Source of the DNA: Prevotella sp. oral taxon 475
Lineage (GTDB): Bacteria > Bacteroidota > Bacteroidia > Bacteroidales > Bacteroidaceae
DNA length: 64,000 nt
Assembly: GCF_018127805.1 (NCBI RefSeq)
Contig: NZ_CP072334.1
Span: forward strand, 1,342,001 to 1,406,000
Direction: 5' to 3'
A program made the position numbers and the translations under genes. The notes under the pieces are model-generated. The model made no database searches. It saw only the letters and a list, made by a program, of their open reading frames with translations, and had not been told where the DNA came from. Positions 1-64,000 of the stretch are shown piece by piece (the first letter of the stretch is position 1; each line of letters opens with the position of its first letter).

Positions 1-1067
1 ATAAAGCCATCGCGGTCGCTCGGAACGAGAATAGCGTTGCGATAGATGGTCACACCTTCCACCACCTCGTCCTTGATATATCGGTCAGCTTTCTCTTTTA
101 CTAAGAGCTGTGCTACGGTGCTGCGCGGATTGACGGTGTAGATTCCCAACTCGTCTTGATGGCGATTCATCGTGTAAACCACGATTTTATCAGCATCGGC
201 GGTAGACTTGATACGCGGGATATAGCCCTCTGCGGGGAGGGGGACATTCAGTTTTCGCGTCTGGCGCGATTTGATGTCGAAGCTCCACACCGATGGTATT
301 GCATTCTCCTGGCCTGCCTTCGGATATTTGTACGAGTAGGAACCGGGATAGAGTGCGTTGGCTTCCAGTTCGGGTTTCTGTCCCCGAAACATTTGCAGCG
401 AGTAGGTTTTCACGCGCGATTCGTCGTAACGCACCCAACAGAGCATCGTTCCGTCGGCATTGAAAACCAAAGCACTGTTAAAGGCAAACTCCTCTTCGTT
501 TACCCAGTCGGGCAGTCCATTGATGATCTCATTGGGTCGTCCGTCTTTCGTCACCTGGCTTTCGGCATTGTCGTAAAGCAGTTTGACGAGAAAGATATTA
601 TTGTCTCGCACGAAAGCCACCTGCCGTCCGTCGGCCGACCAGGTAGGAACTTGCTGCGGACCGCCGTCCGACAGAGGCTGCAACTTGCGTGAAGCAATTG
701 TATAGATGTAATACACCGCTTTGTAAGAACGGCGATAAATCTTCTCTGTCTTTGTGCGGATGAGCATTCGTGTACCATCGGGCGAGAGGATATACCCATC
801 GAACGAGGCAATTTTTTCGCCCTGTGTGTTGTCCACGTCGAACATCACGTCCACCTCTTTTCCCGTTTTGAACGAGTAACGAACGATGCGTTTGCCATCG
901 TCGCTGATTCGTGCGTAGAGTTCTGTACCCTCAATGGGAGTGATACCGCTGAGGTACGAGGGGGAGAAACTGCCGTCAGTCACTCCCTTTAGGTCCAATC
1001 TATCTGCCGCCATCGCCGTCAACGATGACAGGCACAAAGCCCAACAAAACCATAATAGCTTTCTCAT
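1..1067 (-). CDS. Dipeptidyl peptidase IV (S9B family), N-terminal part, cut by window start
   Basis: This serine exopeptidase would release Xaa-Pro or Xaa-Ala dipeptides from peptides in the periplasm or at the cell surface. The start at 1067 gives MRKLLWFCWALCLSSLTAMA, a clear signal peptide. The 355 complete codons cover the beta-propeller part. They contain the family landmarks IYRRSYKAVYYIYTI, QVPTWSADGRQVAFVRDNNI, GLPDWVNEEEF and SDRDGF, in the order seen in Porphyromonas DPP IV. The Ser-Asp-His catalytic domain would lie beyond the window edge, so activity cannot be judged. It is divergent from the radical SAM gene that starts at 1230. A second S9B gene lies at the other end of the window. 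Confidence 0.9.
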   Translation of the reverse strand, partial: MRKLLWFCWALCLSSLTAMAADRLDLKGVTDGSFSPSYLSGITPIEGTELYARISDDGKRIVRYSFKTGKEVDVMFDVDNTQGEKIASFDGYILSPDGTRMLIRTKTEKIYRRSYKAVYYIYTIASRKLQPLSDGGPQQVPTWSADGRQVAFVRDNNIFLVKLLYDNAESQVTKDGRPNEIINGLPDWVNEEEFAFNSALVFNADGTMLCWVRYDESRVKTYSLQMFRGQKPELEANALYPGSYSYKYPKAGQENAIPSVWSFDIKSRQTRKLNVPLPAEGYIPRIKSTADADKIVVYTMNRHQDELGIYTVNPRSTVAQLLVKEKADRYIKDEVVEGVTIYRNAILVPSDRDGF

Positions 1068-1229
1068 TTCTAACGTTTTTAGTCATATTGCAGGCAAAGG
1101 TAAGTAAAAATCCGTACTTTTGCAACCCGATCTTAGGGCCTCGAATCAAAGATTCCACGCGCCAAAGCTTAACGTCTGCGATAGAGATTCTTAGAAATTC
1201 TGCCCACATCATCCCCAAAAATCCTACAA

Positions 1230-2141
1230 ATGAAATACCCCTACAACGACTTCGGAAGTTGGATGCGACAACAGTTTCCTTACAAAGTGCAGAAGATTTC
1301 CATCGATGCGGGCTTCACTTGCCCTACAAGAGACGGCGCAACGGGCATCGGCGGCTGCACCTATTGCAACAATCGGAGCTTCAATCCAGCCTATTGTGGC
1401 CACGAACGCACGATAACCGAACAACTCGAAGCCGGCAAACGCTTTTTTGCTCGTAAATATCCCGAGATGAAATTCTTGGCTTATTTTCAGGCTTATACCA
1501 ATACCTATGCCTCTATCGACCGGCTCAAGGCCATGTACGAAGAAGCATTGGCCGTTGAAGATGTCGTCGGACTCGTCATCGGCACTCGTCCCGACTGCAT
1601 GCCAACCTCGCTGCTCGATTATCTCGAACAGCTTCGTCGCCACACATTCCTCATCGTGGAATACGGTGTGGAGAGTGCCAATAACGCCACGTTGGAAAGA
1701 GTTTGTCGCGGACATACGTTTGAATGCAGTCGTGAAACCATCGAGCGCACCCACGCACGGGGTATTCTCACCGGTGCACATATCATCATCGGGCTTCCCG
1801 GAGAAGACGCAGCCGAGAGTCTCCGGCAAGCTCCCATCCTCTCGTCTCTACCCATCGACATCCTCAAAATTCATCAAATGCAAATCATTCGGGGCACTCT
1901 TTTGGCCAAAGAATACCAAAAGGCTCCCTTTCACCTATATACCGCTGAGGAGTATATCGATATTATTTGCCGATATATTCAGCATCTTCGCAAAGACATT
2001 GTTTTGGAACGGTTTGTCAGTCAGTCGCCCGACGGAATGCTCATTGCCCCCAAATGGGGACTGAAAAACTATGAATTCACTCATCTTCTTGTGCAAAAAA
2101 TGCAGCACGAGAAGATCGTTCAAGGAAGCATGGCGCGATAA
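1230..2141 (+). CDS. Radical SAM protein, TIGR01212/YhcC family
   Basis: The protein has 303 residues. It carries the iron-sulfur cysteines C31, C43 and C46 in CPTRDGATGIGGCTYC, the wide spacing typical of the TIGR01212 (YhcC) group rather than the usual CX3CX2C. GTRPDC, EYGVES and HIIIGLPGE further on are the standard radical SAM barrel strands. It is Elp3-like in the core but has no acetyltransferase domain. The substrate is unknown. Its 3' end overlaps the convergent GldB-like gene by 22 bases (2120-2141), so the two transcripts are antisense at their ends. Confidence 0.9.
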   Translation: MKYPYNDFGSWMRQQFPYKVQKISIDAGFTCPTRDGATGIGGCTYCNNRSFNPAYCGHERTITEQLEAGKRFFARKYPEMKFLAYFQAYTNTYASIDRLKAMYEEALAVEDVVGLVIGTRPDCMPTSLLDYLEQLRRHTFLIVEYGVESANNATLERVCRGHTFECSRETIERTHARGILTGAHIIIGLPGEDAAESLRQAPILSSLPIDILKIHQMQIIRGTLLAKEYQKAPFHLYTAEEYIDIICRYIQHLRKDIVLERFVSQSPDGMLIAPKWGLKNYEFTHLLVQKMQHEKIVQGSMAR

Positions 2142-2923
2142 TTGTCGCTCTCAATCAATTCTTTTACCGACACTTTGGGGTGCGAACACATGTATTTTGT
2201 TACATATATCATATAAGGTGAGTCAAAAAACGTTCGTCCCATCGCCTTGTTCACCACCCACATCAGTTTGGCCATGTGCAGGTCTCGCTCTGTTTGCGAG
2301 CGCGTCTCATAGCGGTTCAGCGGATAGCGACTCAGCAAATAAAAGCTTAATGCATCCGGAACAATAAACTCACGACCCATCGATTTCATCTGTTCCTTTG
2401 TATAATACTTTTTATACAAAGGATAATCTTCCCCCATATACTTATCCAGCGATATGCCGATGGTGCTATCGCCCACGATAATGCTCTGATCCAACGAGCC
2501 TATTTGCGCGTAAACCCTGGGCACAGGCAAGCCTGGCAGCCACGTTCTCAGTTGATGGAACGCCTTACACAGCTCCTCATCCTGTTCTTTCAGGCTCATA
2601 TATTTCACTCCGATGTCTGCAATTAGTTGCTGTAGGGTAGAATCTTGAAAGTAATGGAAGAACTTTTTATGTATTTCAAAGTCTTCTACAGACCCCAACT
2701 GTAGAACTTTCTCTATCAGTGTTCTTGTTTCGATGGGATAATCGGTGTTCATCTGTTGCAGGGCCGAATAGTCTCCGGTGCTGAGATAACGGCTTTCCAG
2801 GCGGTCATAACGTTCCACTCTCACGCAGTCGTCATGGTCGCCGTCGGCGTTTCGCCACACTTTCAGTTCGCAACTCACGAACAACAGTGTCAGAAGCCCT
2901 ATAAAAACAGATTTTACACTCAC
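2120..2923 (-). CDS. gldB: GldB-like lipoprotein
   Basis: The 267-residue protein starts MSVKSVFIGLLTLLFVSCELK, a lipoprotein signal with Cys about residue 18 as the lipidation site. The central part (YMGEDYPLYKKYYT, IVPDALSFYLLSRYPL, MAKLMWVVNKAMGRTFF) matches the GldB family of Bacteroidetes. In flavobacteria GldB is tied to gliding motility and type IX secretion. Non-gliding Bacteroidales also keep a homologue, so the role here is only inferred to be in the envelope. A possible -7 element (TATATTTG, minus strand, 3011-3004) lies 81 bases upstream of the start. A 22-bp repeat array sits further upstream at 3225-3308. Confidence 0.75.
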   Translation of the reverse strand: MSVKSVFIGLLTLLFVSCELKVWRNADGDHDDCVRVERYDRLESRYLSTGDYSALQQMNTDYPIETRTLIEKVLQLGSVEDFEIHKKFFHYFQDSTLQQLIADIGVKYMSLKEQDEELCKAFHQLRTWLPGLPVPRVYAQIGSLDQSIIVGDSTIGISLDKYMGEDYPLYKKYYTKEQMKSMGREFIVPDALSFYLLSRYPLNRYETRSQTERDLHMAKLMWVVNKAMGRTFFDSPYMIYVTKYMCSHPKVSVKELIESDNYRAMLP

Positions 2924-3003
2924 GCTGATGATGATCTATTCTCTTAGTCGCTGCGAAATTAATAAAAGTTTTCTTATTAAACAAGACTTATTGCTAAAAA
3001 ACG

Positions 3004-3011
3004 CAAATATA
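3004..3011 (-). promoter_or_regulatory. Probable -7 element of the gldB-like gene
   Basis: The minus strand reads TATATTTG followed by GC, a match to the Bacteroidetes TAnnTTTG element. No convincing -33 TTG was seen at 19-21 bases, so the call is tentative. Confidence 0.4.
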
Positions 3012-3224
3012 AATATTAGGAATCGGTTTCATTACTATTTTTTGTTAACCTTTTGACAGACTCAGTGCTGACAGTAAGGCAATAGGATGAGAGAACTCAT
3101 GCTGATCGATGCAACCATACTACCGGTTGTGCTCCCTTTTCTTGGAATTTCAAAAGGCATTTTTATTTTTGTAATGATGCTTTGCAACCGATTGAATATC
3201 AATAAGTTGCAATCTATCAGTGCG

Positions 3225-3308
3225 AAAGCTTAGCTTTTGCACCGCGTTTTCTTATCTTTTGCACAGCATTTCCTAAGCTTTTGCATGCCATTTGCTAAGC
3301 TTTTGGAG
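3225..3308. repeat. 22-bp tandem repeat array 1 (CTTAGCTTTTGCA family)
   Basis: Four units start at 3229, 3251, 3273 and 3295, exactly 22 bases apart. Each opens with CT(T/A)A(G/T)CTTTTG(C/G)A followed by a variable 9-base tail. The left end carries an inverted half-unit, giving GAAAGCTTAGCTTTT (3225-3239). The array lies in the 457-base gap between prmA and the gldB-like gene, both on the minus strand. It is downstream of prmA and about 300 bases upstream of gldB. Apart from this array and the -7 element nothing else is recognised in 2924-3380. Confidence 0.9.
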
Positions 3309-3380
3309 ATCCACCTCTTGAAATGGACTTTGACTTCTACCTTTTTTGACTGATAAAAATGTTGTAGAGGCAAAAACGTC

Positions 3381-4244
3381 TTATTGCAAAACCAAACATG
3401 CCCAACGGTCTTGCTCGCTGCGATGCACCTCTGTCAGTTGCCATTTCTCGGCCTCTTCCAACAGCAAAGGCAGATCTTCTTCATAAAAACCGCTTAGGAT
3501 AAGCCGTGCACCAGGGCGCATGGCTGCTTTGAAATGCGACATATCGGCGAGCAGAATGTTACGATTGATATTGGCTAAGACCAAATCGAAACGTGTAGTT
3601 AACGTGGAGAGAATCGTTGCATCACCTTGATAAACAGAGAGATTTTCAACTTTATTCAACTCGGCATTATGTCGAGTATTCTCCACACTCCATTCGTCGA
3701 TGTCGTAAGCCATGACGTTTCTTGCTCCCATTTTGGCGGCAACGATGCCTAAGATTCCGGTTCCGCAACCGCAGTCGAGCACAGCCTTTCCGTTGATATC
3801 AAGACGAAGGAGTTGCGAAATTACCAATTGGGTGGTTTGATGTGTCCCCGTTCCAAAGGCTTGCCGCGTCTCTATGCCTATCTTCAAAGAGAGGTCGGCA
3901 GGCAGCTGCTCTTTGTGCGTGTGGCGTGCGTCGTAAACCACGCATTCATTTTGAATAACGATAGGGGCAAATCCTGCTTCTTCCCACAGGGCATTCCAGT
4001 TTTTGTTTTCGGCCGAGGAAAGGGTATATGAAATTGAAACGTGGGGTAGGGGAAAGTGACTCAATTGCTCGTCGAGCAGGTTTTGGCAGAAAAGATGCGG
4101 CTGAACATAGCCCACCACCTGTCCGTTTGTTTCTTCAAAGGCCTCGAAGCCGGCTTCTCCGGCAAGATCGATCAGCAGATCGGATGCCGTCTGTCGGTCT
4201 TCCTCCCTGCAAGAGAGGGTAAATATAGCTTTATAATAGTCCAT
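3381..4244 (-). CDS. prmA: Ribosomal protein L11 methyltransferase
   Basis: PrmA methylates lysines and the N-terminus of ribosomal protein L11 using S-adenosylmethionine. The 287-residue length fits. The N-terminal third is the L11-binding domain. From about residue 131 come GTGTHQTT, the SAM motif LDCGCGTGILGIVAAKMGA (about 156-174) and the active-site-like FDLVLANINRNILL. It is divergent from the Tyr/Trp-rich secreted protein gene. A TAATTTTG candidate -7 lies at 4275-4268 on the minus strand. Confidence 0.93.
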   Translation of the reverse strand: MDYYKAIFTLSCREEDRQTASDLLIDLAGEAGFEAFEETNGQVVGYVQPHLFCQNLLDEQLSHFPLPHVSISYTLSSAENKNWNALWEEAGFAPIVIQNECVVYDARHTHKEQLPADLSLKIGIETRQAFGTGTHQTTQLVISQLLRLDINGKAVLDCGCGTGILGIVAAKMGARNVMAYDIDEWSVENTRHNAELNKVENLSVYQGDATILSTLTTRFDLVLANINRNILLADMSHFKAAMRPGARLILSGFYEEDLPLLLEEAEKWQLTEVHRSEQDRWACLVLQ

Positions 4245-4317
4245 TTGATGCTTGTTAAATGTAGCGGCAAAATTATATAAAATAGGGAAAAACCTATCCC
4301 TACTTAGGGAAAATCCT

Positions 4318-4325
4318 TACATTTG
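4318..4325 (+). promoter_or_regulatory. Probable -7 element for the Tyr/Trp-rich protein gene
   Basis: TACATTTG followed by CA fits TAnnTTTG and lies about 65 bases before the start codon at 4390. A -33 element is not clear. Confidence 0.45.
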
Positions 4326-4389
4326 CATACGGTTCGACTGTAAATTTGCAACACAACAATTGACATTTAGGAAGAAAGGAGTATTGATT

Positions 4390-5322
4390 ATGAAAAAAAC
4401 AGGTCTTCTCTCAATTCTTATTGGGATTCTGCCATTTACGGCTATGGCACAGAATGATGACGTCTATTTTACGCCAAAGAAGGCAAATCGGACAAACATA
4501 GCAGATGAAGAGGATCATCATCGCAGGGATGAGATTTATTATTCGGGTTCGAACAGAAATGTAGACGAATATAATCGTAGAGGAAAAATGGGCAGTTCGT
4601 ACCAAAAAATAGGGCGAGACTCGCTTGGAAATGTCGTCTTGGAGGAAGACGGAAGTTACATCTACCCCGACTCTTCGTATGTAGGCGAAGTGGGAAAGAA
4701 GCATAGACGAAGATCTTTCGATGATGACGATGAGTTTTATTACTCTCGCAGAGTGAGTCGTTTTTACGATCCTTGGTTCTTCGGATATTACGGTTATGTT
4801 CCTTATTACTATTCGCGTTGGGACTGGGATTTCTATGATCCCTGGTACGGAGGCTATGCTTCGTATTGGCATGGCTATTATTCGCCTTGGTATAGGGGCT
4901 GGTACGACCCTTATTACGGCTACGGATGGCGTAGTCCTTATTATGATTATCCTTACTATGGTTATACTTATGGATATGCGGCACCTGTCGTTCGTCGCAC
5001 CTATCGACCAACAAGCGTAGCCTCGCAAACGGGCGATTATCGACGGTTCGACCGTGCAGCTGCCGGTTCAAGGGCCGTGCGGAGCACAAGAAGCAACCGG
5101 TCGGTGCGCGATTCCTATCCCTATCCCGACGATAATCGATTTGGCGGATACCGTTCCAATAGCAATCAGCCCACACGCAGCTACACACCCGACTTCGGAA
5201 ACGGAGGTGGCTTCGGACAAAGTGCAGGCGGTTCGCGGGCCGTTGGCGGTGGCGGCGGATTCTCTGGAGGAGGTAATGCCGGCGGTGGCGGTGGCGATTT
5301 CAAATTCGGAGGTCGCAGATAA
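4390..5322 (+). CDS. Secreted Tyr/Trp-rich protein with Gly-rich tail, function unknown
   Basis: The 310-residue protein begins MKKTGLLSILIGILPFTAMAQ, a signal peptide ending at AMAQ. The start at 4390 is chosen over an in-frame ATG at 4252 because of this signal and the purine-rich AGGAAGAAAGGAG before it. Residues about 30-115 are charged and rich in Asp, Glu and Arg. About residues 115-200 are dominated by Tyr, Trp, Gly and Asp (for example PWFFGYYGYVPYYYSRWDWD). The C-terminus is Ser/Arg-rich and then Gly-rich, ending GGGGGDFKFGGRR. No enzyme domain is visible. The composition suggests a surface or matrix protein or an intrinsically disordered secreted one. An OmpP1/FadL-type gene follows 102 bases downstream. 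Confidence 0.8.
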   Translation: MKKTGLLSILIGILPFTAMAQNDDVYFTPKKANRTNIADEEDHHRRDEIYYSGSNRNVDEYNRRGKMGSSYQKIGRDSLGNVVLEEDGSYIYPDSSYVGEVGKKHRRRSFDDDDEFYYSRRVSRFYDPWFFGYYGYVPYYYSRWDWDFYDPWYGGYASYWHGYYSPWYRGWYDPYYGYGWRSPYYDYPYYGYTYGYAAPVVRRTYRPTSVASQTGDYRRFDRAAAGSRAVRSTRSNRSVRDSYPYPDDNRFGGYRSNSNQPTRSYTPDFGNGGGFGQSAGGSRAVGGGGGFSGGGNAGGGGGDFKFGGRR

Positions 5323-5424
5323 TCTCCTCTATTCAAAGCAGCAAGAATGCTTTTAGGCGATTCCTGCTGAAGAAAAAATAGTATATCGATGAAGAATCAA
5401 CAGGAATATTAAAAATTGGAAGTT

Positions 5425-7047
5425 ATGAAATATCAGTATTATATCATGGCCTTGGCCTTGGTTGCCAGTTCGGCGATGGCACAAGAAACCTACGAAAACG
5501 CACCATTGGCACAGGAGAACCTCAACGGAACGGCTCGTTATGTGGGCATGGGCGGTGCTATGGATGCACTCGGAGCAGACCTTTCTACGATTGGAACCAA
5601 CCCGGCAGGCATTGGTTTGTTCAGAGGTTCGACCGTGAGCACTTCTTTCGGAGTGGTCTCTCAGGCAGATGTGAAAGGCTTTAGTCTTGGAAATAAAACC
5701 CATGCCAGCTTCGACCAGATAGGCTTTGTCTATTCGATGCGCAGTGATGGAAGGTCTTTCTTGAACGTGGCGTTCAACTATCACAAGGGAAGAGACTTTC
5801 ATCAGATTCTCAATGCAGCCGATCGATTCTCGCCTTATACCGTGGGGGGAAAGTCAACTTACCTCTCCTCGCAAAATAAATCGGTTTATCAAAAGGTAGT
5901 AAACGGTGTCTTTACCAAGACCAGCGACCAGACTTACAGCTATCTTGACGACCTTTATATGCGGAAAGTAGTGGAGTCTACCGATGGATCGGGTAATAAA
6001 GTGAACGTCTATTATCCTGCATCCGACTATATCTTCAATCGTTACAACTCGGGATATATCGGTCATTACGACTTCAACGTTAGCGGAAATATTAATGATA
6101 GGGTTTATTTGGGACTCACCTTCGGGTTGAAAGATGTGCATTATCGCAGTTATAGCGAGTACACCGAGCACATGGTGACCAACGTTGATGGACTTAACTC
6201 GCTGGGTCTTGTCAGCGAAAAGACCATCACCGGAACAGGATTCGACCTCAAAGCGGGCGTTATCTTCCGTCCGGTAGAGAGTTCTCCCTTCCGATTGGGG
6301 CTGTCAATCGCTACGCCTACTTGGTATGACCTGAGTACAAAAGGCTCTATTCTGTTGAGTTATCAGATGGATCCATCGTCACATTACAACAGCGGATCAG
6401 CCAAAAATACGCTGAAAGATTACGATTTCAAGTTTAACACGCCGTGGAAATTTGAGTTGAGCGTGGGTCATACGATAGGGAAGACCTTGGCTTTAGGTGC
6501 TTCATACGAATATGCCGACTACAGTAGCAATGACATTCGCATCAATGATGGCTACGATTATGATGGTTGGTCGTTCTATGAAGTGAGCAGTCGGGATGCG
6601 CAAATGAAGAAAAATATCGAGAGTGTGTTAAAAGGCGTTTCTACATTCAAGGCAGGTGTAGAACTGAAACCTCTGCCCGAATTGGCTCTACGCGTAGGCT
6701 ACAACTATGTTTCTCCTATGTATCAGCAGGCAGGAATGAAGAATATAGTTGATGGTTCTTATATTGCTTCGCCCGGACATGCCCTTACTACATCTACCGA
6801 TTACACCAATTGGGATGCCACAGACAGGTTTACCGGCGGATTGGGTTATAAGTTAGGTAGGGTGAACTTAGACTTAGCTTATCAGTATAGCCAAACAAAG
6901 GGAACCTTTCATCCCTTCAACACCTTGACAACGGGCAACATTACAACGCCGGGAGATACCGCATTGGAGGGCGATAACATCGAAAATCCGGTAAAGGTAC
7001 ACAACAAACGCCATCAGATTTTGTTCACTGTGGGCTATCGATTCTAA
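5425..7047 (+). CDS. OmpP1/FadL/TodX-type outer membrane protein
   Basis: The 540-residue protein starts MKYQYYIMALALVASSAMAQ, a signal peptide. The start at 5425 is preferred to the in-frame TTG at 5416. The segment LNGTARYVGMGGAMDALGADLSTIGTNPAGIGLFR is the conserved N-terminal hatch region of the Bacteroidetes OmpP1/FadL family. The rest alternates in beta-barrel style and ends HQILFTVGYRF with a C-terminal aromatic residue. FadL proteins take up hydrophobic compounds. Bacteroidetes members are often annotated as hemin receptors without proof. A strong terminator follows at 7072-7110. Confidence 0.85.
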   Translation: MKYQYYIMALALVASSAMAQETYENAPLAQENLNGTARYVGMGGAMDALGADLSTIGTNPAGIGLFRGSTVSTSFGVVSQADVKGFSLGNKTHASFDQIGFVYSMRSDGRSFLNVAFNYHKGRDFHQILNAADRFSPYTVGGKSTYLSSQNKSVYQKVVNGVFTKTSDQTYSYLDDLYMRKVVESTDGSGNKVNVYYPASDYIFNRYNSGYIGHYDFNVSGNINDRVYLGLTFGLKDVHYRSYSEYTEHMVTNVDGLNSLGLVSEKTITGTGFDLKAGVIFRPVESSPFRLGLSIATPTWYDLSTKGSILLSYQMDPSSHYNSGSAKNTLKDYDFKFNTPWKFELSVGHTIGKTLALGASYEYADYSSNDIRINDGYDYDGWSFYEVSSRDAQMKKNIESVLKGVSTFKAGVELKPLPELALRVGYNYVSPMYQQAGMKNIVDGSYIASPGHALTTSTDYTNWDATDRFTGGLGYKLGRVNLDLAYQYSQTKGTFHPFNTLTTGNITTPGDTALEGDNIENPVKVHNKRHQILFTVGYRF

Positions 7048-7071
7048 GAGAACAAGGTGCGTTTGTTTAGC

Positions 7072-7110
7072 AAAACGGGACTGCAAGAGAGACTTGCAGT
7101 CCCGTTTTTA
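7072..7110 (+). terminator. Intrinsic terminator after the FadL-type gene
   Basis: A perfect 16-bp inverted repeat (arms 7072-7087 and 7093-7108; left arm AAAACGGGACTGCAAG) with a 5-base loop runs into TTTTTA. It is 25 bases after the stop codon. Confidence 0.92.
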
Positions 7111-7122
7111 TTGATATTTTAG

Positions 7123-7130
7123 TATCTTTG
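7123..7130 (+). promoter_or_regulatory. -7 element for the GHL10 gene
   Basis: TATCTTTG followed by CA matches TAnnTTTG and lies between the terminator and the start at 7178, so the gene has its own promoter. A -33 element is not evident. Confidence 0.6.
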
Positions 7131-7177
7131 CAAAATAAATGGAATGCTATAGATGGCAGATAATAAATAATATAGGT

Positions 7178-8689
7178 ATGAAAAGACATTTGATGTTGGC
7201 GGTTTTGATGGCCGTTTTCTTTGTTTTCGGTTTTGAAAAGGCAGAGGCTGGAAGTAAATTCGGGAAACGTGAGTTTCGAGGAGCATGGATTCAAACGGTG
7301 AACGGACAATTTACGGGGATGACCACTGCGGGAATGCAACAGACTTTGGGGTCGCAGCTCGACGAATTGAAAAGAGATGGCGTGAATGCGATTATCTTTC
7401 AGGTGCGCCCAGAGTGCGATGCATTATACGAAAGCAAGTTGGAACCCTGGAGTAGGTTCCTTACCGGAGTGCAAGGTCAGCAGCCCTCGCCTTACTGGGA
7501 CCCGCTGAATTGGATGGTGAATGAGTGTCATCGTCGTGGAATGGAGCTGCATGCCTGGATCAATCCCTACCGAGCAAAGACCGCAGGGACCACCGCTTTG
7601 GCAACCAATCATGTGGCTTTGCAACATCCCGAACGTGTTTTTGCTTACAATGGTCAGTTTATTCTCAATCCCGGACTACCCGAAAATCGTGATTATATTT
7701 GCAAAGTGGTAGACGACATCGTGAGCCGATATGATGTAGATGGCATTCATATCGACGACTATTTCTATCCTTATCCCGTGGCAGGACAGACCATACAGGA
7801 CGATAAAGAGTTTGCGCGGTATAGCAATGGCATCAAAAACAAGAACGATTGGCGAAGAGACAACGTGAATGTGTTTGTGAAACAGTTGGGCGAAACCATC
7901 AAAAAACGTAAGCCATGGGTGAAGTTCGGCGTGTCGCCATTCGGTATTTATCGCAATCAAAAGAGCGATGCCAACATCGGAAGTGCAACCAGCGGATTGC
8001 AAGATTACGACGATTTATATGCTGATGTGTTGCTTTGGGTGAACAACGGATGGGTAGACTATTGCGTGCCGCAGCTTTATTGGGAAATCGGACACAAGAC
8101 TGCCGACTACAAAACCCTGGCTCTGTGGTGGAATAAGTTTGCGGCCAATCGTCCGCTTTTCATCGGCGAGAGCGTAGAACGCACGGTAAAGACACCCGAT
8201 ATGACAAATCCCGCTGTTCATCAGATGGGAGCAAAGTTTACCTTACGCAGTCAGTTGTCCAACGTTAAGGGTGCCGTGCTGTGGTATGCCAAAGCCGTTG
8301 CCGACAATATGGGTAGCTATGGCTCGGCGTTAAGAGACTATTATTGGAAGTATCCGGCCTTGCAACCCCTCATGCCTTTCATCGATGACAAAGCACCTAA
8401 GAAGCCAAAGCATCTCGCTCCCGTGTGGACGAGCGACGGATATCTCCTCTTTTGGGAAGAACCCAAGGGAAAAGAGTGGGGAGACTCTGTGCAGAAGTAT
8501 GTGGTTTATCGCTTTGTAAAGGGTGAGAATATAAACATCGACGATGCCTCGAAGATCGTTGCCATCACAAACAACACGTGGTTGAAGTTGCCCTACGATG
8601 AAGGCAAGGTGCAATACACCTATGTGGTCACGGCACTCGACCGCCTGAACAATGAAAGCAAGAAAGCCAAGAAGAAGGTGAAGCTCTGA
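7178..8689 (+). CDS. Glycoside hydrolase-like GHL10 (DUF187/YddW-type) protein
   Basis: The 503-residue protein has a signal peptide (MKRHLMLAVLMAVFFVFGFEKAEAG); the start at 7178 is chosen for that reason. The GHL10 barrel begins with REFRGAWIQTVNGQFTGM. It continues with GVNAIIFQVRPECDALYES, MELHAWINPYRAK, LNPGLPENRDYI, YDVDGIHIDDYFYPYP, FGVSPFGIYR and DYCVPQLYWEIG. The Asp pair in HIDDYF and the GVSPFG strand are typical family positions. The C-terminal 100 residues look like a fibronectin III-like module. Substrates of GHL10 proteins are poorly known; cell-wall or glycan breakdown outside the inner membrane is inferred. Confidence 0.88.
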   Translation: MKRHLMLAVLMAVFFVFGFEKAEAGSKFGKREFRGAWIQTVNGQFTGMTTAGMQQTLGSQLDELKRDGVNAIIFQVRPECDALYESKLEPWSRFLTGVQGQQPSPYWDPLNWMVNECHRRGMELHAWINPYRAKTAGTTALATNHVALQHPERVFAYNGQFILNPGLPENRDYICKVVDDIVSRYDVDGIHIDDYFYPYPVAGQTIQDDKEFARYSNGIKNKNDWRRDNVNVFVKQLGETIKKRKPWVKFGVSPFGIYRNQKSDANIGSATSGLQDYDDLYADVLLWVNNGWVDYCVPQLYWEIGHKTADYKTLALWWNKFAANRPLFIGESVERTVKTPDMTNPAVHQMGAKFTLRSQLSNVKGAVLWYAKAVADNMGSYGSALRDYYWKYPALQPLMPFIDDKAPKKPKHLAPVWTSDGYLLFWEEPKGKEWGDSVQKYVVYRFVKGENINIDDASKIVAITNNTWLKLPYDEGKVQYTYVVTALDRLNNESKKAKKKVKL

Positions 8690-8866
8690 TAGCGAAAGCC
8701 GAAACAAGAAAGGGGCTAAGGAGTTCAGACACGCGTAAAAACTGTGTGTACGAGATTTGTCACTGCGAATGAGCAGAAATGCTTGTCGCAAAAGTGAGAC
8801 TCGAGATGACAGCAGACTACGAAGTGTCGACTTTTTAGCTCTTTTCTATTTTTGGGAAGTTGAGTT

Positions 8867-9304
8867 TTAAGAAAGAATTTCTTTCATCCATGCATCCAGA
8901 TCTTTATCCAGATTTTGCATCAAGTCTCCTCCAATAATAATGGTGTCGTCGTCGGAGAGATAGAGTTCGGCCACATGGTCCTTATCGTCATTTTCCAAAA
9001 CAAAGCTATAAGGCTTTAAAATGCCCATTCCATCCACCATCTCGGATAGCTTACGCAATGAGTTTTGCAGGATGTGGGCTACGCTTGTATAGAAGTTTTC
9101 ATCTTTACTGTCAATCCATTGTTCCACCACACAGCGTGTGATTTCTTGCTCATCGTCGTCGAAAGCAAGCATCTCTCCTGTGTCTTGCGACACTCTGATA
9201 TGAATATCCGTGAGCACCGACACCTCATCCCCTTTGGGATATTTCTGGGCAATCTTGTTAATGACCCTTTCAACTTGAAGAATGGTTTGTTCTGTAGCTT
9301 TCAT
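8867..9304 (-). CDS. Conserved hypothetical protein, 145 residues
   Basis: The start at 9304 gives MKATEQTILQVERVINKIAQ and is preceded, 7 bases away, by AGGAGG. This is an unusually strong Shine-Dalgarno sequence for this phylum and decides the start against an in-frame ATG at 9400. The protein is acidic, has no signal peptide or membrane segment, and contains Asp-rich stretches (LAFDDDEQE, LYLSDDDTIIIGGD). I do not recognise a domain. It is probably a small cytoplasmic protein. It stands alone, convergent with the GHL10 gene and divergent from the envelope operon. The 177 bases between it and the GHL10 gene show nothing recognisable. Confidence 0.75.
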   Translation of the reverse strand: MKATEQTILQVERVINKIAQKYPKGDEVSVLTDIHIRVSQDTGEMLAFDDDEQEITRCVVEQWIDSKDENFYTSVAHILQNSLRKLSEMVDGMGILKPYSFVLENDDKDHVAELYLSDDDTIIIGGDLMQNLDKDLDAWMKEILS

Positions 9305-9385
9305 TATGCAAATCCTCCTGTATGTTTTTGCAAAGATAATAAAAATATAGAAAGGGCGATATCTTGACGTAAAAGAATGCCATAT

Positions 9386-9463
9386 CTTAGCTTTTGGCAT
9401 GTGTTTTCTTAGCTTTTACAGTGTCATCTCTTAGCTTTTGCACGTCAAAAGCTAAGCTTTTGA
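9386..9463. repeat. 22-bp tandem repeat array 2 (CTTAGCTTTTGCA family)
   Basis: Units begin at 9386, 9408, 9430 and 9452, exactly 22 bases apart, each CT(T/A)AGCTTTT plus a variable tail. The last unit is preceded by an inverted half, forming AAAAGCTAAGCTTTT (9447-9461). It lies in the divergent gap 9305-9798, about 250 bases upstream of the msbA-like promoter and 80 bases upstream of the hypothetical gene's start. The rest of the gap, apart from that promoter, shows no recognised feature. Confidence 0.9.
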
Positions 9464-9715
9464 AAGGAAATTTGTAATGCTTTGATTTTCATTGCTTTAC
9501 GGAGAGAACTTCATTCTTTGAAAAATTCTCACGTTTCTACAGTCTAACACCATCATCCCTTCTCAAAAAAAGAGCATATTTTGCAGTAGAAGAGGCCCCG
9601 TTTTGTGGAGTGGGGCAGAAAGAGAGTGAAGATGCTGGGCATCGAAAGGAGGAGTGCAACTGAAGCCCCGACCCTTTCTCATATCAGGATTCTCCGTATA
9701 AAATAGGTTTATTAT

Positions 9716-9747
9716 TTTGTAGGTGCGCCCGATTTGCATTACCTTTG
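9716..9747 (+). promoter_or_regulatory. Promoter of the envelope operon
   Basis: TTTG at 9716-9719, a 20-base spacer and TACCTTTG at 9740-9747 give a full Bacteroidetes -33/-7 pair. The -7 element ends about 50 bases before the start codon of the ABC exporter. Confidence 0.75.
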
Positions 9748-9798
9748 CAAAAACAACTCAAAAGTTAAAGATAGAATAGAGGTTTTTTCGCACCCCAT

Positions 9799-11643
9799 AT
9801 GAAGGAATTTTTGAAAGTATTGCGCCGTTTTGTGCCACCCTATAAAAAATATTTGGCGTTGTCGGTGCTATTCAACATGCTCTCGGCCATATTGAATATC
9901 TTTTCGTTTGCAACGCTTATCCCCATTCTCAACATTCTTTTTCAAACGCATGGAAAAGAGAAAGCCGCTGTGTTTGTTCCGTGGAGCAGCATCGGTTCGG
10001 TGGAGAATCTGACAGACGTGGTGGTAAACAACGCCAACTTCTATGTGCATAAACTGATGGAAAACTTAGGCCCGACGAACACGCTGCTTGTAATAGGTCT
10101 GCTATTGGCGTTTATGACCTTGCTCAAAACAGCGGCTTATTTTCTTTCGTCGGCCTCGATTATCCCCATCCGAACGGGTGTGGTGCGCGACATCCGTAAT
10201 CAATTGTATGAGAAAATCACCTCGCTCTCGCTGGGTTTCTTTTCAGAAGAACGTAAGGGCGACCTCATTGCGCGTATGAGTGGCGATGTACAGGAGATTG
10301 AAGGCTCGATCATGTCGTCGCTCGACATGCTGTTTAAGAATCCTATTCTCATCATCGCCTACTTTGTCACGTTGCTGATCGTGTCGTGGCAACTGACGCT
10401 TTTCACTATCGTTTTTGTGCCCATCTTCGGTTGGTTCATGGGGTATGTGGGGCGAAAGCTGAAACAAAACTCCATCAAGGCGCAGGCTTTATGGAGCGAC
10501 ACGATGAGCCAGGTGGAAGAAACACTGGGCGGACTGCGCATTATCAAGGCCTTTTGTGCCGAAGAGAAGATGAATGCACGGTTCGACAAGGTGAACAGTG
10601 CTTATCGGAATGATATTATGCGGGTGAACATTCGCCAACAGATGGCGCACCCGATGAGCGAGTTTCTCGGTACGGTGATGATTGTTATTGTGCTGTGGTT
10701 TGGCGGAACTTTGGTGCTGAACAGTCAGGTGATGCAGGGTCCCACCTTTATTTATTATCTCGTGATGCTCTATTCTATTATCAATCCGCTGAAAGAGTTT
10801 TCGAAAGCAGGCTATAATATCCCCAAAGGATTGGCCTCGATGGAACGCGTAGACAAAATTTTGAAGGCTGAGATAGACATCAAAGAGAAGGAGAACCCTC
10901 GACATATCAGTAGTTTCGAACGGGAGATTGAATTCAGAAACGTATCGTTCAGATATGGCGAACAATGGGTGTTGCGCCATATCAACCTGACGATTAAGAA
11001 GGGACAAAGCGTGGCGTTGGTGGGACAAAGCGGTTCGGGGAAGTCTACTTTGGTGGACTTGATACCACGTTACTACGATGTGCAGGAGGGCGAAGTGCTG
11101 ATTGATGGCATTAACGTGAAAGATTTGGGCGTGCACGACTTGCGCCAACTCATCGGCAACGTCAATCAAGAGGCTATCTTGTTCAACGATTCGTTCTACA
11201 ACAATATCACTTTCGGTGTGGACAATGCCTCCAAGCACGAGGTGGAAGAGGCGGCACGCATTGCCAATGCCTATGATTTCATTATGGAAACAGAACGTGG
11301 TTTTGACACCAACATTGGCGATAGAGGCGGCAGACTCTCGGGCGGACAACGTCAACGTGTAAGTATTGCTCGCGCCGTGTTGAAGAATCCCCCTATACTC
11401 ATCCTCGATGAAGCAACGAGTGCCTTGGATACGGAGAGCGAACGACTGGTGCAAGATGCTCTGGAACGACTGATGAAGACTCGTACCACCGTGGCTATTG
11501 CTCATCGATTGTCGACCATCAAGAATGCCGACGAGATATGCGTGATACACGAAGGGCGCATCGTGGAACGCGGAACTCACGAGGAACTCTTGGCCGTGGA
11601 TGGTTATTATCGTAAGCTGAACGACATGCAGTCGCTCTCATAA
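9799..11643 (+). CDS. MsbA-like lipid ABC exporter (fused permease and ATPase)
   Basis: This 614-residue half-transporter has an N-terminal six-helix ABC membrane domain (about residues 15-330) and a C-terminal ATPase. The ATPase has Walker A GQSGSGKST (about 411-419), signature LSGGQRQR (about 513) and Walker B ILILDEATSALD, followed by the switch histidine in AHRLST. Length and layout fit MsbA and related lipid flippases. Position at the head of an operon with an LpxL-like acyltransferase and glycosyltransferases supports export of lipid A-core or another glycolipid, but substrate is inferred. The next gene begins 27 bases downstream. Confidence 0.9.
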   Translation: MKEFLKVLRRFVPPYKKYLALSVLFNMLSAILNIFSFATLIPILNILFQTHGKEKAAVFVPWSSIGSVENLTDVVVNNANFYVHKLMENLGPTNTLLVIGLLLAFMTLLKTAAYFLSSASIIPIRTGVVRDIRNQLYEKITSLSLGFFSEERKGDLIARMSGDVQEIEGSIMSSLDMLFKNPILIIAYFVTLLIVSWQLTLFTIVFVPIFGWFMGYVGRKLKQNSIKAQALWSDTMSQVEETLGGLRIIKAFCAEEKMNARFDKVNSAYRNDIMRVNIRQQMAHPMSEFLGTVMIVIVLWFGGTLVLNSQVMQGPTFIYYLVMLYSIINPLKEFSKAGYNIPKGLASMERVDKILKAEIDIKEKENPRHISSFEREIEFRNVSFRYGEQWVLRHINLTIKKGQSVALVGQSGSGKSTLVDLIPRYYDVQEGEVLIDGINVKDLGVHDLRQLIGNVNQEAILFNDSFYNNITFGVDNASKHEVEEAARIANAYDFIMETERGFDTNIGDRGGRLSGGQRQRVSIARAVLKNPPILILDEATSALDTESERLVQDALERLMKTRTTVAIAHRLSTIKNADEICVIHEGRIVERGTHEELLAVDGYYRKLNDMQSLS

Positions 11644-11670
11644 CACACCTATATCATAAAGGTATATCCT

Positions 11671-13692
11671 ATGAAGAAACGTCCTATAGGCATTTTGCAA
11701 AGTCCGTTGGCCCCGTTTGTGGCTCTGCTCCTCAATCTGCTGCTAGCCTTTGGCTTGTATATCGTGGCACGGATCGAGTTCTTGTTCGAGAACTATAATT
11801 ACTTTTGTGCCGTTCTTTCGCCTGCGCGTCTTTGGCGATTGTTCTACGGCGGCTATATGTTCGACCGTTCTGCGATCACCTACACCAATGCGTTGTACAT
11901 CGTGATGATGCTTTTCCCGCTGTGGTTGAAAGAAACACGGTTGTATCATCAGCTATGTAAATGGGTGTTCGTGGTGGTTAATTCCGCTACGTTGATCATC
12001 AATTTGAGCGATTCTGTTTACTTCCCTTACACGCTTAGACGGACAACGACGAGCGTTTTCAGTGAGTTTAAGAACGAGAACAACCTGGGCGATGTCTTTT
12101 GGGGCGAACTTTTGGAGCATTGGTACTTGGTGTTGTTGGCCGCAGGACTGATTTTCTTGATGTGGAAGTTATATGTCACGCCCCAGACAAAGGCTTCACA
12201 ATATGTATCGGCTAAGCAACGGATCGCTTATGGTGGGTTGCAACTGTTGCTGTTGGCTGCCATTACACCCTTGGGCGTTGGGGCCTGCCGAGGCGGATTG
12301 GGTTCGGGTATTCGTCCGATTACCATTAGTAATGCCAACGAATACGTAGAACGCCCCACCGAATGCGCACTGGTGCTGAATACACCGTTTGCCCTGATCC
12401 GCACCATCGGTAAGAGTGTGTTTGTCGTTCCCGAGTATTTCAAGACGCAGGAGGAGGCTGAAAAGGTGTTTTCTCCTATACATCAATTTACATTTCCGTT
12501 TGGATCTGAGAAGAAAAATGTCGTGGTACTGATTGTGGAAAGTTTTGGCAGAGAATACATCGGCGCATTGAACGAAGATCTGGAAGGCGGCCATTACAAA
12601 GGCTATACACCCAATGTGGACAAGCTCATAGCACAAAGTGCTACCTACCGATACTCTTATTGCAACGGACGCAAAAGCATCGACGGCATGCCTTCGGTGC
12701 TTTGTGGCATCCCGATGTTCATCGAGCCTTTTGTGCTTTCCCCCCAATCTATGAATACTTACACAGGTATGGCGGGCATCTTAGACAAGGAAGGCTATCA
12801 CACAGCGTTCTTTCACGGAGCCAATCGAGGCAGCATGGGTTTCTTGGCCTTTGCAAAGAAGACGGGATTTAAAGAGTATTACGGACGTGAAGACTATGCC
12901 TCCGACCCGCGATTTGGCGGCGATGCCGACTTCGATGGTCATTGGGGAATCTGGGATGAACCGTTCCTGCAATACTACTGCGCGAAGATGAGCGAGATGA
13001 AACAGCCCTTCATGACAGCTGTTTTTACCGTTTCTTCGCACACACCATACGTCATTCCCGACAAATATAAAAAGGTGTATCCCGAGGAAGGGTTGATCAT
13101 GCACAAGTGTATTCGGTATACAGATATGGCTATCGGCAAGTTTTTTGCGAGTGCACGCAAGCAACCTTGGTTTAAAAATACGATCTTTGTACTCACAAGC
13201 GACCACACCAACCTGAGCGATCACGCTCAATATCAGACTGACATAGGTGGCTTTTGCTCACCCATCATTATCTATGACCCCAGCGGTGAGATAGAACCTG
13301 GCATGCGTGACGGCATTGCTCAACAGATAGATATTCTGCCAACGGTGCTCAGTATCTTGGGATACGACAAACCCTTCCTCTCTTTTGGTTGCGACTTGAT
13401 GACCACACCGATGGAGGAAACCTACGCCGTGAACTATCTTAATGGCATCTATCAATATGTGAAATACGGCTATGTATTGCAGTTTGACGGCAAGCAGACT
13501 AAGGCTATCTACGCCTTAGACGATCTCCTTATGAAGCATAACCTCAAAGGAAAGGCGAAACAACAAGCGCAAATGGAACGCGAGGTGAAGGCCATCATTC
13601 AACAGTATATGTATCGAATGGTGAACGACCGATTGATGCCTCAACCTAAAGAGAAGATACTTTCAGTGCTGTCACAAAATCTCCGTCGATGA
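11671..13692 (+). CDS. LtaS-like/sulfatase-fold membrane transferase (first copy)
   Basis: The 673-residue protein has about five N-terminal membrane helices followed by an alkaline phosphatase-fold domain. NVVVLIVESFGREY (about residue 284) is the first metal-binding strand. NGRKSIDGMPSVL (about 331-343) holds the likely nucleophile, apparently Ser rather than the Thr of LtaS. TSDHTNLSDH (about 509-518) supplies metal ligands. Enzymes of this kind move phosphoglycerol or phosphoethanolamine onto glycolipids in the periplasm. In a Gram-negative LPS operon, decoration of lipid A or core is the natural inference. The 3' end overlaps the next start by 4 bases (ATGA). Confidence 0.85.
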   Translation: MKKRPIGILQSPLAPFVALLLNLLLAFGLYIVARIEFLFENYNYFCAVLSPARLWRLFYGGYMFDRSAITYTNALYIVMMLFPLWLKETRLYHQLCKWVFVVVNSATLIINLSDSVYFPYTLRRTTTSVFSEFKNENNLGDVFWGELLEHWYLVLLAAGLIFLMWKLYVTPQTKASQYVSAKQRIAYGGLQLLLLAAITPLGVGACRGGLGSGIRPITISNANEYVERPTECALVLNTPFALIRTIGKSVFVVPEYFKTQEEAEKVFSPIHQFTFPFGSEKKNVVVLIVESFGREYIGALNEDLEGGHYKGYTPNVDKLIAQSATYRYSYCNGRKSIDGMPSVLCGIPMFIEPFVLSPQSMNTYTGMAGILDKEGYHTAFFHGANRGSMGFLAFAKKTGFKEYYGREDYASDPRFGGDADFDGHWGIWDEPFLQYYCAKMSEMKQPFMTAVFTVSSHTPYVIPDKYKKVYPEEGLIMHKCIRYTDMAIGKFFASARKQPWFKNTIFVLTSDHTNLSDHAQYQTDIGGFCSPIIIYDPSGEIEPGMRDGIAQQIDILPTVLSILGYDKPFLSFGCDLMTTPMEETYAVNYLNGIYQYVKYGYVLQFDGKQTKAIYALDDLLMKHNLKGKAKQQAQMEREVKAIIQQYMYRMVNDRLMPQPKEKILSVLSQNLRR

Positions 13693-14657
13693 ATCTTCTC
13701 TCTTTTCTTCTTCATTTCTTATGGAAGCTCCTATCGTTGCTGCCCTTCCGTCTGCTCTATCTCATCGCTGATGGGCTTTATCTTGTGGTCTGTTACGTGT
13801 TGCGTTATCGCCATCGGGTGATCTGGAATAACCTGCGGGAGGCGTTTCCCGAGAAAACCGAGCAGGAATTACGGCAGATTGAAAAAGGATTCTACCGCTG
13901 GTTCTGCGACTATCTCGTAGAAACCGTCAAACTAATGACCATGACTCGGACACAATTGATGAAACGTATGGTGTTTACCGGGACAGAACTCATCGACCAT
14001 TACGTGGATCAAGGACAATCTTGTGGCGTGTATCTCGGACATTACGGACAGTGGGAATGGATTACTTCGCTGCCCTATTGGCTTCACAGTAAAGGACTTT
14101 GCACACAAATCTACCATCCGTTGGAGAACAAATGCTTCGACTTACTTTTCCGAGAGGTGCGCGAAAGGCAAGGAGCCGTTTGCATTCCTATGGCTGAGAC
14201 GCTGCGACGTATTGTGATGTATCAACAGCAAGGGCAGCCCATCGTGATGGGATATATCTCAGATCAAGTGCCGTTTTGGAACAATATCCATCACTGGCTC
14301 CCTTTTCTGAACCACGACACTCCCGTATTAACAGGAACAGAAAAGGTAATGAAAGCCACCCACCAAGTGGTTTTCTATTGTGATGTCTCTCGAGTGAAGC
14401 GCGGATATTACCGCTGTGAGATGCGATTAATAACCGATGAGCCTCAGCAACACCCCGATTATGCACTCACCGACCTCTATTTTCGCGAACTCGAACGCAC
14501 CATTCGTCGCGATCCTTGCCTCTATCTTTGGAGCCACAACCGATGGAAACGTACCCGCGAAGAATTCAATCTGCGCTACAATAAAGCCACTGGGCGTGTG
14601 GACTTGAGGAGCCTCGATGCCATCATCGCCGACAAACACCAAACACAAACCCCATGA
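13689..14657 (+). CDS. LpxL/HtrB-type lysophospholipid/lipid A acyltransferase
   Basis: The protein is 322 residues with a hydrophobic N-terminus for membrane anchoring. It carries the acyltransferase motif H-X4-E in GHYGQWEW (His about 117, Glu about 122) and the downstream segments IVMGYISDQVPFWN and TGTEKVMKATHQVVFY typical of the lipid A late-acyltransferase family. It would add a secondary acyl chain to lipid A. It is translationally coupled by ATGA overlaps on both sides, with the LtaS-like gene before and the fucosyltransferase after. Confidence 0.9.
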   Translation: MNLLSFLLHFLWKLLSLLPFRLLYLIADGLYLVVCYVLRYRHRVIWNNLREAFPEKTEQELRQIEKGFYRWFCDYLVETVKLMTMTRTQLMKRMVFTGTELIDHYVDQGQSCGVYLGHYGQWEWITSLPYWLHSKGLCTQIYHPLENKCFDLLFREVRERQGAVCIPMAETLRRIVMYQQQGQPIVMGYISDQVPFWNNIHHWLPFLNHDTPVLTGTEKVMKATHQVVFYCDVSRVKRGYYRCEMRLITDEPQQHPDYALTDLYFRELERTIRRDPCLYLWSHNRWKRTREEFNLRYNKATGRVDLRSLDAIIADKHQTQTP

Positions 14658-15448
14658 TTTTAGTAAAAGGTTACGGACAGATGTGCAACAACATTCTGCA
14701 ATTTGCCCATCTCTATGCCTTCGGGCGAGAAAAGGGTGTAAAGGTAGTCTCGCTTCGTTTCGCTTATAAATACCGCTATTTTGCCCTTTGTCGTCGGTGG
14801 TATCACAACCCGCTCACCTATCTTATTGGCAAACTGCTCATCGCTACCCGGCTGATTCCCTGTCTTACAGACGAAGATATCGCACAGGCCGACGTTCGAT
14901 TGCAGAGTACAAGACTGATTGCCAGCGGAGCATGGACGATTCGTTATCCGGAGCTATTCCTGAAATATCGCGAAGAAATCCGACAGCTTTTCGAGATAAA
15001 ACCCTCCATTTGCCGAAAGGTAGACCGTTGGTTGGAAGCCCATCCGCAGACAGATATCCGACTCGGACTGCATATTCGTCGTGGCGATTACATCCGTTGG
15101 CAGGGCGGAAAATACTTTTTCGCCGACGAAGTGTACCATCGACTTGTGCAAGAGTTCGTTGCCCTGCATCCGGGACAGAGCGTTGGCGTCTACATCTGCA
15201 CCAACGACCCCACACTTTGCCTCGAAAGTTTCCGCGCCATCCATCCTGCCACCTACCTTTCGCAAGGCAGCGGCATCGAAGACCTTCAGTTGCTGGCCTC
15301 GTGCGATTATATCATCGGTGTGAAAAGCACCTTTTCGCTCTGGGCCTCGTTCTATCGTCACGTGCCCTTCTTTTGGGTAATGGATGAAAACGAACGACTC
15401 ACAGCCCAATCGTTTATGCGTTTCGAAGACGCCTACACCACCGTTTAA
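14654..15448 (+). CDS. Alpha-1,2-fucosyltransferase-like glycosyltransferase (GT11)
   Basis: The 264-residue protein starts MILVKGYGQMCNNILQFAHLYAF, the usual GT11 opening with a glycine loop and N-x-(L/M)FQ-type segment. It contains the nucleotide-sugar motif HIRRGDY (about 140-146), then GVYICTND and IEDLQLLASCDYIIGVKSTFSLWAS, also typical of the family. It should transfer fucose or a related sugar from a GDP donor in the cytoplasm. The operon points to LPS core or surface glycan. A GH29 fucosidase occurs 20 kb away, but no link is shown. Confidence 0.85.
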   Translation: MILVKGYGQMCNNILQFAHLYAFGREKGVKVVSLRFAYKYRYFALCRRWYHNPLTYLIGKLLIATRLIPCLTDEDIAQADVRLQSTRLIASGAWTIRYPELFLKYREEIRQLFEIKPSICRKVDRWLEAHPQTDIRLGLHIRRGDYIRWQGGKYFFADEVYHRLVQEFVALHPGQSVGVYICTNDPTLCLESFRAIHPATYLSQGSGIEDLQLLASCDYIIGVKSTFSLWASFYRHVPFFWVMDENERLTAQSFMRFEDAYTTV

Positions 15449-15481
15449 TTCCACACTTCTTTAGAAAAAGTTCCAAAAAAG

Positions 15482-16426
15482 ATGAAACCTAAAGTTTCCG
15501 TCATCGTTCCCAACTACAACTATCATCGGTTTCTGCCAGAGCGTTTGAAAAGCATTCTGAGTCAAACTTTTCAAGACATGGAAATTATTCTGCTTGACGA
15601 TTGCTCCACCGACGGCAGTCAAGCCCTCCTGTCTGCCTACAAAACGCATCCTAAAGTGACCCACATCGTTTTCAACCAGCAGAACAGTGGCAGTCCCTTT
15701 GCGCAATGGCAGAAAGGCATCGACCTGGCAGAAGGCGAATATATCTGGATAGCCGAAAGCGATGACAGCTGTTCTTACACCCTGCTCTCCACGTTAGTCG
15801 ACGCGCTCGACCAACATCCCACTGCTGCTTACGCTTTTTCCGGAGCCCTTCGAATAGACGAACAAGGTGCACCATTAAGCGAAGAGTTCGATTATTGGCA
15901 TCAACAGGAAGACGGGTCGGTGCATTGTTACGACTCGCAGACCTACCTTCAGCGTGTGTTGTTCTGGCGTTGCTCGGTGTATAATGCCAGCGGCGTGCTC
16001 TTCCGACGTAGCGTAGCCCTGCGCATACCTCCTGTTTATGCGCAACTTCGATACTGTGCCGACTGGTTGTTCTGGGTTGAAATGACCCTCCAGGGCGATG
16101 TGGTGGAAGTGCGGCAAAAGCTCAATCGCTTTCGCAAACATGCCGCCAGCGTCACCGTCTGTTCCGATAAAACTGAAGCCCGTTTCAAGGAATACGTCAT
16201 CATTCACCGTCGTCTCTTCTCGCTACCCTTCCTTTCCTGCTTCTCCCGACGGCTTGCTCGTGGTGCATTCTATAAAGAAGTGAGTCGGATGTTCCCCGAT
16301 CCGGACAGTCGCCAAGCCCATCTTACGCGTCTGCGAGAAGAACTCGGCGTGCAACGTGCGGACTATCTGCTGGAACGTTGCGTCAAAACCCTCTGCCAAC
16401 TCTTCGGCGCCATGTATCATCGCTAA
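15482..16426 (+). CDS. Family 2 glycosyltransferase
   Basis: The 314-residue protein opens with the GT-A fold motif KVSVIVPNYNYHRFLPERL. It has DDCSTDGS (about 38-45) and, near residue 95, IAESDD as the metal-binding DXD-like site. The C-terminus is basic and may bind the membrane. It would add one sugar to a growing lipid-linked glycan, donor unknown. It is the fifth gene of the envelope operon, 33 bases after the fucosyltransferase gene. Confidence 0.9.
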   Translation: MKPKVSVIVPNYNYHRFLPERLKSILSQTFQDMEIILLDDCSTDGSQALLSAYKTHPKVTHIVFNQQNSGSPFAQWQKGIDLAEGEYIWIAESDDSCSYTLLSTLVDALDQHPTAAYAFSGALRIDEQGAPLSEEFDYWHQQEDGSVHCYDSQTYLQRVLFWRCSVYNASGVLFRRSVALRIPPVYAQLRYCADWLFWVEMTLQGDVVEVRQKLNRFRKHAASVTVCSDKTEARFKEYVIIHRRLFSLPFLSCFSRRLARGAFYKEVSRMFPDPDSRQAHLTRLREELGVQRADYLLERCVKTLCQLFGAMYHR

Positions 16427-16443
16427 AAAACATATTCCGTTAT

Positions 16444-17256
16444 ATGAAAACAACCCTTCTCGTTTCTACCTACAATTGGCCTGCAGCCTTGGAGCTTTCT
16501 TTGGCCAGCATGTTCAAGCAAACAGTGCTTCCCGATGAAATTGTCATTGCCGACGACGGATCTACAGACGCCACTCGACAAGCAATAGAGCGCATACAGA
16601 GTACCAGTCCCGTGCCTATCACCCATGTTTGGCACGAAGATCAGGGCTTTCGCAGAACCATCATTCTCAACAAGGCCATCGCCAAAGCCACAGGCGACTA
16701 CATCCTGCAAGTAGACGGCGACGTCATCCTCTCAAAACATTTTGTGAGCGACCATCTCGAACTGGCCGAACCGAATTGTTTTGTTTGTGGCAGTAGGGTG
16801 AAACTCACCCCCGAGATGACTCAATCCATTCTCACAGCCCACGAGTTCAGACTCCAACGCAGAGACCTACCGCTCACCTTTGTGCTTAACAGTTTCCGTT
16901 CGCGCCTGTTGCGTCGTTTTCTGGCCGAGCGTTACGCCCGCAAGATCGACCATCTGCGTGGATGCAACATGGCCTTTTGGCGTGCCGACCTCATCAAGGT
17001 GAACGGCTATAACGAAGACCTGATGCAATGGGGACACGAAGATGGCGAGATAGCTTTCCGTCTACACTTTGCCGGTGTGAAGAAAAAGGCCTTGAAAATG
17101 GGAGGGAACGTATATCATTTGTACCACAAGGAGGCTTCGCGCAGCAACGAACAGACCCATCTCGACGAACTGGAACGGGTGAAACGCGAACATCTCAGTT
17201 GGTGTAGCAATGGTTTGGACAAGTATCTCGGCACTTCAAACTCTTCTGCCTTGTAG
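16444..17256 (+). CDS. Family 2 glycosyltransferase with GT7 C-terminal-like domain
   Basis: The start at 16444 (MKTTLLVSTYNWPAALELSL) is 17 bases after the previous stop. It is preferred to an overlapping upstream ATG because it begins the GT-A fold directly. The 270-residue protein has ADDGSTD, the metal site VDGDVIL, and RGCNMAFWRADLIKVNGYNE followed by GHEDGEIAFRL, the acceptor-side motif shared with galactosyltransferase-type (GT7 C-terminal) domains. It is the last gene of the operon. A 310-base gap with a repeat array follows. Confidence 0.9.
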   Translation: MKTTLLVSTYNWPAALELSLASMFKQTVLPDEIVIADDGSTDATRQAIERIQSTSPVPITHVWHEDQGFRRTIILNKAIAKATGDYILQVDGDVILSKHFVSDHLELAEPNCFVCGSRVKLTPEMTQSILTAHEFRLQRRDLPLTFVLNSFRSRLLRRFLAERYARKIDHLRGCNMAFWRADLIKVNGYNEDLMQWGHEDGEIAFRLHFAGVKKKALKMGGNVYHLYHKEASRSNEQTHLDELERVKREHLSWCSNGLDKYLGTSNSSAL

Positions 17257-17333
17257 CTTCCGACGGGTCGAAACAGAACGTTTCAAACGCGACGCTAAGG
17301 CCTTGAAGAACAATGATTTGTCAGATGCTTTTC

Positions 17334-17410
17334 AAAAGCTTAGCTTTTACGCGCCAAAAGCTAAGAAAACGCAAGGTAAAAGCTAAGAGAATGCAAGGTA
17401 AAAGCTAAGA
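17334..17410. repeat. 22-bp tandem repeat array 3 (inverse orientation)
   Basis: Units AAAAGCT(A/T)AG begin at 17334, 17356, 17378 and 17400, exactly 22 bases apart. This is the same family as array 1 read from the other strand. The first unit is the palindrome AAAAGCTTAGCTTTT (17334-17348). The array lies in the gap 17257-17566, downstream of the glycosyltransferase operon and about 70 bases upstream of the -7 element of the next gene. Nothing else is recognised in the gap. Confidence 0.9.
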
Positions 17411-17481
17411 GAATGAGAACGCAGGAGTCCACTTCCGAGATGCAGGAGCTGGGCAGCGTGCGAGAATCAAAAAAATAATGC

Positions 17482-17489
17482 TAACTTTG
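17482..17489 (+). promoter_or_regulatory. -7 element for the DUF2520-kdsC-maf genes
   Basis: TAACTTTG followed by CA fits TAnnTTTG, 77 bases before the start codon. A -33 element was not identified. Confidence 0.5.
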
Positions 17490-17566
17490 CAAGGAAGAAA
17501 AATGCAAACACAAAACCTCCTTTTGTAGTGAGAATCAAGGCAACTTGATAGAAATATAAGAAAGCA

Positions 17567-18343
17567 ATGGGTATAAAAATCGTTTTGATTGGAGCCGGAA
17601 ACCTGGCCATCAATTTGGGACTGGCTTTGCATGAGGCCGGTCATGAGATCGTACAGGTGTACAGCCGGACGGTGAGATCGGCCAAGGATGCAGCAAAATT
17701 GTTTCGTACAGTGTCGACAAACAAGCTCAAAAAATTGGCCGATGCCGACCTTTATATCGTCGCGCTGAAAGACAGTGTCCTGCAAGACGTGATACCGGCA
17801 TTGTGTGAAGGCCGTAAAGACAAGCTCTTTGTACACACGTCTGGTTGTCTGCCGATGGACATCTTCAAAGACTATGCCTACAATTATGGCGTGCTTTATC
17901 CGTTGCAAACCTTTTCCAAGGAGAAGCGGGTAGACTTTTCGCACATTCCCTGCCTGGTGGAGGGTTGCAATCGCTGGGCAACCAATCTGCTGAAAGCCCT
18001 ATGCCGCAGCATTTCGGACGATGTAAGGCCCATCACTTCGGAAGACAGGAGGTATATACATCTGGCTGCTGTTTTCTGTTCTAATTTCTCCAATCTGTGT
18101 TATTCCATGGCCAACGAAGTGCTGCAGCAACGTCATCTGCGGTTCAACATGCTGTTGCCGCTCATCGATGAAACAGCAGCAAAGGTGCATGTGCTCCCTC
18201 CTCGGCAGGCACAGACAGGACCGGCGGTGCGGTTTGACGAGAACGTGATGGATATGCACTTGGACTTGCTGGACGAGAATACCGACTTTCAAGAGATCTA
18301 TTTAAAGATGAGCGAACAGATTCAGCGGCTTTTGCCCGATTGA
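17567..18343 (+). CDS. Rossmann-fold oxidoreductase-like protein with DUF2520
   Basis: The 258-residue protein begins [20 protein letters not shown], a dinucleotide-binding GxGN motif (residues 9-12), followed by [14 protein letters not shown]. The C-terminal half matches the DUF2520 helical domain ([44 protein letters not shown]). The overall design resembles ProC and F420-dependent reductases, but the substrate is unknown. The gene runs 13 bases ahead of kdsC and is probably co-transcribed with it and maf. Confidence 0.85.
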
Positions 18344-18356
18344 ATCATCAAAAAGA

Positions 18357-18884
18357 ATGGTAGGAATGATTAATTACGACTTACAGAAAATCCGTGCTAT
18401 CGTGCTCGATGTGGATGGGGTGCTGTCGGCTCAAACCATTACCTTGGCATCAGACGGCGAGCCTCTTCGCACCGTTAACATCAAAGATGGTTATGCCATT
18501 CAGTTGGCCTGCAAACAAGAACTTCGCATCGGTATTATCACCGGTGGCGATACGCAGGCCGTCAGACTGAGATACGAACGTCTTGGTGTGAAAGACCTCT
18601 ACATGAAGACGGCTGTGAAGCTGACGGCCTACGAAGATTTCATTGAGAAATACGGGCTGCGTGATGAGGAAGTGATGTATATGGGCGACGATGTGCCCGA
18701 CTTCGAGGTGATGACCCGTTGCGGATGCCCCTGCTGTCCCGCAGATGCCTGTGCCGATATCAAGAACGTTAGTCTTTACGTGAGCCACTATCCTGGCGGG
18801 CAGGGCTGCGTTCGAGACATCATCGAACAAACAATGAGGGCACAGAATAAATGGATGAATACCGCCAAAGCCTTTGGTTGGTAA
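18357..18884 (+). CDS. kdsC: 3-deoxy-D-manno-octulosonate 8-phosphate phosphatase
   Basis: KdsC removes phosphate from Kdo-8-phosphate, giving Kdo for the LPS inner core. The 175-residue HAD protein has the nucleophile motif DVDGVL (D18, D20), IITGG as motif II and GDDVPD as motif IV. The [15 protein letters not shown] loop is typical of the small C0-type KdsC family. An internal ATG at 18366 is an alternative start. The LPS role fits the envelope operon just upstream. Confidence 0.9.
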
Positions 18885-18908
18885 GCCGCGACATAAAAAG
18901 AAAGAAAC

Positions 18909-19490
18909 ATGAAAAGCTATCAACTGATATTGGCAAGCCAATCGCCCCGGCGAAAAGAGCTGCTCGAGGGTTTGGGAATCCCGTTTTGTGTACGTGTGAT
19001 TGAGGGTATCGACGAGAGTTTTCCCGAGGATTTGCCCATCGAAGACATCCCCGTTTATATTTCCAAGCAGAAAGCATCGGTCTATGCCAAGTGCATAGCC
19101 GAAGACGAAGTGGTGCTCACGGCCGACACGGTAGTGGTGTGTCAAGGACAGGTATTGGGCAAACCGAAAGACGAAGACGATGCCCGCCGCATGCTTAATC
19201 TGCTCAGCGGGAGAACACATGAGGTGATCACCGGCGTCACTGTCAAGACACGGGAAGAAGAAAAAAGTTTTTCGGTCGTCACAGAGGTGCAATTCAAGTC
19301 CCTCACACCGCAGGAAATCGATTTTTATATCCGTCGTTTCAAACCCTTCGATAAGGCCGGAGCCTACGGCATACAAGAGTGGATAGGCTACATCGGCGTG
19401 ATCTCCATCCATGGGAGCTACTTCAACGTCATGGGATTGCCCGTGCAACGCATTTACGAAGAACTGAAAACGTTTTTCCCGATTTCGTAA
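18909..19490 (+). CDS. maf: Maf-family nucleoside triphosphate pyrophosphatase
   Basis: The protein has 193 residues, a usual Maf length. The family motifs are all present: LILASQSPRRKELLEGLG at the N-terminus, SKQKA, LTADTVV, GKPKDEDDARRMLNLLSGRTHEVITGV and FDKAGAYGIQEW. Maf proteins hydrolyse non-canonical or excess nucleoside triphosphates such as dTTP or UTP. The gene follows kdsC by 24 bases. Confidence 0.92.
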   Translation: MKSYQLILASQSPRRKELLEGLGIPFCVRVIEGIDESFPEDLPIEDIPVYISKQKASVYAKCIAEDEVVLTADTVVVCQGQVLGKPKDEDDARRMLNLLSGRTHEVITGVTVKTREEEKSFSVVTEVQFKSLTPQEIDFYIRRFKPFDKAGAYGIQEWIGYIGVISIHGSYFNVMGLPVQRIYEELKTFFPIS

Positions 19491-19553
19491 ATCCCTTATC
19501 AACAACGTTCTGTTACTGTTTTTTGACTGAAGATGTAAAAAAGTATTGCAATA

Positions 19554-19585
19554 TTGTTGTGTTAACAAAATAATGAGTACATTTG
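19554..19585 (+). promoter_or_regulatory. Promoter of the AraC-type gene
   Basis: TACATTTG at 19578-19585 is a good -7 element. TTG occurs twice, at 19554 and 19557, giving spacers of 21 or 18 bases. The start codon is 32 bases downstream. Confidence 0.6.
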
Positions 19586-19616
19586 CATACATCAGTAGGC
19601 ATTTAGTTTTTTTAGT

Positions 19617-20033
19617 ATGGCAAATTCAGTAGAGACACAAGGCAAAAAGAAGGATTCCCCGATATTCATTAATCCCCATTTGATGGGTAAATTAGCGAGG
19701 AATATCAATCAGGAGATTTCTGTTAATCAGAAGTACAAAGACAAACATTACTCGGCGAAACAGCTGGCAAAAGACTTGGGCACCAACACGAGGTATGTAT
19801 CCACGGTCATCAACCGACAGTTTGGAATGAACTACACCTCCTTTGTCAACAAATTTCGCATTGAGGAAGCGATGCGATTGTTGAAAGACGACAGAATGTC
19901 GCACCTCAATATTGAGGAAGTTTCGGATGCGGTGGGCTTCTCCACTCGTCAGTCTTTCTACACGTCGTTTAAGAGAATTGTAGGGATGACTCCGCGGGAG
20001 TACCGGATTTCTCAGTACGATGTAGTTGAATAA
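19617..20033 (+). CDS. Small AraC-type helix-turn-helix regulator
   Basis: The 138-residue protein is almost only a DNA-binding domain. After a polar N-terminus, YSAKQLAKDLGTNTRYVSTVINRQFG forms the first helix-turn-helix. The segment LNIEEVSDAVGFSTRQSFYTSFKRIVGMTPREYR forms the second with the AraC signature. There is no ligand or sensor domain, so it is probably controlled by expression level or a partner protein. It has its own promoter and terminator and is monocistronic. Confidence 0.88.
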   Translation: MANSVETQGKKKDSPIFINPHLMGKLARNINQEISVNQKYKDKHYSAKQLAKDLGTNTRYVSTVINRQFGMNYTSFVNKFRIEEAMRLLKDDRMSHLNIEEVSDAVGFSTRQSFYTSFKRIVGMTPREYRISQYDVVE

Positions 20034-20038
20034 ATGGT

Positions 20039-20073
20039 ATCTCCACAGGACGAAAGTCGTGTGGAGATTTTTT
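20039..20073 (+). terminator. Intrinsic terminator after the AraC-type gene
   Basis: ATCTCCACA (20039-20047) pairs with TGTGGAGAT (20060-20068). An inner GAC-gaaa-GTC helix adds to the stem, and a run of T follows at 20069-20073. Confidence 0.9.
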
Positions 20074-20112
20074 GATCTCTGCCGGATGGCATGAGAAAAG
20101 GGCCTTTTCGGC

Positions 20113-20293
20113 TTCCCAAAATTGGGAAAGACAGAAAACGAAAGAAAATAGACTTCCCAAAGTTGGGAAAGCTCCAAAATGAGAAAAAGGAGGGTTCTCA
20201 AGGTTGGGAAAGGCCCAAAACGAGAAAAAGAAAGTTTCCCAAAGTTGGGAAAGACTGAAAACGGGAAAAACAAGATGTCCCAAACTTGGGACG
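20113..20293. repeat. 41-bp tandem array with TTCCCAAAnTTGGGAA dyad
   Basis: Five dyads begin at 20113, 20154, 20195, 20236 and 20277, exactly 41 bases apart. Four are TTCCCAAA(A/G)TTGGGAA or close variants. The fifth is TGTCCCAAACTTGGGACG, where the arms changed together. The spacers are A-rich (AAAACGAGAAAAAG type) and also repeated. The array lies between the AraC-type gene's terminator and the dipeptidyl peptidase III start at 20373, on which it borders at about 80 bases. The remainder of 20034-20372 shows nothing else. Confidence 0.93.
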
Positions 20294-20372
20294 CTTCCCC
20301 AGACTTAAGACTCGGATGTCAACGCCCTACAACCCTCCTCACGGAAGAACTCGAGGCGCGAAACACAAAACA

Positions 20373-22409
20373 ATGAAATTGAAACCGATGACAGATACAT
20401 TCCATTATTCCGACGAGAAATTCGCAGACATTCAGATGTTGCGCTATCGACTGCCCGGATTCGAGCAGTTGCCCCTTCAGAAGAAACTCTACATTTATTA
20501 TCTCTCACAAGCAACATTGTGCGGACGCGACATCACTACCGATCAGTTCGGCCGTTACAATCTGCGTATCCGGCAATCGCTCGAAGCCATTTATCGATAT
20601 TATCGGGCAGAGACAACGGATGTTGGGGGCAGCGAAGAGGCGACGAATCGACTCAACGGGCAGGCGAAAAAGAATCTCGAGGCCCTGCGGGTGTATCTTA
20701 AACGCGTATGGTTTTCGAATGGTATCTACCACCATTACGGTTGCGAGAAGATGGAACCTGGGTTCGATGAGACGTTTTTCCGGGCTGCCCTCCATGCGGT
20801 TCCTACTTCCGAGTTGCCCATGCAGGGGTATAACACGGTGGACGAACTCTGCAACGAACTTTGCAACGTCATCTTCCGCCCCGACTTTCAGCCCAAACGG
20901 GTAAACAAAACCGACGGCGAAGATCTTGTTCAAACCTCGGCTTGCAATTATTATGAGGGCGTGAGCCAAGCAGAGGCCGAAGCTTTTTATGCAGATAAGA
21001 AAAAGCGGAGCGGTAGTTATTCACCGTCGTGGGGACTGAACTCGAAGTTGGTGAAGCGCAACGGTCGGCTCGAAGAAATTGCATGGACAGCCACGGGACT
21101 CTATGGTTCCGCCATCCGCCAAATCGTCTTTTGGTTGGAAAAGGCCAAAGACGTAGCAGAGAATCATCAACAGGAAGAGGTCATCGGGTTGCTCATCGAC
21201 TATTATCGCACCGGATGTCTCGAAACGTTCGACACTTACAGTATCGCTTGGCTCAAGGAACAAGAGGGGCAGGTGGATTTCATCAACGGATTCATTGAAG
21301 TCTACGGCGACCCGTTGGGCCTCAAAGCCTCTTGGGAGGGCATTGTGCACTACAAAGATCTCGAGGCTACTCGCCGTACGCAACTCATCAGCAGTCATGC
21401 GCAATGGTTTGAAGACCATTCGCCCGTCGCTCCTCCATTTCGTAAGCGCGAGGTGCGTGGCGTAACGGCCAACGTTGTCTGTGCAGCTATGCTCGGCGGT
21501 GACGAATATCCTTCTACCGCCATTGGTATCAATCTGCCCAATGCCGACTGGATTCGTGCCCAGCACGGATCTAAGAGCGTTACCATCGGTAATCTTACCG
21601 AGGCCTATAACCGGGCGGCGAAAGGCAATGGATTTAAGGAGGAATTTGTGGTGGACGAAGATACGCTTCGTCTCATCGAACGCTATGGCGACCTCTGCGA
21701 TGATCTGCACACCGATTTGCACGAGTGTCTCGGTCATGGTAGCGGACAACTCCTGCCCGGTGTCAGTCCCGATGCCCTCAAAGCCTATGGCAACACGATA
21801 GAGGAGGCCCGCGCCGATCTCTTCGGACTTTACTATCTGGCCGACGAAAAACTCGTTCAACTCGGCCTCGTTCCCGATGCTGAGACCTACCGCGCCCAGT
21901 ATTACACCTACTTGATGAACGGACTCCTCACCCAACTCACCCGCATCGAACCGGGTAAGCAAATCGAAGAGGCTCATATGCGTAACCGTGCACTTATTGC
22001 CCGCTGGGTAATCGATCAGGGCAACGGGGCCGCAGAACTCATCCGTCGAGACGGAAAGATCTTCGTCCGCATCAACGACTATCCCCGTCTGCGAGAACTC
22101 TTCGCCCGTCTGCTGGCTGAGATACAACGCATCAAGAGCGAAGGCGACTTCGAAGCGGCACGTCACCTCGTCGAATCTTACTCCGTGAAGGTGGATGCAG
22201 GTCTGCATCGCGAAGTGCTCGACCGTTATGCCCGCCTCTGCCTCGCACCCTACAAAGGCTTTATCAATCCTCGCCTTACACCTGTTACGGACGAAAACGG
22301 TGCGATTGTCGACATTGCCATCGACTATACCGAGGCTTACGACGAACAGATGCTCCGCTATTCGACTCACTATTCTTTTCTTTCAACGGAAAACCTCGAA
22401 ACGAAATGA
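20373..22409 (+). CDS. Dipeptidyl peptidase III (M49 family)
   Basis: This zinc peptidase releases dipeptides from the N-termini of oligopeptides. The predicted 678 residues match Bacteroides M49 enzymes. The zinc motif HECLGH is at about 450-455, the Cys-containing variant of HELLGH known from that genus. The second glutamate region NTIEEARADLFGLYY follows near 477. No signal peptide is visible, so it is probably cytoplasmic. The start at 20373 (MKLKPMTDTFHYSDEKF) is chosen because upstream in-frame sequence runs through the repeat array; 20388 is a close alternative. The stop overlaps the next start by 4 bases. Confidence 0.93.
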   Translation: MKLKPMTDTFHYSDEKFADIQMLRYRLPGFEQLPLQKKLYIYYLSQATLCGRDITTDQFGRYNLRIRQSLEAIYRYYRAETTDVGGSEEATNRLNGQAKKNLEALRVYLKRVWFSNGIYHHYGCEKMEPGFDETFFRAALHAVPTSELPMQGYNTVDELCNELCNVIFRPDFQPKRVNKTDGEDLVQTSACNYYEGVSQAEAEAFYADKKKRSGSYSPSWGLNSKLVKRNGRLEEIAWTATGLYGSAIRQIVFWLEKAKDVAENHQQEEVIGLLIDYYRTGCLETFDTYSIAWLKEQEGQVDFINGFIEVYGDPLGLKASWEGIVHYKDLEATRRTQLISSHAQWFEDHSPVAPPFRKREVRGVTANVVCAAMLGGDEYPSTAIGINLPNADWIRAQHGSKSVTIGNLTEAYNRAAKGNGFKEEFVVDEDTLRLIERYGDLCDDLHTDLHECLGHGSGQLLPGVSPDALKAYGNTIEEARADLFGLYYLADEKLVQLGLVPDAETYRAQYYTYLMNGLLTQLTRIEPGKQIEEAHMRNRALIARWVIDQGNGAAELIRRDGKIFVRINDYPRLRELFARLLAEIQRIKSEGDFEAARHLVESYSVKVDAGLHREVLDRYARLCLAPYKGFINPRLTPVTDENGAIVDIAIDYTEAYDEQMLRYSTHYSFLSTENLETK

Positions 22410-23011
22410 CAGAAGCAACCCACCAACGCCTCATGGCTATCAAACAGTCGTTCCGCTTTGTGATGGACGGAACTACCTCACGGTTGATGGCCAGCAAAGG
22501 GGCTACCTATAAAATCAATTGGGGCGTACCTTTCCATGAACTTCGAAAAATGGCTCAGGACTATGGGAAAGACTACGACCTGGCTGTGGAACTCTGGAAA
22601 GAGGACATCCGCGAGTGTAAAATTCTCGCTACCCTCATCATGCCTCCCGAACGTATGTCGACCGATCTTGTAGACGTATGGATGGAACAACCTCTCTCAC
22701 AGGAGATGGCCGAGATGCTGGCTTTCAATCTTTATCAGTATCTTTCTTTCGCCCCAGCGTTGGCCTATCGCTGGATGGCCGCCGAAGATGTTTCGCGGCA
22801 AATTTGCGCTTACCATATTCTTGCTCGTCTTTTCATGCGTGGACAGGAGCCCAACGAACGTGGGGCCGACGAATATCTCGACCAAGTGGATGCGGCTCTG
22901 CACCACGATCACCTCGGCGTAAGGCGCGCTGCATCGGCCAGTTTGCAAAAGTTTTCTCTCTTGGGTGAGGAATACGCTAAGCGAGTTACTCCTTGGCTCC
23001 AATCGATCTAA
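22406..23011 (+). CDS. AlkD-like DNA alkylation repair protein
   Basis: The 201-residue protein is all-helical with HEAT-like repeats. YKINWGVPFHELRKMAQDYGKDYDLAVELW followed by RECKILATLIMPPE fits the AlkC/AlkD DNA glycosylase superfamily, where the corresponding segment contacts alkylated DNA. It is shorter than AlkD itself (about 230 residues), and I cannot confirm the catalytic residues, so activity on alkylpurines is only likely. It is coupled to the dipeptidyl peptidase III gene by an ATGA overlap. Confidence 0.78.
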   Translation: MTEATHQRLMAIKQSFRFVMDGTTSRLMASKGATYKINWGVPFHELRKMAQDYGKDYDLAVELWKEDIRECKILATLIMPPERMSTDLVDVWMEQPLSQEMAEMLAFNLYQYLSFAPALAYRWMAAEDVSRQICAYHILARLFMRGQEPNERGADEYLDQVDAALHHDHLGVRRAASASLQKFSLLGEEYAKRVTPWLQSI

Positions 23012-23136
23012 TTCTCCGTTCTCTTGGATCGCCAGGACATTGGAGGTCCAGTGTGTAGGGATGTTTTATATAATAATGTGTCTGCCCTTTGAAGATTTTG
23101 TTGTAATTTTGTGCGGCTGACAAAGAAAGCTCGCAA

Positions 23137-23634
23137 ATGAAGACAGACATCAACAATAAAGCGCGTCGGATTCTCGACGCCTATCTCGAAGCCAACGGTC
23201 ATCGCAAAACAACCGAGCGATATACCATTCTCAATGCAGCATGTCACATCAATGGGCATTTCTCGTTAGAAGATTTGTCTGATGCTATCACGGTAGCGGG
23301 ACTGAAAGTGAGTCGGGCCACGCTCTACAATACGATGCGGCTCTTCGCAAGACTGCAATTGGTGGTGCGGCACAGACTGGCCGACGGAACTAAATATGAG
23401 ATGAACTTAGGCGACGATTGTCACTGTCATCAAGTGTGTACGCTGTGCGGTGCGGTCTCGGAAGTGAGAATCCCCGAGGTGAGTAGAGTGCTTGAGGCGG
23501 CAACGTTCAACAACTTCCGGCAAGACGGATTCACCCTCTACCTCTACGGTGTCTGCTCGGAATGCCAAAATAGATTGGAGAGAACAAAGAAATCCGAGAA
23601 GAAAAGAAAACTTGTAAAAGAAAAAACAATATGA
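23137..23634 (+). CDS. Fur-family transcriptional regulator
   Basis: The 165-residue protein has the Fur winged helix (LEDLSDAITVAGLKVSRATLYNTMRLFARLQLV), then the His/Cys-rich metal segment CHCHQVCTLCGAVSEV (first CXXC near 102-105) and a second CXXC in CSEC near 140. These two CXXC pairs are the structural zinc site. Whether it senses iron, zinc, manganese or peroxide cannot be told. A TAATTTTG -7 element is at 23104-23111. The stop overlaps the purA start by 4 bases, so a metal regulator heads the purA-hisS run. Confidence 0.9.
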   Translation: MKTDINNKARRILDAYLEANGHRKTTERYTILNAACHINGHFSLEDLSDAITVAGLKVSRATLYNTMRLFARLQLVVRHRLADGTKYEMNLGDDCHCHQVCTLCGAVSEVRIPEVSRVLEAATFNNFRQDGFTLYLYGVCSECQNRLERTKKSEKKRKLVKEKTI

Positions 23635-24908
23635 GCAAAGGAAAAGTGGACGTCCTATTGGGATTACAGTGGGGCGACGAAGGCAAAGGAAAGGTGGTAG
23701 ACGTGCTCACCCCCGAATATGACGTGATAGCACGTTTCCAGGGCGGACCCAATGCCGGGCATACGCTCGAGTTCAACGGTGAGAAATATGTTTTGCGCAG
23801 CATCCCATCGGGTATCTTCCAAGGCGGGAAGGTGAATGTCATTGGTAACGGAGTGGTGTTAGCTCCCGACCTGTTTATGGCTGAAGCCCAGGAGTTGGAA
23901 CGAAGCGGGCACGACTTGAAAAGTCGACTGTATATCTCGAGAAAAGCCCATCTGATCATGCCTACTCATCGTTTGCTTGATGCGGCCTACGAGTCGGCGA
24001 AAGGAGCGAGCAAGGTGGGAACGACTGGTAAGGGAATCGGTCCGGCCTACACCGACAAAGTGTCGCGAAACGGACTGCGCGTGGGTGACATTTTCGACGG
24101 CTTCGAAGAGAAATACACCCAGCATAAGACACAACACGAAGCCATTCTGCGTAGCCTGAACTACACCCACTACGACTTATCTCAGACAGAGCAAGCCTGG
24201 ATGAAGGGCGTGAACTATTTGCGCGGATTTAATATCGTAGACAGCGAACACGAACTCAACCATCTATTACAAAACGGGAAATCCATTCTTTGCGAGGGTG
24301 CGCAAGGTACGATGCTCGATGTCGACTTCGGCAGCTATCCCTTTGTCACTTCGTCTAACACCATCACCGCCGGAGCGTGCTCGGGACTGGGCATCGGGCC
24401 CAATAAAATCGGCAACGTCTATGGCATCATGAAAGCCTATTGCACCCGCGTAGGCTCGGGACCGTTCCCCACCGAACTCTTCGACAAGACGGGCAAACAG
24501 CTCCGTGATCTCGGACATGAATATGGGGCCGTGACCGGTCGCGAACGTCGCTGCGGATGGATCGACCTCGTGGCTCTTCGTTATGCCATCATGATCAACG
24601 GTGTGACGCACCTCATTATGATGAAGAGCGACGTGCTTGACGGTTTCAGCACCATCAAGGCCTGCATAGCCTATCAACGCGATGGCAAAATATTGGACGA
24701 TTTCCCCTACGACATCGAGCACAACATTCAACCGGTATACAAAGAACTGCCGGGTTGGCAAACCGATATGACGGGCCTCACCAGCGAGGATCAATTTCCC
24801 GCAGCTTTCAAGGCCTATATCGATTTCTTGGAAGAAGAGCTTAAGACGCCCATCAAAATCGTCTCCATCGGTCCGGACCGTAAGCAGACTATCGTGAGAA
24901 AAGGATGA
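23631..24908 (+). CDS. purA: Adenylosuccinate synthetase
   Basis: PurA joins IMP and aspartate with GTP, the committed step to AMP. The protein is 425 residues with the N-terminal GTP-binding loop [16 protein letters not shown], the IMP-site segment [10 protein letters not shown] and [30 protein letters not shown], and [11 protein letters not shown] in the C-terminal half. It overlaps fur and hisS by 4 bases on either side (ATGA), making translational coupling likely. Confidence 0.97.
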
Positions 24909-26287
24909 CTGAAAAAGGAAAGCAAATGACGAATAAACCCTCTATCCCCAAAGGAACGCGCGACTTCTCGCCCATCGAAATGGCGAAGCGCAATTACATC
25001 TTCAACACCATCAAGAGCGTTTATGCCCTGTACGGATTCGAGCCCATCGAAACGCCGGCTATGGAAACGCTGCAAACACTACTGGGCAAGTATGGCGAAG
25101 AGGGCGACAAACTGCTCTTCAAGGTGCTCAACTCGGGCGACTTTATGAGCAAAGTCGCTACAGAAGAACTTGTCGATGGAAATTCGCTGCGACTCTCGAC
25201 CTGCATCTGCGAAAAAGGTCTGCGATACGATCTCACCGTTCCTTTCGCCCGCTACGTTGTGATGCACCGCGATGAATTGCAATTACCTTTCAAACGCTAC
25301 CAAATTCAGCCTGTGTGGCGTGCCGACCGGCCACAGAAAGGCCGTTACCGCGAGTTCTATCAGTGCGATGCAGACGTGGTAGGTTCCGACTCGTTGCTCA
25401 ACGAGGTGGAACTCCTCCAAATCATCGACACCGTCTTCACCCGTTTCGGCATCCGCGTGCAAATCAAACTGAATAATCGGAAGATACTTGCCGGCATCGC
25501 CGAATACATTGGTGCACCCGATCAAATCGTCGACATCACCGTGGCCATTGATAAACTTGATAAAATCGGTCTTGATGCCGTGAACGCCGAATTGTTGTCC
25601 AGCGGTATCCCTGCCGATGCCATAGAAAAGCTTCAGCCCATTCTCACGCTTTCGGGCAGCAACGCAGACAAGCTCGATACCATTTATCGCACCATTGCCA
25701 CGTCGGAAACAGGGAAGAAAGGCATTGAAGAAACGCGATTCATCCTTGACAAATTGGACATGGTGGGACTGAACAATGAGCTCGAACTCGACCTCACCCT
25801 GGCCCGTGGACTCAACTATTACACCGGAGCCATCTTCGAAGTAAAGGCCTGCGACGTAGCCATTGGCAGCATTACAGGCGGCGGACGCTACGACAACCTC
25901 ACGGGTATCTTTGGAATGCCGGGGTTGAGCGGGGTAGGGTTCAGCTTTGGTGCAGACCGAATTTACGACGTTCTCAACACGCTCGACCTTTATCCACGAG
26001 AACTGGTGGGTACCACACGCCTGCTTTTCATCAATTTCGGCGAGGCGGAGGCTGACTATTGTCTTCCGCTCATCTCCCAGATTCGTTCCGCCGGCATCAC
26101 GGCCGAAATTTATCCCGATTCCGTCAAGATGAAAAAACAGATGAGCTATGCCAACGCCAAACACATCCCCTTTGTGGCACTGGCAGGCGAAACGGAGATG
26201 AAAGCCGGCAAAATTACCCTCAAGAACATGGAGACGGGCGAGCAGACGCTCGTCACAATCGACGAACTCATCACTGCCATCGGCTGA
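24905..26287 (+). CDS. hisS: Histidyl-tRNA synthetase
   Basis: This class II synthetase has 460 residues. It shows the N-terminal [14 protein letters not shown] segment, motif 2 with [29 protein letters not shown], the histidine-specific loop [15 protein letters not shown] and motif 3 [11 protein letters not shown]. The C-terminal 90 residues form the anticodon-binding domain. The first ATG at 24905 overlaps purA; an internal ATG at 24926 ([10 protein letters not shown]) is an alternative. A 41-bp repeat array follows the stop. Confidence 0.96.
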
Positions 26288-26320
26288 AAAGTTGAAAATC
26301 ATCCATAATCTTACTGATGG

Positions 26321-26502
26321 CTCTGAACATTTCAGAAAGCTTCCCTGGCACCCAGCGGTGATTCTGAACATTTCAGAAAGCTTCCCTGGCACCCAGCGGC
26401 CGTTCTGAACATTTCAGAAAGCTTCCCTGGCACTCAGCGGCCGTTCTGAACATTTCAGAAAGCTTCCCTGACATCCAGCGGTGGTTCTGAAAAGTTCAGA
26501 AG
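26321..26502. repeat. 41-bp tandem array with TCTGAAcatTTCAGA dyad
   Basis: Dyads begin at 26322, 26363, 26404, 26445 and 26486, exactly 41 bases apart. The first four read TCTGAACATTTCAGA; the last, TCTGAAAAGTTCAGA, keeps the arms but alters the centre. A second dyad, CTGGcacCCAG, lies half a period (about 21 bases) after the first in the early units and decays to CTGGcacTCAG and CTGAcatCCAG. The array fills the gap 26288-26617 between hisS and thrS, about 80 bases upstream of the thrS -7 element. Confidence 0.93.
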
Positions 26503-26581
26503 AGAAAAAACAAAACACCATGTTCAACCTCAAGAGAGAAAATCGACTTCGCATTTATATGGGGTTGTAAAAAGATTGTCG

Positions 26582-26589
26582 TATTTTTG
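26582..26589 (+). promoter_or_regulatory. Probable -7 element of thrS
   Basis: TATTTTTG followed by CAGCC fits TAnnTTTG and lies 28 bases before the start codon. The best TTG upstream is only 14 bases away, so the -33 is uncertain. Confidence 0.5.
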
Positions 26590-26617
26590 CAGCCAAAACG
26601 ATAAAAACAAAAAAGTG

Positions 26618-28582
26618 ATGATAAAAATAACGTTTCCAGACGGCTCTGTCCGTGAATATAAAAAAGGTATTACAGGTATAGAAATTGCACAGAGCATCTC
26701 GCCCGCCTTGGCACGAGAGGTATTGGCTTGCGGTGTCAACGGAAAGACCGTCGAACTAAACCGACCCATTAACGAAGATGCCACTCTCGCCCTCTATAAA
26801 TGGGAAGACGCAGAGGGAAAGCACACCTTTTGGCACTCCTCGGCCCACCTGCTGGCCGAAGCCCTCAAAGAACTTTATCCGGGTATACAATTTGGATTCG
26901 GACCTGCTCTGGAAAACGGGTTCTTCTATGACGTGATGACCAAAGACGGAACCGCCATCAGTGAAAACGATTTTACCAGAATAGAAGACAAAATGCGCGA
27001 ACTTGCCAAACGCGACGAACCCATCGTTCGGCGCGACGTGGCAAAAGCCGATGCCTTAAAAGAATTTAAAGCCGACGGACAGGAATACAAATGCGAACAT
27101 ATCGATCTCGATCTCGAAGATGGTACCATCTCCACCTATACGCAGGGAGCCTTTACCGATCTCTGTCGCGGGCCTCACCTCATGTCTACCGGAGCGATCA
27201 AAGCCATCAAAATTCTCAGTACAGCTGGTGCCTTTTGGCGTGGCGATGCTAAACGCGACCAACTCACCCGCATCTACGGTATCACGTTCCCCAAGAAAAA
27301 AATGCTCGACGAATATCTCGTCATGCTCGAAGAAGCAAAAAAACGCGATCACCGAAAGATAGGCAAGGAAATGGAACTTTTCATGTTCTCCGAACGAGTG
27401 GGGAAGGGCCTGCCTATCTGGCTCCCCAAAGGCACAGAACTGCGTCTGCGTCTGCAAGATATGTTACGCAAAATTCAGAAACGCTATGGCTACCAGGAAG
27501 TCATTACACCGCACATCGGCAGTAAAAACCTCTACGTCACCTCCGGTCATTATGCACACTACGGCAAAGACTCATTCCAACCCATTCACACACCCGAGGA
27601 AGACGAAGAATACATGCTCAAACCCATGAACTGCCCTCACCACTGCGAAGTGTTTGCTTGGAAACCACGTTCGTACAAAGATCTGCCCCTGCGCATCGCA
27701 GAATTCGGTACCGTCTATCGATATGAAAAAAGTGGCGAACTACACGGACTCACTCGCGTTCGCTCATTCACTCAGGACGATGCCCATATCTTCTGCCATC
27801 CCGAACAAGTGAAGAACGAATTCCTTCGTGTGATGGACATCATTCAGGCCGTGTTCACCATCTTCCAATTCAACGACTTTGAAGCGCAAATCAGTCTGCG
27901 AGATCCCAAGAATACCGAGAAATATATCGGCTCAGACGAAGTGTGGGAGGAAAGCGAACAAGCCATTATCGACGCCTGTCGGGAAAAAGGACTCGATGCA
28001 AAGATAGAATACGGCGAGGCCGCATTCTATGGCCCGAAACTCGATTTTATGGTAAAAGATGCTATTGGTCGGCGTTGGCAACTCGGCACAATTCAAGTAG
28101 ACTATAATCTGCCTGAACGTTTTAAGTTGGAATATACTGCTGAAGATAATACTAAAAAGACACCTGTGATGATCCACCGCGCTCCATTCGGATCGCTTGA
28201 ACGCTTCTGTGCCGTTCTCATCGAACACACTGCGGGACACTTTCCTCTATGGCTCATCCCCGATCAAGTGGCCATCCTACCCATTTCCGAGAAATACAAC
28301 GACTATGCCCAACGCGTAGCCAAATATCTCGACAGCGTAGGAGTGCGCGCCACACTCGATGCTCGCAATGAAAAAATAGGTCGAAAGATTCGTGACAACG
28401 AAATCAAACGCGTTCCCTATATGATTGTCGTCGGTGAAAAAGAAGCAGTCGAAGGACTCGTCTCCATGCGTAAACAAGGTGGTGGCGAGCAAGCGACCAT
28501 GACGATGGAAGATTTTGCCAAACGCGTCAATGATGAAGTTGCTGCATTGCTTCAAGCCACCGATATTCATCCGGAAGATTGA
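26618..28582 (+). CDS. thrS: Threonyl-tRNA synthetase
   Basis: The 654-residue protein starts [17 protein letters not shown], the TGS domain. The editing domain follows with [11 protein letters not shown] and the downstream CRGPHL. The class II catalytic core has [10 protein letters not shown], motif 2 [25 protein letters not shown] and motif 3 [12 protein letters not shown]. The C-terminal anticodon domain is complete. The start at 26618 is chosen over an in-frame TTG at 26576 because it opens the TGS domain. infC follows with a separate promoter. Confidence 0.97.
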
Positions 28583-28642
28583 TGCCATCCATATTCTTAC
28601 TCGTTGTAAACGCCTGTATCACTGCAAATAATCAAAGAATAA

Positions 28643-28674
28643 TTTTGCATGTCGGTTGAAAAGTCGTACTTTTG
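28643..28674 (+). promoter_or_regulatory. Promoter of infC-rpmI-rplT
   Basis: TTTTG at 28643-28647, a 19-base spacer and TACTTTTG at 28667-28674 give a full Bacteroidetes promoter, 25 bases before the infC start. Confidence 0.75.
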
Positions 28675-28699
28675 CAGCCGCTTATCATATTATAGTTGA

Positions 28700-29371
28700 A
28701 TGAAGAATGACAAAATAAAGAATCAGTATCGCGTGAATGAACAAATTCGTGTGAAAGAAGTGCGCATCGTTAGCGATGGTGGCTCCACCGTTGTTCCAAC
28801 ACGTCAGGCAATGGATATGGCACGTAGCCAAGGAGTGGATCTCGTGGAGATTTCTCCTAATGCCCAACCGCCCGTTTGTCGTCTCATTGACTATTCGAAA
28901 TTCCTTTACCAGCAGAAAAAGCATGCAAAGGAAATGAAAGCAAAACAGGTGAAAGTTGACGTGAAAGAGATTCGTTTTGGACCACAGACGGATGAACACG
29001 ATTATCAGTTCAAACTGAAGCATGCCAAAGAATTCTTAGACAACGGTAACAAGGTTCGTGCATATGTCTTCTTCCGAGGTCGCTCCATTCTTTTCAAAGA
29101 ACAAGGAGAAGTCCTTTTACTTCGATTTGCCAACGATTTGGAAGAATACGGAAAAGTAGAACAGATGCCTGCCCTTGAAGGAAAGAAAATGTTTCTCTAC
29201 CTTGCTCCGAAGAAAACTGGAGCTGTGAAAAAGAGCCAGCAAAAGTTGGATCGCGAGAAACGCGAGGCCGAAGCCAAAGATCCGGAGGAGGACGCAGAAA
29301 ACACAAATAACGGTTTATTTGCAAATGCCAAGAACGGTGAAGACGTTTTGAAAAAGCTACAGACCGAATAA
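28700..29371 (+). CDS. infC: Translation initiation factor IF-3
   Basis: IF-3 binds the 30S subunit and controls start-codon choice. The 223-residue protein has the N-domain ([38 protein letters not shown]) and C-domain ([39 protein letters not shown]). About 40 extra residues at the C-terminus are charged and low in complexity ([16 protein letters not shown]), longer than the roughly 180 residues of the E. coli protein. It starts with ATG, not the rare AUU used for autoregulation in E. coli. Confidence 0.96.
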
Positions 29372-29399
29372 TAACAACAAGAATAAAGAAAGAAGGTGC

Positions 29400-29423
29400 G
29401 TAACGCCCGGTATTATGCGTTAC
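29400..29423 (+). promoter_or_regulatory. Hairpin in the infC-rpmI leader
   Basis: GTAACGC (29400-29406) pairs with GCGTTAC (29417-29423) around a 10-base loop, 33 bases before the rpmI start. It could be part of an L20-type autoregulatory leader, but no known leader consensus was matched. Confidence 0.35.
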
Positions 29424-29456
29424 CACATAAATAATAACAATTTAAACAACAAAAAA

Positions 29457-29654
29457 ATGCCAAAAGTAAAGACTAATTCCGGTGCAAAGAAGAGATTTCG
29501 TTTTACCGGTACAGGTAAGATTAAGAGACATCATGCTTACCACAGTCACATCCTGACAAAGAAAACAAAGAAGCAAAAGAGAAATTTGGTTCACCAAACT
29601 CTCGTAGATCGTTCCAACATGAAACAGGTTCGCGATTTGCTCTGCTTGCGTTAA
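29457..29654 (+). CDS. rpmI: 50S ribosomal protein L35
   Basis: The 65-residue basic protein [14 protein letters not shown] is standard L35, with the conserved [12 protein letters not shown] segment. The start at 29457 replaces an in-frame ATG at 29415, which would add an unnatural N-terminus. It is the middle gene of the universal infC-rpmI-rplT cluster. Confidence 0.97.
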
Positions 29655-29689
29655 AATTCAGTCAAACATTTAAAAGTTAAGAAAGAACT

Positions 29690-30034
29690 ATGCCAAGATC
29701 AGTTAATCACGTTGCTTCAAGAGCAAAGAGAAAGAGAATTCTGAAACTCACGAAAGGTTACTTCGGAGCAAGAAAGAATGTTTGGACTGTAGCAAAAAAT
29801 ACCTGGGAGAAAGGTCTCACCTATGCCTATCGTGATCGTAGAAATAAGAAACGCACTTTCCGTGCTTTATGGATTCAGCGTATCAACGCTGCTGCGCGTT
29901 TGGAGAATATGACCTATTCTACTTTGATGGGTGCACTGCATAAGGCCGGTATCGAAATCAACCGCAAGGTATTGGCTGACCTGGCTGTGAACAATCCCCA
30001 GGCCTTTAAAGCCATTGTGGATAAGGTGAAATAA
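29690..30034 (+). CDS. rplT: 50S ribosomal protein L20
   Basis: The 114-residue protein begins [19 protein letters not shown] and contains [22 protein letters not shown], the rRNA-binding core. L20 is an early assembly protein and in several phyla represses its own operon. It ends the operon, followed by a long terminator. Confidence 0.98.
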
Positions 30035-30113
30035 ACCATTCTTCTGGTTTAGTAAGATAGAGGAGTTTTAACTTTAAAAGTGAAATGTAATTGGCAGCAT
30101 TGCCAACTCTATA

Positions 30114-30164
30114 ACAAACAAAGAGGATGTATCATTCATTTAATGATACATCCTCTTTGTTTGT
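30114..30164 (+). terminator. Long hairpin terminator after rplT
   Basis: A perfect 23-bp inverted repeat (arms 30114-30136 and 30142-30164) with a 5-base loop CATTT; the 3' arm ends in CCTCTTTGTTTGT. A smaller hairpin TTGGCA-gcat-TGCCAA is at 30091-30106. The stem resembles the hairpin after tRNA-Pro at 47417-47458. Confidence 0.88.
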
Positions 30165-30314
30165 ATATACGCTATTATTTTGAGTCGCGCTCTTCATCTG
30201 ATCGGACTATTTTCTCGCAAATAACATTCTATTGAACTGTTTGATACTGCCAAGGGGCGCAAGGAACGACATGTATTCCAAAAGAAAGGGTAAGACCGTA
30301 AATCAGCGGACCTT

Positions 30315-30974
30315 TTAATGTTGCACGATGTAAGTAGAGAGGAGGAGCACAAGCAAAATAGTGCATCCAATGTATGAAATGAAGGAGAGGTAACGAAAAC
30401 GTTTCTCATCCGCAAAACGATAATAATAGGTACAGGCCTTGTAGCAGAGAAAGGAAATGGAGGTCCCCACGATGGCTCCAACAAGCAGATCACCAGGATA
30501 GTGCACACCGAGATAGATTCGACTATAGGAATGCAGCACGGCCCATGCATAGAGAAAGAGGGAGAGTCTCCAGTTTTTGAAAATCAACATGCAGAGCGTA
30601 GCCAGCATAAACGAATTGGAGGCATGGCAGGAGGGAAAACCGTAGTTACCGCCTCGATATCCGTCTACGATATGCACCAAATGACTGATACCGCTGTGGA
30701 GGTTTGACGGACGTGGGCGATTGAAGAGGGGACGAATAAGTTCCGCGCAGGTGAAGTCACTCAAGGCAAAGGCCACGCCGAAGACTGCCAAAATCACCAA
30801 GAGTCGAGGTTTCAGTCCCGCATGGATAATGCTTATGACAAAGATAGTAAAGTACATCGGCGTCCAAACCCATTTGTTGGAGATGAGCGACATAAAGTAG
30901 TCGAAAAAAGAATTGTGAAATCCGTTCAGCCAGAGCAGTGTGGCGGCATCCCAGTTGTTGAGCGTTTCTATCAT
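30315..30974 (-). CDS. PAP2-family membrane phosphatase
   Basis: The 219-residue protein has about five to six membrane helices and the three PAP2 motifs: a shortened first motif RPLFNRPRP, the second PSCHASNSF with Cys in place of the usual Gly of PSGH, and the third SRIYLGVHYPGD with the catalytic His. Such enzymes remove phosphate from undecaprenyl pyrophosphate, phosphatidyl lipids or lipid A. It follows an LtaS-like transferase gene by 14 bases, so lipid A phosphate removal or carrier recycling is a reasonable inference. Confidence 0.88.
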   Translation of the reverse strand: MIETLNNWDAATLLWLNGFHNSFFDYFMSLISNKWVWTPMYFTIFVISIIHAGLKPRLLVILAVFGVAFALSDFTCAELIRPLFNRPRPSNLHSGISHLVHIVDGYRGGNYGFPSCHASNSFMLATLCMLIFKNWRLSLFLYAWAVLHSYSRIYLGVHYPGDLLVGAIVGTSISFLCYKACTYYYRFADEKRFRYLSFISYIGCTILLVLLLSTYIVQH

Positions 30975-30988
30975 AAAAAGGAGGAGAC

Positions 30989-32872
30989 TTAGCGACTGGC
31001 GATATCGTCGTAGAGTTTTTGCAAATAGACCTTACCATAGGGTAGATTTCGACCAGGGCAGCGACCTGTGTCCGAAATCACCGTCTTAGTATCACAATTA
31101 AAGACCACAGCATTCTCCTTCGTGATCATTATTAGTGCATTCGGGACGGTAGCGAATCCAAAATGAGGAACCCTGGGATTGAGCAGATCTTTACTAAAGG
31201 TGAAAGCTTTGTAAGACAAACCAAGTTGTGAAAGCAGCGTTGCGGCGATGTCAACCTGCGATCCGTAAGTACCAATCTTACCACCACCTTTGAGAGCCCC
31301 GCCGAGAAGGATGAGTGGAATATGGTAGCGGTCGACCGAATAGTTGTCGATATTTTCAGGATAACAGCCCAAGTGGTCGGGAACGAGAATTACGAGCGTA
31401 TTCTTCCATTCTGGGAGTCGCTTGGCTTGAGCAATGAAACGTCCCAAACAATCGTCGGTATAGGCAAAAGCATTGAGAATTTTGTTTTCGAGCCGATGAT
31501 AAGGAACGTCGAACGGTTCATGACTACTACTGGTTTGTATCACCTTAAGGTAAGGCATAGCCGACGGCTTTCTGAGATCTTCTAAGGCCCGGTTGAAGAC
31601 ATACTCATCGGGCACGCCCCATTTGCTGAGTCGCAGGTGGAGTGGGAAGTCAGCATCGCAAACGATCTTTTCAAAGCCCGCCGTTGTGAGAAAGGAGCGC
31701 ATGTTGGTAAAATCAGCGTCGCCCCCGTAGTAATAAGCCAAGTCATAGCCCGCACCTTTCATTACCTTGGGAAACATTGGCAACGATTCCGTTTTAGCGG
31801 GGAACTTCATGATACTCATGGTAGGCTGAGCGGGGAAACCAGCCAGGATGGCAGCCAGACCGCGGTCAGTGCGGAAACTGTTGGCATAAAAGTGAGTGAA
31901 GAGCACGCCCTCCTTAGCCAGCCGATCCATATTGACCGCCACATTAGGTTCGCCGCCAAGCGTCTGCATGATCTTTGCCGAAAAACTCTCGAGCACCACC
32001 AATATCACGTTCGGTCGACGGGTATGAAGAATGCTAATCCCCTGTCCGCCTATCGTAGTTGTGTCGCGCAGTCGGGCAAACAGTCTATTGGCCTCGTCAT
32101 CCTTCATGAATCGGTATTGCCCTTTTACGTCGCCATCGCTCATGAGTGAAGACAGCAAACTAAAGCAGGGATTAATAGCCGCATGATTCAAGCGTTGATG
32201 ATCGCTGTAGTACACGCGTCCGATATTCATCGTCGAGGTTGTCACGCTGCCACGGATAGGGATGATCAGCAAAGCCATCGAGACGAGTGCCACTCCCGTA
32301 GCCACCATTCGTTCGCTAAGGGAGCCCTTGCTTTCGGGTAGCATCGTCAACGCCTTTCTCAGAAGCAGGAAGAGCACAGTCACCAGTACGACCCACACGA
32401 CAATGCCCACCACCACGAATGCCACCGACACACTGGCCAGTGCATCTTTGGGCGAACTCAGAAAGTAGAACACCGGCGTGGCATCGATACGGAAACCCCA
32501 ATAGCCATAGAGCACGGCATCAAGCAGATAGACCCATCCCAGTAGCAGAGCTGCCACCAAGGCATACGTCTTTTGCAGTGCCTTGATCAAGCGTGCGTTC
32601 AGCCAGATCGAAGCCAAAGCGAGCAAAGCCGGAACAAGCGTCAGATAGCCTGTCATCGAAAGATCCATCGGCAGACCATGCCACATCACTTCCGCATAGT
32701 CTTTCGCCGAGCAACTGCTATACACACTATAGTTGTAAAGCATGAAGAGCGGTTTGAAAGCTACTTGAAGAACTGTGAAAACGAGCAGTGTAAGGAGTAT
32801 ACTCCCCACCACCCGGCATTTATAAAAACGATAAGGTTGTTTTCTTTTCATCAATCTGCTGGTATGTTTCAA
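30989..32872 (-). CDS. LtaS-like/sulfatase-fold membrane transferase (second copy)
   Basis: The 627-residue protein has an N-terminal membrane region with about five helices and a periplasmic alkaline phosphatase-fold domain. NVILVVLESFSAKI gives the first metal ligand. NSFRTDRGLAAILAGFP holds the likely Thr nucleophile. LVPDHLGCYPENIDNY gives Asp-His ligands. It therefore differs from the first copy, which has Ser at the nucleophile. Transfer of phosphoethanolamine or phosphoglycerol to an envelope lipid is inferred. An alternative start lies at 32851 (MKRKQPYRF). It is likely co-transcribed with dapA (37 bases upstream) and the PAP2 gene. Confidence 0.87.
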   Translation of the reverse strand: MKHTSRLMKRKQPYRFYKCRVVGSILLTLLVFTVLQVAFKPLFMLYNYSVYSSCSAKDYAEVMWHGLPMDLSMTGYLTLVPALLALASIWLNARLIKALQKTYALVAALLLGWVYLLDAVLYGYWGFRIDATPVFYFLSSPKDALASVSVAFVVVGIVVWVVLVTVLFLLLRKALTMLPESKGSLSERMVATGVALVSMALLIIPIRGSVTTSTMNIGRVYYSDHQRLNHAAINPCFSLLSSLMSDGDVKGQYRFMKDDEANRLFARLRDTTTIGGQGISILHTRRPNVILVVLESFSAKIMQTLGGEPNVAVNMDRLAKEGVLFTHFYANSFRTDRGLAAILAGFPAQPTMSIMKFPAKTESLPMFPKVMKGAGYDLAYYYGGDADFTNMRSFLTTAGFEKIVCDADFPLHLRLSKWGVPDEYVFNRALEDLRKPSAMPYLKVIQTSSSHEPFDVPYHRLENKILNAFAYTDDCLGRFIAQAKRLPEWKNTLVILVPDHLGCYPENIDNYSVDRYHIPLILLGGALKGGGKIGTYGSQVDIAATLLSQLGLSYKAFTFSKDLLNPRVPHFGFATVPNALIMITKENAVVFNCDTKTVISDTGRCPGRNLPYGKVYLQKLYDDIASR

Positions 32873-32909
32873 GGTCGAACGATCGGCAGGGTCATCTCAT
32901 CGGCAAGGC

Positions 32910-33797
32910 TCATCCCTGCAACTCTTTTAGGATTGCCGCCATCTTCTGCACGGTAGCCAGACGCGTAGGAACCAGTGGCAGTCGCAACTCATTCTCGATA
33001 AATCCCATTTCATGGAGCAGAGCCTTCACGCCGGCAGGATTCCCGTCGACGAAGAGCAAGCTATACAGTTCGGTGAATCGGTGGTGAATCCTTCGAGCCG
33101 GTTCGTATTCGCCATTGAATTCGAACCGAATCATCCGTGAGAACTCCTTAGGTAGAGCATTTCCGATGACCGAAATCACACCCGCGGCCCCACTGGCAAT
33201 CATAGAGAACGTCAGCGCATCGTCGCCACTGAGCACATCGAATCCCTTGGGTTTGTTCTTAATAATCTCGTCCACCTGTTCCAAGCTTCCGCCCGCCTCT
33301 TTAATGGCCACGATGTTGCTGCACTCGTTGGCCAGTCTGACGGTAGTTTCGGCTTTGAGGTTCACCCCCGTTCTTCCCGGAACGTTATACAGCACCACGG
33401 GCAGCGCACTATTTTGGGCAATGTGTTTGAAGTGCTGAAATAGCCCCTCCTGCGAAGGTTTGTTGTAGTAGGGGCATACACTCAGAATGCCATCGATACC
33501 TTGAAGGTCGAGCCTTTGCAGTTCGTCCACCACGGCGCGAGTATCATTTCCTCCGCAACCCATGAGGATAGGAAGCCGTCCTTGGTTCACATCCACCACA
33601 AAGCGTTTGATGTCCTCTCGCTCTTCGCGGCTCAGGCAGGGTGTCTCGCCGGTAGTGGCAAGGATGCAGAGAAAGTCGGCTCCGTTCTCGGTTTGATATT
33701 CCACTAAGCGTCCCAGAGCCTTGTAGTCTATTGCGCCGTCTGCCTGAAAAGGAGTAACCAGGGCGATTCCCAATCCTTTGAATCGATTGCTTGCCAT
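32910..33797 (-). CDS. dapA: 4-Hydroxy-tetrahydrodipicolinate synthase
   Basis: DapA condenses pyruvate with aspartate semialdehyde in the lysine and diaminopimelate pathway. The 295-residue aldolase has GIALVTPFQADGAIDYKAL, the TTGETPCLSREER loop, the tyrosine of LYNVPGRTGVNL and the Schiff-base lysine in IVAIKEAGGS. It is the first clear gene of a likely minus-strand operon with the LtaS-like transferase and PAP2 phosphatase. Peptidoglycan precursor supply thus shares transcription with envelope lipid modification. Confidence 0.96.
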   Translation of the reverse strand: MASNRFKGLGIALVTPFQADGAIDYKALGRLVEYQTENGADFLCILATTGETPCLSREEREDIKRFVVDVNQGRLPILMGCGGNDTRAVVDELQRLDLQGIDGILSVCPYYNKPSQEGLFQHFKHIAQNSALPVVLYNVPGRTGVNLKAETTVRLANECSNIVAIKEAGGSLEQVDEIIKNKPKGFDVLSGDDALTFSMIASGAAGVISVIGNALPKEFSRMIRFEFNGEYEPARRIHHRFTELYSLLFVDGNPAGVKALLHEMGFIENELRLPLVPTRLATVQKMAAILKELQG

Positions 33798-33867
33798 ATC
33801 TTCTTGAATTAACTTTGTTGCAAAGTTAGTGCAATTTGGCTAAAATGCAAAATTGTCGGCAGAGTCT

Positions 33868-34815
33868 CTATTTCCGCTTCTTCTTTTTCTCGAACAAATA
33901 GAAATTGCCGACTTTATCGATGCGGAAAAACACCTTTTCTTCATTATCGACATTCTTCGCCTCGTAGGTGCTGAGTGTACCCTTACCGGTAACCTTTCCG
34001 GTGAGAGCGTAGAGCCCCTCACGCAGTGAATGAGAGGATTCGTAGTCGCGTAAGAGAGGGGTATAAGATTGACGAATCTCCTGCCGTCGGTTTTCGTCTC
34101 CGTTACGGCGTTGCGATATACCATTACGGTAGCTGGTGCGGATGGTAGATACGATTCCGTTCATGCCGTCTACGAGATGGACAATCGCCCGCTTATCGTC
34201 GTCGTTCTTGCTGAAGAGATAACTACCCTGGATGTATTGGCAAATCAGCATGAAGACATCGTCGGTTTCCAGACGGGCCTTTGAGGCGTTGGGAAGGTTC
34301 TCGGCAGATAGGTCTTGGGAACGCTGCATGTCGAGTTGGTCGAATTTCTCATTCTTTTCACGCAATTGATTCACCGTGCCATTGAGTCCGAACTTGACAA
34401 GCTCTGCCGTACATTTTTTGACGTCCTCTAAAAGTCCCTTGATGTGTCCGCTCTTCGATTCGATGCCCTCTCTCTGTATGCCCCTATAGGAGCCCAAGAT
34501 GACATTGACGCGTTCGGCAGCCGCGCGCATATCGGCATCGGGAGAGTAGCATTGGGAGCGAATGATAGAAAAGAAATGGATGAGAATCTGATCGCGTTCG
34601 ACGTTCAGTGTCTGCAGCTGCTTAGTATACTGCGACGCTGAGAGGGCATTGTTCTGTTCCACCTCCACAGCGATCTTATTTTGCCACTCCTTCAGAATTT
34701 TGTCTGTGAGATTCACCGTTTCCTTCGGTACGGCACTCACGACCTGATAAAGCATGTCGTTGAGCTGCATGTGCAACACGTTGGTCAACTTTTTGAGAGG
34801 GCCGGTGTCTATCAA
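33868..34815 (-). CDS. DUF6261-like protein, 5' end probably frameshifted
   Basis: The open frame of 315 residues is charged and mostly helical (VEVEQNNALSASQYTKQLQT, YSPDADMRAAAERVNVILGSYR, ETDDVFMLICQYIQGSYLF). It resembles the Bacteroidetes DUF6261 group, function unknown. In this frame the first codon is TTG. The natural start seems to be ATG at 34847, 38 bases after a full promoter, but that frame stops after 11 codons. Adding one A to the six-A run (34832-34837 on the plus strand) joins them as MDIEKKLPAYVLIDTG. So the gene is either broken, phase-variable, or hit by a sequencing error. A 42-bp repeat array lies upstream. Confidence 0.7.
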   Translation of the reverse strand: MIDTGPLKKLTNVLHMQLNDMLYQVVSAVPKETVNLTDKILKEWQNKIAVEVEQNNALSASQYTKQLQTLNVERDQILIHFFSIIRSQCYSPDADMRAAAERVNVILGSYRGIQREGIESKSGHIKGLLEDVKKCTAELVKFGLNGTVNQLREKNEKFDQLDMQRSQDLSAENLPNASKARLETDDVFMLICQYIQGSYLFSKNDDDKRAIVHLVDGMNGIVSTIRTSYRNGISQRRNGDENRRQEIRQSYTPLLRDYESSHSLREGLYALTGKVTGKGTLSTYEAKNVDNEEKVFFRIDKVGNFYLFEKKKKRK

Positions 34816-34884
34816 GACATAGGCCGGAAGCTTTTTTCAATGTCCATGATTTTCGTTTTTAGTTACTATAGTTGATATTTTCAG

Positions 34885-34915
34885 CAAATATAGGTGAAAG
34901 ATTTGTAAGCTGCAA
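34885..34915 (-). promoter_or_regulatory. Promoter of the DUF6261-like gene
   Basis: On the minus strand TTG (34915-34913), a 20-base spacer and TATATTTG (34892-34885) form a full Bacteroidetes promoter. It is 38 bases before ATG 34847, which supports that codon as the original start. Confidence 0.75.
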
Positions 34916-35000
34916 GCTTTTTTCGCAAAAAGTAAAGAAATATGTTGTATAACATGTTCTTTTGTTGTTGCGATTAAGCCTTTTAAAGAAATAAACGTCT

Positions 35001-35347
35001 CCGACCTGGTCGGCGGAAGCCTTGCAGTCTGCAGAATATTCTCCGACCTGGTCGGCGGCTTTCAAACATTAATCGAATTCGTTTCCGACCTGGTCGGCGA
35101 TAGCCTTTCGCGTTAATGTGTGTTTCCGACGCGGTCGGAGACAACAAAATAGCCGAAAAATGCGTCGCCGACCAGGTCGGAGACGTTTTGCAGCCTGCAT
35201 GAATGCCGCCGACCACGTCGGAGACACACTTGCAAAGTGCACGATTGTTGCCGACCGCGTCGGAAATACACTTGCAGCCTGCATGCCTTCCGCCGACCGC
35301 GTCGGAGGCATACTTGCAAAGTGCACGATTGTTACCGACTGCGTCGG
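35001..35347. repeat. 42-bp tandem array with CCGACCnnGTCGG dyad
   Basis: Nine dyads begin at 35001, 35043, 35085, 35126, 35168, 35209, 35251, 35293 and 35335, spaced 41 or 42 bases. Cores vary in the centre (CCGACCTGGTCGG, CCGACCGCGTCGG, CCGACCAGGTCGG). From 35180 on a second dyad, TGCAnnnTGCA, sits about 21 bases after each core. Its two versions (TTGCAAAGTGCAC and TTGCAGCCTGCAT) alternate, so the right half is an 84-base higher-order repeat. The array fills much of 34848-35639, upstream of the DUF6261-like promoter. Besides it, a hairpin GCCATC-TTTC-GATGGC near 35368 and the fucosidase terminator are present. Confidence 0.93.
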
Positions 35348-35448
35348 AGACGTTCTTTAGCTAACAAAGCCATCTTTCGATGGCTTTGGAGAGAAGTCTA
35401 TGGAGCATAAGAATCTGCTGGATGCCGTTTTGGGATAGGATCAAAAGG

Positions 35449-35485
35449 AAAAGACCGCTTCCCATGTGGCGGGAAGCGGTCTTTT
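35449..35485 (-). terminator. Intrinsic terminator downstream of the GH29 gene
   Basis: A perfect 15-bp inverted repeat (arms 35449-35463 and 35471-35485, AAAAGACCGCTTCCC) with a 7-base loop. On the minus strand, the direction of the fucosidase gene that ends at 35640, the stem ends in TTTTCC. Confidence 0.85.
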
Positions 35486-35639
35486 GTACGGTTCGACTGT
35501 AGGCAACCGGGGTGGTGAGAGAGAATGATTCTGCTGGGATGCTAATGATCGGGTTGGGAAGAATGAATCATTCGGATTGACTGCGAACAACTAAAATGGG
35601 AGGTAGCTTGTGCAGAGAGTGATGGTTGTCAGGAGAGAT

Positions 35640-36956
35640 TTAGAAAATGAGATCGACAACGCAATCTATTTCCGTCGGCACTTTTCCAAGGTGCAAGGTG
35701 ATGCCATCGGCATGACGGGTGAATTTGACTTCTCTACCGGTGGCGTAATGGAGCGCGCGCAGAGGTTTTCGCTTGCCCAAGGGGAGGAAAAGACTCGCGT
35801 CGGGCGCGTCGAGCAGGTGGACATAAAGATGGTTGCCTTTCTGCGTGGTGACACCCCAGGCGTGCGGGGCGACCCATCCTCCGCGTGTGCCATAGAGGGT
35901 GGGACCGTACTGGGCCAGCCATTCGCCCATCTCTTTCAGGCGTGTGAGGGCTGCGGCTGGGAGACGGCCGCCGGGCTCGGGACCGATGTTGAGCAGGAGG
36001 TTGGCGTTTTTGCCGGCGGCGCGAACGAGCATGCCGATGAGTTCGCGGGTGCTTTTATAGTTGCTATCGGTGAGGTTGTAGCCCCAGTGGTCGTTGATGG
36101 TTTGGCAAGACTCTAAGGGTAGCCGACTGATGTCTTGACCGGAGAGTCCGGCGGTGTTCTCTCCGGGAAGGTCGCGCTCGAAGATTTGGACGTCTTCGCC
36201 CTCGAAGGGCGTTTGATGGTGGTTGTTGGCCACGAGGCAGCGGGGTTGCAGACTGTGGATGAGGGCGTATTGGGCGGGGAGCTGCCAGTTGAAGGGCTGC
36301 GGGTCGGCATCGTGGTCCCACCATCCGTCGAACCAGATGGCTCCGATGGGGCCGTAGTGGGTGAGGAGCTCGGTGAGCTGCGTGTTCATAAAGTGGTAAT
36401 AGCTCTCCCAGTTGGCTTGATGGGCGGTGCGGCCCGTCCCGAGTCCGGTGCGACCCAGAGGATAGTCGGTGCGATACCAGTCCAGATGCGAGTAGTAGAG
36501 ATGCAACCGGATGCCGTGGTGGGCGCAGGCCTTGGCGAGCTCGCCGATGATGTCGCGCTGGAAGGGTGTGGCTTCTACTACGTTATACGGACTGACTGCT
36601 GAGTTGAACAGCGAGAAGCCGTCGTGATGACGGGTGGTGATGGTGATGTATCGGGCTCCTGCGGCCTTGATGGCTGCCACCCACTCGTCGGCATCGAAGT
36701 GGGCGGGGTAGAAGGCTTGCGCGAGCTTGGCGTATTCGTCGCGGTGGATGTTGCGATTGGTCATAACCCATTCGCCGGCTCCTACCATGGAGTAGAGTCC
36801 CCAATGGAGAAAGATGCCGAATTTGGCGTCTTGAAATTCGGTGCGTGCGGACAGGTTGTCGGCAGTGGGCACATAGGGTGTCTCTTGCGGGCGGGGTTGG
36901 CCCGTGGCGTGGCCCAGGCAGAGGAGGGTCAGCGCGAGTAACAGGATTGGTTTCAT
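35640..36956 (-). CDS. Alpha-L-fucosidase (GH29)
   Basis: The 438-residue protein starts MKPILLLALTLLCLGHATGQ, a signal peptide. An in-frame ATG at 37166 would add 70 low-complexity residues and is rejected. GH29 landmarks in order are FQDAKFGIFLHWGLYSMVGAGEW, ARYITITTRHHDGFSLF, LYYSHLDWY, IGAIWFDGWWDHD with the nucleophile Asp, and NANLLLNIGPEPGGRLP. It should release alpha-linked fucose from host or microbial glycans in the periplasm or outside. No SusC/D genes are nearby, so it is not in a visible polysaccharide utilisation locus. Base composition is markedly GC-rich. Confidence 0.93.
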   Translation of the reverse strand: MKPILLLALTLLCLGHATGQPRPQETPYVPTADNLSARTEFQDAKFGIFLHWGLYSMVGAGEWVMTNRNIHRDEYAKLAQAFYPAHFDADEWVAAIKAAGARYITITTRHHDGFSLFNSAVSPYNVVEATPFQRDIIGELAKACAHHGIRLHLYYSHLDWYRTDYPLGRTGLGTGRTAHQANWESYYHFMNTQLTELLTHYGPIGAIWFDGWWDHDADPQPFNWQLPAQYALIHSLQPRCLVANNHHQTPFEGEDVQIFERDLPGENTAGLSGQDISRLPLESCQTINDHWGYNLTDSNYKSTRELIGMLVRAAGKNANLLLNIGPEPGGRLPAAALTRLKEMGEWLAQYGPTLYGTRGGWVAPHAWGVTTQKGNHLYVHLLDAPDASLFLPLGKRKPLRALHYATGREVKFTRHADGITLHLGKVPTEIDCVVDLIF

Positions 36957-37186
36957 TTGAAAAGGTTTTTGTTGTTGTTGTTTTTTGATCAGTTCTGATT
37001 CGGTGGAATTGGAGAGTGTTTTTTGTTGAGAATTCCATACGCTGAGGGAGAAGAGGGGAGAACGTTTTTTGCGGGGCCGCTGCAAGGGGGACGGGAGGCG
37101 TCTCGGTGGTTGCAGGGCCCCGCAAGGGATGGGATGAGAAAATGGAGTGGGGAGGCGGGCAAACAATGAAAGGGGATGGGTGGAAG

Positions 37187-38446
37187 TTATCGTTTGTGCC
37201 TTCCGGGTGCGGAGGGTTTGCCGCGGCCGCCGCCTTTGCCTCTCTTGCCGGCGGGACGATGGGAGGAGGGGCGATGGGAGGTTTTGGTGGGGATGGCGTA
37301 GGGGGGAGCGGTGCCGAGGGAGTCGGGGAGGGGAAGCTTGTCGATGGTTTTTTCGAGGAATTTCTCGATCTGGAGGAAGTAATACACGTCCTGGTCGCTG
37401 ATGAGGGTGATGGCGCGGCCGTCGCGCTCGGCTCGGGCGGTGCGGCCGATACGGTGGACGTAGTCTTCTACGTCGTGGGGCACGTCGTAGTTGATGACCA
37501 AAGCGATGTCGTCGATGTCGATGCCGCGGGAGAGGATGTCGGTGGCGACGAGCACGTCGGTGGCTCCGCTTTTGAAACGAAACATGACTTCGTCTCGCTC
37601 TTCCTGAGAGAGGTCGGAGTGCATCTCGCCGCTGTTGACTTTCATACGCAGAAGGGCGCGGTGGATCTCTTTTACTTTCTGCTTCTTACCCGAGAAGATG
37701 ATGACGCGCTGCAGGTGGCCTTCTTGGAAAATGTGCTGTAGAAGGGGAAGTTTCTGCGGCTCGTAGCAGAGGTAGGCTTGCTGGGCGATTTTCTCGGCGG
37801 GCTTGCTGACGGCGAGTTTGATTTCGATGGGATGCTTGAGCAGGGTCTTGGCGAGCTGCTCGATCTTGGGGGGCATGGTGGCCGAGAACATGATGGTCTG
37901 GCAGGTGGGGGGGAGGTGCTTGGCGATGGCGAGAATGTCTTCGGAGAAACCCATGTCGAGCATGCGATCGGCTTCGTCGAGGACGAAGAAAGAGACGCGG
38001 CTGAGGTCGACGTTGCCGATGTTCATGTGGGAGATGAAGCGGCCGGGGGTGGCGATGATGATGTCGGCTCCGAGACGAAGGGACTTGAGTTCTTGGTCGT
38101 ATCGGTTGCCGTCGTTGCCGCCGTAGATGGCCAGACTGCTGACGGTGCTGAGGTAGTAGCCGAAGCCTTGCATGGCTTGATCGATTTGCTGGGCCAGCTC
38201 GCGGGTGGGCGACATGATGACGGCGTTGATGGCGTCGTGGGGAAAACCGCCGTCGTCGAGGAGGGAGAGGATGGGCAGGAGGTAGGCGGCGGTCTTTCCT
38301 GTTCCGGTCTGTGCTACGCCGAGGATGTCTTTGCGACGGAGAATCTGCGGGATGCAGGCTTCTTGTATGGGGGTGCACTGCTCGAAGTGCATGTCGTAGA
38401 GGGCGTCGAGGACGTTGTCGTTGAGATCTAATTCTTCAAATGTCAT
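37187..38446 (-). CDS. DEAD-box RNA helicase, RhlE type
   Basis: The 419-residue protein shows all core motifs: Q motif (CTPIQEACIPQIL), Walker A AQTGTGKTAAY, PTRELA, TPGR, DEAD in VLDEADRML, SAT in MFSATMP, and YVHRIGRTARAERDG. The last 45 residues are a basic Gly/Lys/Arg-rich tail (PAGKRGKGGGRGKPS) that probably binds RNA, as in RhlE. Likely roles are ribosome assembly or mRNA decay. It lies 9 bases after the LptF/G gene. Its DNA is strongly GC-rich (43 of 60 bases are G or C in 37201-37260, counted by hand). Confidence 0.95.
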   Translation of the reverse strand: MTFEELDLNDNVLDALYDMHFEQCTPIQEACIPQILRRKDILGVAQTGTGKTAAYLLPILSLLDDGGFPHDAINAVIMSPTRELAQQIDQAMQGFGYYLSTVSSLAIYGGNDGNRYDQELKSLRLGADIIIATPGRFISHMNIGNVDLSRVSFFVLDEADRMLDMGFSEDILAIAKHLPPTCQTIMFSATMPPKIEQLAKTLLKHPIEIKLAVSKPAEKIAQQAYLCYEPQKLPLLQHIFQEGHLQRVIIFSGKKQKVKEIHRALLRMKVNSGEMHSDLSQEERDEVMFRFKSGATDVLVATDILSRGIDIDDIALVINYDVPHDVEDYVHRIGRTARAERDGRAITLISDQDVYYFLQIEKFLEKTIDKLPLPDSLGTAPPYAIPTKTSHRPSSHRPAGKRGKGGGRGKPSAPGRHKR

Positions 38447-38455
38447 GTTGTTGTC

Positions 38456-39664
38456 TTAGTTGGGGGCGTTCCTATAACAGAAATACGCCACGATGGAAAA
38501 TAGGATGTTGGGAATCCATGCTGCGAGCATGGGGGGAGTGTCGGCGTTGATGGCAAAGGTGGCTGAGACGGTCTGCAACATGATGTAACCGAAGCTTAGA
38601 GCCATTCCGATACCGAGGTAGAGGCCCATTCCGCCCTTGCGCTTGCGGGAGGAGAGGGAGAGACCTATGGTGGTGAGAATGAAGGAGGCAAAGGAGGAGG
38701 CAATGCGCTTGTGATACTCTACTTTGTATTGTACGACGTTGCCGCTGCCTCGGCCGATCTGCTTGGAGATGTAGGCGCGGAGCTCGGGGTTGGTGAAGGT
38801 TTCTTGCTGACCTTTGGAGTAGACGAGGTCGGTGGGCTCCATGAGGATGAGGGTGTCTTTTTGTTCGCCGTAGGTGATCTGCTCGCGTAGACCGTGGATG
38901 GCACGAATGCGCCAGTTGGTGGCACGCCAGTGGAATTTGGAATCGCTGATGGTGTCGTATTGCAACTCGGCGGCGGTCATGTGGCTGACGAGTTTTTTGT
39001 TTTCAAACTTGTCGAGCGAGAAACCGTAACCGCGTTTCATGTTGTTGTCGTAGTGTTGGATGTAGGCAATCACGCCGCGATCGACTTGTAACTGTACGTT
39101 CTCGGCCGAGGTGTTTTTCTTTTTGTTCTTGTACATTGATTCGAAGTTCTGGCGGATGACGGTGCCGTGGGGGATGACGTAACCGCTGAGATAGAACGAG
39201 AGTCCGGAGAGCAGAATGCATGAGAACATGTAAGGACGCATGAGGCGACGAAAGGAGACGCCGGCGGCTAACATAGAGATGATTTCGGAATTGCCGGCGA
39301 GCTTCGAGGTGAAGAAGATGACGGCGATGAAGACAAAGAGGGGACTGAAGAGATTGGCAAAGTAGGGGATGAAGTTGGCGTAGTAGTCGAAGACGATAGC
39401 GCGGAGCGGGGCGTGGAATTGGGTGAACTTGGCGAGGTTTTCGTTGACATCGAAAACAATGGAGATGGAGATGATCAGAGCGATGGAAAAAAAGTAGGTA
39501 CCAATGAACTGGCGAATGATGTAACGATCGAGTGTCTTGAGATGTCGGGTAGGAGAGAGGATTCTCAAATAGGGCACGATGGGCGTGAACCACGCCGTTC
39601 TCTTTCTCAATGAGCGGGAAATGCTCAATAACCAGTGATAACGTTTGATTTGTTTTCGTTCCAT
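38456..39664 (-). CDS. LptF/LptG-family permease (YjgP/YjgQ)
   Basis: The protein is 402 residues with three N-terminal and three C-terminal membrane helices around a periplasmic beta-jellyroll, the LptF/G layout. The core begins LKTLDRYIIRQFIGTYFFSIAL. About 40 residues precede it because no ATG, GTG or TTG occurs at the usual start. The end, GMGLYLGIGMALSFGYIMLQTVSATF, is typical. With LptB and its partner it would pull LPS from the inner membrane. It is transcribed with the helicase and lies 134 bases after tgt. Confidence 0.92.
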   Translation of the reverse strand: MERKQIKRYHWLLSISRSLRKRTAWFTPIVPYLRILSPTRHLKTLDRYIIRQFIGTYFFSIALIISISIVFDVNENLAKFTQFHAPLRAIVFDYYANFIPYFANLFSPLFVFIAVIFFTSKLAGNSEIISMLAAGVSFRRLMRPYMFSCILLSGLSFYLSGYVIPHGTVIRQNFESMYKNKKKNTSAENVQLQVDRGVIAYIQHYDNNMKRGYGFSLDKFENKKLVSHMTAAELQYDTISDSKFHWRATNWRIRAIHGLREQITYGEQKDTLILMEPTDLVYSKGQQETFTNPELRAYISKQIGRGSGNVVQYKVEYHKRIASSFASFILTTIGLSLSSRKRKGGMGLYLGIGMALSFGYIMLQTVSATFAINADTPPMLAAWIPNILFSIVAYFCYRNAPN

Positions 39665-39798
39665 TTCTTCTCTTACGTCCTTACTTCTCTACGCCTTTTT
39701 GTTACTGTACGCCTTGTGTATTTTTTGTTTTTTACTGTCTTTACTACTTCCTACCTGGTAGTTCTTACGGCTTTACTATCTTTATTAACTTTGCTCTT

Positions 39799-40926
39799 TT
39801 ATATTCGTCTTCCGAGATTGTCGATAACGCTAGATTTCCATTGCACGAAGTCGCCTTGCTCGATGTGCATGCGGGCATCGGCCGTCAGTCGCAGGTAGAA
39901 AGCCAAGTTGTGAATGCTTGCTATTTGCATGGCGAGCAGTTCTTGCGCCTTAAACAGGTGGTGCAAGTAGGCTTTCGAGTGGATGCGATCTATCTCACAG
40001 CCGTCTGGATCAATGGGCGAAAAGTCGTCTTCCCACTTCTTATTGCGCATATTCATTGTGCCTTGGTAGGTGAAGAGCATGGCATTGCGCCCGTTTCGGG
40101 TAGGCATCACGCAGTCGAACATGTCTACACCACGCTCGATAGCTTCGAGAATGTTCTGCGGTGTACCAACGCCCATGAGGTAACGAGGCTTATCTTTGGG
40201 CAGAATCTCGTTTACAACCTCTATCATCTCATACATCACCTCGGTTGGTTCACCAACTGCCAGCCCACCGATAGCGTTTCCGTCGGCACCTTTATCGGCT
40301 ACATGCTTGGCCGCCTCTTGTCGAAGGTCTTTGTAAGTACAACCTTGCACAATGGGAAAGAGGCTTTGCTGATAGCCATAAAGTGGCTCCGTTTCGTTAA
40401 AACGCTTGAAACAGCGATCCAACCAATGCTGTGTTAGCCCCAAACTTTTCTTTGCGTATGCGTAATCGCTGTTGCCCGGCGGGCACTCGTCGAATGCCAT
40501 CATGATGTCGGCACCTATGATTCGTTCGGTGTCCATCACGCTTTCGGGCGTAAACACGTGCTTGCTGCCGTCGATATGCGAACGAAACTCGCAGCCATTC
40601 TCGGTTAATCGGCGTATGCCTGTGAGCGAAAACACTTGAAAACCGCCCGAATCGGTAAGTATAGGCCTATCCCAGGTGTTGAACTTATGCAGTCCGCCTG
40701 CCTTTTTCAGCACGTCTAATCCCGGACGAAGGTAAAGGTGATAGGTGTTGCCGAGTATGATTTGCGCCTTCACCTGCTGGCGCAGCTCGCTGAAATGCAC
40801 ACCTTTCACCGACCCGCATGTGCCTACGGGCATAAATACGGGTGTCTTTATTTGTCCGTGGTCGGTGGTGATGATGCCCGTCCGAGCGTCCGACGCCGTG
40901 TCGGTGTGTTGCAATTCGAATTTCAT
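39799..40926 (-). CDS. tgt: Queuine tRNA-ribosyltransferase
   Basis: Tgt exchanges guanine-34 for a queuosine precursor in tRNAs for Asp, Asn, His and Tyr. The 375-residue protein has TPVFMPVGTCGSVKG, DSGGFQVFSL with the proton-transfer Asp, QGCTYKDLRQEAAK, GGLAVGEP and GVDMFDCVMPTRNGRNAMLFT with the nucleophile Asp. The C-terminal zinc site is degenerate: where E. coli has CxCxxC before SRAYLHHL, this protein has DGCEIDRIHSKAYLHHL with a single Cys. It starts 7 bases after the lon stop, so the two are co-transcribed. Confidence 0.95.
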   Translation of the reverse strand: MKFELQHTDTASDARTGIITTDHGQIKTPVFMPVGTCGSVKGVHFSELRQQVKAQIILGNTYHLYLRPGLDVLKKAGGLHKFNTWDRPILTDSGGFQVFSLTGIRRLTENGCEFRSHIDGSKHVFTPESVMDTERIIGADIMMAFDECPPGNSDYAYAKKSLGLTQHWLDRCFKRFNETEPLYGYQQSLFPIVQGCTYKDLRQEAAKHVADKGADGNAIGGLAVGEPTEVMYEMIEVVNEILPKDKPRYLMGVGTPQNILEAIERGVDMFDCVMPTRNGRNAMLFTYQGTMNMRNKKWEDDFSPIDPDGCEIDRIHSKAYLHHLFKAQELLAMQIASIHNLAFYLRLTADARMHIEQGDFVQWKSSVIDNLGRRI

Positions 40927-40933
40927 CTAACTA

Positions 40934-43399
40934 TCAATCCTTTTTCTTCTCTTCCTCAATGTCGAACTTGATGGCATTTTCCACCACTTCGTTGGTCAGT
41001 GCGAAGTCCCAAACGTCTTGCACATTCTCCACGTAATGGAACTTAACGCCCGTGAGATATTTCTCTGGAATTTCTTCTATATCTTTCTTATTGGCGCGAC
41101 ACATCATAATATCTGTAATGCCTGCGCGCTTTGCTGCCAATATTTTTTCTTTTATTCCACCCACGGGCAGCACCTTTCCGCGAAGCGTTATCTCGCCAGT
41201 CATGGCCGTATTTTTGCGTACCTTGCGCTGGGTTAGTGCCGAGGCGATAGACGTGGCGATGGTGATGCCGGCCGACGGACCATCTTTCGGGGTGGCTCCT
41301 TCGGGTACGTGGATGTGGATATTCCATTGGTCGAACAGGCGATAATCAACGCCAAGCTTGTCTACATGGGCCTTAACGTACTCCAAAGCAATCACTGCCG
41401 ACTCTTTCATCACGTCGCCGAGGTTACCCGTAAGCGTCAGTTTCGCCCCACGACCTTTGCTCAACGAGGTTTCGATGAACAGAATTTCGCCGCCAACGCT
41501 TGTCCAAGCCAAGCCCGTAACCACGCCGGCATAGTCGTTGCCCTGATAGATGTCGCGGTAATAAGGCGGTTTGCCCAACAGTCCTTCTATCTCGGCAGGC
41601 GTTATTTTGGCAAAAGGCAACTCGCCGTTAAGTGCCCGCAGGTAGGCCATCTTGCGCAAAGCCTTGTCTATTTGCTTTTCAAGCTGCCTCACACCACTCT
41701 CTCGGGTGTATTGTTCAATCATCTTTTCAAGAGCCGCTTTGTTGAAGTTGGGTTTCTCTGTGGCGTTTTTAGCCAAGCCCGTGTTCTGCAATTCGCGCGG
41801 CACAAGGTGGCGTTTGGCAATCTCGATCTTCTCTTCGGTGATGTAACCACTCACCTCGATAAGCTCCATACGGTCGAGCAGGGGGCGCGGAATGGTGTTG
41901 AGGTCGTTGGCGGTGGCGATAAACAGCACACGCGAGAGGTCGAAATCAACATCGAGATAGTTGTCGTGGAAGGCATTGTTCTGCTCAGGATCGAGCACTT
42001 CGAGCAACGCCGACGAGGGGTCGCCGTGCAAAGTGTTCTGCGTTACCTTGTCTATCTCGTCGAGAATAAACACAGGATTGGACGAACCTGCTTTCTGAAT
42101 GCTCTTAATGATACGGCCCGGCATGGCACCAACGTAGGTTCGGCGGTGTCCGCGAATTTCCGATTCGTCGTGCAATCCGCCCAACGACATACGCACGTAC
42201 TTACGATTCATGGCCGTGGCGATGCTCTTTCCAAGACTGGTTTTACCTACTCCGGGAGGTCCGTAAAGGCAAATGATGGGCGATTTCAGGTCTCCGCTAA
42301 GCTGTAACACGGCTAAATGCTCCAAGATACGGTCCTTCACCTTTTCCATTCCATAGTGGTCGTGGTCCAATACCTTTTGGGCACGCTTAATGCTAAGGTC
42401 GTCTTTGGTGTATTCGTTCCAAGGCAAACCCACCATCGTTTGCAGATAGGTGAGCTGTATGCTGTAATCAGGACTTTGCGGATTAAGCGTATCGAGCTTA
42501 TCCAGCTCCTTATAGAAGATCTTGCTCACCTCTTCCGACCACTTCTTACCCTTCGCTTTCTCCTCCAACTCGCGGTGTTCGGGCGAACCTTCGCCGTTGC
42601 CCAGTTCCTCCTTGATGTTCTTGATCTGTTGCTGCAAGAAATATTCGCGTTGCTGTTCGTCGATGTCTTCGCGTGTTTTGGAGCGAATGTTTTGCTTGAT
42701 TTGCAGCAGTTGCATTTCTTTATTGAGGGTGCGCAGAGCGATGTAGACACGTTCGAGCGAATTGTCGGCCTCCAACATACGCATTTTATCGTTCAGATCG
42801 AAAGGCATGTTCGAGCAGATGAAATTGGTGGCGATGACATCGTGGTGGATATTGGCGATGGCAAACTGTGCCTCGTCGGGCATTTCCTCATTTTGTTTAA
42901 TGAACTCGACGGTTTGGTTGCGCAGATCTTCCATGGCAGTGGTGTATTCGCTGCTACTGGCATCGGCAAAAGTCTCGGGAGCCTTCGACACGAGTGCAGT
43001 GAGGAAAGGCTTTCTTTTGACGATGTCTTCCAACTGGCATCGGCCTAATCCTTGGACGATGACAGTAAGATTTCCTCCAGGTCCCGACATCTCGAGCACC
43101 CTGACGAGTTTGGCGTAGACGCCAAAAGTGAAGAGGTCTCGTTTGCCGGGTTCTTCGATGTCGCTATTTTTCTGACAGAAGACGGCAAAAATGCGGTCGG
43201 GGTTGGATTTGAGTTTGTCGATGAGGTGCATACTCGCCGTCCGTCCCACGAGAATGGGTGTCACTACGCCAGGAAACAGCACGAGATTGCGTGTGGCCAA
43301 GACGGGCACCACATCGGGTGCGGGTGCATCGAAAAGTGTGCTGATGTCGCCTTCGTAGTCGGCAATCATTTGTATTGAGGTGTTGCTTTTTCTGTCCAT
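40934..43399 (-). CDS. lon: ATP-dependent Lon protease
   Basis: The 821-residue protein has the N-terminal substrate domain (VPVLATRNLVLFPGVVTPILVG), AAA module with Walker A GPPGVGKTS and Walker B FILDEIDKV, and the C-terminal protease with catalytic Ser in KDGPSAGITIATSI and Lys in GGIKEKILAAKRAG. Lon degrades misfolded and regulatory proteins. A TAACTTTG -7 element lies at 43435-43428 on the minus strand. A 41-bp repeat array separates lon from the divergent trmN6-like gene. A heat-shock element was not recognised. Confidence 0.97.
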   Translation of the reverse strand: MDRKSNTSIQMIADYEGDISTLFDAPAPDVVPVLATRNLVLFPGVVTPILVGRTASMHLIDKLKSNPDRIFAVFCQKNSDIEEPGKRDLFTFGVYAKLVRVLEMSGPGGNLTVIVQGLGRCQLEDIVKRKPFLTALVSKAPETFADASSSEYTTAMEDLRNQTVEFIKQNEEMPDEAQFAIANIHHDVIATNFICSNMPFDLNDKMRMLEADNSLERVYIALRTLNKEMQLLQIKQNIRSKTREDIDEQQREYFLQQQIKNIKEELGNGEGSPEHRELEEKAKGKKWSEEVSKIFYKELDKLDTLNPQSPDYSIQLTYLQTMVGLPWNEYTKDDLSIKRAQKVLDHDHYGMEKVKDRILEHLAVLQLSGDLKSPIICLYGPPGVGKTSLGKSIATAMNRKYVRMSLGGLHDESEIRGHRRTYVGAMPGRIIKSIQKAGSSNPVFILDEIDKVTQNTLHGDPSSALLEVLDPEQNNAFHDNYLDVDFDLSRVLFIATANDLNTIPRPLLDRMELIEVSGYITEEKIEIAKRHLVPRELQNTGLAKNATEKPNFNKAALEKMIEQYTRESGVRQLEKQIDKALRKMAYLRALNGELPFAKITPAEIEGLLGKPPYYRDIYQGNDYAGVVTGLAWTSVGGEILFIETSLSKGRGAKLTLTGNLGDVMKESAVIALEYVKAHVDKLGVDYRLFDQWNIHIHVPEGATPKDGPSAGITIATSIASALTQRKVRKNTAMTGEITLRGKVLPVGGIKEKILAAKRAGITDIMMCRANKKDIEEIPEKYLTGVKFHYVENVQDVWDFALTNEVVENAIKFDIEEEKKKD

Positions 43400-43484
43400 T
43401 TAATCTTTTTGCTCTTTTTTCGGGTGGCAAAGTTACAAATATTTCCCGATAAATCCGCCGCGCCCTTTCCTTATATATATAAAA

Positions 43485-44018
43485 GGTGTTACTGTACCCT
43501 ACAGTAACGTCGCGGAGACGAAAATGGTGTTACTGTACCCTACAAAACCGCCACGGAGGCCAAAATGATGTGATTGTACCCTACAGTAACGCCGCGGAGA
43601 CGAAAATGGTGCTACTGTACCCTACAAAACCGCCATCAGAGGCAAAAATGATGTGATTGTACCCTACAATGACGCCACGGAGACCAAAATGGTGCTAATG
43701 TACCCTACAGTAACGCTGCGGAGGCAAAAATGGTGCTACTGAGCGGCTCAAAACCGCCGCGGAGACCAAAATGGTGCTACTGAGCGGCTCAAAACCGCCG
43801 CGGAGAGAAAAATGATGCTACTGAGCCGCTCAAAACCATCGCGGAGACCAAAATGGTGCTACTGAGCGGCTCAAAACCACCGCGGAGAGAAAAATGGTGC
43901 TACTGAGCGGCTCAAAACCATCGCGGAGACCAAAATGGTGCTACTGAGCGGCTCAAAACCATCGCGGAGAGAAAAATGGTGCTACTGAGCGGCTCAGAGC
44001 GAGTGCGGAGACGCTCCA
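43485..44018. repeat. 41-bp tandem array, 13 units, with two dyad core types
   Basis: Units begin at 43485, 43526, 43567, 43608, 43650, 43691, 43732, 43773, 43814, 43855, 43896, 43937 and 43978; all steps are 41 except one of 42. Units 1-6 have the core TGTACCCTACA (in unit 1 extended to TTACTGTACCCTACAGTAA). Units 7-13 have TGAGC(G/C)GCTCA. The flanks, including GCGGAGACCAAAATGGTGCTAC or close forms, are common to both. ACCAAAATGGT is itself a dyad. The array fills the divergent gap 43400-44046 between lon and the trmN6-like gene, ending about 30 bases before the latter's start. Confidence 0.95.
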
Positions 44019-44046
44019 TGAGTAATAAACCGTGTGCTTCTGCGTT

Positions 44047-44766
44047 ATGATGGATATGAAGAATGAGTTTCGATTCAAACAGTTTGCCGTGCAACAAGAC
44101 TTGTGTGGCATGAAGGTGGGCACAGACGGTGTTCTGCTGGGAGCATGGGCGCAGGGCGGTTGGCAGGTGTTGGACGTGGGCACGGGAACCGGACTCATCG
44201 CCCTGATGATGGCTCAGCGTTTCAATCGGGCACAGATTCTGGCAATCGACCTCGAGAGTGGCGCTTGCCAGCAGGCGCGCATCAATGTCGACGCTTCGGC
44301 GTTTCGACATCGAGTGCAGGTAGAAGAGGTGTCGGTGCAGCATCTCTCGCAACGCAGGGAGATGCAGGGGACGTTCGATGCGGTTGTTTCTAATCCACCG
44401 TTCTTCGTCCGCTCGCTCAAGAGTCAAAGTGCAGCGCGAATGCTGGCACGGCATACCGACACCTTGAGTTATGCCGACCTCTTCCGATCGGTCTCTCTAC
44501 TACTCACAGCACGGGGAGAGTTCAGCGCGGTGATTCCTACCGATTCGCTCGACGATTTCCTCTCGGAGAGTTGCATCCATGGACTTTTCCTCCATCGTCG
44601 ATGTCTGGTAAAAACTACCGAAGGAAAAATGCCCAAACGCTGCCTCGTGGCCTTCGGCAAGGAACCGGCGACCACCGTCGAGGAGAACGAGGGCTGCCTG
44701 CTGGCTGCGGATGGAGAAAAAACAGAGTGGTATCGCTCACTTACGAATGATTTTTATCTCAAATAA
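44047..44766 (+). CDS. TrmN6/YfiC-type tRNA adenine methyltransferase
   Basis: The protein of about 239 residues begins MMDMKNEFRFKQFAVQQDLCGMKVGTDGVLLGAW. The family's conserved KVGTDGVLLGAW precedes the SAM motif LDVGTGTGLIALMMAQRF, and VSNPPFF is the adenine-N6 catalytic motif. E. coli TrmN6 modifies A37 of tRNA1-Val. The start at 44047 is chosen among ATG codons at 44047, 44050 and 44056; an in-frame GTG at 44032 would give an unlikely N-terminus. The last repeat unit ends about 30 bases upstream, leaving almost no room for a separate promoter. Confidence 0.88.
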   Translation: MMDMKNEFRFKQFAVQQDLCGMKVGTDGVLLGAWAQGGWQVLDVGTGTGLIALMMAQRFNRAQILAIDLESGACQQARINVDASAFRHRVQVEEVSVQHLSQRREMQGTFDAVVSNPPFFVRSLKSQSAARMLARHTDTLSYADLFRSVSLLLTARGEFSAVIPTDSLDDFLSESCIHGLFLHRRCLVKTTEGKMPKRCLVAFGKEPATTVEENEGCLLAADGEKTEWYRSLTNDFYLK

Positions 44767-44773
44767 AAAAATG

Positions 44774-44805
44774 CCGGTCTTCTCTTTTGTCAAGGAGAAG
44801 ACCGG
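44774..44805 (-). terminator. Bidirectional terminator between trmN6-like and DGK-family genes
   Basis: CCGGTCTTCTC (44774-44784) pairs with GAGAAGACCGG (44795-44805). On the minus strand it is followed by CATTTTTTTATTT; on the plus strand by TGAACTTTTT. It serves the two convergent genes. Confidence 0.85.
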
Positions 44806-44835
44806 TGAACTTTTTGCAAGGTCGAGACAGACCTT

Positions 44836-45864
44836 TTAGATGTTGAGCTTTCTTTGCAGCACCTTTCCCAGAATCTGAATCCGATGACTGCGGCGGTTGA
44901 ACACGCGGCGCATCTCATTGAGGTCGTTGAAAAGTTCGGCCGCCGCAGTCTGTAGAACATTGGGCTGCCGCTCGGATCGGTCGGCATCGGGGTTGATCAC
45001 CATCTTGATGCCTTGCTCGCGCAGAGTGACGGTGATGTCGGCTCCGGTCATCACGGGGTCGCCGTCATAGTGAATCAACCCCTCGCTACGGCGGTGGATA
45101 CGAAGTTCCTTGCAGTGGAAAGTCTTGATTTTCGAGTTCTTGTCGAGCGTTTTGTTGAACATCTCAATGCTGATTTGCGGAGCCTCAAGTATGTCGAACG
45201 GCTCCATGATGATGATGTCCATCAGTCCGTCGCTCATCGATGCCTGCGGAGCGATATAAGCATTGTTGCCATATTGCGAGGCGTTGGCGCAGGAGATGAG
45301 GAAAGCCTTGTGGCGGTGCGTGCCTGTTTCATCCTCAATCTCGTACGTCTCGGGCTGGTAGTTCAATCCTTCGCGCAAGATGTTTTCGGCGTAGGTGATA
45401 GGCCCGCGCTTGCCGGCTTGAGCAAATTTCTGACTGACAAAAGCGTCGAATCCCATTCCGCAGGTGCAGAAAAAAGGATGCCCGTTGATAATGCCGTAGT
45501 CGAAGTCGTGAATCTCGCATTTGTTGAGCACCTGGATGCTTTTCTTCGCACTCATGGGCAGGAGCAGATGCCGCGCCAGTCCGTTGCCCGATCCGCAAGG
45601 GATAATTCCCAGTGCCGTTTGAGAATGGACGATGGCACGCGCCACCTCGTTCACCGTTCCGTCTCCACCCACAGCCACGACAACGTCTGCCCCGGCATCT
45701 TTGGCCTCGGTCGCAATGACAGTGGCATGCCCCGCATATTGAGTCATGCGCAATTCGTAATCGAAAAGATCCTTGTTCAGCGTCTTTTCAATCAAATCCG
45801 GAATAGCGGCCTTGCTGGCCGTTCCCGAAATCGGATTCATGATGAAGACCATTTTCTTTTTCAT
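44836..45864 (-). CDS. Diacylglycerol kinase-family lipid kinase
   Basis: The 342-residue protein has the DAGK catalytic domain: FIMNPISGTASKAAIPDLI, VVAVGGDGTVNEVARAI (the GGDGT nucleotide loop) and IIPCGSGNGLARHL. The C-terminal beta-sandwich (YVAPQASMSDGLMDIII-like, HCKELRIHRR, HYDGDPV) is as in YegS. The start at 45864 (MKKKMVFIMNP) is preferred to 45909. The family phosphorylates diacylglycerol, sphingoid bases or ceramide. Because the divergent neighbour is serine palmitoyltransferase, a sphingolipid substrate is a fair inference. Confidence 0.9.
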   Translation of the reverse strand: MKKKMVFIMNPISGTASKAAIPDLIEKTLNKDLFDYELRMTQYAGHATVIATEAKDAGADVVVAVGGDGTVNEVARAIVHSQTALGIIPCGSGNGLARHLLLPMSAKKSIQVLNKCEIHDFDYGIINGHPFFCTCGMGFDAFVSQKFAQAGKRGPITYAENILREGLNYQPETYEIEDETGTHRHKAFLISCANASQYGNNAYIAPQASMSDGLMDIIIMEPFDILEAPQISIEMFNKTLDKNSKIKTFHCKELRIHRRSEGLIHYDGDPVMTGADITVTLREQGIKMVINPDADRSERQPNVLQTAAAELFNDLNEMRRVFNRRSHRIQILGKVLQRKLNI

Positions 45865-46038
45865 ATCACCTGATTTTTCTTTAACGTCTGCCGACTTCTT
45901 CCGCTGCAAAAATACGCCTCGGATTCAGTCTCTTTGCAAATTTACGAAAAAGCCCCTGAATACGCAGATAGCAGGACTCGAAAAATCTGACCGCCTTGAA
46001 ATCTTTGGAAAAAAGAAAGGGATTCCTGTTATTTTTGC

Positions 46039-46046
46039 TACCTTTG
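46039..46046 (+). promoter_or_regulatory. -7 element of spt
   Basis: TACCTTTG followed by CAGCC is a perfect TAnnTTTG, 34 bases before the start at 46080. A -33 TTG at normal distance was not found. Confidence 0.55.
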
Positions 46047-46079
46047 CAGCCTAATAAAACAAGAATGGTTCTTTTAAAA

Positions 46080-47270
46080 ATGGGACAATTACAAGAAAGA
46101 TACAAGCTGTACCGCGATCCGCAGAAGTTTATGGAAGCAGGAGTTTATCCCTATTTCCGCGAGATAACCAGTAAGCAGGGAACGGAAGTGGAAATGGATG
46201 GACATCGGGTTTTGATGTTCGGTTCAAATGCCTATACAGGTCTTACGGGCGACTCACGCGTCATCGAGGCGGCTAAAGCAGCACTGGATAAATACGGATC
46301 AGGATGTGCCGGTAGCCGATTCTTAAACGGAACACTGGATTTACATGTACAGCTGGAGAAAGAACTGGCCGACTTTGTTCATAAAGACGAGACACTGTGC
46401 TTCTCCACCGGTTTTTCGGTCAATCAAGGCGTTTTGGCAATGGTTGTCGGACGAGGCGATTACATTATCTGCGACGACCGCGACCATGCCAGTATCGTAG
46501 ACGGACGACGTCTGTCTTTCGCTCGTCAGTTACACTACAAGCACAACGACATGGAAGACCTTGAAAATCTTCTCAAGTCTTTGCCTCACGAGGCCGTAAA
46601 GCTTATTGTTGTTGACGGTGTCTTTTCCATGGAAGGCGATTTGGCCAAACTCCCCGAAATCGTAGCCCTGAAACGAAAGTATAACTGCTCGGTAATGGTT
46701 GACGAAGCACACGGACTGGGCGTATTCGGGAAAGAAGGTCGAGGTGTTTGCGACCATTTTGGACTCACCGACGAAGTGGATCTTATTATGGGCACATTCT
46801 CGAAAAGTCTCGCCTCCATCGGCGGTTTCATCGCCGCAGACTCCGATACGATCAACTTCCTTCGTCATACCTGCCGCTCCTACATCTTCAGTGCCTCCAA
46901 CACACCCGCAGCCACAGCCGCGGCGTTGGAAACTCTGCACATTCTAAAACAGGAACCCGAACGCATGGAAAAGCTGTGGGATGTGACACGCTATGCACTC
47001 CGTCGATTCCGCGAAGAGGGATTTGAGATTGGCGAGACCGAAAGTCCCATCATTCCGCTCTATGTTCACGATGTAGACAAAACATTCCTCGTTACGAAAT
47101 TGGCTTTCGAAGCTGGTGTCTTCATCAATCCGGTAATTCCGCCCGCTTGTGCTCCTCAAGACACGTTGGTACGTTTGGCTCTAATGGCTACCCATACCGA
47201 AGAGCAGGTGGAACGCGGCGTGCAGATTTTGAAGAGGATTTTTACCGAGTTGGGCCTCATAAAAAGTTGA
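46080..47270 (+). CDS. spt: Serine palmitoyltransferase
   Basis: This PLP enzyme condenses serine with a fatty acyl thioester to 3-ketosphinganine, the first step of Bacteroidetes sphingolipids. The 396-residue protein begins MGQLQERYKLYRDPQKFMEAGVYPYFREI and continues with KQGTEVEMDGHRVLMFGSNAYTGL. GSGCAGSRFLNGTLDLH, DEAHGLGVFGKEGRGVCDHF and the PLP-lysine loop MGTFSKSLASIGG follow. The match to the Bacteroides thetaiotaomicron enzyme is close by eye. An upstream in-frame ATG at 46065 is possible. The DGK-family kinase gene is divergent. Confidence 0.93.
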   Translation: MGQLQERYKLYRDPQKFMEAGVYPYFREITSKQGTEVEMDGHRVLMFGSNAYTGLTGDSRVIEAAKAALDKYGSGCAGSRFLNGTLDLHVQLEKELADFVHKDETLCFSTGFSVNQGVLAMVVGRGDYIICDDRDHASIVDGRRLSFARQLHYKHNDMEDLENLLKSLPHEAVKLIVVDGVFSMEGDLAKLPEIVALKRKYNCSVMVDEAHGLGVFGKEGRGVCDHFGLTDEVDLIMGTFSKSLASIGGFIAADSDTINFLRHTCRSYIFSASNTPAATAAALETLHILKQEPERMEKLWDVTRYALRRFREEGFEIGETESPIIPLYVHDVDKTFLVTKLAFEAGVFINPVIPPACAPQDTLVRLALMATHTEEQVERGVQILKRIFTELGLIKS

Positions 47271-47278
47271 GGAAACGC

Positions 47279-47308
47279 TTGTGGTACTAAATTTTAATAG
47301 TATCTTTG
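47279..47308 (+). promoter_or_regulatory. Promoter of the tRNA-Pro gene
   Basis: TTG at 47279-47281, a 19-base spacer and TATCTTTG at 47301-47308 fit the Bacteroidetes consensus, with the mature tRNA starting 27 bases later. Confidence 0.7.
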
Positions 47309-47335
47309 CACGCGAAAGGCACGGCGTATGTGTCT

Positions 47336-47409
47336 CGGGGTGTAGCGCAGTCCGGTAGCGCTCCTGGTTTGGGACCAGGAGGTCGCAGGTTCGAATCCTG
47401 TCGCCCCGA
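47336..47409 (+). tRNA. tRNA-Pro (TGG)
   Basis: The 74-base gene folds as a complete cloverleaf: acceptor CGGGGTG with CGCCCCG, D stem GCGC with GCGC, anticodon stem CCTGG with CCAGG around loop TTTGGGA (anticodon TGG), T stem GCAGG with CCTGT around TTCGAAT, and discriminator A. The 3' CCA is not encoded. Confidence 0.97.
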
Positions 47410-47416
47410 CACAAAA

Positions 47417-47458
47417 AGGAGGATGCATCATCATTCATTTGATGGTGCATCCTTTTTG
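47417..47458 (+). terminator. Hairpin terminator after tRNA-Pro
   Basis: GGATGCATCATCA pairs with TGATGGTGCATCC (one wobble pair) around TTCATT, followed by TTTTTGC. The stem is close to the one after rplT (shared GGATGyATCAT ... ATGrTrCATCC). Confidence 0.85.
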
Positions 47459-47503
47459 CAAGTAAGTAAAGGGGTAAAAGGATAGGGAAGTAAATAAGGA
47501 ACT

Positions 47504-48124
47504 TTACAATAAACTGTCAATAATCTTAATGCCTTTCTGTGTGCAAAAACCACGGAGAAGCAGAGCTGCGATATTTTTAAAAAGATAATCTGCGTCGTAT
47601 CCATGGAACTCCAGTTCGTCCATCATCGTCTTGGAAGAGAGTCGAATGAATTTCAACACCACCTCATAGTCAAGCGAAGGTAGGAAGTAACCTTCAGAAA
47701 TGCCGCGATAAATAAAAGCCATTCCCTCTTTCTTTTGTTCCTCGGTGCGTGTAGTAAGATATTTCATTACACGTGGATATTTGCACAGACCGGCAAAGAA
47801 TAAGGGATTGGTGTTGGTGATTTCAGTTAAATCGTTGTTATAGATCGTTATCAGAATATCCATCACCGTATTTTTCCCGTCTGCCGACAAAGCCTGTAGC
47901 TTCTCGTGTTTGGCAAGGTCTTCCTCATGGAGGCCGGCCAAGAGAAGTTCCTCCTTGTTTTCATAAATCTCGTAGAGTGTACGTTTGGAAATACCTAGTA
48001 TGCCAGCAATATCATCCATACGTACATCTCTGATTCCCTTTTGTTTGAACTCACGCATTGCGGTTTGCAAGATGCGCACTTTCAGTTCTTGACGATACGT
48101 TGAAAGAGAGACTTGTGTTGGCAT
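47504..48124 (-). CDS. TetR/AcrR-family transcriptional regulator
   Basis: From the start at 48124 (MPTQVSLSTYRQELKVRILQ) the protein is 206 residues; an ATG at 48148 is an alternative. The N-terminal helix-turn-helix reads ILQTAMREFKQKGIRDVRMDDIAGILGISKRTLYEIYENKEELL, a full TetR signature. The C-terminal helical domain is unassigned, so the ligand is unknown. It is divergent from maeB, with 129 bases between them, and could regulate it or itself. A TATCTTTG -7 is at 48153-48146 on the minus strand. Confidence 0.92.
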   Translation of the reverse strand: MPTQVSLSTYRQELKVRILQTAMREFKQKGIRDVRMDDIAGILGISKRTLYEIYENKEELLLAGLHEEDLAKHEKLQALSADGKNTVMDILITIYNNDLTEITNTNPLFFAGLCKYPRVMKYLTTRTEEQKKEGMAFIYRGISEGYFLPSLDYEVVLKFIRLSSKTMMDELEFHGYDADYLFKNIAALLLRGFCTQKGIKIIDSLL

Positions 48125-48195
48125 AATGGAGCTTTGTTTGTGGCACAAAGATACAAAAAAACGGTCAACAAACTTTTCGTTTAAGCGTTTTTTAC

Positions 48196-48203
48196 TACCT
48201 TTG
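48196..48203 (+). promoter_or_regulatory. -7 element of maeB
   Basis: TACCTTTG followed by CG matches TAnnTTTG, 51 bases before the start. No clear -33 TTG was seen. Confidence 0.55.
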
Positions 48204-48253
48204 CGTGGCTTTCAGAGAATAACATTTCACGATCATATAAGGTAAAAATTATT

Positions 48254-50548
48254 ATGGCAAAGATTACAAAAGAGGCTGCTTTAGAATATCACAGTAACGG
48301 ACATCCAGGAAAGATTGAAGTTCGACCCACCAAGCCCTACCATACTCAGACCGACCTTAGTCTGGCTTACTCGCCGGGCGTGGCTTATCCCTGTCTGGAA
48401 ATTCAGCAGATACCTGACGAGGTCTACAAATACACCGATAAGGGTAATCTCGTGGCTGTCATCAGCAACGGAACGGCAGTGTTGGGACTGGGTGACATCG
48501 GGGCGATGAGCGGTAAACCGGTAATGGAGGGTAAAGGACTACTCTTCAAAATCTACGGCGGCATTGATGTTTTTGATATCGAACTCGCCGAGAAAGACCC
48601 TGAAAAGTTTTGTGAGACTGTAGAGCGGATTGCACCCACCTTTGGAGGTATTAACCTCGAAGACATCAAAGCTCCCGAATGTTTTTACATTGAAGAACGA
48701 CTCAAACGCACACTTGACATCCCCGTGATGCACGATGATCAGCACGGAACGGCTATCATCTCGGCTGCCGGACTGAAAAATGCGCTCGAAGTGGCCGGCA
48801 AAGACATTCGTAAGGTGAAAATTGTTGTCAATGGAGCCGGAGCCGCAGCAATCAGTTGCACCCAGCTCTACATGGCTCTAGGTGCACAACGTGAGAATAT
48901 TGTGATGATCGACTCGAAAGGTGTTATCACCTCAGATCGGATCGACCTCACTCCTCAGAAAGCTCTCTTCGCTACAGACCGCCGCGATGTCCGCACCTTG
49001 GAAGAAGCTATCCGTGGAGCTGACGTCTTCGTGGGACTTTCGAAAGGCAACATTCTCTCGCAGAAGATGATACAATCAATGAACGAACGTCCCATTGTTT
49101 TTGCGTTAGCCAATCCTGTTCCAGAAATTTCTTATGAAGATGCCATGGCCAGTAGACCCGACGTACTAATGTCTACCGGTCGGTCCGACTATCCCAACCA
49201 AATCAACAACGTTATCGGCTTCCCCTACATTTTCCGCGGAGCCCTCGACGTACACGCTACTGCCATCAACGAAGAAATGAAGATGGCCGCGGTACATGCC
49301 ATCGCCCAACTGGCCAAAGAGCCTGTACCCGACATTGTGAACGACATCTACCGCGTGAACGACCTCAGTTTCGGTCCTACCTACTTCATTCCTAAACCTG
49401 TCGACCCACGGCTCATCACCGAGGTCTCCTCTGCTGTGGCTAAAGCCGCCATCGAAAGCGGTGTGGCCCGAAAGGAAATCACCGACTGGGAAGGATATAA
49501 AAAAAGCCTCATGCAACTTCTGGGGCAAGAAACTGTCTTCACGCGTAAGCTCCATGATACCGCCCGGTTGCATCCGCAACGCGTGGTCTACGCCGAGGGC
49601 GGGCACCCTTCGATGATGAAAGCAGCCGTACAGGCCAAAGTCGAAGGTATCTGTTCACCTATTCTCTTGGGCAATCCAGACCGTATCCGTCGCCAAGCAC
49701 AACGCCTTAAGCTCGATCTAACCGATATCGAAATTATCGATATGCGGGCTGACCGTGAACAACGTCGCCGCGCTACCTATGCCAAGTACCTGGCCGAGAA
49801 ATTGGCTCGCAAAGGTTACACTTTCCAGGAAGCTTACGATAAAATGTACGAACGCAACTACTTCGGTATGATGATGGTTGAGAAAGGTGATGCCGATGCC
49901 TTCATCACCGGACTTTATACCAAATATTCCAACACCATCAAAGTGGCGAAAGAGGTAGTTGGTATTCGCGAGGGCTACGAAACCTTCGGCACGATGCACA
50001 TCGTCAACTCACAACGAGGCACCTATTACATTGCCGACACCCTCATCAACCGCCATCCTGACAACCGCTACCTTCTGGATATCGCTCGATTGAGTGCACA
50101 TACCGTCGAATTCTTCAACGAGAAACCCGTGATGGCCATGATCAGTTATTCCAATTTCGGAACTGATGAAACGGGCAGTCCTCAGAAAGTGCACGAGGCC
50201 GTCGAGGAACTCCACAAGCATTACCCCAACCTGATTGTTGACGGCGAGATGCAAGTCAACTTCGCCCTCGACCGCCGTCTTCGCGACGATAAATATCCCT
50301 TCTCCCGCCTCAAAGACAAAGATGTCAACACTCTCATCTTTCCCAATCTCAGCAGTGCCAACGCATGCTATAAATTCTTACAAGCTCTCAGTCCCGAGAC
50401 CGAAATCATCGGTCCCATACAAATGGGATTGAACCGTCCGATCCACTTCACCGATTTCGAGTCCTCCGTGCGTGACATCGTCAATATCACCGCCGTAGCT
50501 GTAGTCGATGCCTATGTAGACCAGCTCAAAAGAGGCGGCAAGATCTGA
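48254..50548 (+). CDS. maeB: NADP-dependent malic enzyme with phosphotransacetylase-like domain
   Basis: The 764-residue protein has two parts. The N-terminal malic enzyme (about 1-420) shows [59 protein letters not shown] and the NADP loop [12 protein letters not shown]. The C-terminal half (about 430-760) is phosphotransacetylase-like and in MaeB proteins is regulatory rather than catalytic. It decarboxylates malate to pyruvate. It has its own promoter and a strong bidirectional terminator. Confidence 0.96.
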
Positions 50549-50630
50549 CCGTAGAGTTTCTGTTCATGACTGAACCATCTGCGACATTCGCGGAAGGATT
50601 TTGTCAATGACAGAAGAGCAATTGAGAATA

Positions 50631-50674
50631 AAAAAGAGAACGGATAGCGCACCTTGCCTATCCGTTCTCTTTTT
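50631..50674 (+). terminator. Bidirectional terminator between maeB and mnmE
   Basis: A perfect 17-bp inverted repeat (arms 50631-50647 and 50658-50674; core GAGAACGGATAG) with A-run and T-run at its ends serves both convergent genes. Confidence 0.92.
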
Positions 50675-50744
50675 GTTGACTCTCCATCAACCCGATTGCC
50701 AATTTTTGATGGTCTTATAGTAATCTTCTTCTTTTTCAAGGCCA

Positions 50745-52127
50745 TCACTTCCCAATGCAGAAATGTTTAAAGATATTCTCTAAAACCTCGCCAGAAGTGA
50801 TGGCACCTCCTGTAATTTCGGCCAAATGGTGAAGACACAGACGCAGTTCTTCAGAAAGAAGATCGGCACTGAGTCCGATTTCAATGCCTTCGATCACCCG
50901 TTCGATACTTTTCTGAGCATGAAGAAGAGCCTCATAATGTCGGATATTGGTAATGATCATCTCGTTTTCGTGTATTTCCGGCAGATGAGCAGCCTGATAA
51001 ATAGCCGCTTCCAAGCGATCAATATTTTGATGATATTTTGCCGAGATGGCAACAAATACAGGAGGATTTGCCCAAGTTCGGTCGGCAAAAACAATCTGTT
51101 TCTCATCCATCTTGTTGGTAACGACAATCAATTGTTTTCCCTCCGTCAGCGTTTCCATCTCATTCGCTTCGGGTAGGGTAGGGATTGCATCCACCACCCA
51201 AAGAATAATGGCAGCCTCTGACAGTTTTTTGTACGTGCGTCCTATTCCCAGACTCTCGATTTCATCCTGTGTTTGCCGCATGCCGGCCGTATCGATAAAG
51301 CGAAAAGCGACACCATTGATTTCAATCGTGTCTTCAATCACATCACGAGTCGTACCCGGTATTTCGCTCACAATGGCTCGATCTTCCTTCAACAGACAGT
51401 TCAGCAGGGTGCTTTTCCCCACATTCGGTTTTCCCACAATGGCCACAGAGATACCCGATTTGAGGGCACGTCCCGTTTCAAAAGACTGGGTAAGACCTGC
51501 TATCTTCTTATAGATGCTTCGTGAAAGCGTAGAGAGCTCATCACGGTCGGCGAATGTGACATCCTGATCGCTAAAGTCCAACTCCAGTTCTACAAGCGAT
51601 GTCATCTGGAGAAGTTGGTTTCGCAGATCGGCCAATTCATGGGAATAGTGTCCCCTCAACTGACTTAAAGCCAATTGGTGAGTAGCTTTGTTGGTAGAAG
51701 CAATCAGGTCTGCCACAGCTTCCGCCTGGCTTAAGTCCATCTTACCATTTAAGAATGCTCGCTGAGTGAATTCTCCCGGCCGGGCTTGTCGGCAACCTAA
51801 ATCGATCAGTCGTCGCAGAACCTCCTTCAAAATATATTCCGAACCGTGACAAGACACCTCAACAACGTCCTCGCCCGTGTAGGAATGCGGCGAACAAAAC
51901 ACAGTAACCAGCACCTCGTCAATAACACTTCGGTCTTCGGCAATAATATTTCCATAACTCACCGCCTGCCCTTTGACAGCCTGCAAAGACCGTCCGGAGA
52001 CTGCCACAAAGGCTTTGTCGACAAGAGCGATTGCTTCCGGACCTGAAATCCGAATTACACCAATAGCTCCGCCCGAAGCTGTGGCCAAGGCACAAATGGT
52101 GTGATGGTCATTCAAAAGATGGAACAT
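50745..52127 (-). CDS. mnmE: tRNA modification GTPase MnmE
   Basis: With MnmG it installs the cmnm5 group on wobble uridine. The 460-residue protein has the N-terminal folate-binding domain (TICALATASGGAIGVIRISG), GTP motif AIVGKPNVGKSTLLN, switch DxxG in DTAGMRQTQD, NKMD, and the C-terminal FCIGK motif. The start codon immediately follows the stop of the nucleoside phosphorylase gene (TAGATG), so re-initiation is likely. Confidence 0.97.
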   Translation of the reverse strand: MFHLLNDHHTICALATASGGAIGVIRISGPEAIALVDKAFVAVSGRSLQAVKGQAVSYGNIIAEDRSVIDEVLVTVFCSPHSYTGEDVVEVSCHGSEYILKEVLRRLIDLGCRQARPGEFTQRAFLNGKMDLSQAEAVADLIASTNKATHQLALSQLRGHYSHELADLRNQLLQMTSLVELELDFSDQDVTFADRDELSTLSRSIYKKIAGLTQSFETGRALKSGISVAIVGKPNVGKSTLLNCLLKEDRAIVSEIPGTTRDVIEDTIEINGVAFRFIDTAGMRQTQDEIESLGIGRTYKKLSEAAIILWVVDAIPTLPEANEMETLTEGKQLIVVTNKMDEKQIVFADRTWANPPVFVAISAKYHQNIDRLEAAIYQAAHLPEIHENEMIITNIRHYEALLHAQKSIERVIEGIEIGLSADLLSEELRLCLHHLAEITGGAITSGEVLENIFKHFCIGK

Positions 52128-53000
52128 CTAAATCCTATCCAAAACAAGTTGAATCAATCCGTCGATTGAATTCTTGTAGTTTGCATTTACATTCTTGGCC
52201 CGACGGTTGGCAATCACCATACAACAAGTCAGAGCTTTGTGTCCCATCAGTCGCGCAAGTCCTGCAAGCGCACTGCTTTCCATCTCGAAGTTGGTAATTC
52301 TATGCCCCTGATATTCGAAGTTTTCCACCTTCTCATTTTGATATGGGTCGGCCAAAGGGATGCGCAACTCACGCCCTTGCGGTCCAAAGAAACCGCCACA
52401 AGCGATGGTAACACCTCTCACCATATCCTTACCGGAAACACGCTCCAGCGTTTCCGCATCTGCATCAATCACGTAGGGAGCTCCCAATTGCGGATTCCAG
52501 TTCATGTGTGCTTTGAAATTCTCTTCAAAATCAAGGTCGCAAACATCGTTTCTCCCTCCGTAGAAGTTGAGAAGTCCGTCAAAACCGATGCTCTTCTCGC
52601 TGGCAATATAAGTACCAACAGGCGTATCTTTTTGCAATCCCCCGCAGGTTCCGATCCTGACAAGCGTCAATTGTGTGAGCTGGGGCTTCTCCGTCCTGGT
52701 GTTGAAATCGATATTCACCAAGGCATCCAGTTCGTTAAGCACGATATCGATATTGTCGCACCCGATACCCGTACTGACAGCAGAGATTCTTTTACCCTTG
52801 TAACTACCGGTCACGGTATGAAATTCCCTACTCTGAACCTCGCATTCGATTCCCTTGAAGTGTGAAGCCACCAGCGAAACCCTACCGGGATCTCCCACCA
52901 AAATAACTTTCTGAGCCAATTGTTCGGGCAAAAGATGAAGATGAAAAATGCTTCCATCCTGATTGATGATGAGTTCTGATTCTGCAAAATACTTAGCCAT
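52128..53000 (-). CDS. Nucleoside phosphorylase (uridine phosphorylase-like)
   Basis: The 290-residue protein has the PNP_UDP_1 fold: KVILVGDPGRVSLVASHF, VSTGIGCDNIDIVLNEL, LVRIGTCGGLQKDTPVGTYI and the nucleoside-site segment ITNFEMESSALAGLARLMGHKALTC. Phosphorolysis of uridine or a related nucleoside is expected. The start at 53000 (MAKYFAESELIINQDG) is preferred to one at 53075 that adds 25 unconserved residues. It is in a minus-strand run PD40 protein-phosphorylase-mnmE. Confidence 0.9.
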   Translation of the reverse strand: MAKYFAESELIINQDGSIFHLHLLPEQLAQKVILVGDPGRVSLVASHFKGIECEVQSREFHTVTGSYKGKRISAVSTGIGCDNIDIVLNELDALVNIDFNTRTEKPQLTQLTLVRIGTCGGLQKDTPVGTYIASEKSIGFDGLLNFYGGRNDVCDLDFEENFKAHMNWNPQLGAPYVIDADAETLERVSGKDMVRGVTIACGGFFGPQGRELRIPLADPYQNEKVENFEYQGHRITNFEMESSALAGLARLMGHKALTCCMVIANRRAKNVNANYKNSIDGLIQLVLDRI

Positions 53001-53086
53001 GATATGATTCTTTTTATCAGTCGTATTCATCTTTCCAGGCAAGCGATGGGCCAACTTCGCCATTGCTCTGCGCACAAGAAAGTCTT

Positions 53087-54232
53087 TTATTTTTTTATCT
53101 CGCTATTTCGAATCGACTTTTCCAGGGTTTGCCGCGTCGTTTGCAGCTGCTCGAGCTTGGTCTCCAACGCCAGGATGGCGGAGGCCTCATTGCGTTTACC
53201 CTGGTGGTAAAGCAACCGTTTGGTTTCAAGTATGCGTTCTGTTTCTTCTAAAACTCGAACCATCTCGGACAACTGCTTGTATTTCAGCCGTCCATCGTTT
53301 GTCTTAAAGTCGTCTACACTGGTATAAACCGTCTGGTCGTCAATCGGGAAATAAATCCTATTCGAGTTGGTTTTCCGCATGGCCCGCTGCTCTTTTTCCC
53401 TAATATGGTTGAGAGCTTGCGAACGATTGCCAAACTTCCAGGTGTCAGCTATCCTTTCCAAGCGGGCATACGACTCCAGTTGCTGGGACGAAACCTCTTT
53501 TTCTTTGAAAGCAACACGCTGCATTGTCGGAACAAAGGTATAGATACACACCTTCCCCTCGGGCTGAAACCGGTCTGTTACGAGCCATCCGAGATTGTCC
53601 AGCTCGTCGAATGCCAGCAGATAGTCATTTGCCGTAGAGTTGAACGGCAAGCCATAGTTCTCTGCTTGATAGAATTTCCCACTTTCAGCGTCTTTTCTTG
53701 TCATGAAAATATCATATCCTCCAAGACTGTTTTCACCTTTTGCGGCGAACAAAAGCGTGATGCCATCTGCCATCAAGAAAGGATAATTCTGCTCTTTAAA
53801 CTCTGCTCCGATTTCACTCAACCGTCGAGGCGTGTCCCATTTTTGCCCCAGTTTGTCGCAGGTATAGATGCCATTATCGGTCAACGAGTCTCCATCTGCA
53901 TAATAGATACAATTCTGAAACTCGTTCATATAGACCGAACCGTTTTCTCCTTTTTCCGTTTTAAAGAACGAACGATAGGGAATGAGACTTCCAGATTCAG
54001 CATTGAGCGGAACCCGAGATAGAAAATCATCTTTGTCTACCACCATACTGTCTACAAACATCACTTTTGCCGTCGCTCCTAACATACTTTGATAGAGCAA
54101 TTCTGCAGCAGTTGGCTCTACCATTTGCACCTTTGGCTTTTTTACTTTGGGTTGTATCTTTCGTTTCTGTGCAAAAGAGAATAGCCCGAATGCTGAAAAA
54201 GATAGAAGTAAGACGATATGGATTTTTCTCAT
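53087..54232 (-). CDS. Secreted PD40/WD40-like propeller protein
   Basis: The start at 54232 yields MRKIHIVLLLSFSAFGLFSFAQ, a signal peptide, and a 381-residue protein. A beta-propeller with PD40-like repeats is suggested by MNEFQNCIYYADGD, YPFLMADGITLLFAAKGENSLGGYDIFMT and DYLLAFDELDNLGWLVTDR. The last 60 residues form a predicted coiled coil (LETKLEQLQTTRQTLEKS). In Bacteroidetes such proteins are often periplasmic or linked to surface secretion; the role is unknown. A TACCTTTG -7 lies at 54261-54254. Confidence 0.78.
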   Translation of the reverse strand: MRKIHIVLLLSFSAFGLFSFAQKRKIQPKVKKPKVQMVEPTAAELLYQSMLGATAKVMFVDSMVVDKDDFLSRVPLNAESGSLIPYRSFFKTEKGENGSVYMNEFQNCIYYADGDSLTDNGIYTCDKLGQKWDTPRRLSEIGAEFKEQNYPFLMADGITLLFAAKGENSLGGYDIFMTRKDAESGKFYQAENYGLPFNSTANDYLLAFDELDNLGWLVTDRFQPEGKVCIYTFVPTMQRVAFKEKEVSSQQLESYARLERIADTWKFGNRSQALNHIREKEQRAMRKTNSNRIYFPIDDQTVYTSVDDFKTNDGRLKYKQLSEMVRVLEETERILETKRLLYHQGKRNEASAILALETKLEQLQTTRQTLEKSIRNSEIKK

Positions 54233-54582
54233 TTCTCTTATTGATTGATCTAACAAAGGTAACAATTAAAAGGAGGAGGCAGGAGGAAGAGTCTTCTTTT
54301 TTAGTTTTTTTTAGAATGAAGCCGTATCTTTCCTGTTTATTTTTATGGAGAGAAGTATCGCCAATCATTCTACTTTTTATTTAAATAAAAATAGAAATAT
54401 ATTGATAATCAAGCATGAATAAGGTTTTATAACCTATCATTCCTATCACGTAGACATCAGAGATTTCTATTCTGTTTCTCCTCAAAATAAGCCCTAAAAA
54501 GAAGACTCCACATCATGCTTTTTCTTATTTTTAGATCTCCCTATAACCATTTAAAAATCAATGTCTTATACAAGCACATCGC

Positions 54583-54664
54583 AAAAGCTAAGAGATCGCA
54601 CCTCAAAAGCTAAGAAAACGCATTGCAAAAGCTAAGAGATTGAAGACCAAAAGCTAAGCTTTTA
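54583..54664. repeat. 22-bp tandem repeat array 4 (inverse orientation)
   Basis: Units AAAAGCTAAG begin at 54583, 54605, 54627 and 54649, exactly 22 bases apart. The last unit forms the palindrome AAAAGCTAAGCTTTT (54649-54663). The array lies in the divergent gap 54233-54934 between the PD40 and nusB genes, about 210 bases upstream of the nusB promoter. Apart from the array and the promoters, the AT-rich gap shows nothing recognised. Confidence 0.9.
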
Positions 54665-54873
54665 TAAACATACCTATTATATATTGATGATCAATAAGTT
54701 ACAGATACCTTTCTCTTACTAAAAACAAAGATAGTGAGATGTATCCTTTGACGTTCGACAAAGCGTGAGAATGAGATGCGAAGATGAAGATCATGCTTGT
54801 TGAATTGTATCATATAAATAAGGTAGAAATAGAGCGAGAGGCCTATTAAAAAAGTAGAAAATGGGGGGTATGC

Positions 54874-54904
54874 TTGCATATTCATAAGAAAATTCCTACA
54901 TTTG
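54874..54904 (+). promoter_or_regulatory. Promoter of the nusB operon
   Basis: TTG at 54874-54876, a 20-base spacer and TACATTTG at 54897-54904 fit the Bacteroidetes consensus, 30 bases before the start codon. Confidence 0.72.
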
Positions 54905-54934
54905 CAATGTTAATATATAAAGAAAAACAGAACG

Positions 54935-56032
54935 ATGATTAATAGAGAATTGATACGGATCAAAATTGTCCAGTTAACCTATGCTTACTATCAGAATGGG
55001 AATAGAAATATGGATAACGCTGAAAAAGAACTTCTTTTCAGTCTCTCTAAAGCCTATGACCTGTACAATTACCTGCTTGCGTTGATTGTAGCGATAACGC
55101 GCGAGGAGAGACATCGTATCGATATCGCCACACAACAGGCTGAACGAGAGGGGACGGAAGCTCCTTCTCAGAAGTTTGCGTTCAACCAATTCGCAACGCA
55201 ACTTGAAGAAAACAAGATGCTGGCCGACTTTATGGAGACGCAAAAACAAAGATGGGAAGACGATATTGAGGCCATCCGGAAACTCTGCAACCAAATAGAA
55301 CTGTCGGAAACCTACCAAGAATATATGGCAAACGACGAAAATTCGTATGAGGAAGACCGGGAGTTGTGGCGCAAATTGTATAAACAGCTGATTCAGAATA
55401 ATGTGGATTTGGATGCTCTCTTGGAAGAAAAGAGCCTATATTGGAACGATGACAAAGAGATTGTAGACACGTTCGTGCTAAAAACCATCAAGCGTTTCGA
55501 TCCTATTAACAAATCGAAGCAAGAGCTATTGCCCGAATATAAGGACGAGGAGGATAAAGACTTCGCCCGAAAACTCTTTCGGGCCACGATCCTCAATGCT
55601 GACCAGTATCAACGATATATGAGCGAAAACTCGCGTAATTGGGATTTCTCGCGGCTGGCTTATATGGATGTGGTGATTATGCAGATAGCTATCGCCGAGA
55701 TGTTGACCTTTCCTAATATCCCAGTAAGCGTTACTATCAACGAGTATGTCGATCTGGCGAAACTCTATAGTACACATCGTAGTGGCGGATATGTCAATGG
55801 TATGCTCGATACAATTGCTCGTGGACTGATTATGAGCGGGAAAATGATGAAGGCTATGCCCGAACCGCGTGTAAGAAAATTTATCACTGATACCGAAAAG
55901 AAAGAGGATGTGAAAGGCGAACAGAGGGAAGAACAGGTATTGAACGATGTTGAAGAGACGCTTCAAAAGCCTGTAACACAAGGCGAAGAGCCCTTGTCGA
56001 TAGTCGAAACACCGAGGAGTTCGGAGGAATAA
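54935..56032 (+). CDS. nusB: Transcription antitermination factor NusB, long form
   Basis: NusB with NusE promotes antitermination, mainly on rRNA operons. The protein is 365 residues, against about 140 in E. coli. The N-terminus INRELIRIKIVQLTYAYYQNG keeps the first NusB helix. A long charged helical insertion follows. The conserved end lies near 235-310: NWDFSRLAYMDVVIMQIAIAEMLTFPNIPVSVTINEYVDLAK with YVNGMLD. A 50-residue acidic tail is added. The long form is typical of Bacteroidetes. Confidence 0.9.
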   Translation: MINRELIRIKIVQLTYAYYQNGNRNMDNAEKELLFSLSKAYDLYNYLLALIVAITREERHRIDIATQQAEREGTEAPSQKFAFNQFATQLEENKMLADFMETQKQRWEDDIEAIRKLCNQIELSETYQEYMANDENSYEEDRELWRKLYKQLIQNNVDLDALLEEKSLYWNDDKEIVDTFVLKTIKRFDPINKSKQELLPEYKDEEDKDFARKLFRATILNADQYQRYMSENSRNWDFSRLAYMDVVIMQIAIAEMLTFPNIPVSVTINEYVDLAKLYSTHRSGGYVNGMLDTIARGLIMSGKMMKAMPEPRVRKFITDTEKKEDVKGEQREEQVLNDVEETLQKPVTQGEEPLSIVETPRSSEE

Positions 56033-56183
56033 AAAGAAAGTGATGAGAAGATTTTCTTCTCGTTATCTCTTTCTTTCTCCATTTTCTCATCCTATTAACA
56101 GAGAAAAAACAAACGAAAGAACCGGAAAACCCAGTGGTTTCTTAGTTCATAAATGAAGAAAATCATTAACTTATCAACTAAAA

Positions 56184-56513
56184 ATGACGACAACAACAAT
56201 GTTAGCCGCACAAGCTGCCGGCGGTAGTTCAGCAATGCCCATCTTGATGATGGTTGCTATTTTTGTGATTATGTATTTCTTTATGATACGCCCTCAGCAA
56301 AAGAAGCAGAAAGAGATACGCAACTTTCAGAATGCTTTGGAAGAGGGTACAAAGATTATTACCGGCGGTGGCATCTATGGAGTGGTGAAACGTATTGACC
56401 TCACTTCAAATCTTGTAGAGGTGGAAATAGCAAAGGGCGTTATCATTAGCGTAGATAAAGGCTCGGTGTTTGCTAATGCCATGGCTTCCCAAACCTCGGG
56501 CACAAAGGCATAA
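56184..56513 (+). CDS. yajC: Preprotein translocase subunit YajC
   Basis: The 109-residue protein has one membrane helix (AMPILMMVAIFVIMYFFMI), then RPQQKKQKEIRNFQNALEEGTKIITGGGIYGVV, a close YajC match. It associates with SecDF. It sits between nusB and the YbbR gene, which starts 3 bases after its stop. Confidence 0.95.
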   Translation: MTTTTMLAAQAAGGSSAMPILMMVAIFVIMYFFMIRPQQKKQKEIRNFQNALEEGTKIITGGGIYGVVKRIDLTSNLVEVEIAKGVIISVDKGSVFANAMASQTSGTKA

Positions 56514-56516
56514 TTA

Positions 56517-57503
56517 ATGAAAAGACCCCGTCTCTTAAAAGTGTATGCTTTCGTCAGGAACTTCATGTTCAGTTCTGTGAACAAAGAGTTTCTGATTTTT
56601 TTGTTCTTTCTTGCATTGAGCGGAGGCTTTTGGCTGCTCGCAGCTCTAAACGAAACCTACGAGAAAGAATTCCTTTTGCCCGTTCGTTTCGCAAATGTGC
56701 CGAAGAATGTAGTCATCACTTCGAATGAAGACGACGTGGTTCGGGTGACGTTAAGAGACAAAGGGTTCACCATGATGGCCTATCTCTACTCCCAACAGCT
56801 GCGCCCTGTGTTGCTCAACTACAGCAATTACGCCAACAAAAAGACAGGACGGGGCATCATTCCAACAGCCGACATTCAGAAACAGCTCTATACTCAGCTC
56901 TACGGGTCTACCAAAATCGTGTCTGTAAAGCCCGATAGGGTGGAGTTCTCTTTCAATTACGGCGAGAGCAAACGGGTGCCGATACGCATGGCTGGAGTGG
57001 TAAGTCCAGGTGAAAGGCGTTATCTTTCCGACTTGAAGTTTATGCCAAGCTTTGTTACCATCTATGCCAACAGACGGCTATTAGATAGCATCAAAGCCGT
57101 ATATACGGAAGATTTGCACATCGTCAACTTCAGCGATACCATCTCTCGGCTCGTCTCTCTGCGCCGCATAGAAGGGGTTAAGGTCATTCCGAACAAGGTA
57201 AAGCTCATGCTTTACCCGGATGTGCTGACTGAAGAGAGCATCGAAGTACCGGTAATGGCCATCCATCTACCTGCCGATAAGGTGTTACGTACTTTTCCAT
57301 CGCGTGTGAAAGTGCACTTCACCATTGGGGTAAGCAGTGTACGTTCCATCCGTTCCGATGCCTTTAGCGTAGTGGTCGACTATGCCGAATTGGCCGCTCA
57401 TCCTTCGGAAAAGTGCATTTTGTATCTGAAAACCATCCCTCAAGGTGTTCGCAATGCCCGATTGGAGATTGAACAGGTAGACTATCTCATCGAGCAGAAG
57501 TAG
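56517..57503 (+). CDS. YbbR/CdaR-like protein
   Basis: The 328-residue protein has a single N-terminal membrane anchor (EFLIFLFFLALSGGFWLLAALNE) followed by YbbR-like beta domains, in periplasmic orientation. The YbbR signature is seen in EFLLPVRFANVPKNVVITSNEDDVVRVTLRDKG. In Firmicutes the relative CdaR controls a diadenylate cyclase; no such gene is adjacent here, so the partner is unknown. It is in a yajC-ybbR-coaE run. Confidence 0.85.
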   Translation: MKRPRLLKVYAFVRNFMFSSVNKEFLIFLFFLALSGGFWLLAALNETYEKEFLLPVRFANVPKNVVITSNEDDVVRVTLRDKGFTMMAYLYSQQLRPVLLNYSNYANKKTGRGIIPTADIQKQLYTQLYGSTKIVSVKPDRVEFSFNYGESKRVPIRMAGVVSPGERRYLSDLKFMPSFVTIYANRRLLDSIKAVYTEDLHIVNFSDTISRLVSLRRIEGVKVIPNKVKLMLYPDVLTEESIEVPVMAIHLPADKVLRTFPSRVKVHFTIGVSSVRSIRSDAFSVVVDYAELAAHPSEKCILYLKTIPQGVRNARLEIEQVDYLIEQK

Positions 57504-57531
57504 ATTTTTAACAATCAAGACCAAGACACGG

Positions 57532-58104
57532 ATGGAACTACGCATCGCCCTTACAGGTGGAATCGGTAGCGGAAAGTCGTTTGTTTGCAGTTTGTTGCGA
57601 ACGAAAGGCATTGAAGTGTTCGACTGTGACGCGTCGGCCAAGAGACTGATGCGCACCTCAGAACCTCTGCAGCAAGAGCTTCGACAAGTGGTAGGGCAGA
57701 CATTATATGTCGAAGGACGATTGCAGAAACAGGTGTTAGCTAAATTTCTCCTGACAGGAGAGGACAACCAGGCACGCATCAACAGCATTATTCACCCGGC
57801 TGTGGCGCAAGACTTTGAACTGTCGGGCTGTCGATGGCTTGAGAGTGCCATCTTTTTCGATAGCGGTTTTCACCGTCGTGTACATATAGACAAGGTGATA
57901 TGTGTCACCGCTCCGATAGAGACACGCATCTTGCGGGTGATGAAACGAGACGGTATCACGCGCGAGAAAACGCTCGAATGGATAGAATGTCAACTCCCGC
58001 AGGAAGAGGTTTTACGACAGTCCGACTATGAAATCGTGAACGATGGTATAGAGAATGTGAGCAAACAAATAGACGAATTATTAACAACCCTAACAAAACT
58101 ATAA
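57532..58104 (+). CDS. coaE: Dephospho-CoA kinase
   Basis: CoaE catalyses the last step of coenzyme A synthesis. The 190-residue protein has the P-loop ALTGGIGSGKSFVC and VFDCDASAKRLM. The segments INSIIHPAVAQDF, ESAIFFDSGFHR and the CoA-site DYEIVNDG are also visible. It lies 28 bases after the YbbR gene. Confidence 0.95.
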   Translation: MELRIALTGGIGSGKSFVCSLLRTKGIEVFDCDASAKRLMRTSEPLQQELRQVVGQTLYVEGRLQKQVLAKFLLTGEDNQARINSIIHPAVAQDFELSGCRWLESAIFFDSGFHRRVHIDKVICVTAPIETRILRVMKRDGITREKTLEWIECQLPQEEVLRQSDYEIVNDGIENVSKQIDELLTTLTKL

Positions 58105-58116
58105 ACGTAGTAGAAT

Positions 58117-58560
58117 ATGTTACAGACAATTCTTTCAATTGCAGGAAAGCCTGGACTTTACAAACTGGTGTCAAGAGCCAAAGTAACGCTTATTGTAGAA
58201 GCTCTCGACGAGACGCATCGACGTATGCCTGTATTCGCAACCGACCGTGTTACGAGTCTTTCAGACATCTCGATGTTTACCACTTCTGAAGATGTGCCCT
58301 TGTGGCAGGTACTGAAAAACTTAGGCGAAAAAGAGCAATCGAAGCCCTGCTCGTTGAACTACAAGAAGGCAACGGGAAAAGAACTGCGTGCGTTTTTCAG
58401 TGAAGTGCTGCCTGATTTCGACCAAGATCGGGTGCACGACAGCGATATCAAAAAGTTGATCCAGTGGTATAACATCCTCGTCAACAATGGTATCACCGAC
58501 TTCGAAAGCATGTTGAATCCCACAGAGGGTGGGGAAGTAGAACCCCAACAAGAAGTATAA
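58117..58560 (+). CDS. DUF5606 family protein
   Basis: The 147-residue protein begins MLQTILSIAGKPGLYKLVSRAK, the conserved start of DUF5606, a small Bacteroidetes family of unknown role. LVEALDETHRRMPVFATDRVTSLSDISMFT and the SDIKKLIQWYNILVNNGITDF segment agree. It is cytoplasmic, with no signal peptide. It lies 12 bases after coaE and is followed by a terminator. Confidence 0.88.
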   Translation: MLQTILSIAGKPGLYKLVSRAKVTLIVEALDETHRRMPVFATDRVTSLSDISMFTTSEDVPLWQVLKNLGEKEQSKPCSLNYKKATGKELRAFFSEVLPDFDQDRVHDSDIKKLIQWYNILVNNGITDFESMLNPTEGGEVEPQQEV

Positions 58561-58567
58561 TCGAGAG

Positions 58568-58597
58568 AAGTGGAGGGCTCTGTGCCTTCCACTTTTT
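58568..58597 (+). terminator. Terminator after the DUF5606 gene
   Basis: AAGTGGAGGGC (58568-58578) pairs with GCCTTCCACTT (58584-58594) with one wobble pair, followed by TTT. Confidence 0.75.
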
Positions 58598-58612
58598 AGT
58601 CATAGACGTGTT

Positions 58613-59545
58613 ATGTGGTTACATCTCCTTTTCGTTCTTATTGGCATTATGCTCGTGTTATGGGGTGCCGACCGTCTGACAGACGGTGCCGTGGGACTTG
58701 CCGAGCGGATGAACATTCCTCAAATCGTCATAGGACTCACCATCGTTGCCATGGGAACATCCATGCCCGAGTTCTGTGTTAGCTTTGTTTCAGCCTTGAA
58801 GGGTACACCCGATCTGGCCGTGGGCAACATCATCGGCAGCAACATCTTCAACACGATGCTCATTGTGGGCATGGCAGCAATGGTGACTCCCATAGCCATC
58901 CCCAAAATCACCGTACGCAAAGACATCCCTTTCGCCTTGCTATCTTCTGCCACACTTCTTCTTTTTTGTCTCGACGGCCATCTCAGCAGAGTAGATACAG
59001 GCATTCTGCTCATTCTCTTTTTCTTCTTCATGGCCTTCACTCTGCGCACAGCAAAGCAGATGAACGACACGCAGTCGCAGACGAAAAAGAAGATGAAACC
59101 CCTTGTAGCCACAGTTTGGCTCTTAGTGGGTTTAGGCTGTCTGATTGCAGGTAGCAATCTGTTTGTAGACGGAGCCACGCAAGTGGCCGCAGCAATTGGT
59201 GTGAGCGATGCGGTGATCGGCCTGACCATCGTTGCCGGAGGAACATCTCTTCCCGAACTAGCCACCAGCGTATTAGCGGCCCGTAAGGGCAATAGCGGAA
59301 TTGCAATAGGCAATGTTCTCGGTTCGAATGTCTTCAATATTTTGGCCATTCTGGGTGTGACGGGTATGATTTCGCCCATGCAGATACAAGGAATTGGTCT
59401 AACAGACCTGGCTATGCTGGTGGGTAGCATGGTATTATTATGGCTGTTCTCATTCACCAAGTATACCGTTTCCCGTTGGGAAGGAACCATTCTCACCGTT
59501 CTTTATATAGGCTATATCGGCTTTTTGATTGCAGCCATCCGATAG
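58613..59545 (+). CDS. Calcium/sodium antiporter (CaCA, YrbG type)
   Basis: The 310-residue protein has about ten membrane helices in two inverted halves. The alpha repeats are clear: IGLTIVAMGTSMPEF with GNIIGSNIFN in the first half, and IGLTIVAGGTSLPEL with GNVLGSNVFN in the second. It exchanges calcium for sodium or protons across the inner membrane. It lies downstream of the DUF5606 terminator, so it likely has its own promoter. Confidence 0.94.
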   Translation: MWLHLLFVLIGIMLVLWGADRLTDGAVGLAERMNIPQIVIGLTIVAMGTSMPEFCVSFVSALKGTPDLAVGNIIGSNIFNTMLIVGMAAMVTPIAIPKITVRKDIPFALLSSATLLLFCLDGHLSRVDTGILLILFFFFMAFTLRTAKQMNDTQSQTKKKMKPLVATVWLLVGLGCLIAGSNLFVDGATQVAAAIGVSDAVIGLTIVAGGTSLPELATSVLAARKGNSGIAIGNVLGSNVFNILAILGVTGMISPMQIQGIGLTDLAMLVGSMVLLWLFSFTKYTVSRWEGTILTVLYIGYIGFLIAAIR

Positions 59546-59581
59546 AGATGAATTGCATTCAAAACAACTGCTTTCCCAACT

Positions 59582-59657
59582 CTTAGCTTTTGCACTCCAT
59601 TTTCTTAGCTTTTGCACTCCATTTTCTTAGCTATTGGAGTGCAAAAGCTAAGAGATG
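59582..59657. repeat. 22-bp tandem repeat array 5 (CTTAGCTTTTGCA family)
   Basis: CTTAGCTTTTGCACTCCATTTT-type units begin at 59582, 59604 and 59626, exactly 22 bases apart. At 59648, the next phase position, CTAAG occurs within the inverted copy GCAAAAGCTAAGAG. The inverted copy faces CTTAGCT of unit 3, forming a stem. The array lies between the antiporter gene and cysE, 60 bases upstream of the cysE -7 element. Confidence 0.88.
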
Positions 59658-59717
59658 AAAAAGCGAACCTTTTTTATTTTTTATTTGTCTGCTTCTTAAC
59701 ATCTCAAGTTTTATTCG

Positions 59718-59725
59718 TACTTTTG
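59718..59725 (+). promoter_or_regulatory. -7 element of cysE
   Basis: TACTTTTG followed by CG matches TAnnTTTG, 31 bases before the start. The nearest upstream TTTG is too far, so the -33 is uncertain. Confidence 0.5.
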
Positions 59726-59756
59726 CGCTAAATATTGAATATTGACACGCCGAGTG

Positions 59757-60656
59757 ATGAGCAACGAAGAATTGACCCACACACTTACCCAAGCCGTGGC
59801 AGAGCTTTCTGAAGCCAGTGCACTGAAAGAACTGTTCCATCGGCATAAAGACGGAAATCCGTTGCCCTCGGGACAGGTGCTCGAAGAGATCGTACAGCTG
59901 CTTCGCACCATTCTTTTTCCCGGATATTACGGTCAATCATCGGTGAATACGAGAAGTATCGAATATCACATCGGGGTTCATGTAGAAAAATTACACCAAC
60001 TTCTTTCCGACCAAATTCTGGCAGGACTGTGCTTTGCACATTGCGATGAAGACGACACAGCACCTCAATTAGAAGAGAGACGCTCTGAAGCCGAACGCAT
60101 GGCAGCTGAGCTCATCGCCCGTTTACCGCAAATACGTTGCGTGTTAGCAACCGACGTGACGGCAGCTTACAACGGAGACCCCGCTGCAGAAAGCTATGGC
60201 GAAATCATTTCATGTTATCCTGTGATCAAAGCACTGGTCAATTATCGCGTAGCACACGAACTCTTGAAGATGGGTGTTCCACTGATCCCTCGCATCTTGA
60301 CAGAGATGGCACACTCGGAGACGGGTATCGACATTCATCCGGCGGCTTCTATCGGCGAATATTTCACCATCGACCACGGAACAGGTGTCGTTGTAGGGGC
60401 CACTTGCATCATTGGACGCAACGTAAAGCTATATCAAGGCGTTACGCTCGGTGCACGCAGCTTCCCTCTTGACGAAGACGGGCATCCTATCAGAGACATT
60501 TTGCGTCACCCTGTCTTGGAAGACAATGTGATAGTCTACTCGAACGCCACTATTCTGGGGCGTGTCACTATCGGTGAAGGTTGTGTCGTAGGAGCCAATA
60601 TCTGGGTGACAGAAGACATGGCACCCAACACTAAGATTTATAAGAAAACGAAATAA
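59757..60656 (+). CDS. cysE: Serine O-acetyltransferase
   Basis: It makes O-acetylserine for cysteine synthesis. The 299-residue protein has an N-terminal helical domain and a C-terminal left-handed beta-helix. IDIHPAASIGEYFTIDHGTGVVVGATCIIGRNVKLYQGVTLGA is the serine acetyltransferase signature with the catalytic His in HGTG. The start at 59757 (MSNEELTHTL) is preferred to an in-frame TTG at 59742. The long N-terminal domain is as in other Bacteroidetes homologues. Confidence 0.93.
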   Translation: MSNEELTHTLTQAVAELSEASALKELFHRHKDGNPLPSGQVLEEIVQLLRTILFPGYYGQSSVNTRSIEYHIGVHVEKLHQLLSDQILAGLCFAHCDEDDTAPQLEERRSEAERMAAELIARLPQIRCVLATDVTAAYNGDPAAESYGEIISCYPVIKALVNYRVAHELLKMGVPLIPRILTEMAHSETGIDIHPAASIGEYFTIDHGTGVVVGATCIIGRNVKLYQGVTLGARSFPLDEDGHPIRDILRHPVLEDNVIVYSNATILGRVTIGEGCVVGANIWVTEDMAPNTKIYKKTK

Positions 60657-60671
60657 ACAGACGTAAAGACA

Positions 60672-62261
60672 ATGGAATTCGAACTCATCGCCAAAACCTT
60701 TATGGGTTTGGAGCCGGTTTTGGCCAAGGAACTCATCCAAATGGGAGCTAACAACGTACAGATAGGCCGGAGAATGGTGTCGTTCACGGGCGACAAAGAA
60801 ATGATGTACCGCGCCAACTTCCAACTGCATACGGCCATTCGCATCCTGAAACCGATTGCAAAGTTCAAAGCACGATCGGCAGACGATGTGTACGAAGAGA
60901 TTCAGAAAATAGACTGGAGTCGACATATCGAAGAGGGCAAAACGTTTTCGGTAGACTCTGTGGTGTATTCTGAGGAATTTCGCAACTCGCGCTTTGTCAC
61001 TTATAAAGTGAAAGATGCCATTGTAGACCAATTCCGCGAACGCACCGGTAGACGTCCGAATATCTCTGTAAGTAATCCCGACATCCGATTGAACATCCAT
61101 GTAGCTGAATACGACTGCACACTCTCGCTCGATTCGAGCGGAGAAAGTCTGCATCGCCGCGGCTATCGACAGGAGTCGGTAGAGGCTCCGCTGAACGAAG
61201 TGCTGGCTGCTGGTATGATTCTGATGACTGGTTGGCAGGGCGATTGCGACTTTATCGACCCCATGTGCGGATCGGGAACACTCGTTGTTGAAGCGGCTCT
61301 CATTGCCCGCAATATCTCGCCGGGCGTGTTTCGCAAGAACTACGCTTTTGAAAAGTGGCCCGATTTCGACCAGGAACTCTTTGATAACATCTATAACGAC
61401 GACTCGCAAGAGCGGGAGTTTGCACATCACATCTACGGCTATGACGTGGATATGAAAGCTGTGAACACGGCTCGGCTCAATGTTCGTGCATCGGGACTGA
61501 CGAAAGATATTACCATTGAACAAGCTGATTTTAAGGATTTTAAAAGACCTGAAAACAAAAGCATCCTGGTTACGAATCCGCCTTATGGCGAACGTATCTC
61601 TACTCCCAATCTCCTTGGCACGTATAAGATGATAGGCGAACGACTGAAACATCAATTCATGGGTAATGAGGCATGGGTGCTGAGTTATCGTGAGGAGTGT
61701 TTCGACCAAATAGGCCTTAAACCTTCCATCAAGATACCAGTGTATAACGGGTCGCTGGAGTGTGAGTTTCGCAAGTATACCATCTTCGACGGATCGTTCA
61801 AAGACTTCCGCGAAGAGGGCGGCGTGGTGAAAACCGACGACGAAAAGAAACAAATGGCAGAGAAACACCGCTTTAAGAAGAATCGAGAGTTTAAAAAACG
61901 ACTCGACGAAGAACTGCAAGATCAGGGCGACGACATCCGTTCGTACACCTTTAAGAATCATTTTGCCAAAACAGAAGAACGAAATGCCGACCGCAAACGT
62001 CGTTTCGCAGGGGCTTACAGCGAGAGAGAGCATCGCGACGGAAGACGCTTCGACCGTGATACAAAAGGCTCCGAACGAAAGGACTTTGGCAGAAAGAGCG
62101 GAGATTTCGGCAGAAAAGGTAAAGACTTCGACCGAAATAGGGGATTCGACCGAAAAGGCAAGAATTTCGATTACAAGGAGAGAGCCTTTGGAAAAGACGC
62201 TAAACGCGGCGAGAAAAGATCGAACAGAGAATTTACTAACTTGATAGACCATGACGATTAG
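60672..62261 (+). CDS. THUMP-containing RNA methyltransferase, RlmL type, with basic tail
   Basis: The 529-residue protein starts with a ferredoxin-like and THUMP region. The SAM motif is CDFIDPMCGSGTLVVEAAL and the guanine-N2 or adenine-N6 catalytic motif VTNPPYGERI. The nearest relative is the N-terminal RlmL part that methylates G2445 of 23S rRNA. The last 150 residues are a charged low-complexity tail with repeated phenylalanine-basic units (FGRKSGDFGRKGKDFDRN). The stop overlaps the DPP gene start by 11 bases. Confidence 0.92.
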   Translation: MEFELIAKTFMGLEPVLAKELIQMGANNVQIGRRMVSFTGDKEMMYRANFQLHTAIRILKPIAKFKARSADDVYEEIQKIDWSRHIEEGKTFSVDSVVYSEEFRNSRFVTYKVKDAIVDQFRERTGRRPNISVSNPDIRLNIHVAEYDCTLSLDSSGESLHRRGYRQESVEAPLNEVLAAGMILMTGWQGDCDFIDPMCGSGTLVVEAALIARNISPGVFRKNYAFEKWPDFDQELFDNIYNDDSQEREFAHHIYGYDVDMKAVNTARLNVRASGLTKDITIEQADFKDFKRPENKSILVTNPPYGERISTPNLLGTYKMIGERLKHQFMGNEAWVLSYREECFDQIGLKPSIKIPVYNGSLECEFRKYTIFDGSFKDFREEGGVVKTDDEKKQMAEKHRFKKNREFKKRLDEELQDQGDDIRSYTFKNHFAKTEERNADRKRRFAGAYSEREHRDGRRFDRDTKGSERKDFGRKSGDFGRKGKDFDRNRGFDRKGKNFDYKERAFGKDAKRGEKRSNREFTNLIDHDD

Positions 62262-64000
62262 ACAACTGATCGTGGGGATATTGCTGTCTCCACTCGCATT
62301 ATTCCTACAAGGCATGCAGGCACAAAAGCTGTTTACGCTGGAAGATCTCAACTTCGGAGGTAACAATTACCACAAGATGATACCGGAAAATCGGTACACC
62401 AAGTGGTGGGGAGAGGAACTGATGCGCGCCGATACGGAGTTTTGCGCGTTGATCAATAAGAAAACGGGTAAGGAAACGACGCTCTTCACCCTCGAGGACA
62501 TGAACCGCTGGACAGGAAACGATGAGGAAAACAAGATGAAGTCTCTCTCACACGTGGAGTTTCCTTATGCGGGTGAGCCGCTGGTGTTGCTGAACAACGC
62601 GAAGAAACGCATGCTGGTGAATTGGAAAACCGGGAAAATGGTATGGCAGCAGACGGCAAAAGACGAGACCTCGGCCGACTGGAACGCACGCTCACGAGCC
62701 GTGGCTTTTGTGAAAAACGACAACCTATATATCACAGATGCTGAAGGAAAGACTCGGCAACTCACAACCGATGGCAGTCGGAACGTGGTTTACGGGCAGA
62801 GTGTGCACAGAGATGAGTTTGGTATCTACAAGGGTACGTTTTGGAGCAACGACGGACAGAAGTTGGCTTTCTACCGGATGGATCAGTCGATGGTGACCGA
62901 CTATCCGCTCGTAGATATCAATACACGCATTGCAACAGAGACTCCGACGAAATATCCGATGGCCGGCGAGACTTCACACAAAGTGACGGTAGGCATCTAC
63001 GACCTCAAAACGCAAAATGTCATCTATCTCAATACGGGCGATCCGACCAACCGTTATTTCACCAACATTGCCTGGTCGCCCGATGATAAGAAGCTCTATC
63101 TCATAGAACTCAATCGGGCGCAGACCAATTGCTCACTCGATGCCTACGATACAACGACGGGCAACCAACTAAAAACGCTCTACACCGAGCACAACGACAA
63201 GTATGTGCATCCCATGCACCCCATTACGTTCTTACCGTGGGACGAGAATCTCTTTCTGTTGCAGAGCGAGAAAGATGGCTTTAACCATCTCTACCTCTTC
63301 GATACGAAAGGTCGGGAAAGAAAACAGCTCACCTCCGGTCGGTGGGTGGTGCTCAACTTACTGGGATTCAACCCTAAAACGAAAGAGGTTATCATCCTTT
63401 CGACAGAGTGTAGTGCAATACAAAATAATATCTATGCTGTAAATCTACTGACGGGCAGACGTCGACTCTTGGACAACGGTAGAGGTTGCCATGCCAATAC
63501 AGTAGGTGATGGTGGCAGTAGGAGGGGAGCTCTGAGTGCGTCGGGCGGATGGTTGATCGACAATTATACCGAACCCACTGTTCCACGAAACATCTCTATT
63601 GTGAATGTAGCTACGGCAAAGGCCATCGATTACTTCACTGCAGACGACCCCTGGACGGGCTACACCGTTCCCGAATACACCTGCGGAACGATAAAAGCAG
63701 CCGACGGCATTACCGATCTATACTATCGGATGGTGAAACCCACCCATTTTAATCCTCAAAAGAAATATCCCACCATCGTCTATGTATACGGAGGACCGGG
63801 TGTTCGCAATGTGGAGGCGCGCTGGCATTTTTGGTCGCGCGGATGGGAAACCTACATGGCGCAGAAAGGTTACTTGCTCTTTATCCTTGATAACCGTGGC
63901 AGCTGCAACCGCGGACTGGCTTTCGAACAAGCGACGTTCCATCATTTGGGTATCGAAGAGATGAAAGATCAGATGATGGGCGTAGACTTCTTACGCTCGC
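62251..64000 (+). CDS. S9B-family dipeptidyl peptidase, 3' end cut by window
   Basis: The start at 62251 gives MTIRQLIVGILLSPLALFLQGMQAQ, a signal peptide. The 583 complete codons cover the propeller (WSNDGQKLAFYRMDQSMVTDYPLV, KYPMAGETSHKVTVGIYDL, LQSEKDGFNHLYLFD) and the first part of the alpha/beta hydrolase (YPTIVYVYGGPGVRNVEARW). The catalytic Ser, Asp and His would follow after residue 583, outside the window. It is a different paralogue from the S9B gene at 1-1067. Both are exported, so peptide degradation at the cell envelope is likely. Confidence 0.9.
   Translation, partial: MTIRQLIVGILLSPLALFLQGMQAQKLFTLEDLNFGGNNYHKMIPENRYTKWWGEELMRADTEFCALINKKTGKETTLFTLEDMNRWTGNDEENKMKSLSHVEFPYAGEPLVLLNNAKKRMLVNWKTGKMVWQQTAKDETSADWNARSRAVAFVKNDNLYITDAEGKTRQLTTDGSRNVVYGQSVHRDEFGIYKGTFWSNDGQKLAFYRMDQSMVTDYPLVDINTRIATETPTKYPMAGETSHKVTVGIYDLKTQNVIYLNTGDPTNRYFTNIAWSPDDKKLYLIELNRAQTNCSLDAYDTTTGNQLKTLYTEHNDKYVHPMHPITFLPWDENLFLLQSEKDGFNHLYLFDTKGRERKQLTSGRWVVLNLLGFNPKTKEVIILSTECSAIQNNIYAVNLLTGRRRLLDNGRGCHANTVGDGGSRRGALSASGGWLIDNYTEPTVPRNISIVNVATAKAIDYFTADDPWTGYTVPEYTCGTIKAADGITDLYYRMVKPTHFNPQKKYPTIVYVYGGPGVRNVEARWHFWSRGWETYMAQKGYLLFILDNRGSCNRGLAFEQATFHHLGIEEMKDQMMGVDFLRS

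Follow-up and report, generated by a model that had tools for sequence, protein, structure and literature searches.

In the tandem arrays that lie between the genes of Prevotella sp. oral taxon 475, the spacing of the units outlasts their sequence. Most units of the 41-bp arrays contain an inverted repeat, both arms of which change together from one array to another. The pattern points to geometry, and not sequence, as what is maintained. Our preferred explanation, to which we give a probability of about 0.4, is that the arrays act as DNA, in the form of intergenic rows of dyads constrained in their geometry, and are perhaps bound by dimeric proteins.

The window, the whole stretch of 64,000 nucleotides that was analysed, had been described in an earlier note as containing four 41-42 bp arrays, each with its own dyad, and both TRF and a dyad scan bear this out; all four lie between genes, with a dyad in every unit. 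The TRF calls are 20112-20291 (period 41), 26322-26501 (41), 35188-35351 (42) and 43481-43996 (41); the third covers the right half of its array only, and the whole was obtained by the dyad scan. Array 1 (family C; 20113..20293, plus strand) consists of five TTCCCAAnnTTGGGAA dyads, of which the third reads TTCTCAAGGTTGGGAA and the last GTCCCAAACTTGGGAC, placed on an A-rich backbone with a period of 41. It is flanked by two plus-strand genes; a hairpin followed by T residues, resembling a terminator, precedes it at about 20040-20073 (by eye). Array 2 (family B; 26321..26502, plus strand), also of period 41 and between two plus-strand genes, has five dyads of the TTCTGAAcatTTCAGAA type, the last being TTCTGAAAAGTTCAGAA, and an extra dyad, CTGGcacCCAG, offset by half a period. 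Array 3 (35001..35347, no strand assigned) lies between two minus-strand genes. Its nine CCGACnnnGTCGG dyads, found in the scan as CCGAC...GTCGG, are separated by diverged spacers and follow each other at steps of 42, 42, 41, 42, 41, 42, 42 and 42 bp. Array 4 (family A; 43485..44018, plus strand) carries thirteen dyads on a single backbone (CGCGGAGACCAAAATGGTGCTAC) and is a mosaic, in which six TGTACCCTACA dyads at 43493-43709 are followed by seven TGAGCSGCTCA dyads at 43740-43996. It occupies the gap between the divergent genes of Lon protease and a methyltransferase (trmN6 by name in relatives). A second dyad at half a period is present in family B and array 3, in 12 cases where about 4.4 were expected (79 units, of which 73 have a dyad). 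As a general rule it was dropped, since these units are not independent.

The window also contains five arrays with a second period, 22 bp, which the earlier note had overlooked. The array at 3229..3305 (minus strand) combines a conserved AAAAGCTAAG-type anchor with a variable segment, and TRF places other arrays of this anchor family at 9381..9440 (minus), 17356..17415 (plus), 54582..54658 (plus) and 59581..59636 (minus). Rfam models at gathering scores matched tRNA only.

The four arrays are unrelated among themselves, as had been proposed, but each has kin elsewhere on the chromosome, which BLAST finds at 67-94% identity. When BLAST places are merged, the dispersed families comprise about 30 arrays for array 4, about 19 for array 1, 13 for array 2 (strong places only, weaker ones with E of 3e-8 to 4e-4 being omitted) and 2 for array 3, the only relative of which is at 1325198 of the genome. 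The weaker matches of array 2 fall on family A arrays, a sign of core letters common to A and B. Arrays of one family have the same backbone, and it is the inverted-repeat core that varies, on both arms jointly. In families A, B and C the segments between the dyads are conserved, both inside an array and from one array to the next, and array 3 has unlike spacers; judged on the repeats alone, a CRISPR array was rejected.

In 464 kb of the same genome, the periods called by TRF have sharp peaks at two values, 22 and 41, and no broad spread. A Markov-shuffled version of these 464 kb gave one TRF row with a score of at least 60 (period 21), compared with 68 clusters in the real DNA. All 103 neighbour steps in the 22-bp family are exactly 22 bp despite 652 substitutions. 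All 42 steps in family C are 41 bp, with 437 substitutions, and family A has 178 steps of 41 bp and 13 of 42 bp, with 965 substitutions. The yardstick was a set of 12 alignments, not all of them independent, of duplicated intergenic flanks in the same genome, with 18 gap openings to 179 mismatches. At this rate about 66 indels are predicted for the 22-bp family, about 44 for C and about 97 for A. The units of A and C were found with a gap-free profile of 41 columns, so that indels inside units are counted too low. The count for the 22-bp family, made with an 11-base anchor and permitted spacings of 12-34, is less prone to this. The earlier proposal that period and symmetry are kept and sequence is free is upheld, within the sample, by the period peaks and by the intergenic siting described below.

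The symmetry is clearest in family C. When all 56 of its units (38 distinct) are taken without selection, 85.3% of cells are paired, compared with 66.1% in shuffles (70.7% in the best of 500) and at most 59.0% when the alignment is slid. Both sides have changed in 6 of the 7 pairs, and 4 of the 56 units have no dyad. Covariation was also examined in rows picked to represent the core types, 18 out of 34 for C and 11 out of 56 for A; three arrays of family A (1157913, 1188395 and 1909422), whose cores had been taken in the wrong phase, were not used. In the picked rows, where a core was entered only if nearly symmetric, C is 95.0% paired with 5 of 7 pairs changed on both sides, and A is 100% paired with 2 of 4. 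A test of individual units against 100 shuffles each gave a dyad at p<=0.05 in 6/14 of the 41-bp arrays, 5/45 of the 22-bp arrays and 0/6 at other periods in an unbiased sample of the genome; the 22-bp class here is thus without a consistent dyad. The corresponding numbers in the relatives are 10/23, 29/69 and 4/24. The low numbers for the 41- and 22-bp arrays of this genome count against the preferred explanation.

According to the preferred explanation, a DNA-binding protein would dock on each dyad as a dimer. The fixed step would set successive dimers on nearly one face of the helix, and an array could then form a stretch of regular nucleoprotein by which the chromosome is organised or insulated between one transcription unit and the next. 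With 10.5 bp per turn, 41-42 bp correspond to 3.9-4.0 turns and 22 bp to 2.1. Steps of 41 and 22 bp miss a whole number of turns by about 0.1, which counts against this explanation. The mode of working might resemble that of the F-plasmid centromere sopC (parS-F), to which SopB/ParB binds and which is described in the accessible part of PMC6238139 as twelve 43-bp tandem repeats with ten 16-bp inverted repeats for ParB. The arrays are likewise tandem dyads of near-equal unit length and fixed spacing. However, sopC has one sequence at one locus, whereas the arrays here number dozens and differ widely in their dyads. It speaks against the preferred explanation that one genome holds so many dyad sequences, since a single sequence-specific dimer cannot read all the arrays; the candidate reader would be a protein or a set of paralogous proteins. 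Unlike in ParB/parS systems, there is no single site sequence. The genome has one protein with a ParB_N domain, and its near-canonical parS sites are at about 80 kb, away from the arrays, which were accordingly rejected as parS.

Out of 12 core patterns searched in the 464 kb, 9 occur in arrays only, 2 also outside (CCGACC..GTCGG with 6 hits and GTACCC.?TAC with 4, both strands counted) and 1 (TGAACTGTTCA) has no match. There is therefore no surplus of isolated sites, which ordinary regulators as a rule possess. This counts against the preferred explanation, and operators of such regulators were rejected for these 464 kb, although an 11-base word is expected by chance to be missing outside arrays as well.

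The main rival, which we regard as possible but rather unlikely, is that the arrays are self-propagating palindromic elements similar to REP/BIME or MITE. Units of fixed length would be copied during replication or transposition by a process able to recognise hairpins, and purifying selection would leave them in harmless gaps behind genes. The dispersed relatives are consistent with this, as are dyad loops found in both orientations, for example TTCTGAAcatTTCAGAA and TTCTGAAatgTTCAGAA. The gene context of the 41-bp class also agrees. None of 56 such arrays (14 from the unbiased sample, the others from stretches chosen through BLAST array matches) lies for more than half its length inside a gene predicted by a home-made codon-usage model with a coding fraction of 0.75. 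Moreover, 54 of the 56 are in tandem or convergent gaps and 2, array 4 among them, in divergent gaps, an avoidance with P=5e-5 against intergenic bases and a weaker P=0.015 against gap counts. REPs are intergenic palindromes in many copies with a similar bias towards tandem or convergent gaps, as far as the accessible text of PMC3733652 goes. The 22-bp class, which in this test takes in periods 21 and 23, departs from that context, with 15 of 43 arrays of known context in a divergent gap. Like REP/BIME, with palindromic units of 20-40 bp, the arrays repeat a palindrome many times between genes; unlike them, they have a strict head-to-tail period and a dyad sequence that is free between arrays. 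Judged by eye on consensus units, the REP tags GTAG and CGTC are both absent from arrays 1 and 2; CGTC occurs in array 3 only inside the dyad, and GTAG in array 4 on the other strand, within and beside the dyad. No REP-associated tyrosine transposase was recognised in the genome: with the REP_Tyr model, which has a cut-off of 80, two Y1 proteins reach 18.6 and 15.9 bits, and with the IS200 model, which has one of 55, they reach 55.9 and 45.5 bits, and the palindrome family that flanks them differs from the arrays. Nor was a common end sequence seen, by eye or BLAST, among 110 array flanks, which start 20 bp outside the TRF edge, though terminal repeats of about 12 bp could escape; the 30 similar pairs are in part segmental duplications and in part short common stretches. 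Finally, a copying ruler alone would leave the missing indels after divergence unexplained.

Repeats of about 22 and 41 bp, which the earlier note had mentioned for Porphyromonas gingivalis, are supported second-hand by the accessible part of PMC4596501. There, 41-, 23- and 22-nt tandem repeats are described in strain W83, and the 41-nt repeats sit in MITE464/PgRS elements, which favours the MITE-like explanation. The elements have around 10-20 copies per type, and BrickBuilt is intergenic. Periods 22 and 41 are common to MITE464/PgRS/BrickBuilt and the present arrays, but the P. gingivalis repeats sit in MITE-like elements with IS5-like ends (PMC4596501, in the part accessible), and no such ends were seen here. 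Repeats with these periods are already in print for P. gingivalis, and our data suggest a pattern of period plus dyad on free sequence. No statement of such a rule was found in the literature searched, most subscription papers being beyond reach, nor in the accessible parts of PMC5771137 and PMC4060949.

It is improbable that the arrays act as RNA, as rows of hairpins in untranslated regions that serve termination, mRNA stability or attenuation and are selected for structure, not sequence. The predicted folds are strong (z of -4.3, -4.4, -12.1 and -4.5), as this explanation expects, but they do not separate the readings. Orientation divides the families. All 6 tandem cases of family C run in the direction of the genes (all 12 if six assigned by eye are counted), and a transcript hairpin, one of the roles suggested earlier, may apply to it. 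The role is disfavoured for A and B, which are random in tandem contexts (8 same and 8 opposed for A, 5 and 8 for B; together 13 and 16). Where only one side has changed in the chosen C rows, in 3 cells, the result is G-U on the gene-sense strand, though one unchosen unit has A-C; in family A a hand tally of the sense strand, with one misread core dropped, gave 7 G-U and 8 A-C events and hence no G-U bias. Several A arrays come after terminator-like hairpins with T runs (by eye), which also speaks against a role in the transcript. In 51 of 56 consensus units the arms of the best dyad, by a score that favours short loops, are separated by 0-3 bases. An RNA hairpin would be tight with such a loop, and dimer sites usually have one. 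Still less probable is a mutational by-product, in which slippage at palindromes makes and homogenises functionless arrays: the units are alike within arrays, the copy number ranges from 2 to 17 and some arrays are mosaic, but neither two fixed periods across several species nor the near-absence of indels is predicted.

In nine other species of the genus, 80 of 116 sampled arrays have periods of 22 or 41, on unlike sequences, and these two periods again stand out as sharp peaks when the species are pooled. With 80-500 kb sampled per genome, 22-bp arrays are present in 9 of 10 genomes of the genus (missing from G024) and 41-bp arrays in 3 (the present genome, G160 and G100); the limited spread of the 41-bp class counts against the preferred explanation. 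In 362 kb from four other families of the order, 12 arrays with a score of at least 60 include none of period 22, 41 or 42, though one has a period of 23 and two have 21. Nor is there a 22-, 41- or 42-bp array in 88.8 kb from five named loci, one of which belongs to a Prevotella MAG. A 319-bp part of array 4 is matched in none of 59 relatives, 35 of them congeneric, the three backbone patterns have no exact match in viral contigs, and positions 20000-30000 of the window have none in a plasmid collection (near mode). It is doubtful, but conceivable, that arrays across the genus are kept by geometry alone, with one architectural protein or copying machine reading dyad symmetry and the 22- or 41-bp step while tolerating almost any sequence. 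Every species and array family would then have its own letters on a common scaffold. Were spacing and symmetry selected and sequence free, motif-based searches would miss such sites, the arrays would mark a genus-wide system for chromosome organisation or element copying, and a common rule would cover the 22- and 41-nt repeats of P. gingivalis.

Plasmid iterons of about 22 bp are direct repeats that follow each other every two turns of the helix and contain a conserved anchor. The 22-bp arrays are alike in step and anchor, but they are scattered over the chromosome and far more numerous; among 295 genomes of the order, three exact copies of the anchor pattern in a row occur in this genome only, at 47 + 35 places.

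The four arrays of 41-42 bp units that the earlier note described in the window, each built on a dyad, are all real, as judged by repeat detection and inspection of the dyads. Array 1 (20113..20293) and array 2 (26321..26502) contain five dyads each, of the TTCCCAAnnTTGGGAA and TTCTGAAcatTTCAGAA types, respectively. Array 3 (35001..35347) has nine CCGACnnnGTCGG dyads 41-42 bp apart with mostly unlike spacers, and array 4 (43485..44018) carries thirteen dyads of two kinds on a single backbone. The window also holds five arrays of 22 bp, detected with TRF. It covers positions 1,342,001-1,406,000 of its contig. Its proteins have their closest named relatives in Prevotella, and the genus is large (150 genomes were drawn from a bigger group), so the genome is probably Prevotella-like; the same relationships speak against Porphyromonas.

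Array periods peak sharply at 22 and 41 bp in the own genome and in nine congeners pooled. The 464 kb sampled from the own genome (20 evenly spaced 20-kb stretches and the window) contain 103 TRF clusters: 43 of period 22, 12 of period 41, two of 42, one of 82 and at most six of any other period. A Markov-shuffled control of these 464 kb gave a single TRF row with a score of at least 60. The congeners (1,600 kb; period at least 14, TRF score at least 60) contain 116 arrays, led by periods 22 (61 arrays) and 41 (19), ahead of periods 21 (six) and 66 (four). One congener, G100, contributed 22 arrays of period 22 and 18 of period 41 among its 52. Among the ten sampled genomes of the genus, nine have the 22-bp class and three the 41-bp class; neither class was found in 362 kb sampled from four other families of the order. 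The congener units are unlike those of the window in sequence, and many contain dyads, such as TGTCATCGGaacaTCCCGATGACA, TAACGGCGGATTTTCCGCCGTTA and CGTCGGCCGCGGCCGACG in G100 and AATATGACGTCATATT and TTTTGCAATGCAAAA in a second congener, G108. The dyads beat 95% of shuffles in 10 of 23 arrays of 41 bp, 29 of 69 of 22 bp and 4 of 24 of other periods. G108 also has two long tandem arrays with a 77-bp unit, repeated about 11 and 29 times (stretch L181, 2420-3238 and 4315-6580).

The arrays of the window have dispersed relatives. BLAST against the own genome, a single 2.56-Mb contig, gave 23, 42, 4 and 35 matches for arrays 1 to 4, self included; these can exceed the number of arrays, as one array can take several matches, and merge into about 19, 13, 2 and 30 places. 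Over 697,740 bases of this genome, TRF detected 56 arrays with a period of 41 (53 arrays) or 42 (three), which motif scores assign to family A (25), B (13), C (seven) or elsewhere (11, six of which resemble C by eye). Array 4 belongs to family A, array 2 to B and array 1 to C. Inside each family the dyad core varies and the backbone stays constant. The cores of family A, counted in 212 of 216 units, are TGTACCCTACA (69), TGAACTGTTCA (61), TGAGCGGCTCA (23), TGAGCGACTCA (15), TGAGCCGCTCA (13), TGAGTCGCTCA (9), TGTAGCCTACA (7) and others with at most four each. Family C has TTCCCAAnnTTGGGAA, TTCCAACTACTTGGAA, TTCCGAGnCCTCGGAA, TTCGCGCCGGCGCGAA, TTCGTACCCCTACGAA and the inverse of TTCGTACCCCTACGAA. 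Three C arrays share downstream sequence (L050 16035, L083 9303 and L076 3041; genome 1316035, 1616302 and 1903340) and have the same core adjacent in both orientations, with CCCC and GGGG loops.

The symmetry is kept by changes on both arms. All 56 family C units, unchosen (38 distinct), pair in 85.3% of cells compared to 66.1% after shuffling (highest value of 500 runs 70.7%), a comparison that is not a probability because the units are kin, and at most 59.0% in a slid alignment. Both-sided change occurs at six of the seven pairs, and the dyad is absent from four units. Chosen rows, which had passed a symmetry filter before counting, pair in 95.0% for C (18 rows, 17 distinct; both-sided change at 5/7 pairs) and 100% for A (11 rows, nine distinct; 2/4 pairs).

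The spacing of the units outlasts their sequence. The 22-bp family of the own genome consists of an anchor, AAAAGCTAAG, and a variable remainder; 103 neighboring pairs are exactly 22 bp apart, the remaining spacings between 12 and 33 do not occur, and one pair is at 34, while neighbors differ on average at 6.3 of 22 bases. Family C neighbors are 41 bp apart in 42 of 42 cases with a mean of 10.4 differences, and those of family A at 41 (178) or 42 bp (13) with 5.4. Duplicated intergenic flanking DNA, aligned in 12 not wholly independent alignments, served as the yardstick and has 179 mismatches with 18 gap openings. At this ratio about 66 indels are expected in the 22-bp family, 44 in C and 97 in A, versus 0, 0 and 13 seen, although A and C units come from a gap-free 41-column profile that under-reports indels within units. 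The deficit persists at a ratio of 0.03 (P = 3e-9, 2e-6 and 7e-4, respectively).

Periods of 41, 23 and 22 nt are already in print for Porphyromonas gingivalis, at second hand, according to PMC4596501; the placement of REPs is described in PMC3733652. The literature searched yielded no statement that two fixed periods with dyads recur genus-wide on unlike sequences, or that the spacing of such arrays resists indels.

No array among the 56 of 41 bp or the 49 of the 22-bp class overlaps a predicted gene by more than half of its length. The neighboring genes are in tandem for 45 of the 41-bp arrays, convergent for nine and divergent for two. Divergent gaps account for 24,708 of the 104,647 intergenic bases and for 35 of the 261 gaps, against which the scarcity of divergent arrays has P = 5e-5 and P = 0.015, respectively. 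Array 4, between the Lon and methyltransferase genes, is one of the two divergent cases. The 22-bp arrays do not avoid divergent gaps (15 of 43). Relative to tandem genes, the backbone orientation (same:opposed) is 8:8 in A, 5:8 in B and 6:0 in C, or 12:0 with the six C-like arrays assigned by eye. Of the 62 places of families A, B and C, 36 are no farther than about 0.5 Mb from position 1.4 Mb (genome 900-1900 kb; P = 0.002, interval picked post hoc). A near-canonical parS at 80 kb and a change of GC skew around 1.4 Mb point to this region as the terminus half.

Compensated arms, tight loops, wobble pairs without strand bias and random orientation point to families A and B acting as double-stranded DNA. 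Family C could additionally be an RNA leader element. The closest understood anatomy is that of sopC, with twelve 43-bp repeats carrying ten 16-bp inverted repeats for ParB-F, according to PMC6238139. This anatomy, the DNA-type symmetry and a step of 3.9-4.0 helical turns per 41-42 bp (2.1 per 22 bp) favor, with a probability of about 0.4, arrays that are rows of putative dimer sites, one per dyad; a bound array would form a regular nucleoprotein stretch between transcription units. The main weakness is that no protein is known to accept so many dyad sequences. One ParB_N protein was found in the genome, with near-canonical sites of its own elsewhere. Two of the 13 family B arrays (genome 824.5 and 832.0 kb) flank its gene (827.4 kb) at less than 5 kb (P = 0.001, post hoc).

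A REP- or MITE-like copying element ranks next and is somewhat less probable. It agrees with the placement and dispersal of the arrays, but no REP-associated transposase was recognized in the genome, and copying leaves the fixed spacing amid sequence drift unexplained.

Two Y1 transposases of the IS200/IS605-like type (L192 1402-1860 and L193 1402-1863; genome 44.3 and 1098.2 kb) are surrounded by another palindrome family, AAC-xyz-nnn-z'y'x'-GTTGGTCTGTT as seen by eye, in which the stem varies and the foot is constant. The 22-bp arrays frequently open with an inverted unit copy, for example at genome 662,519-662,571 (stretch L045). In places the variable segment of this copy is that of the next unit, resulting in an inverted repeat with 22-bp arms.
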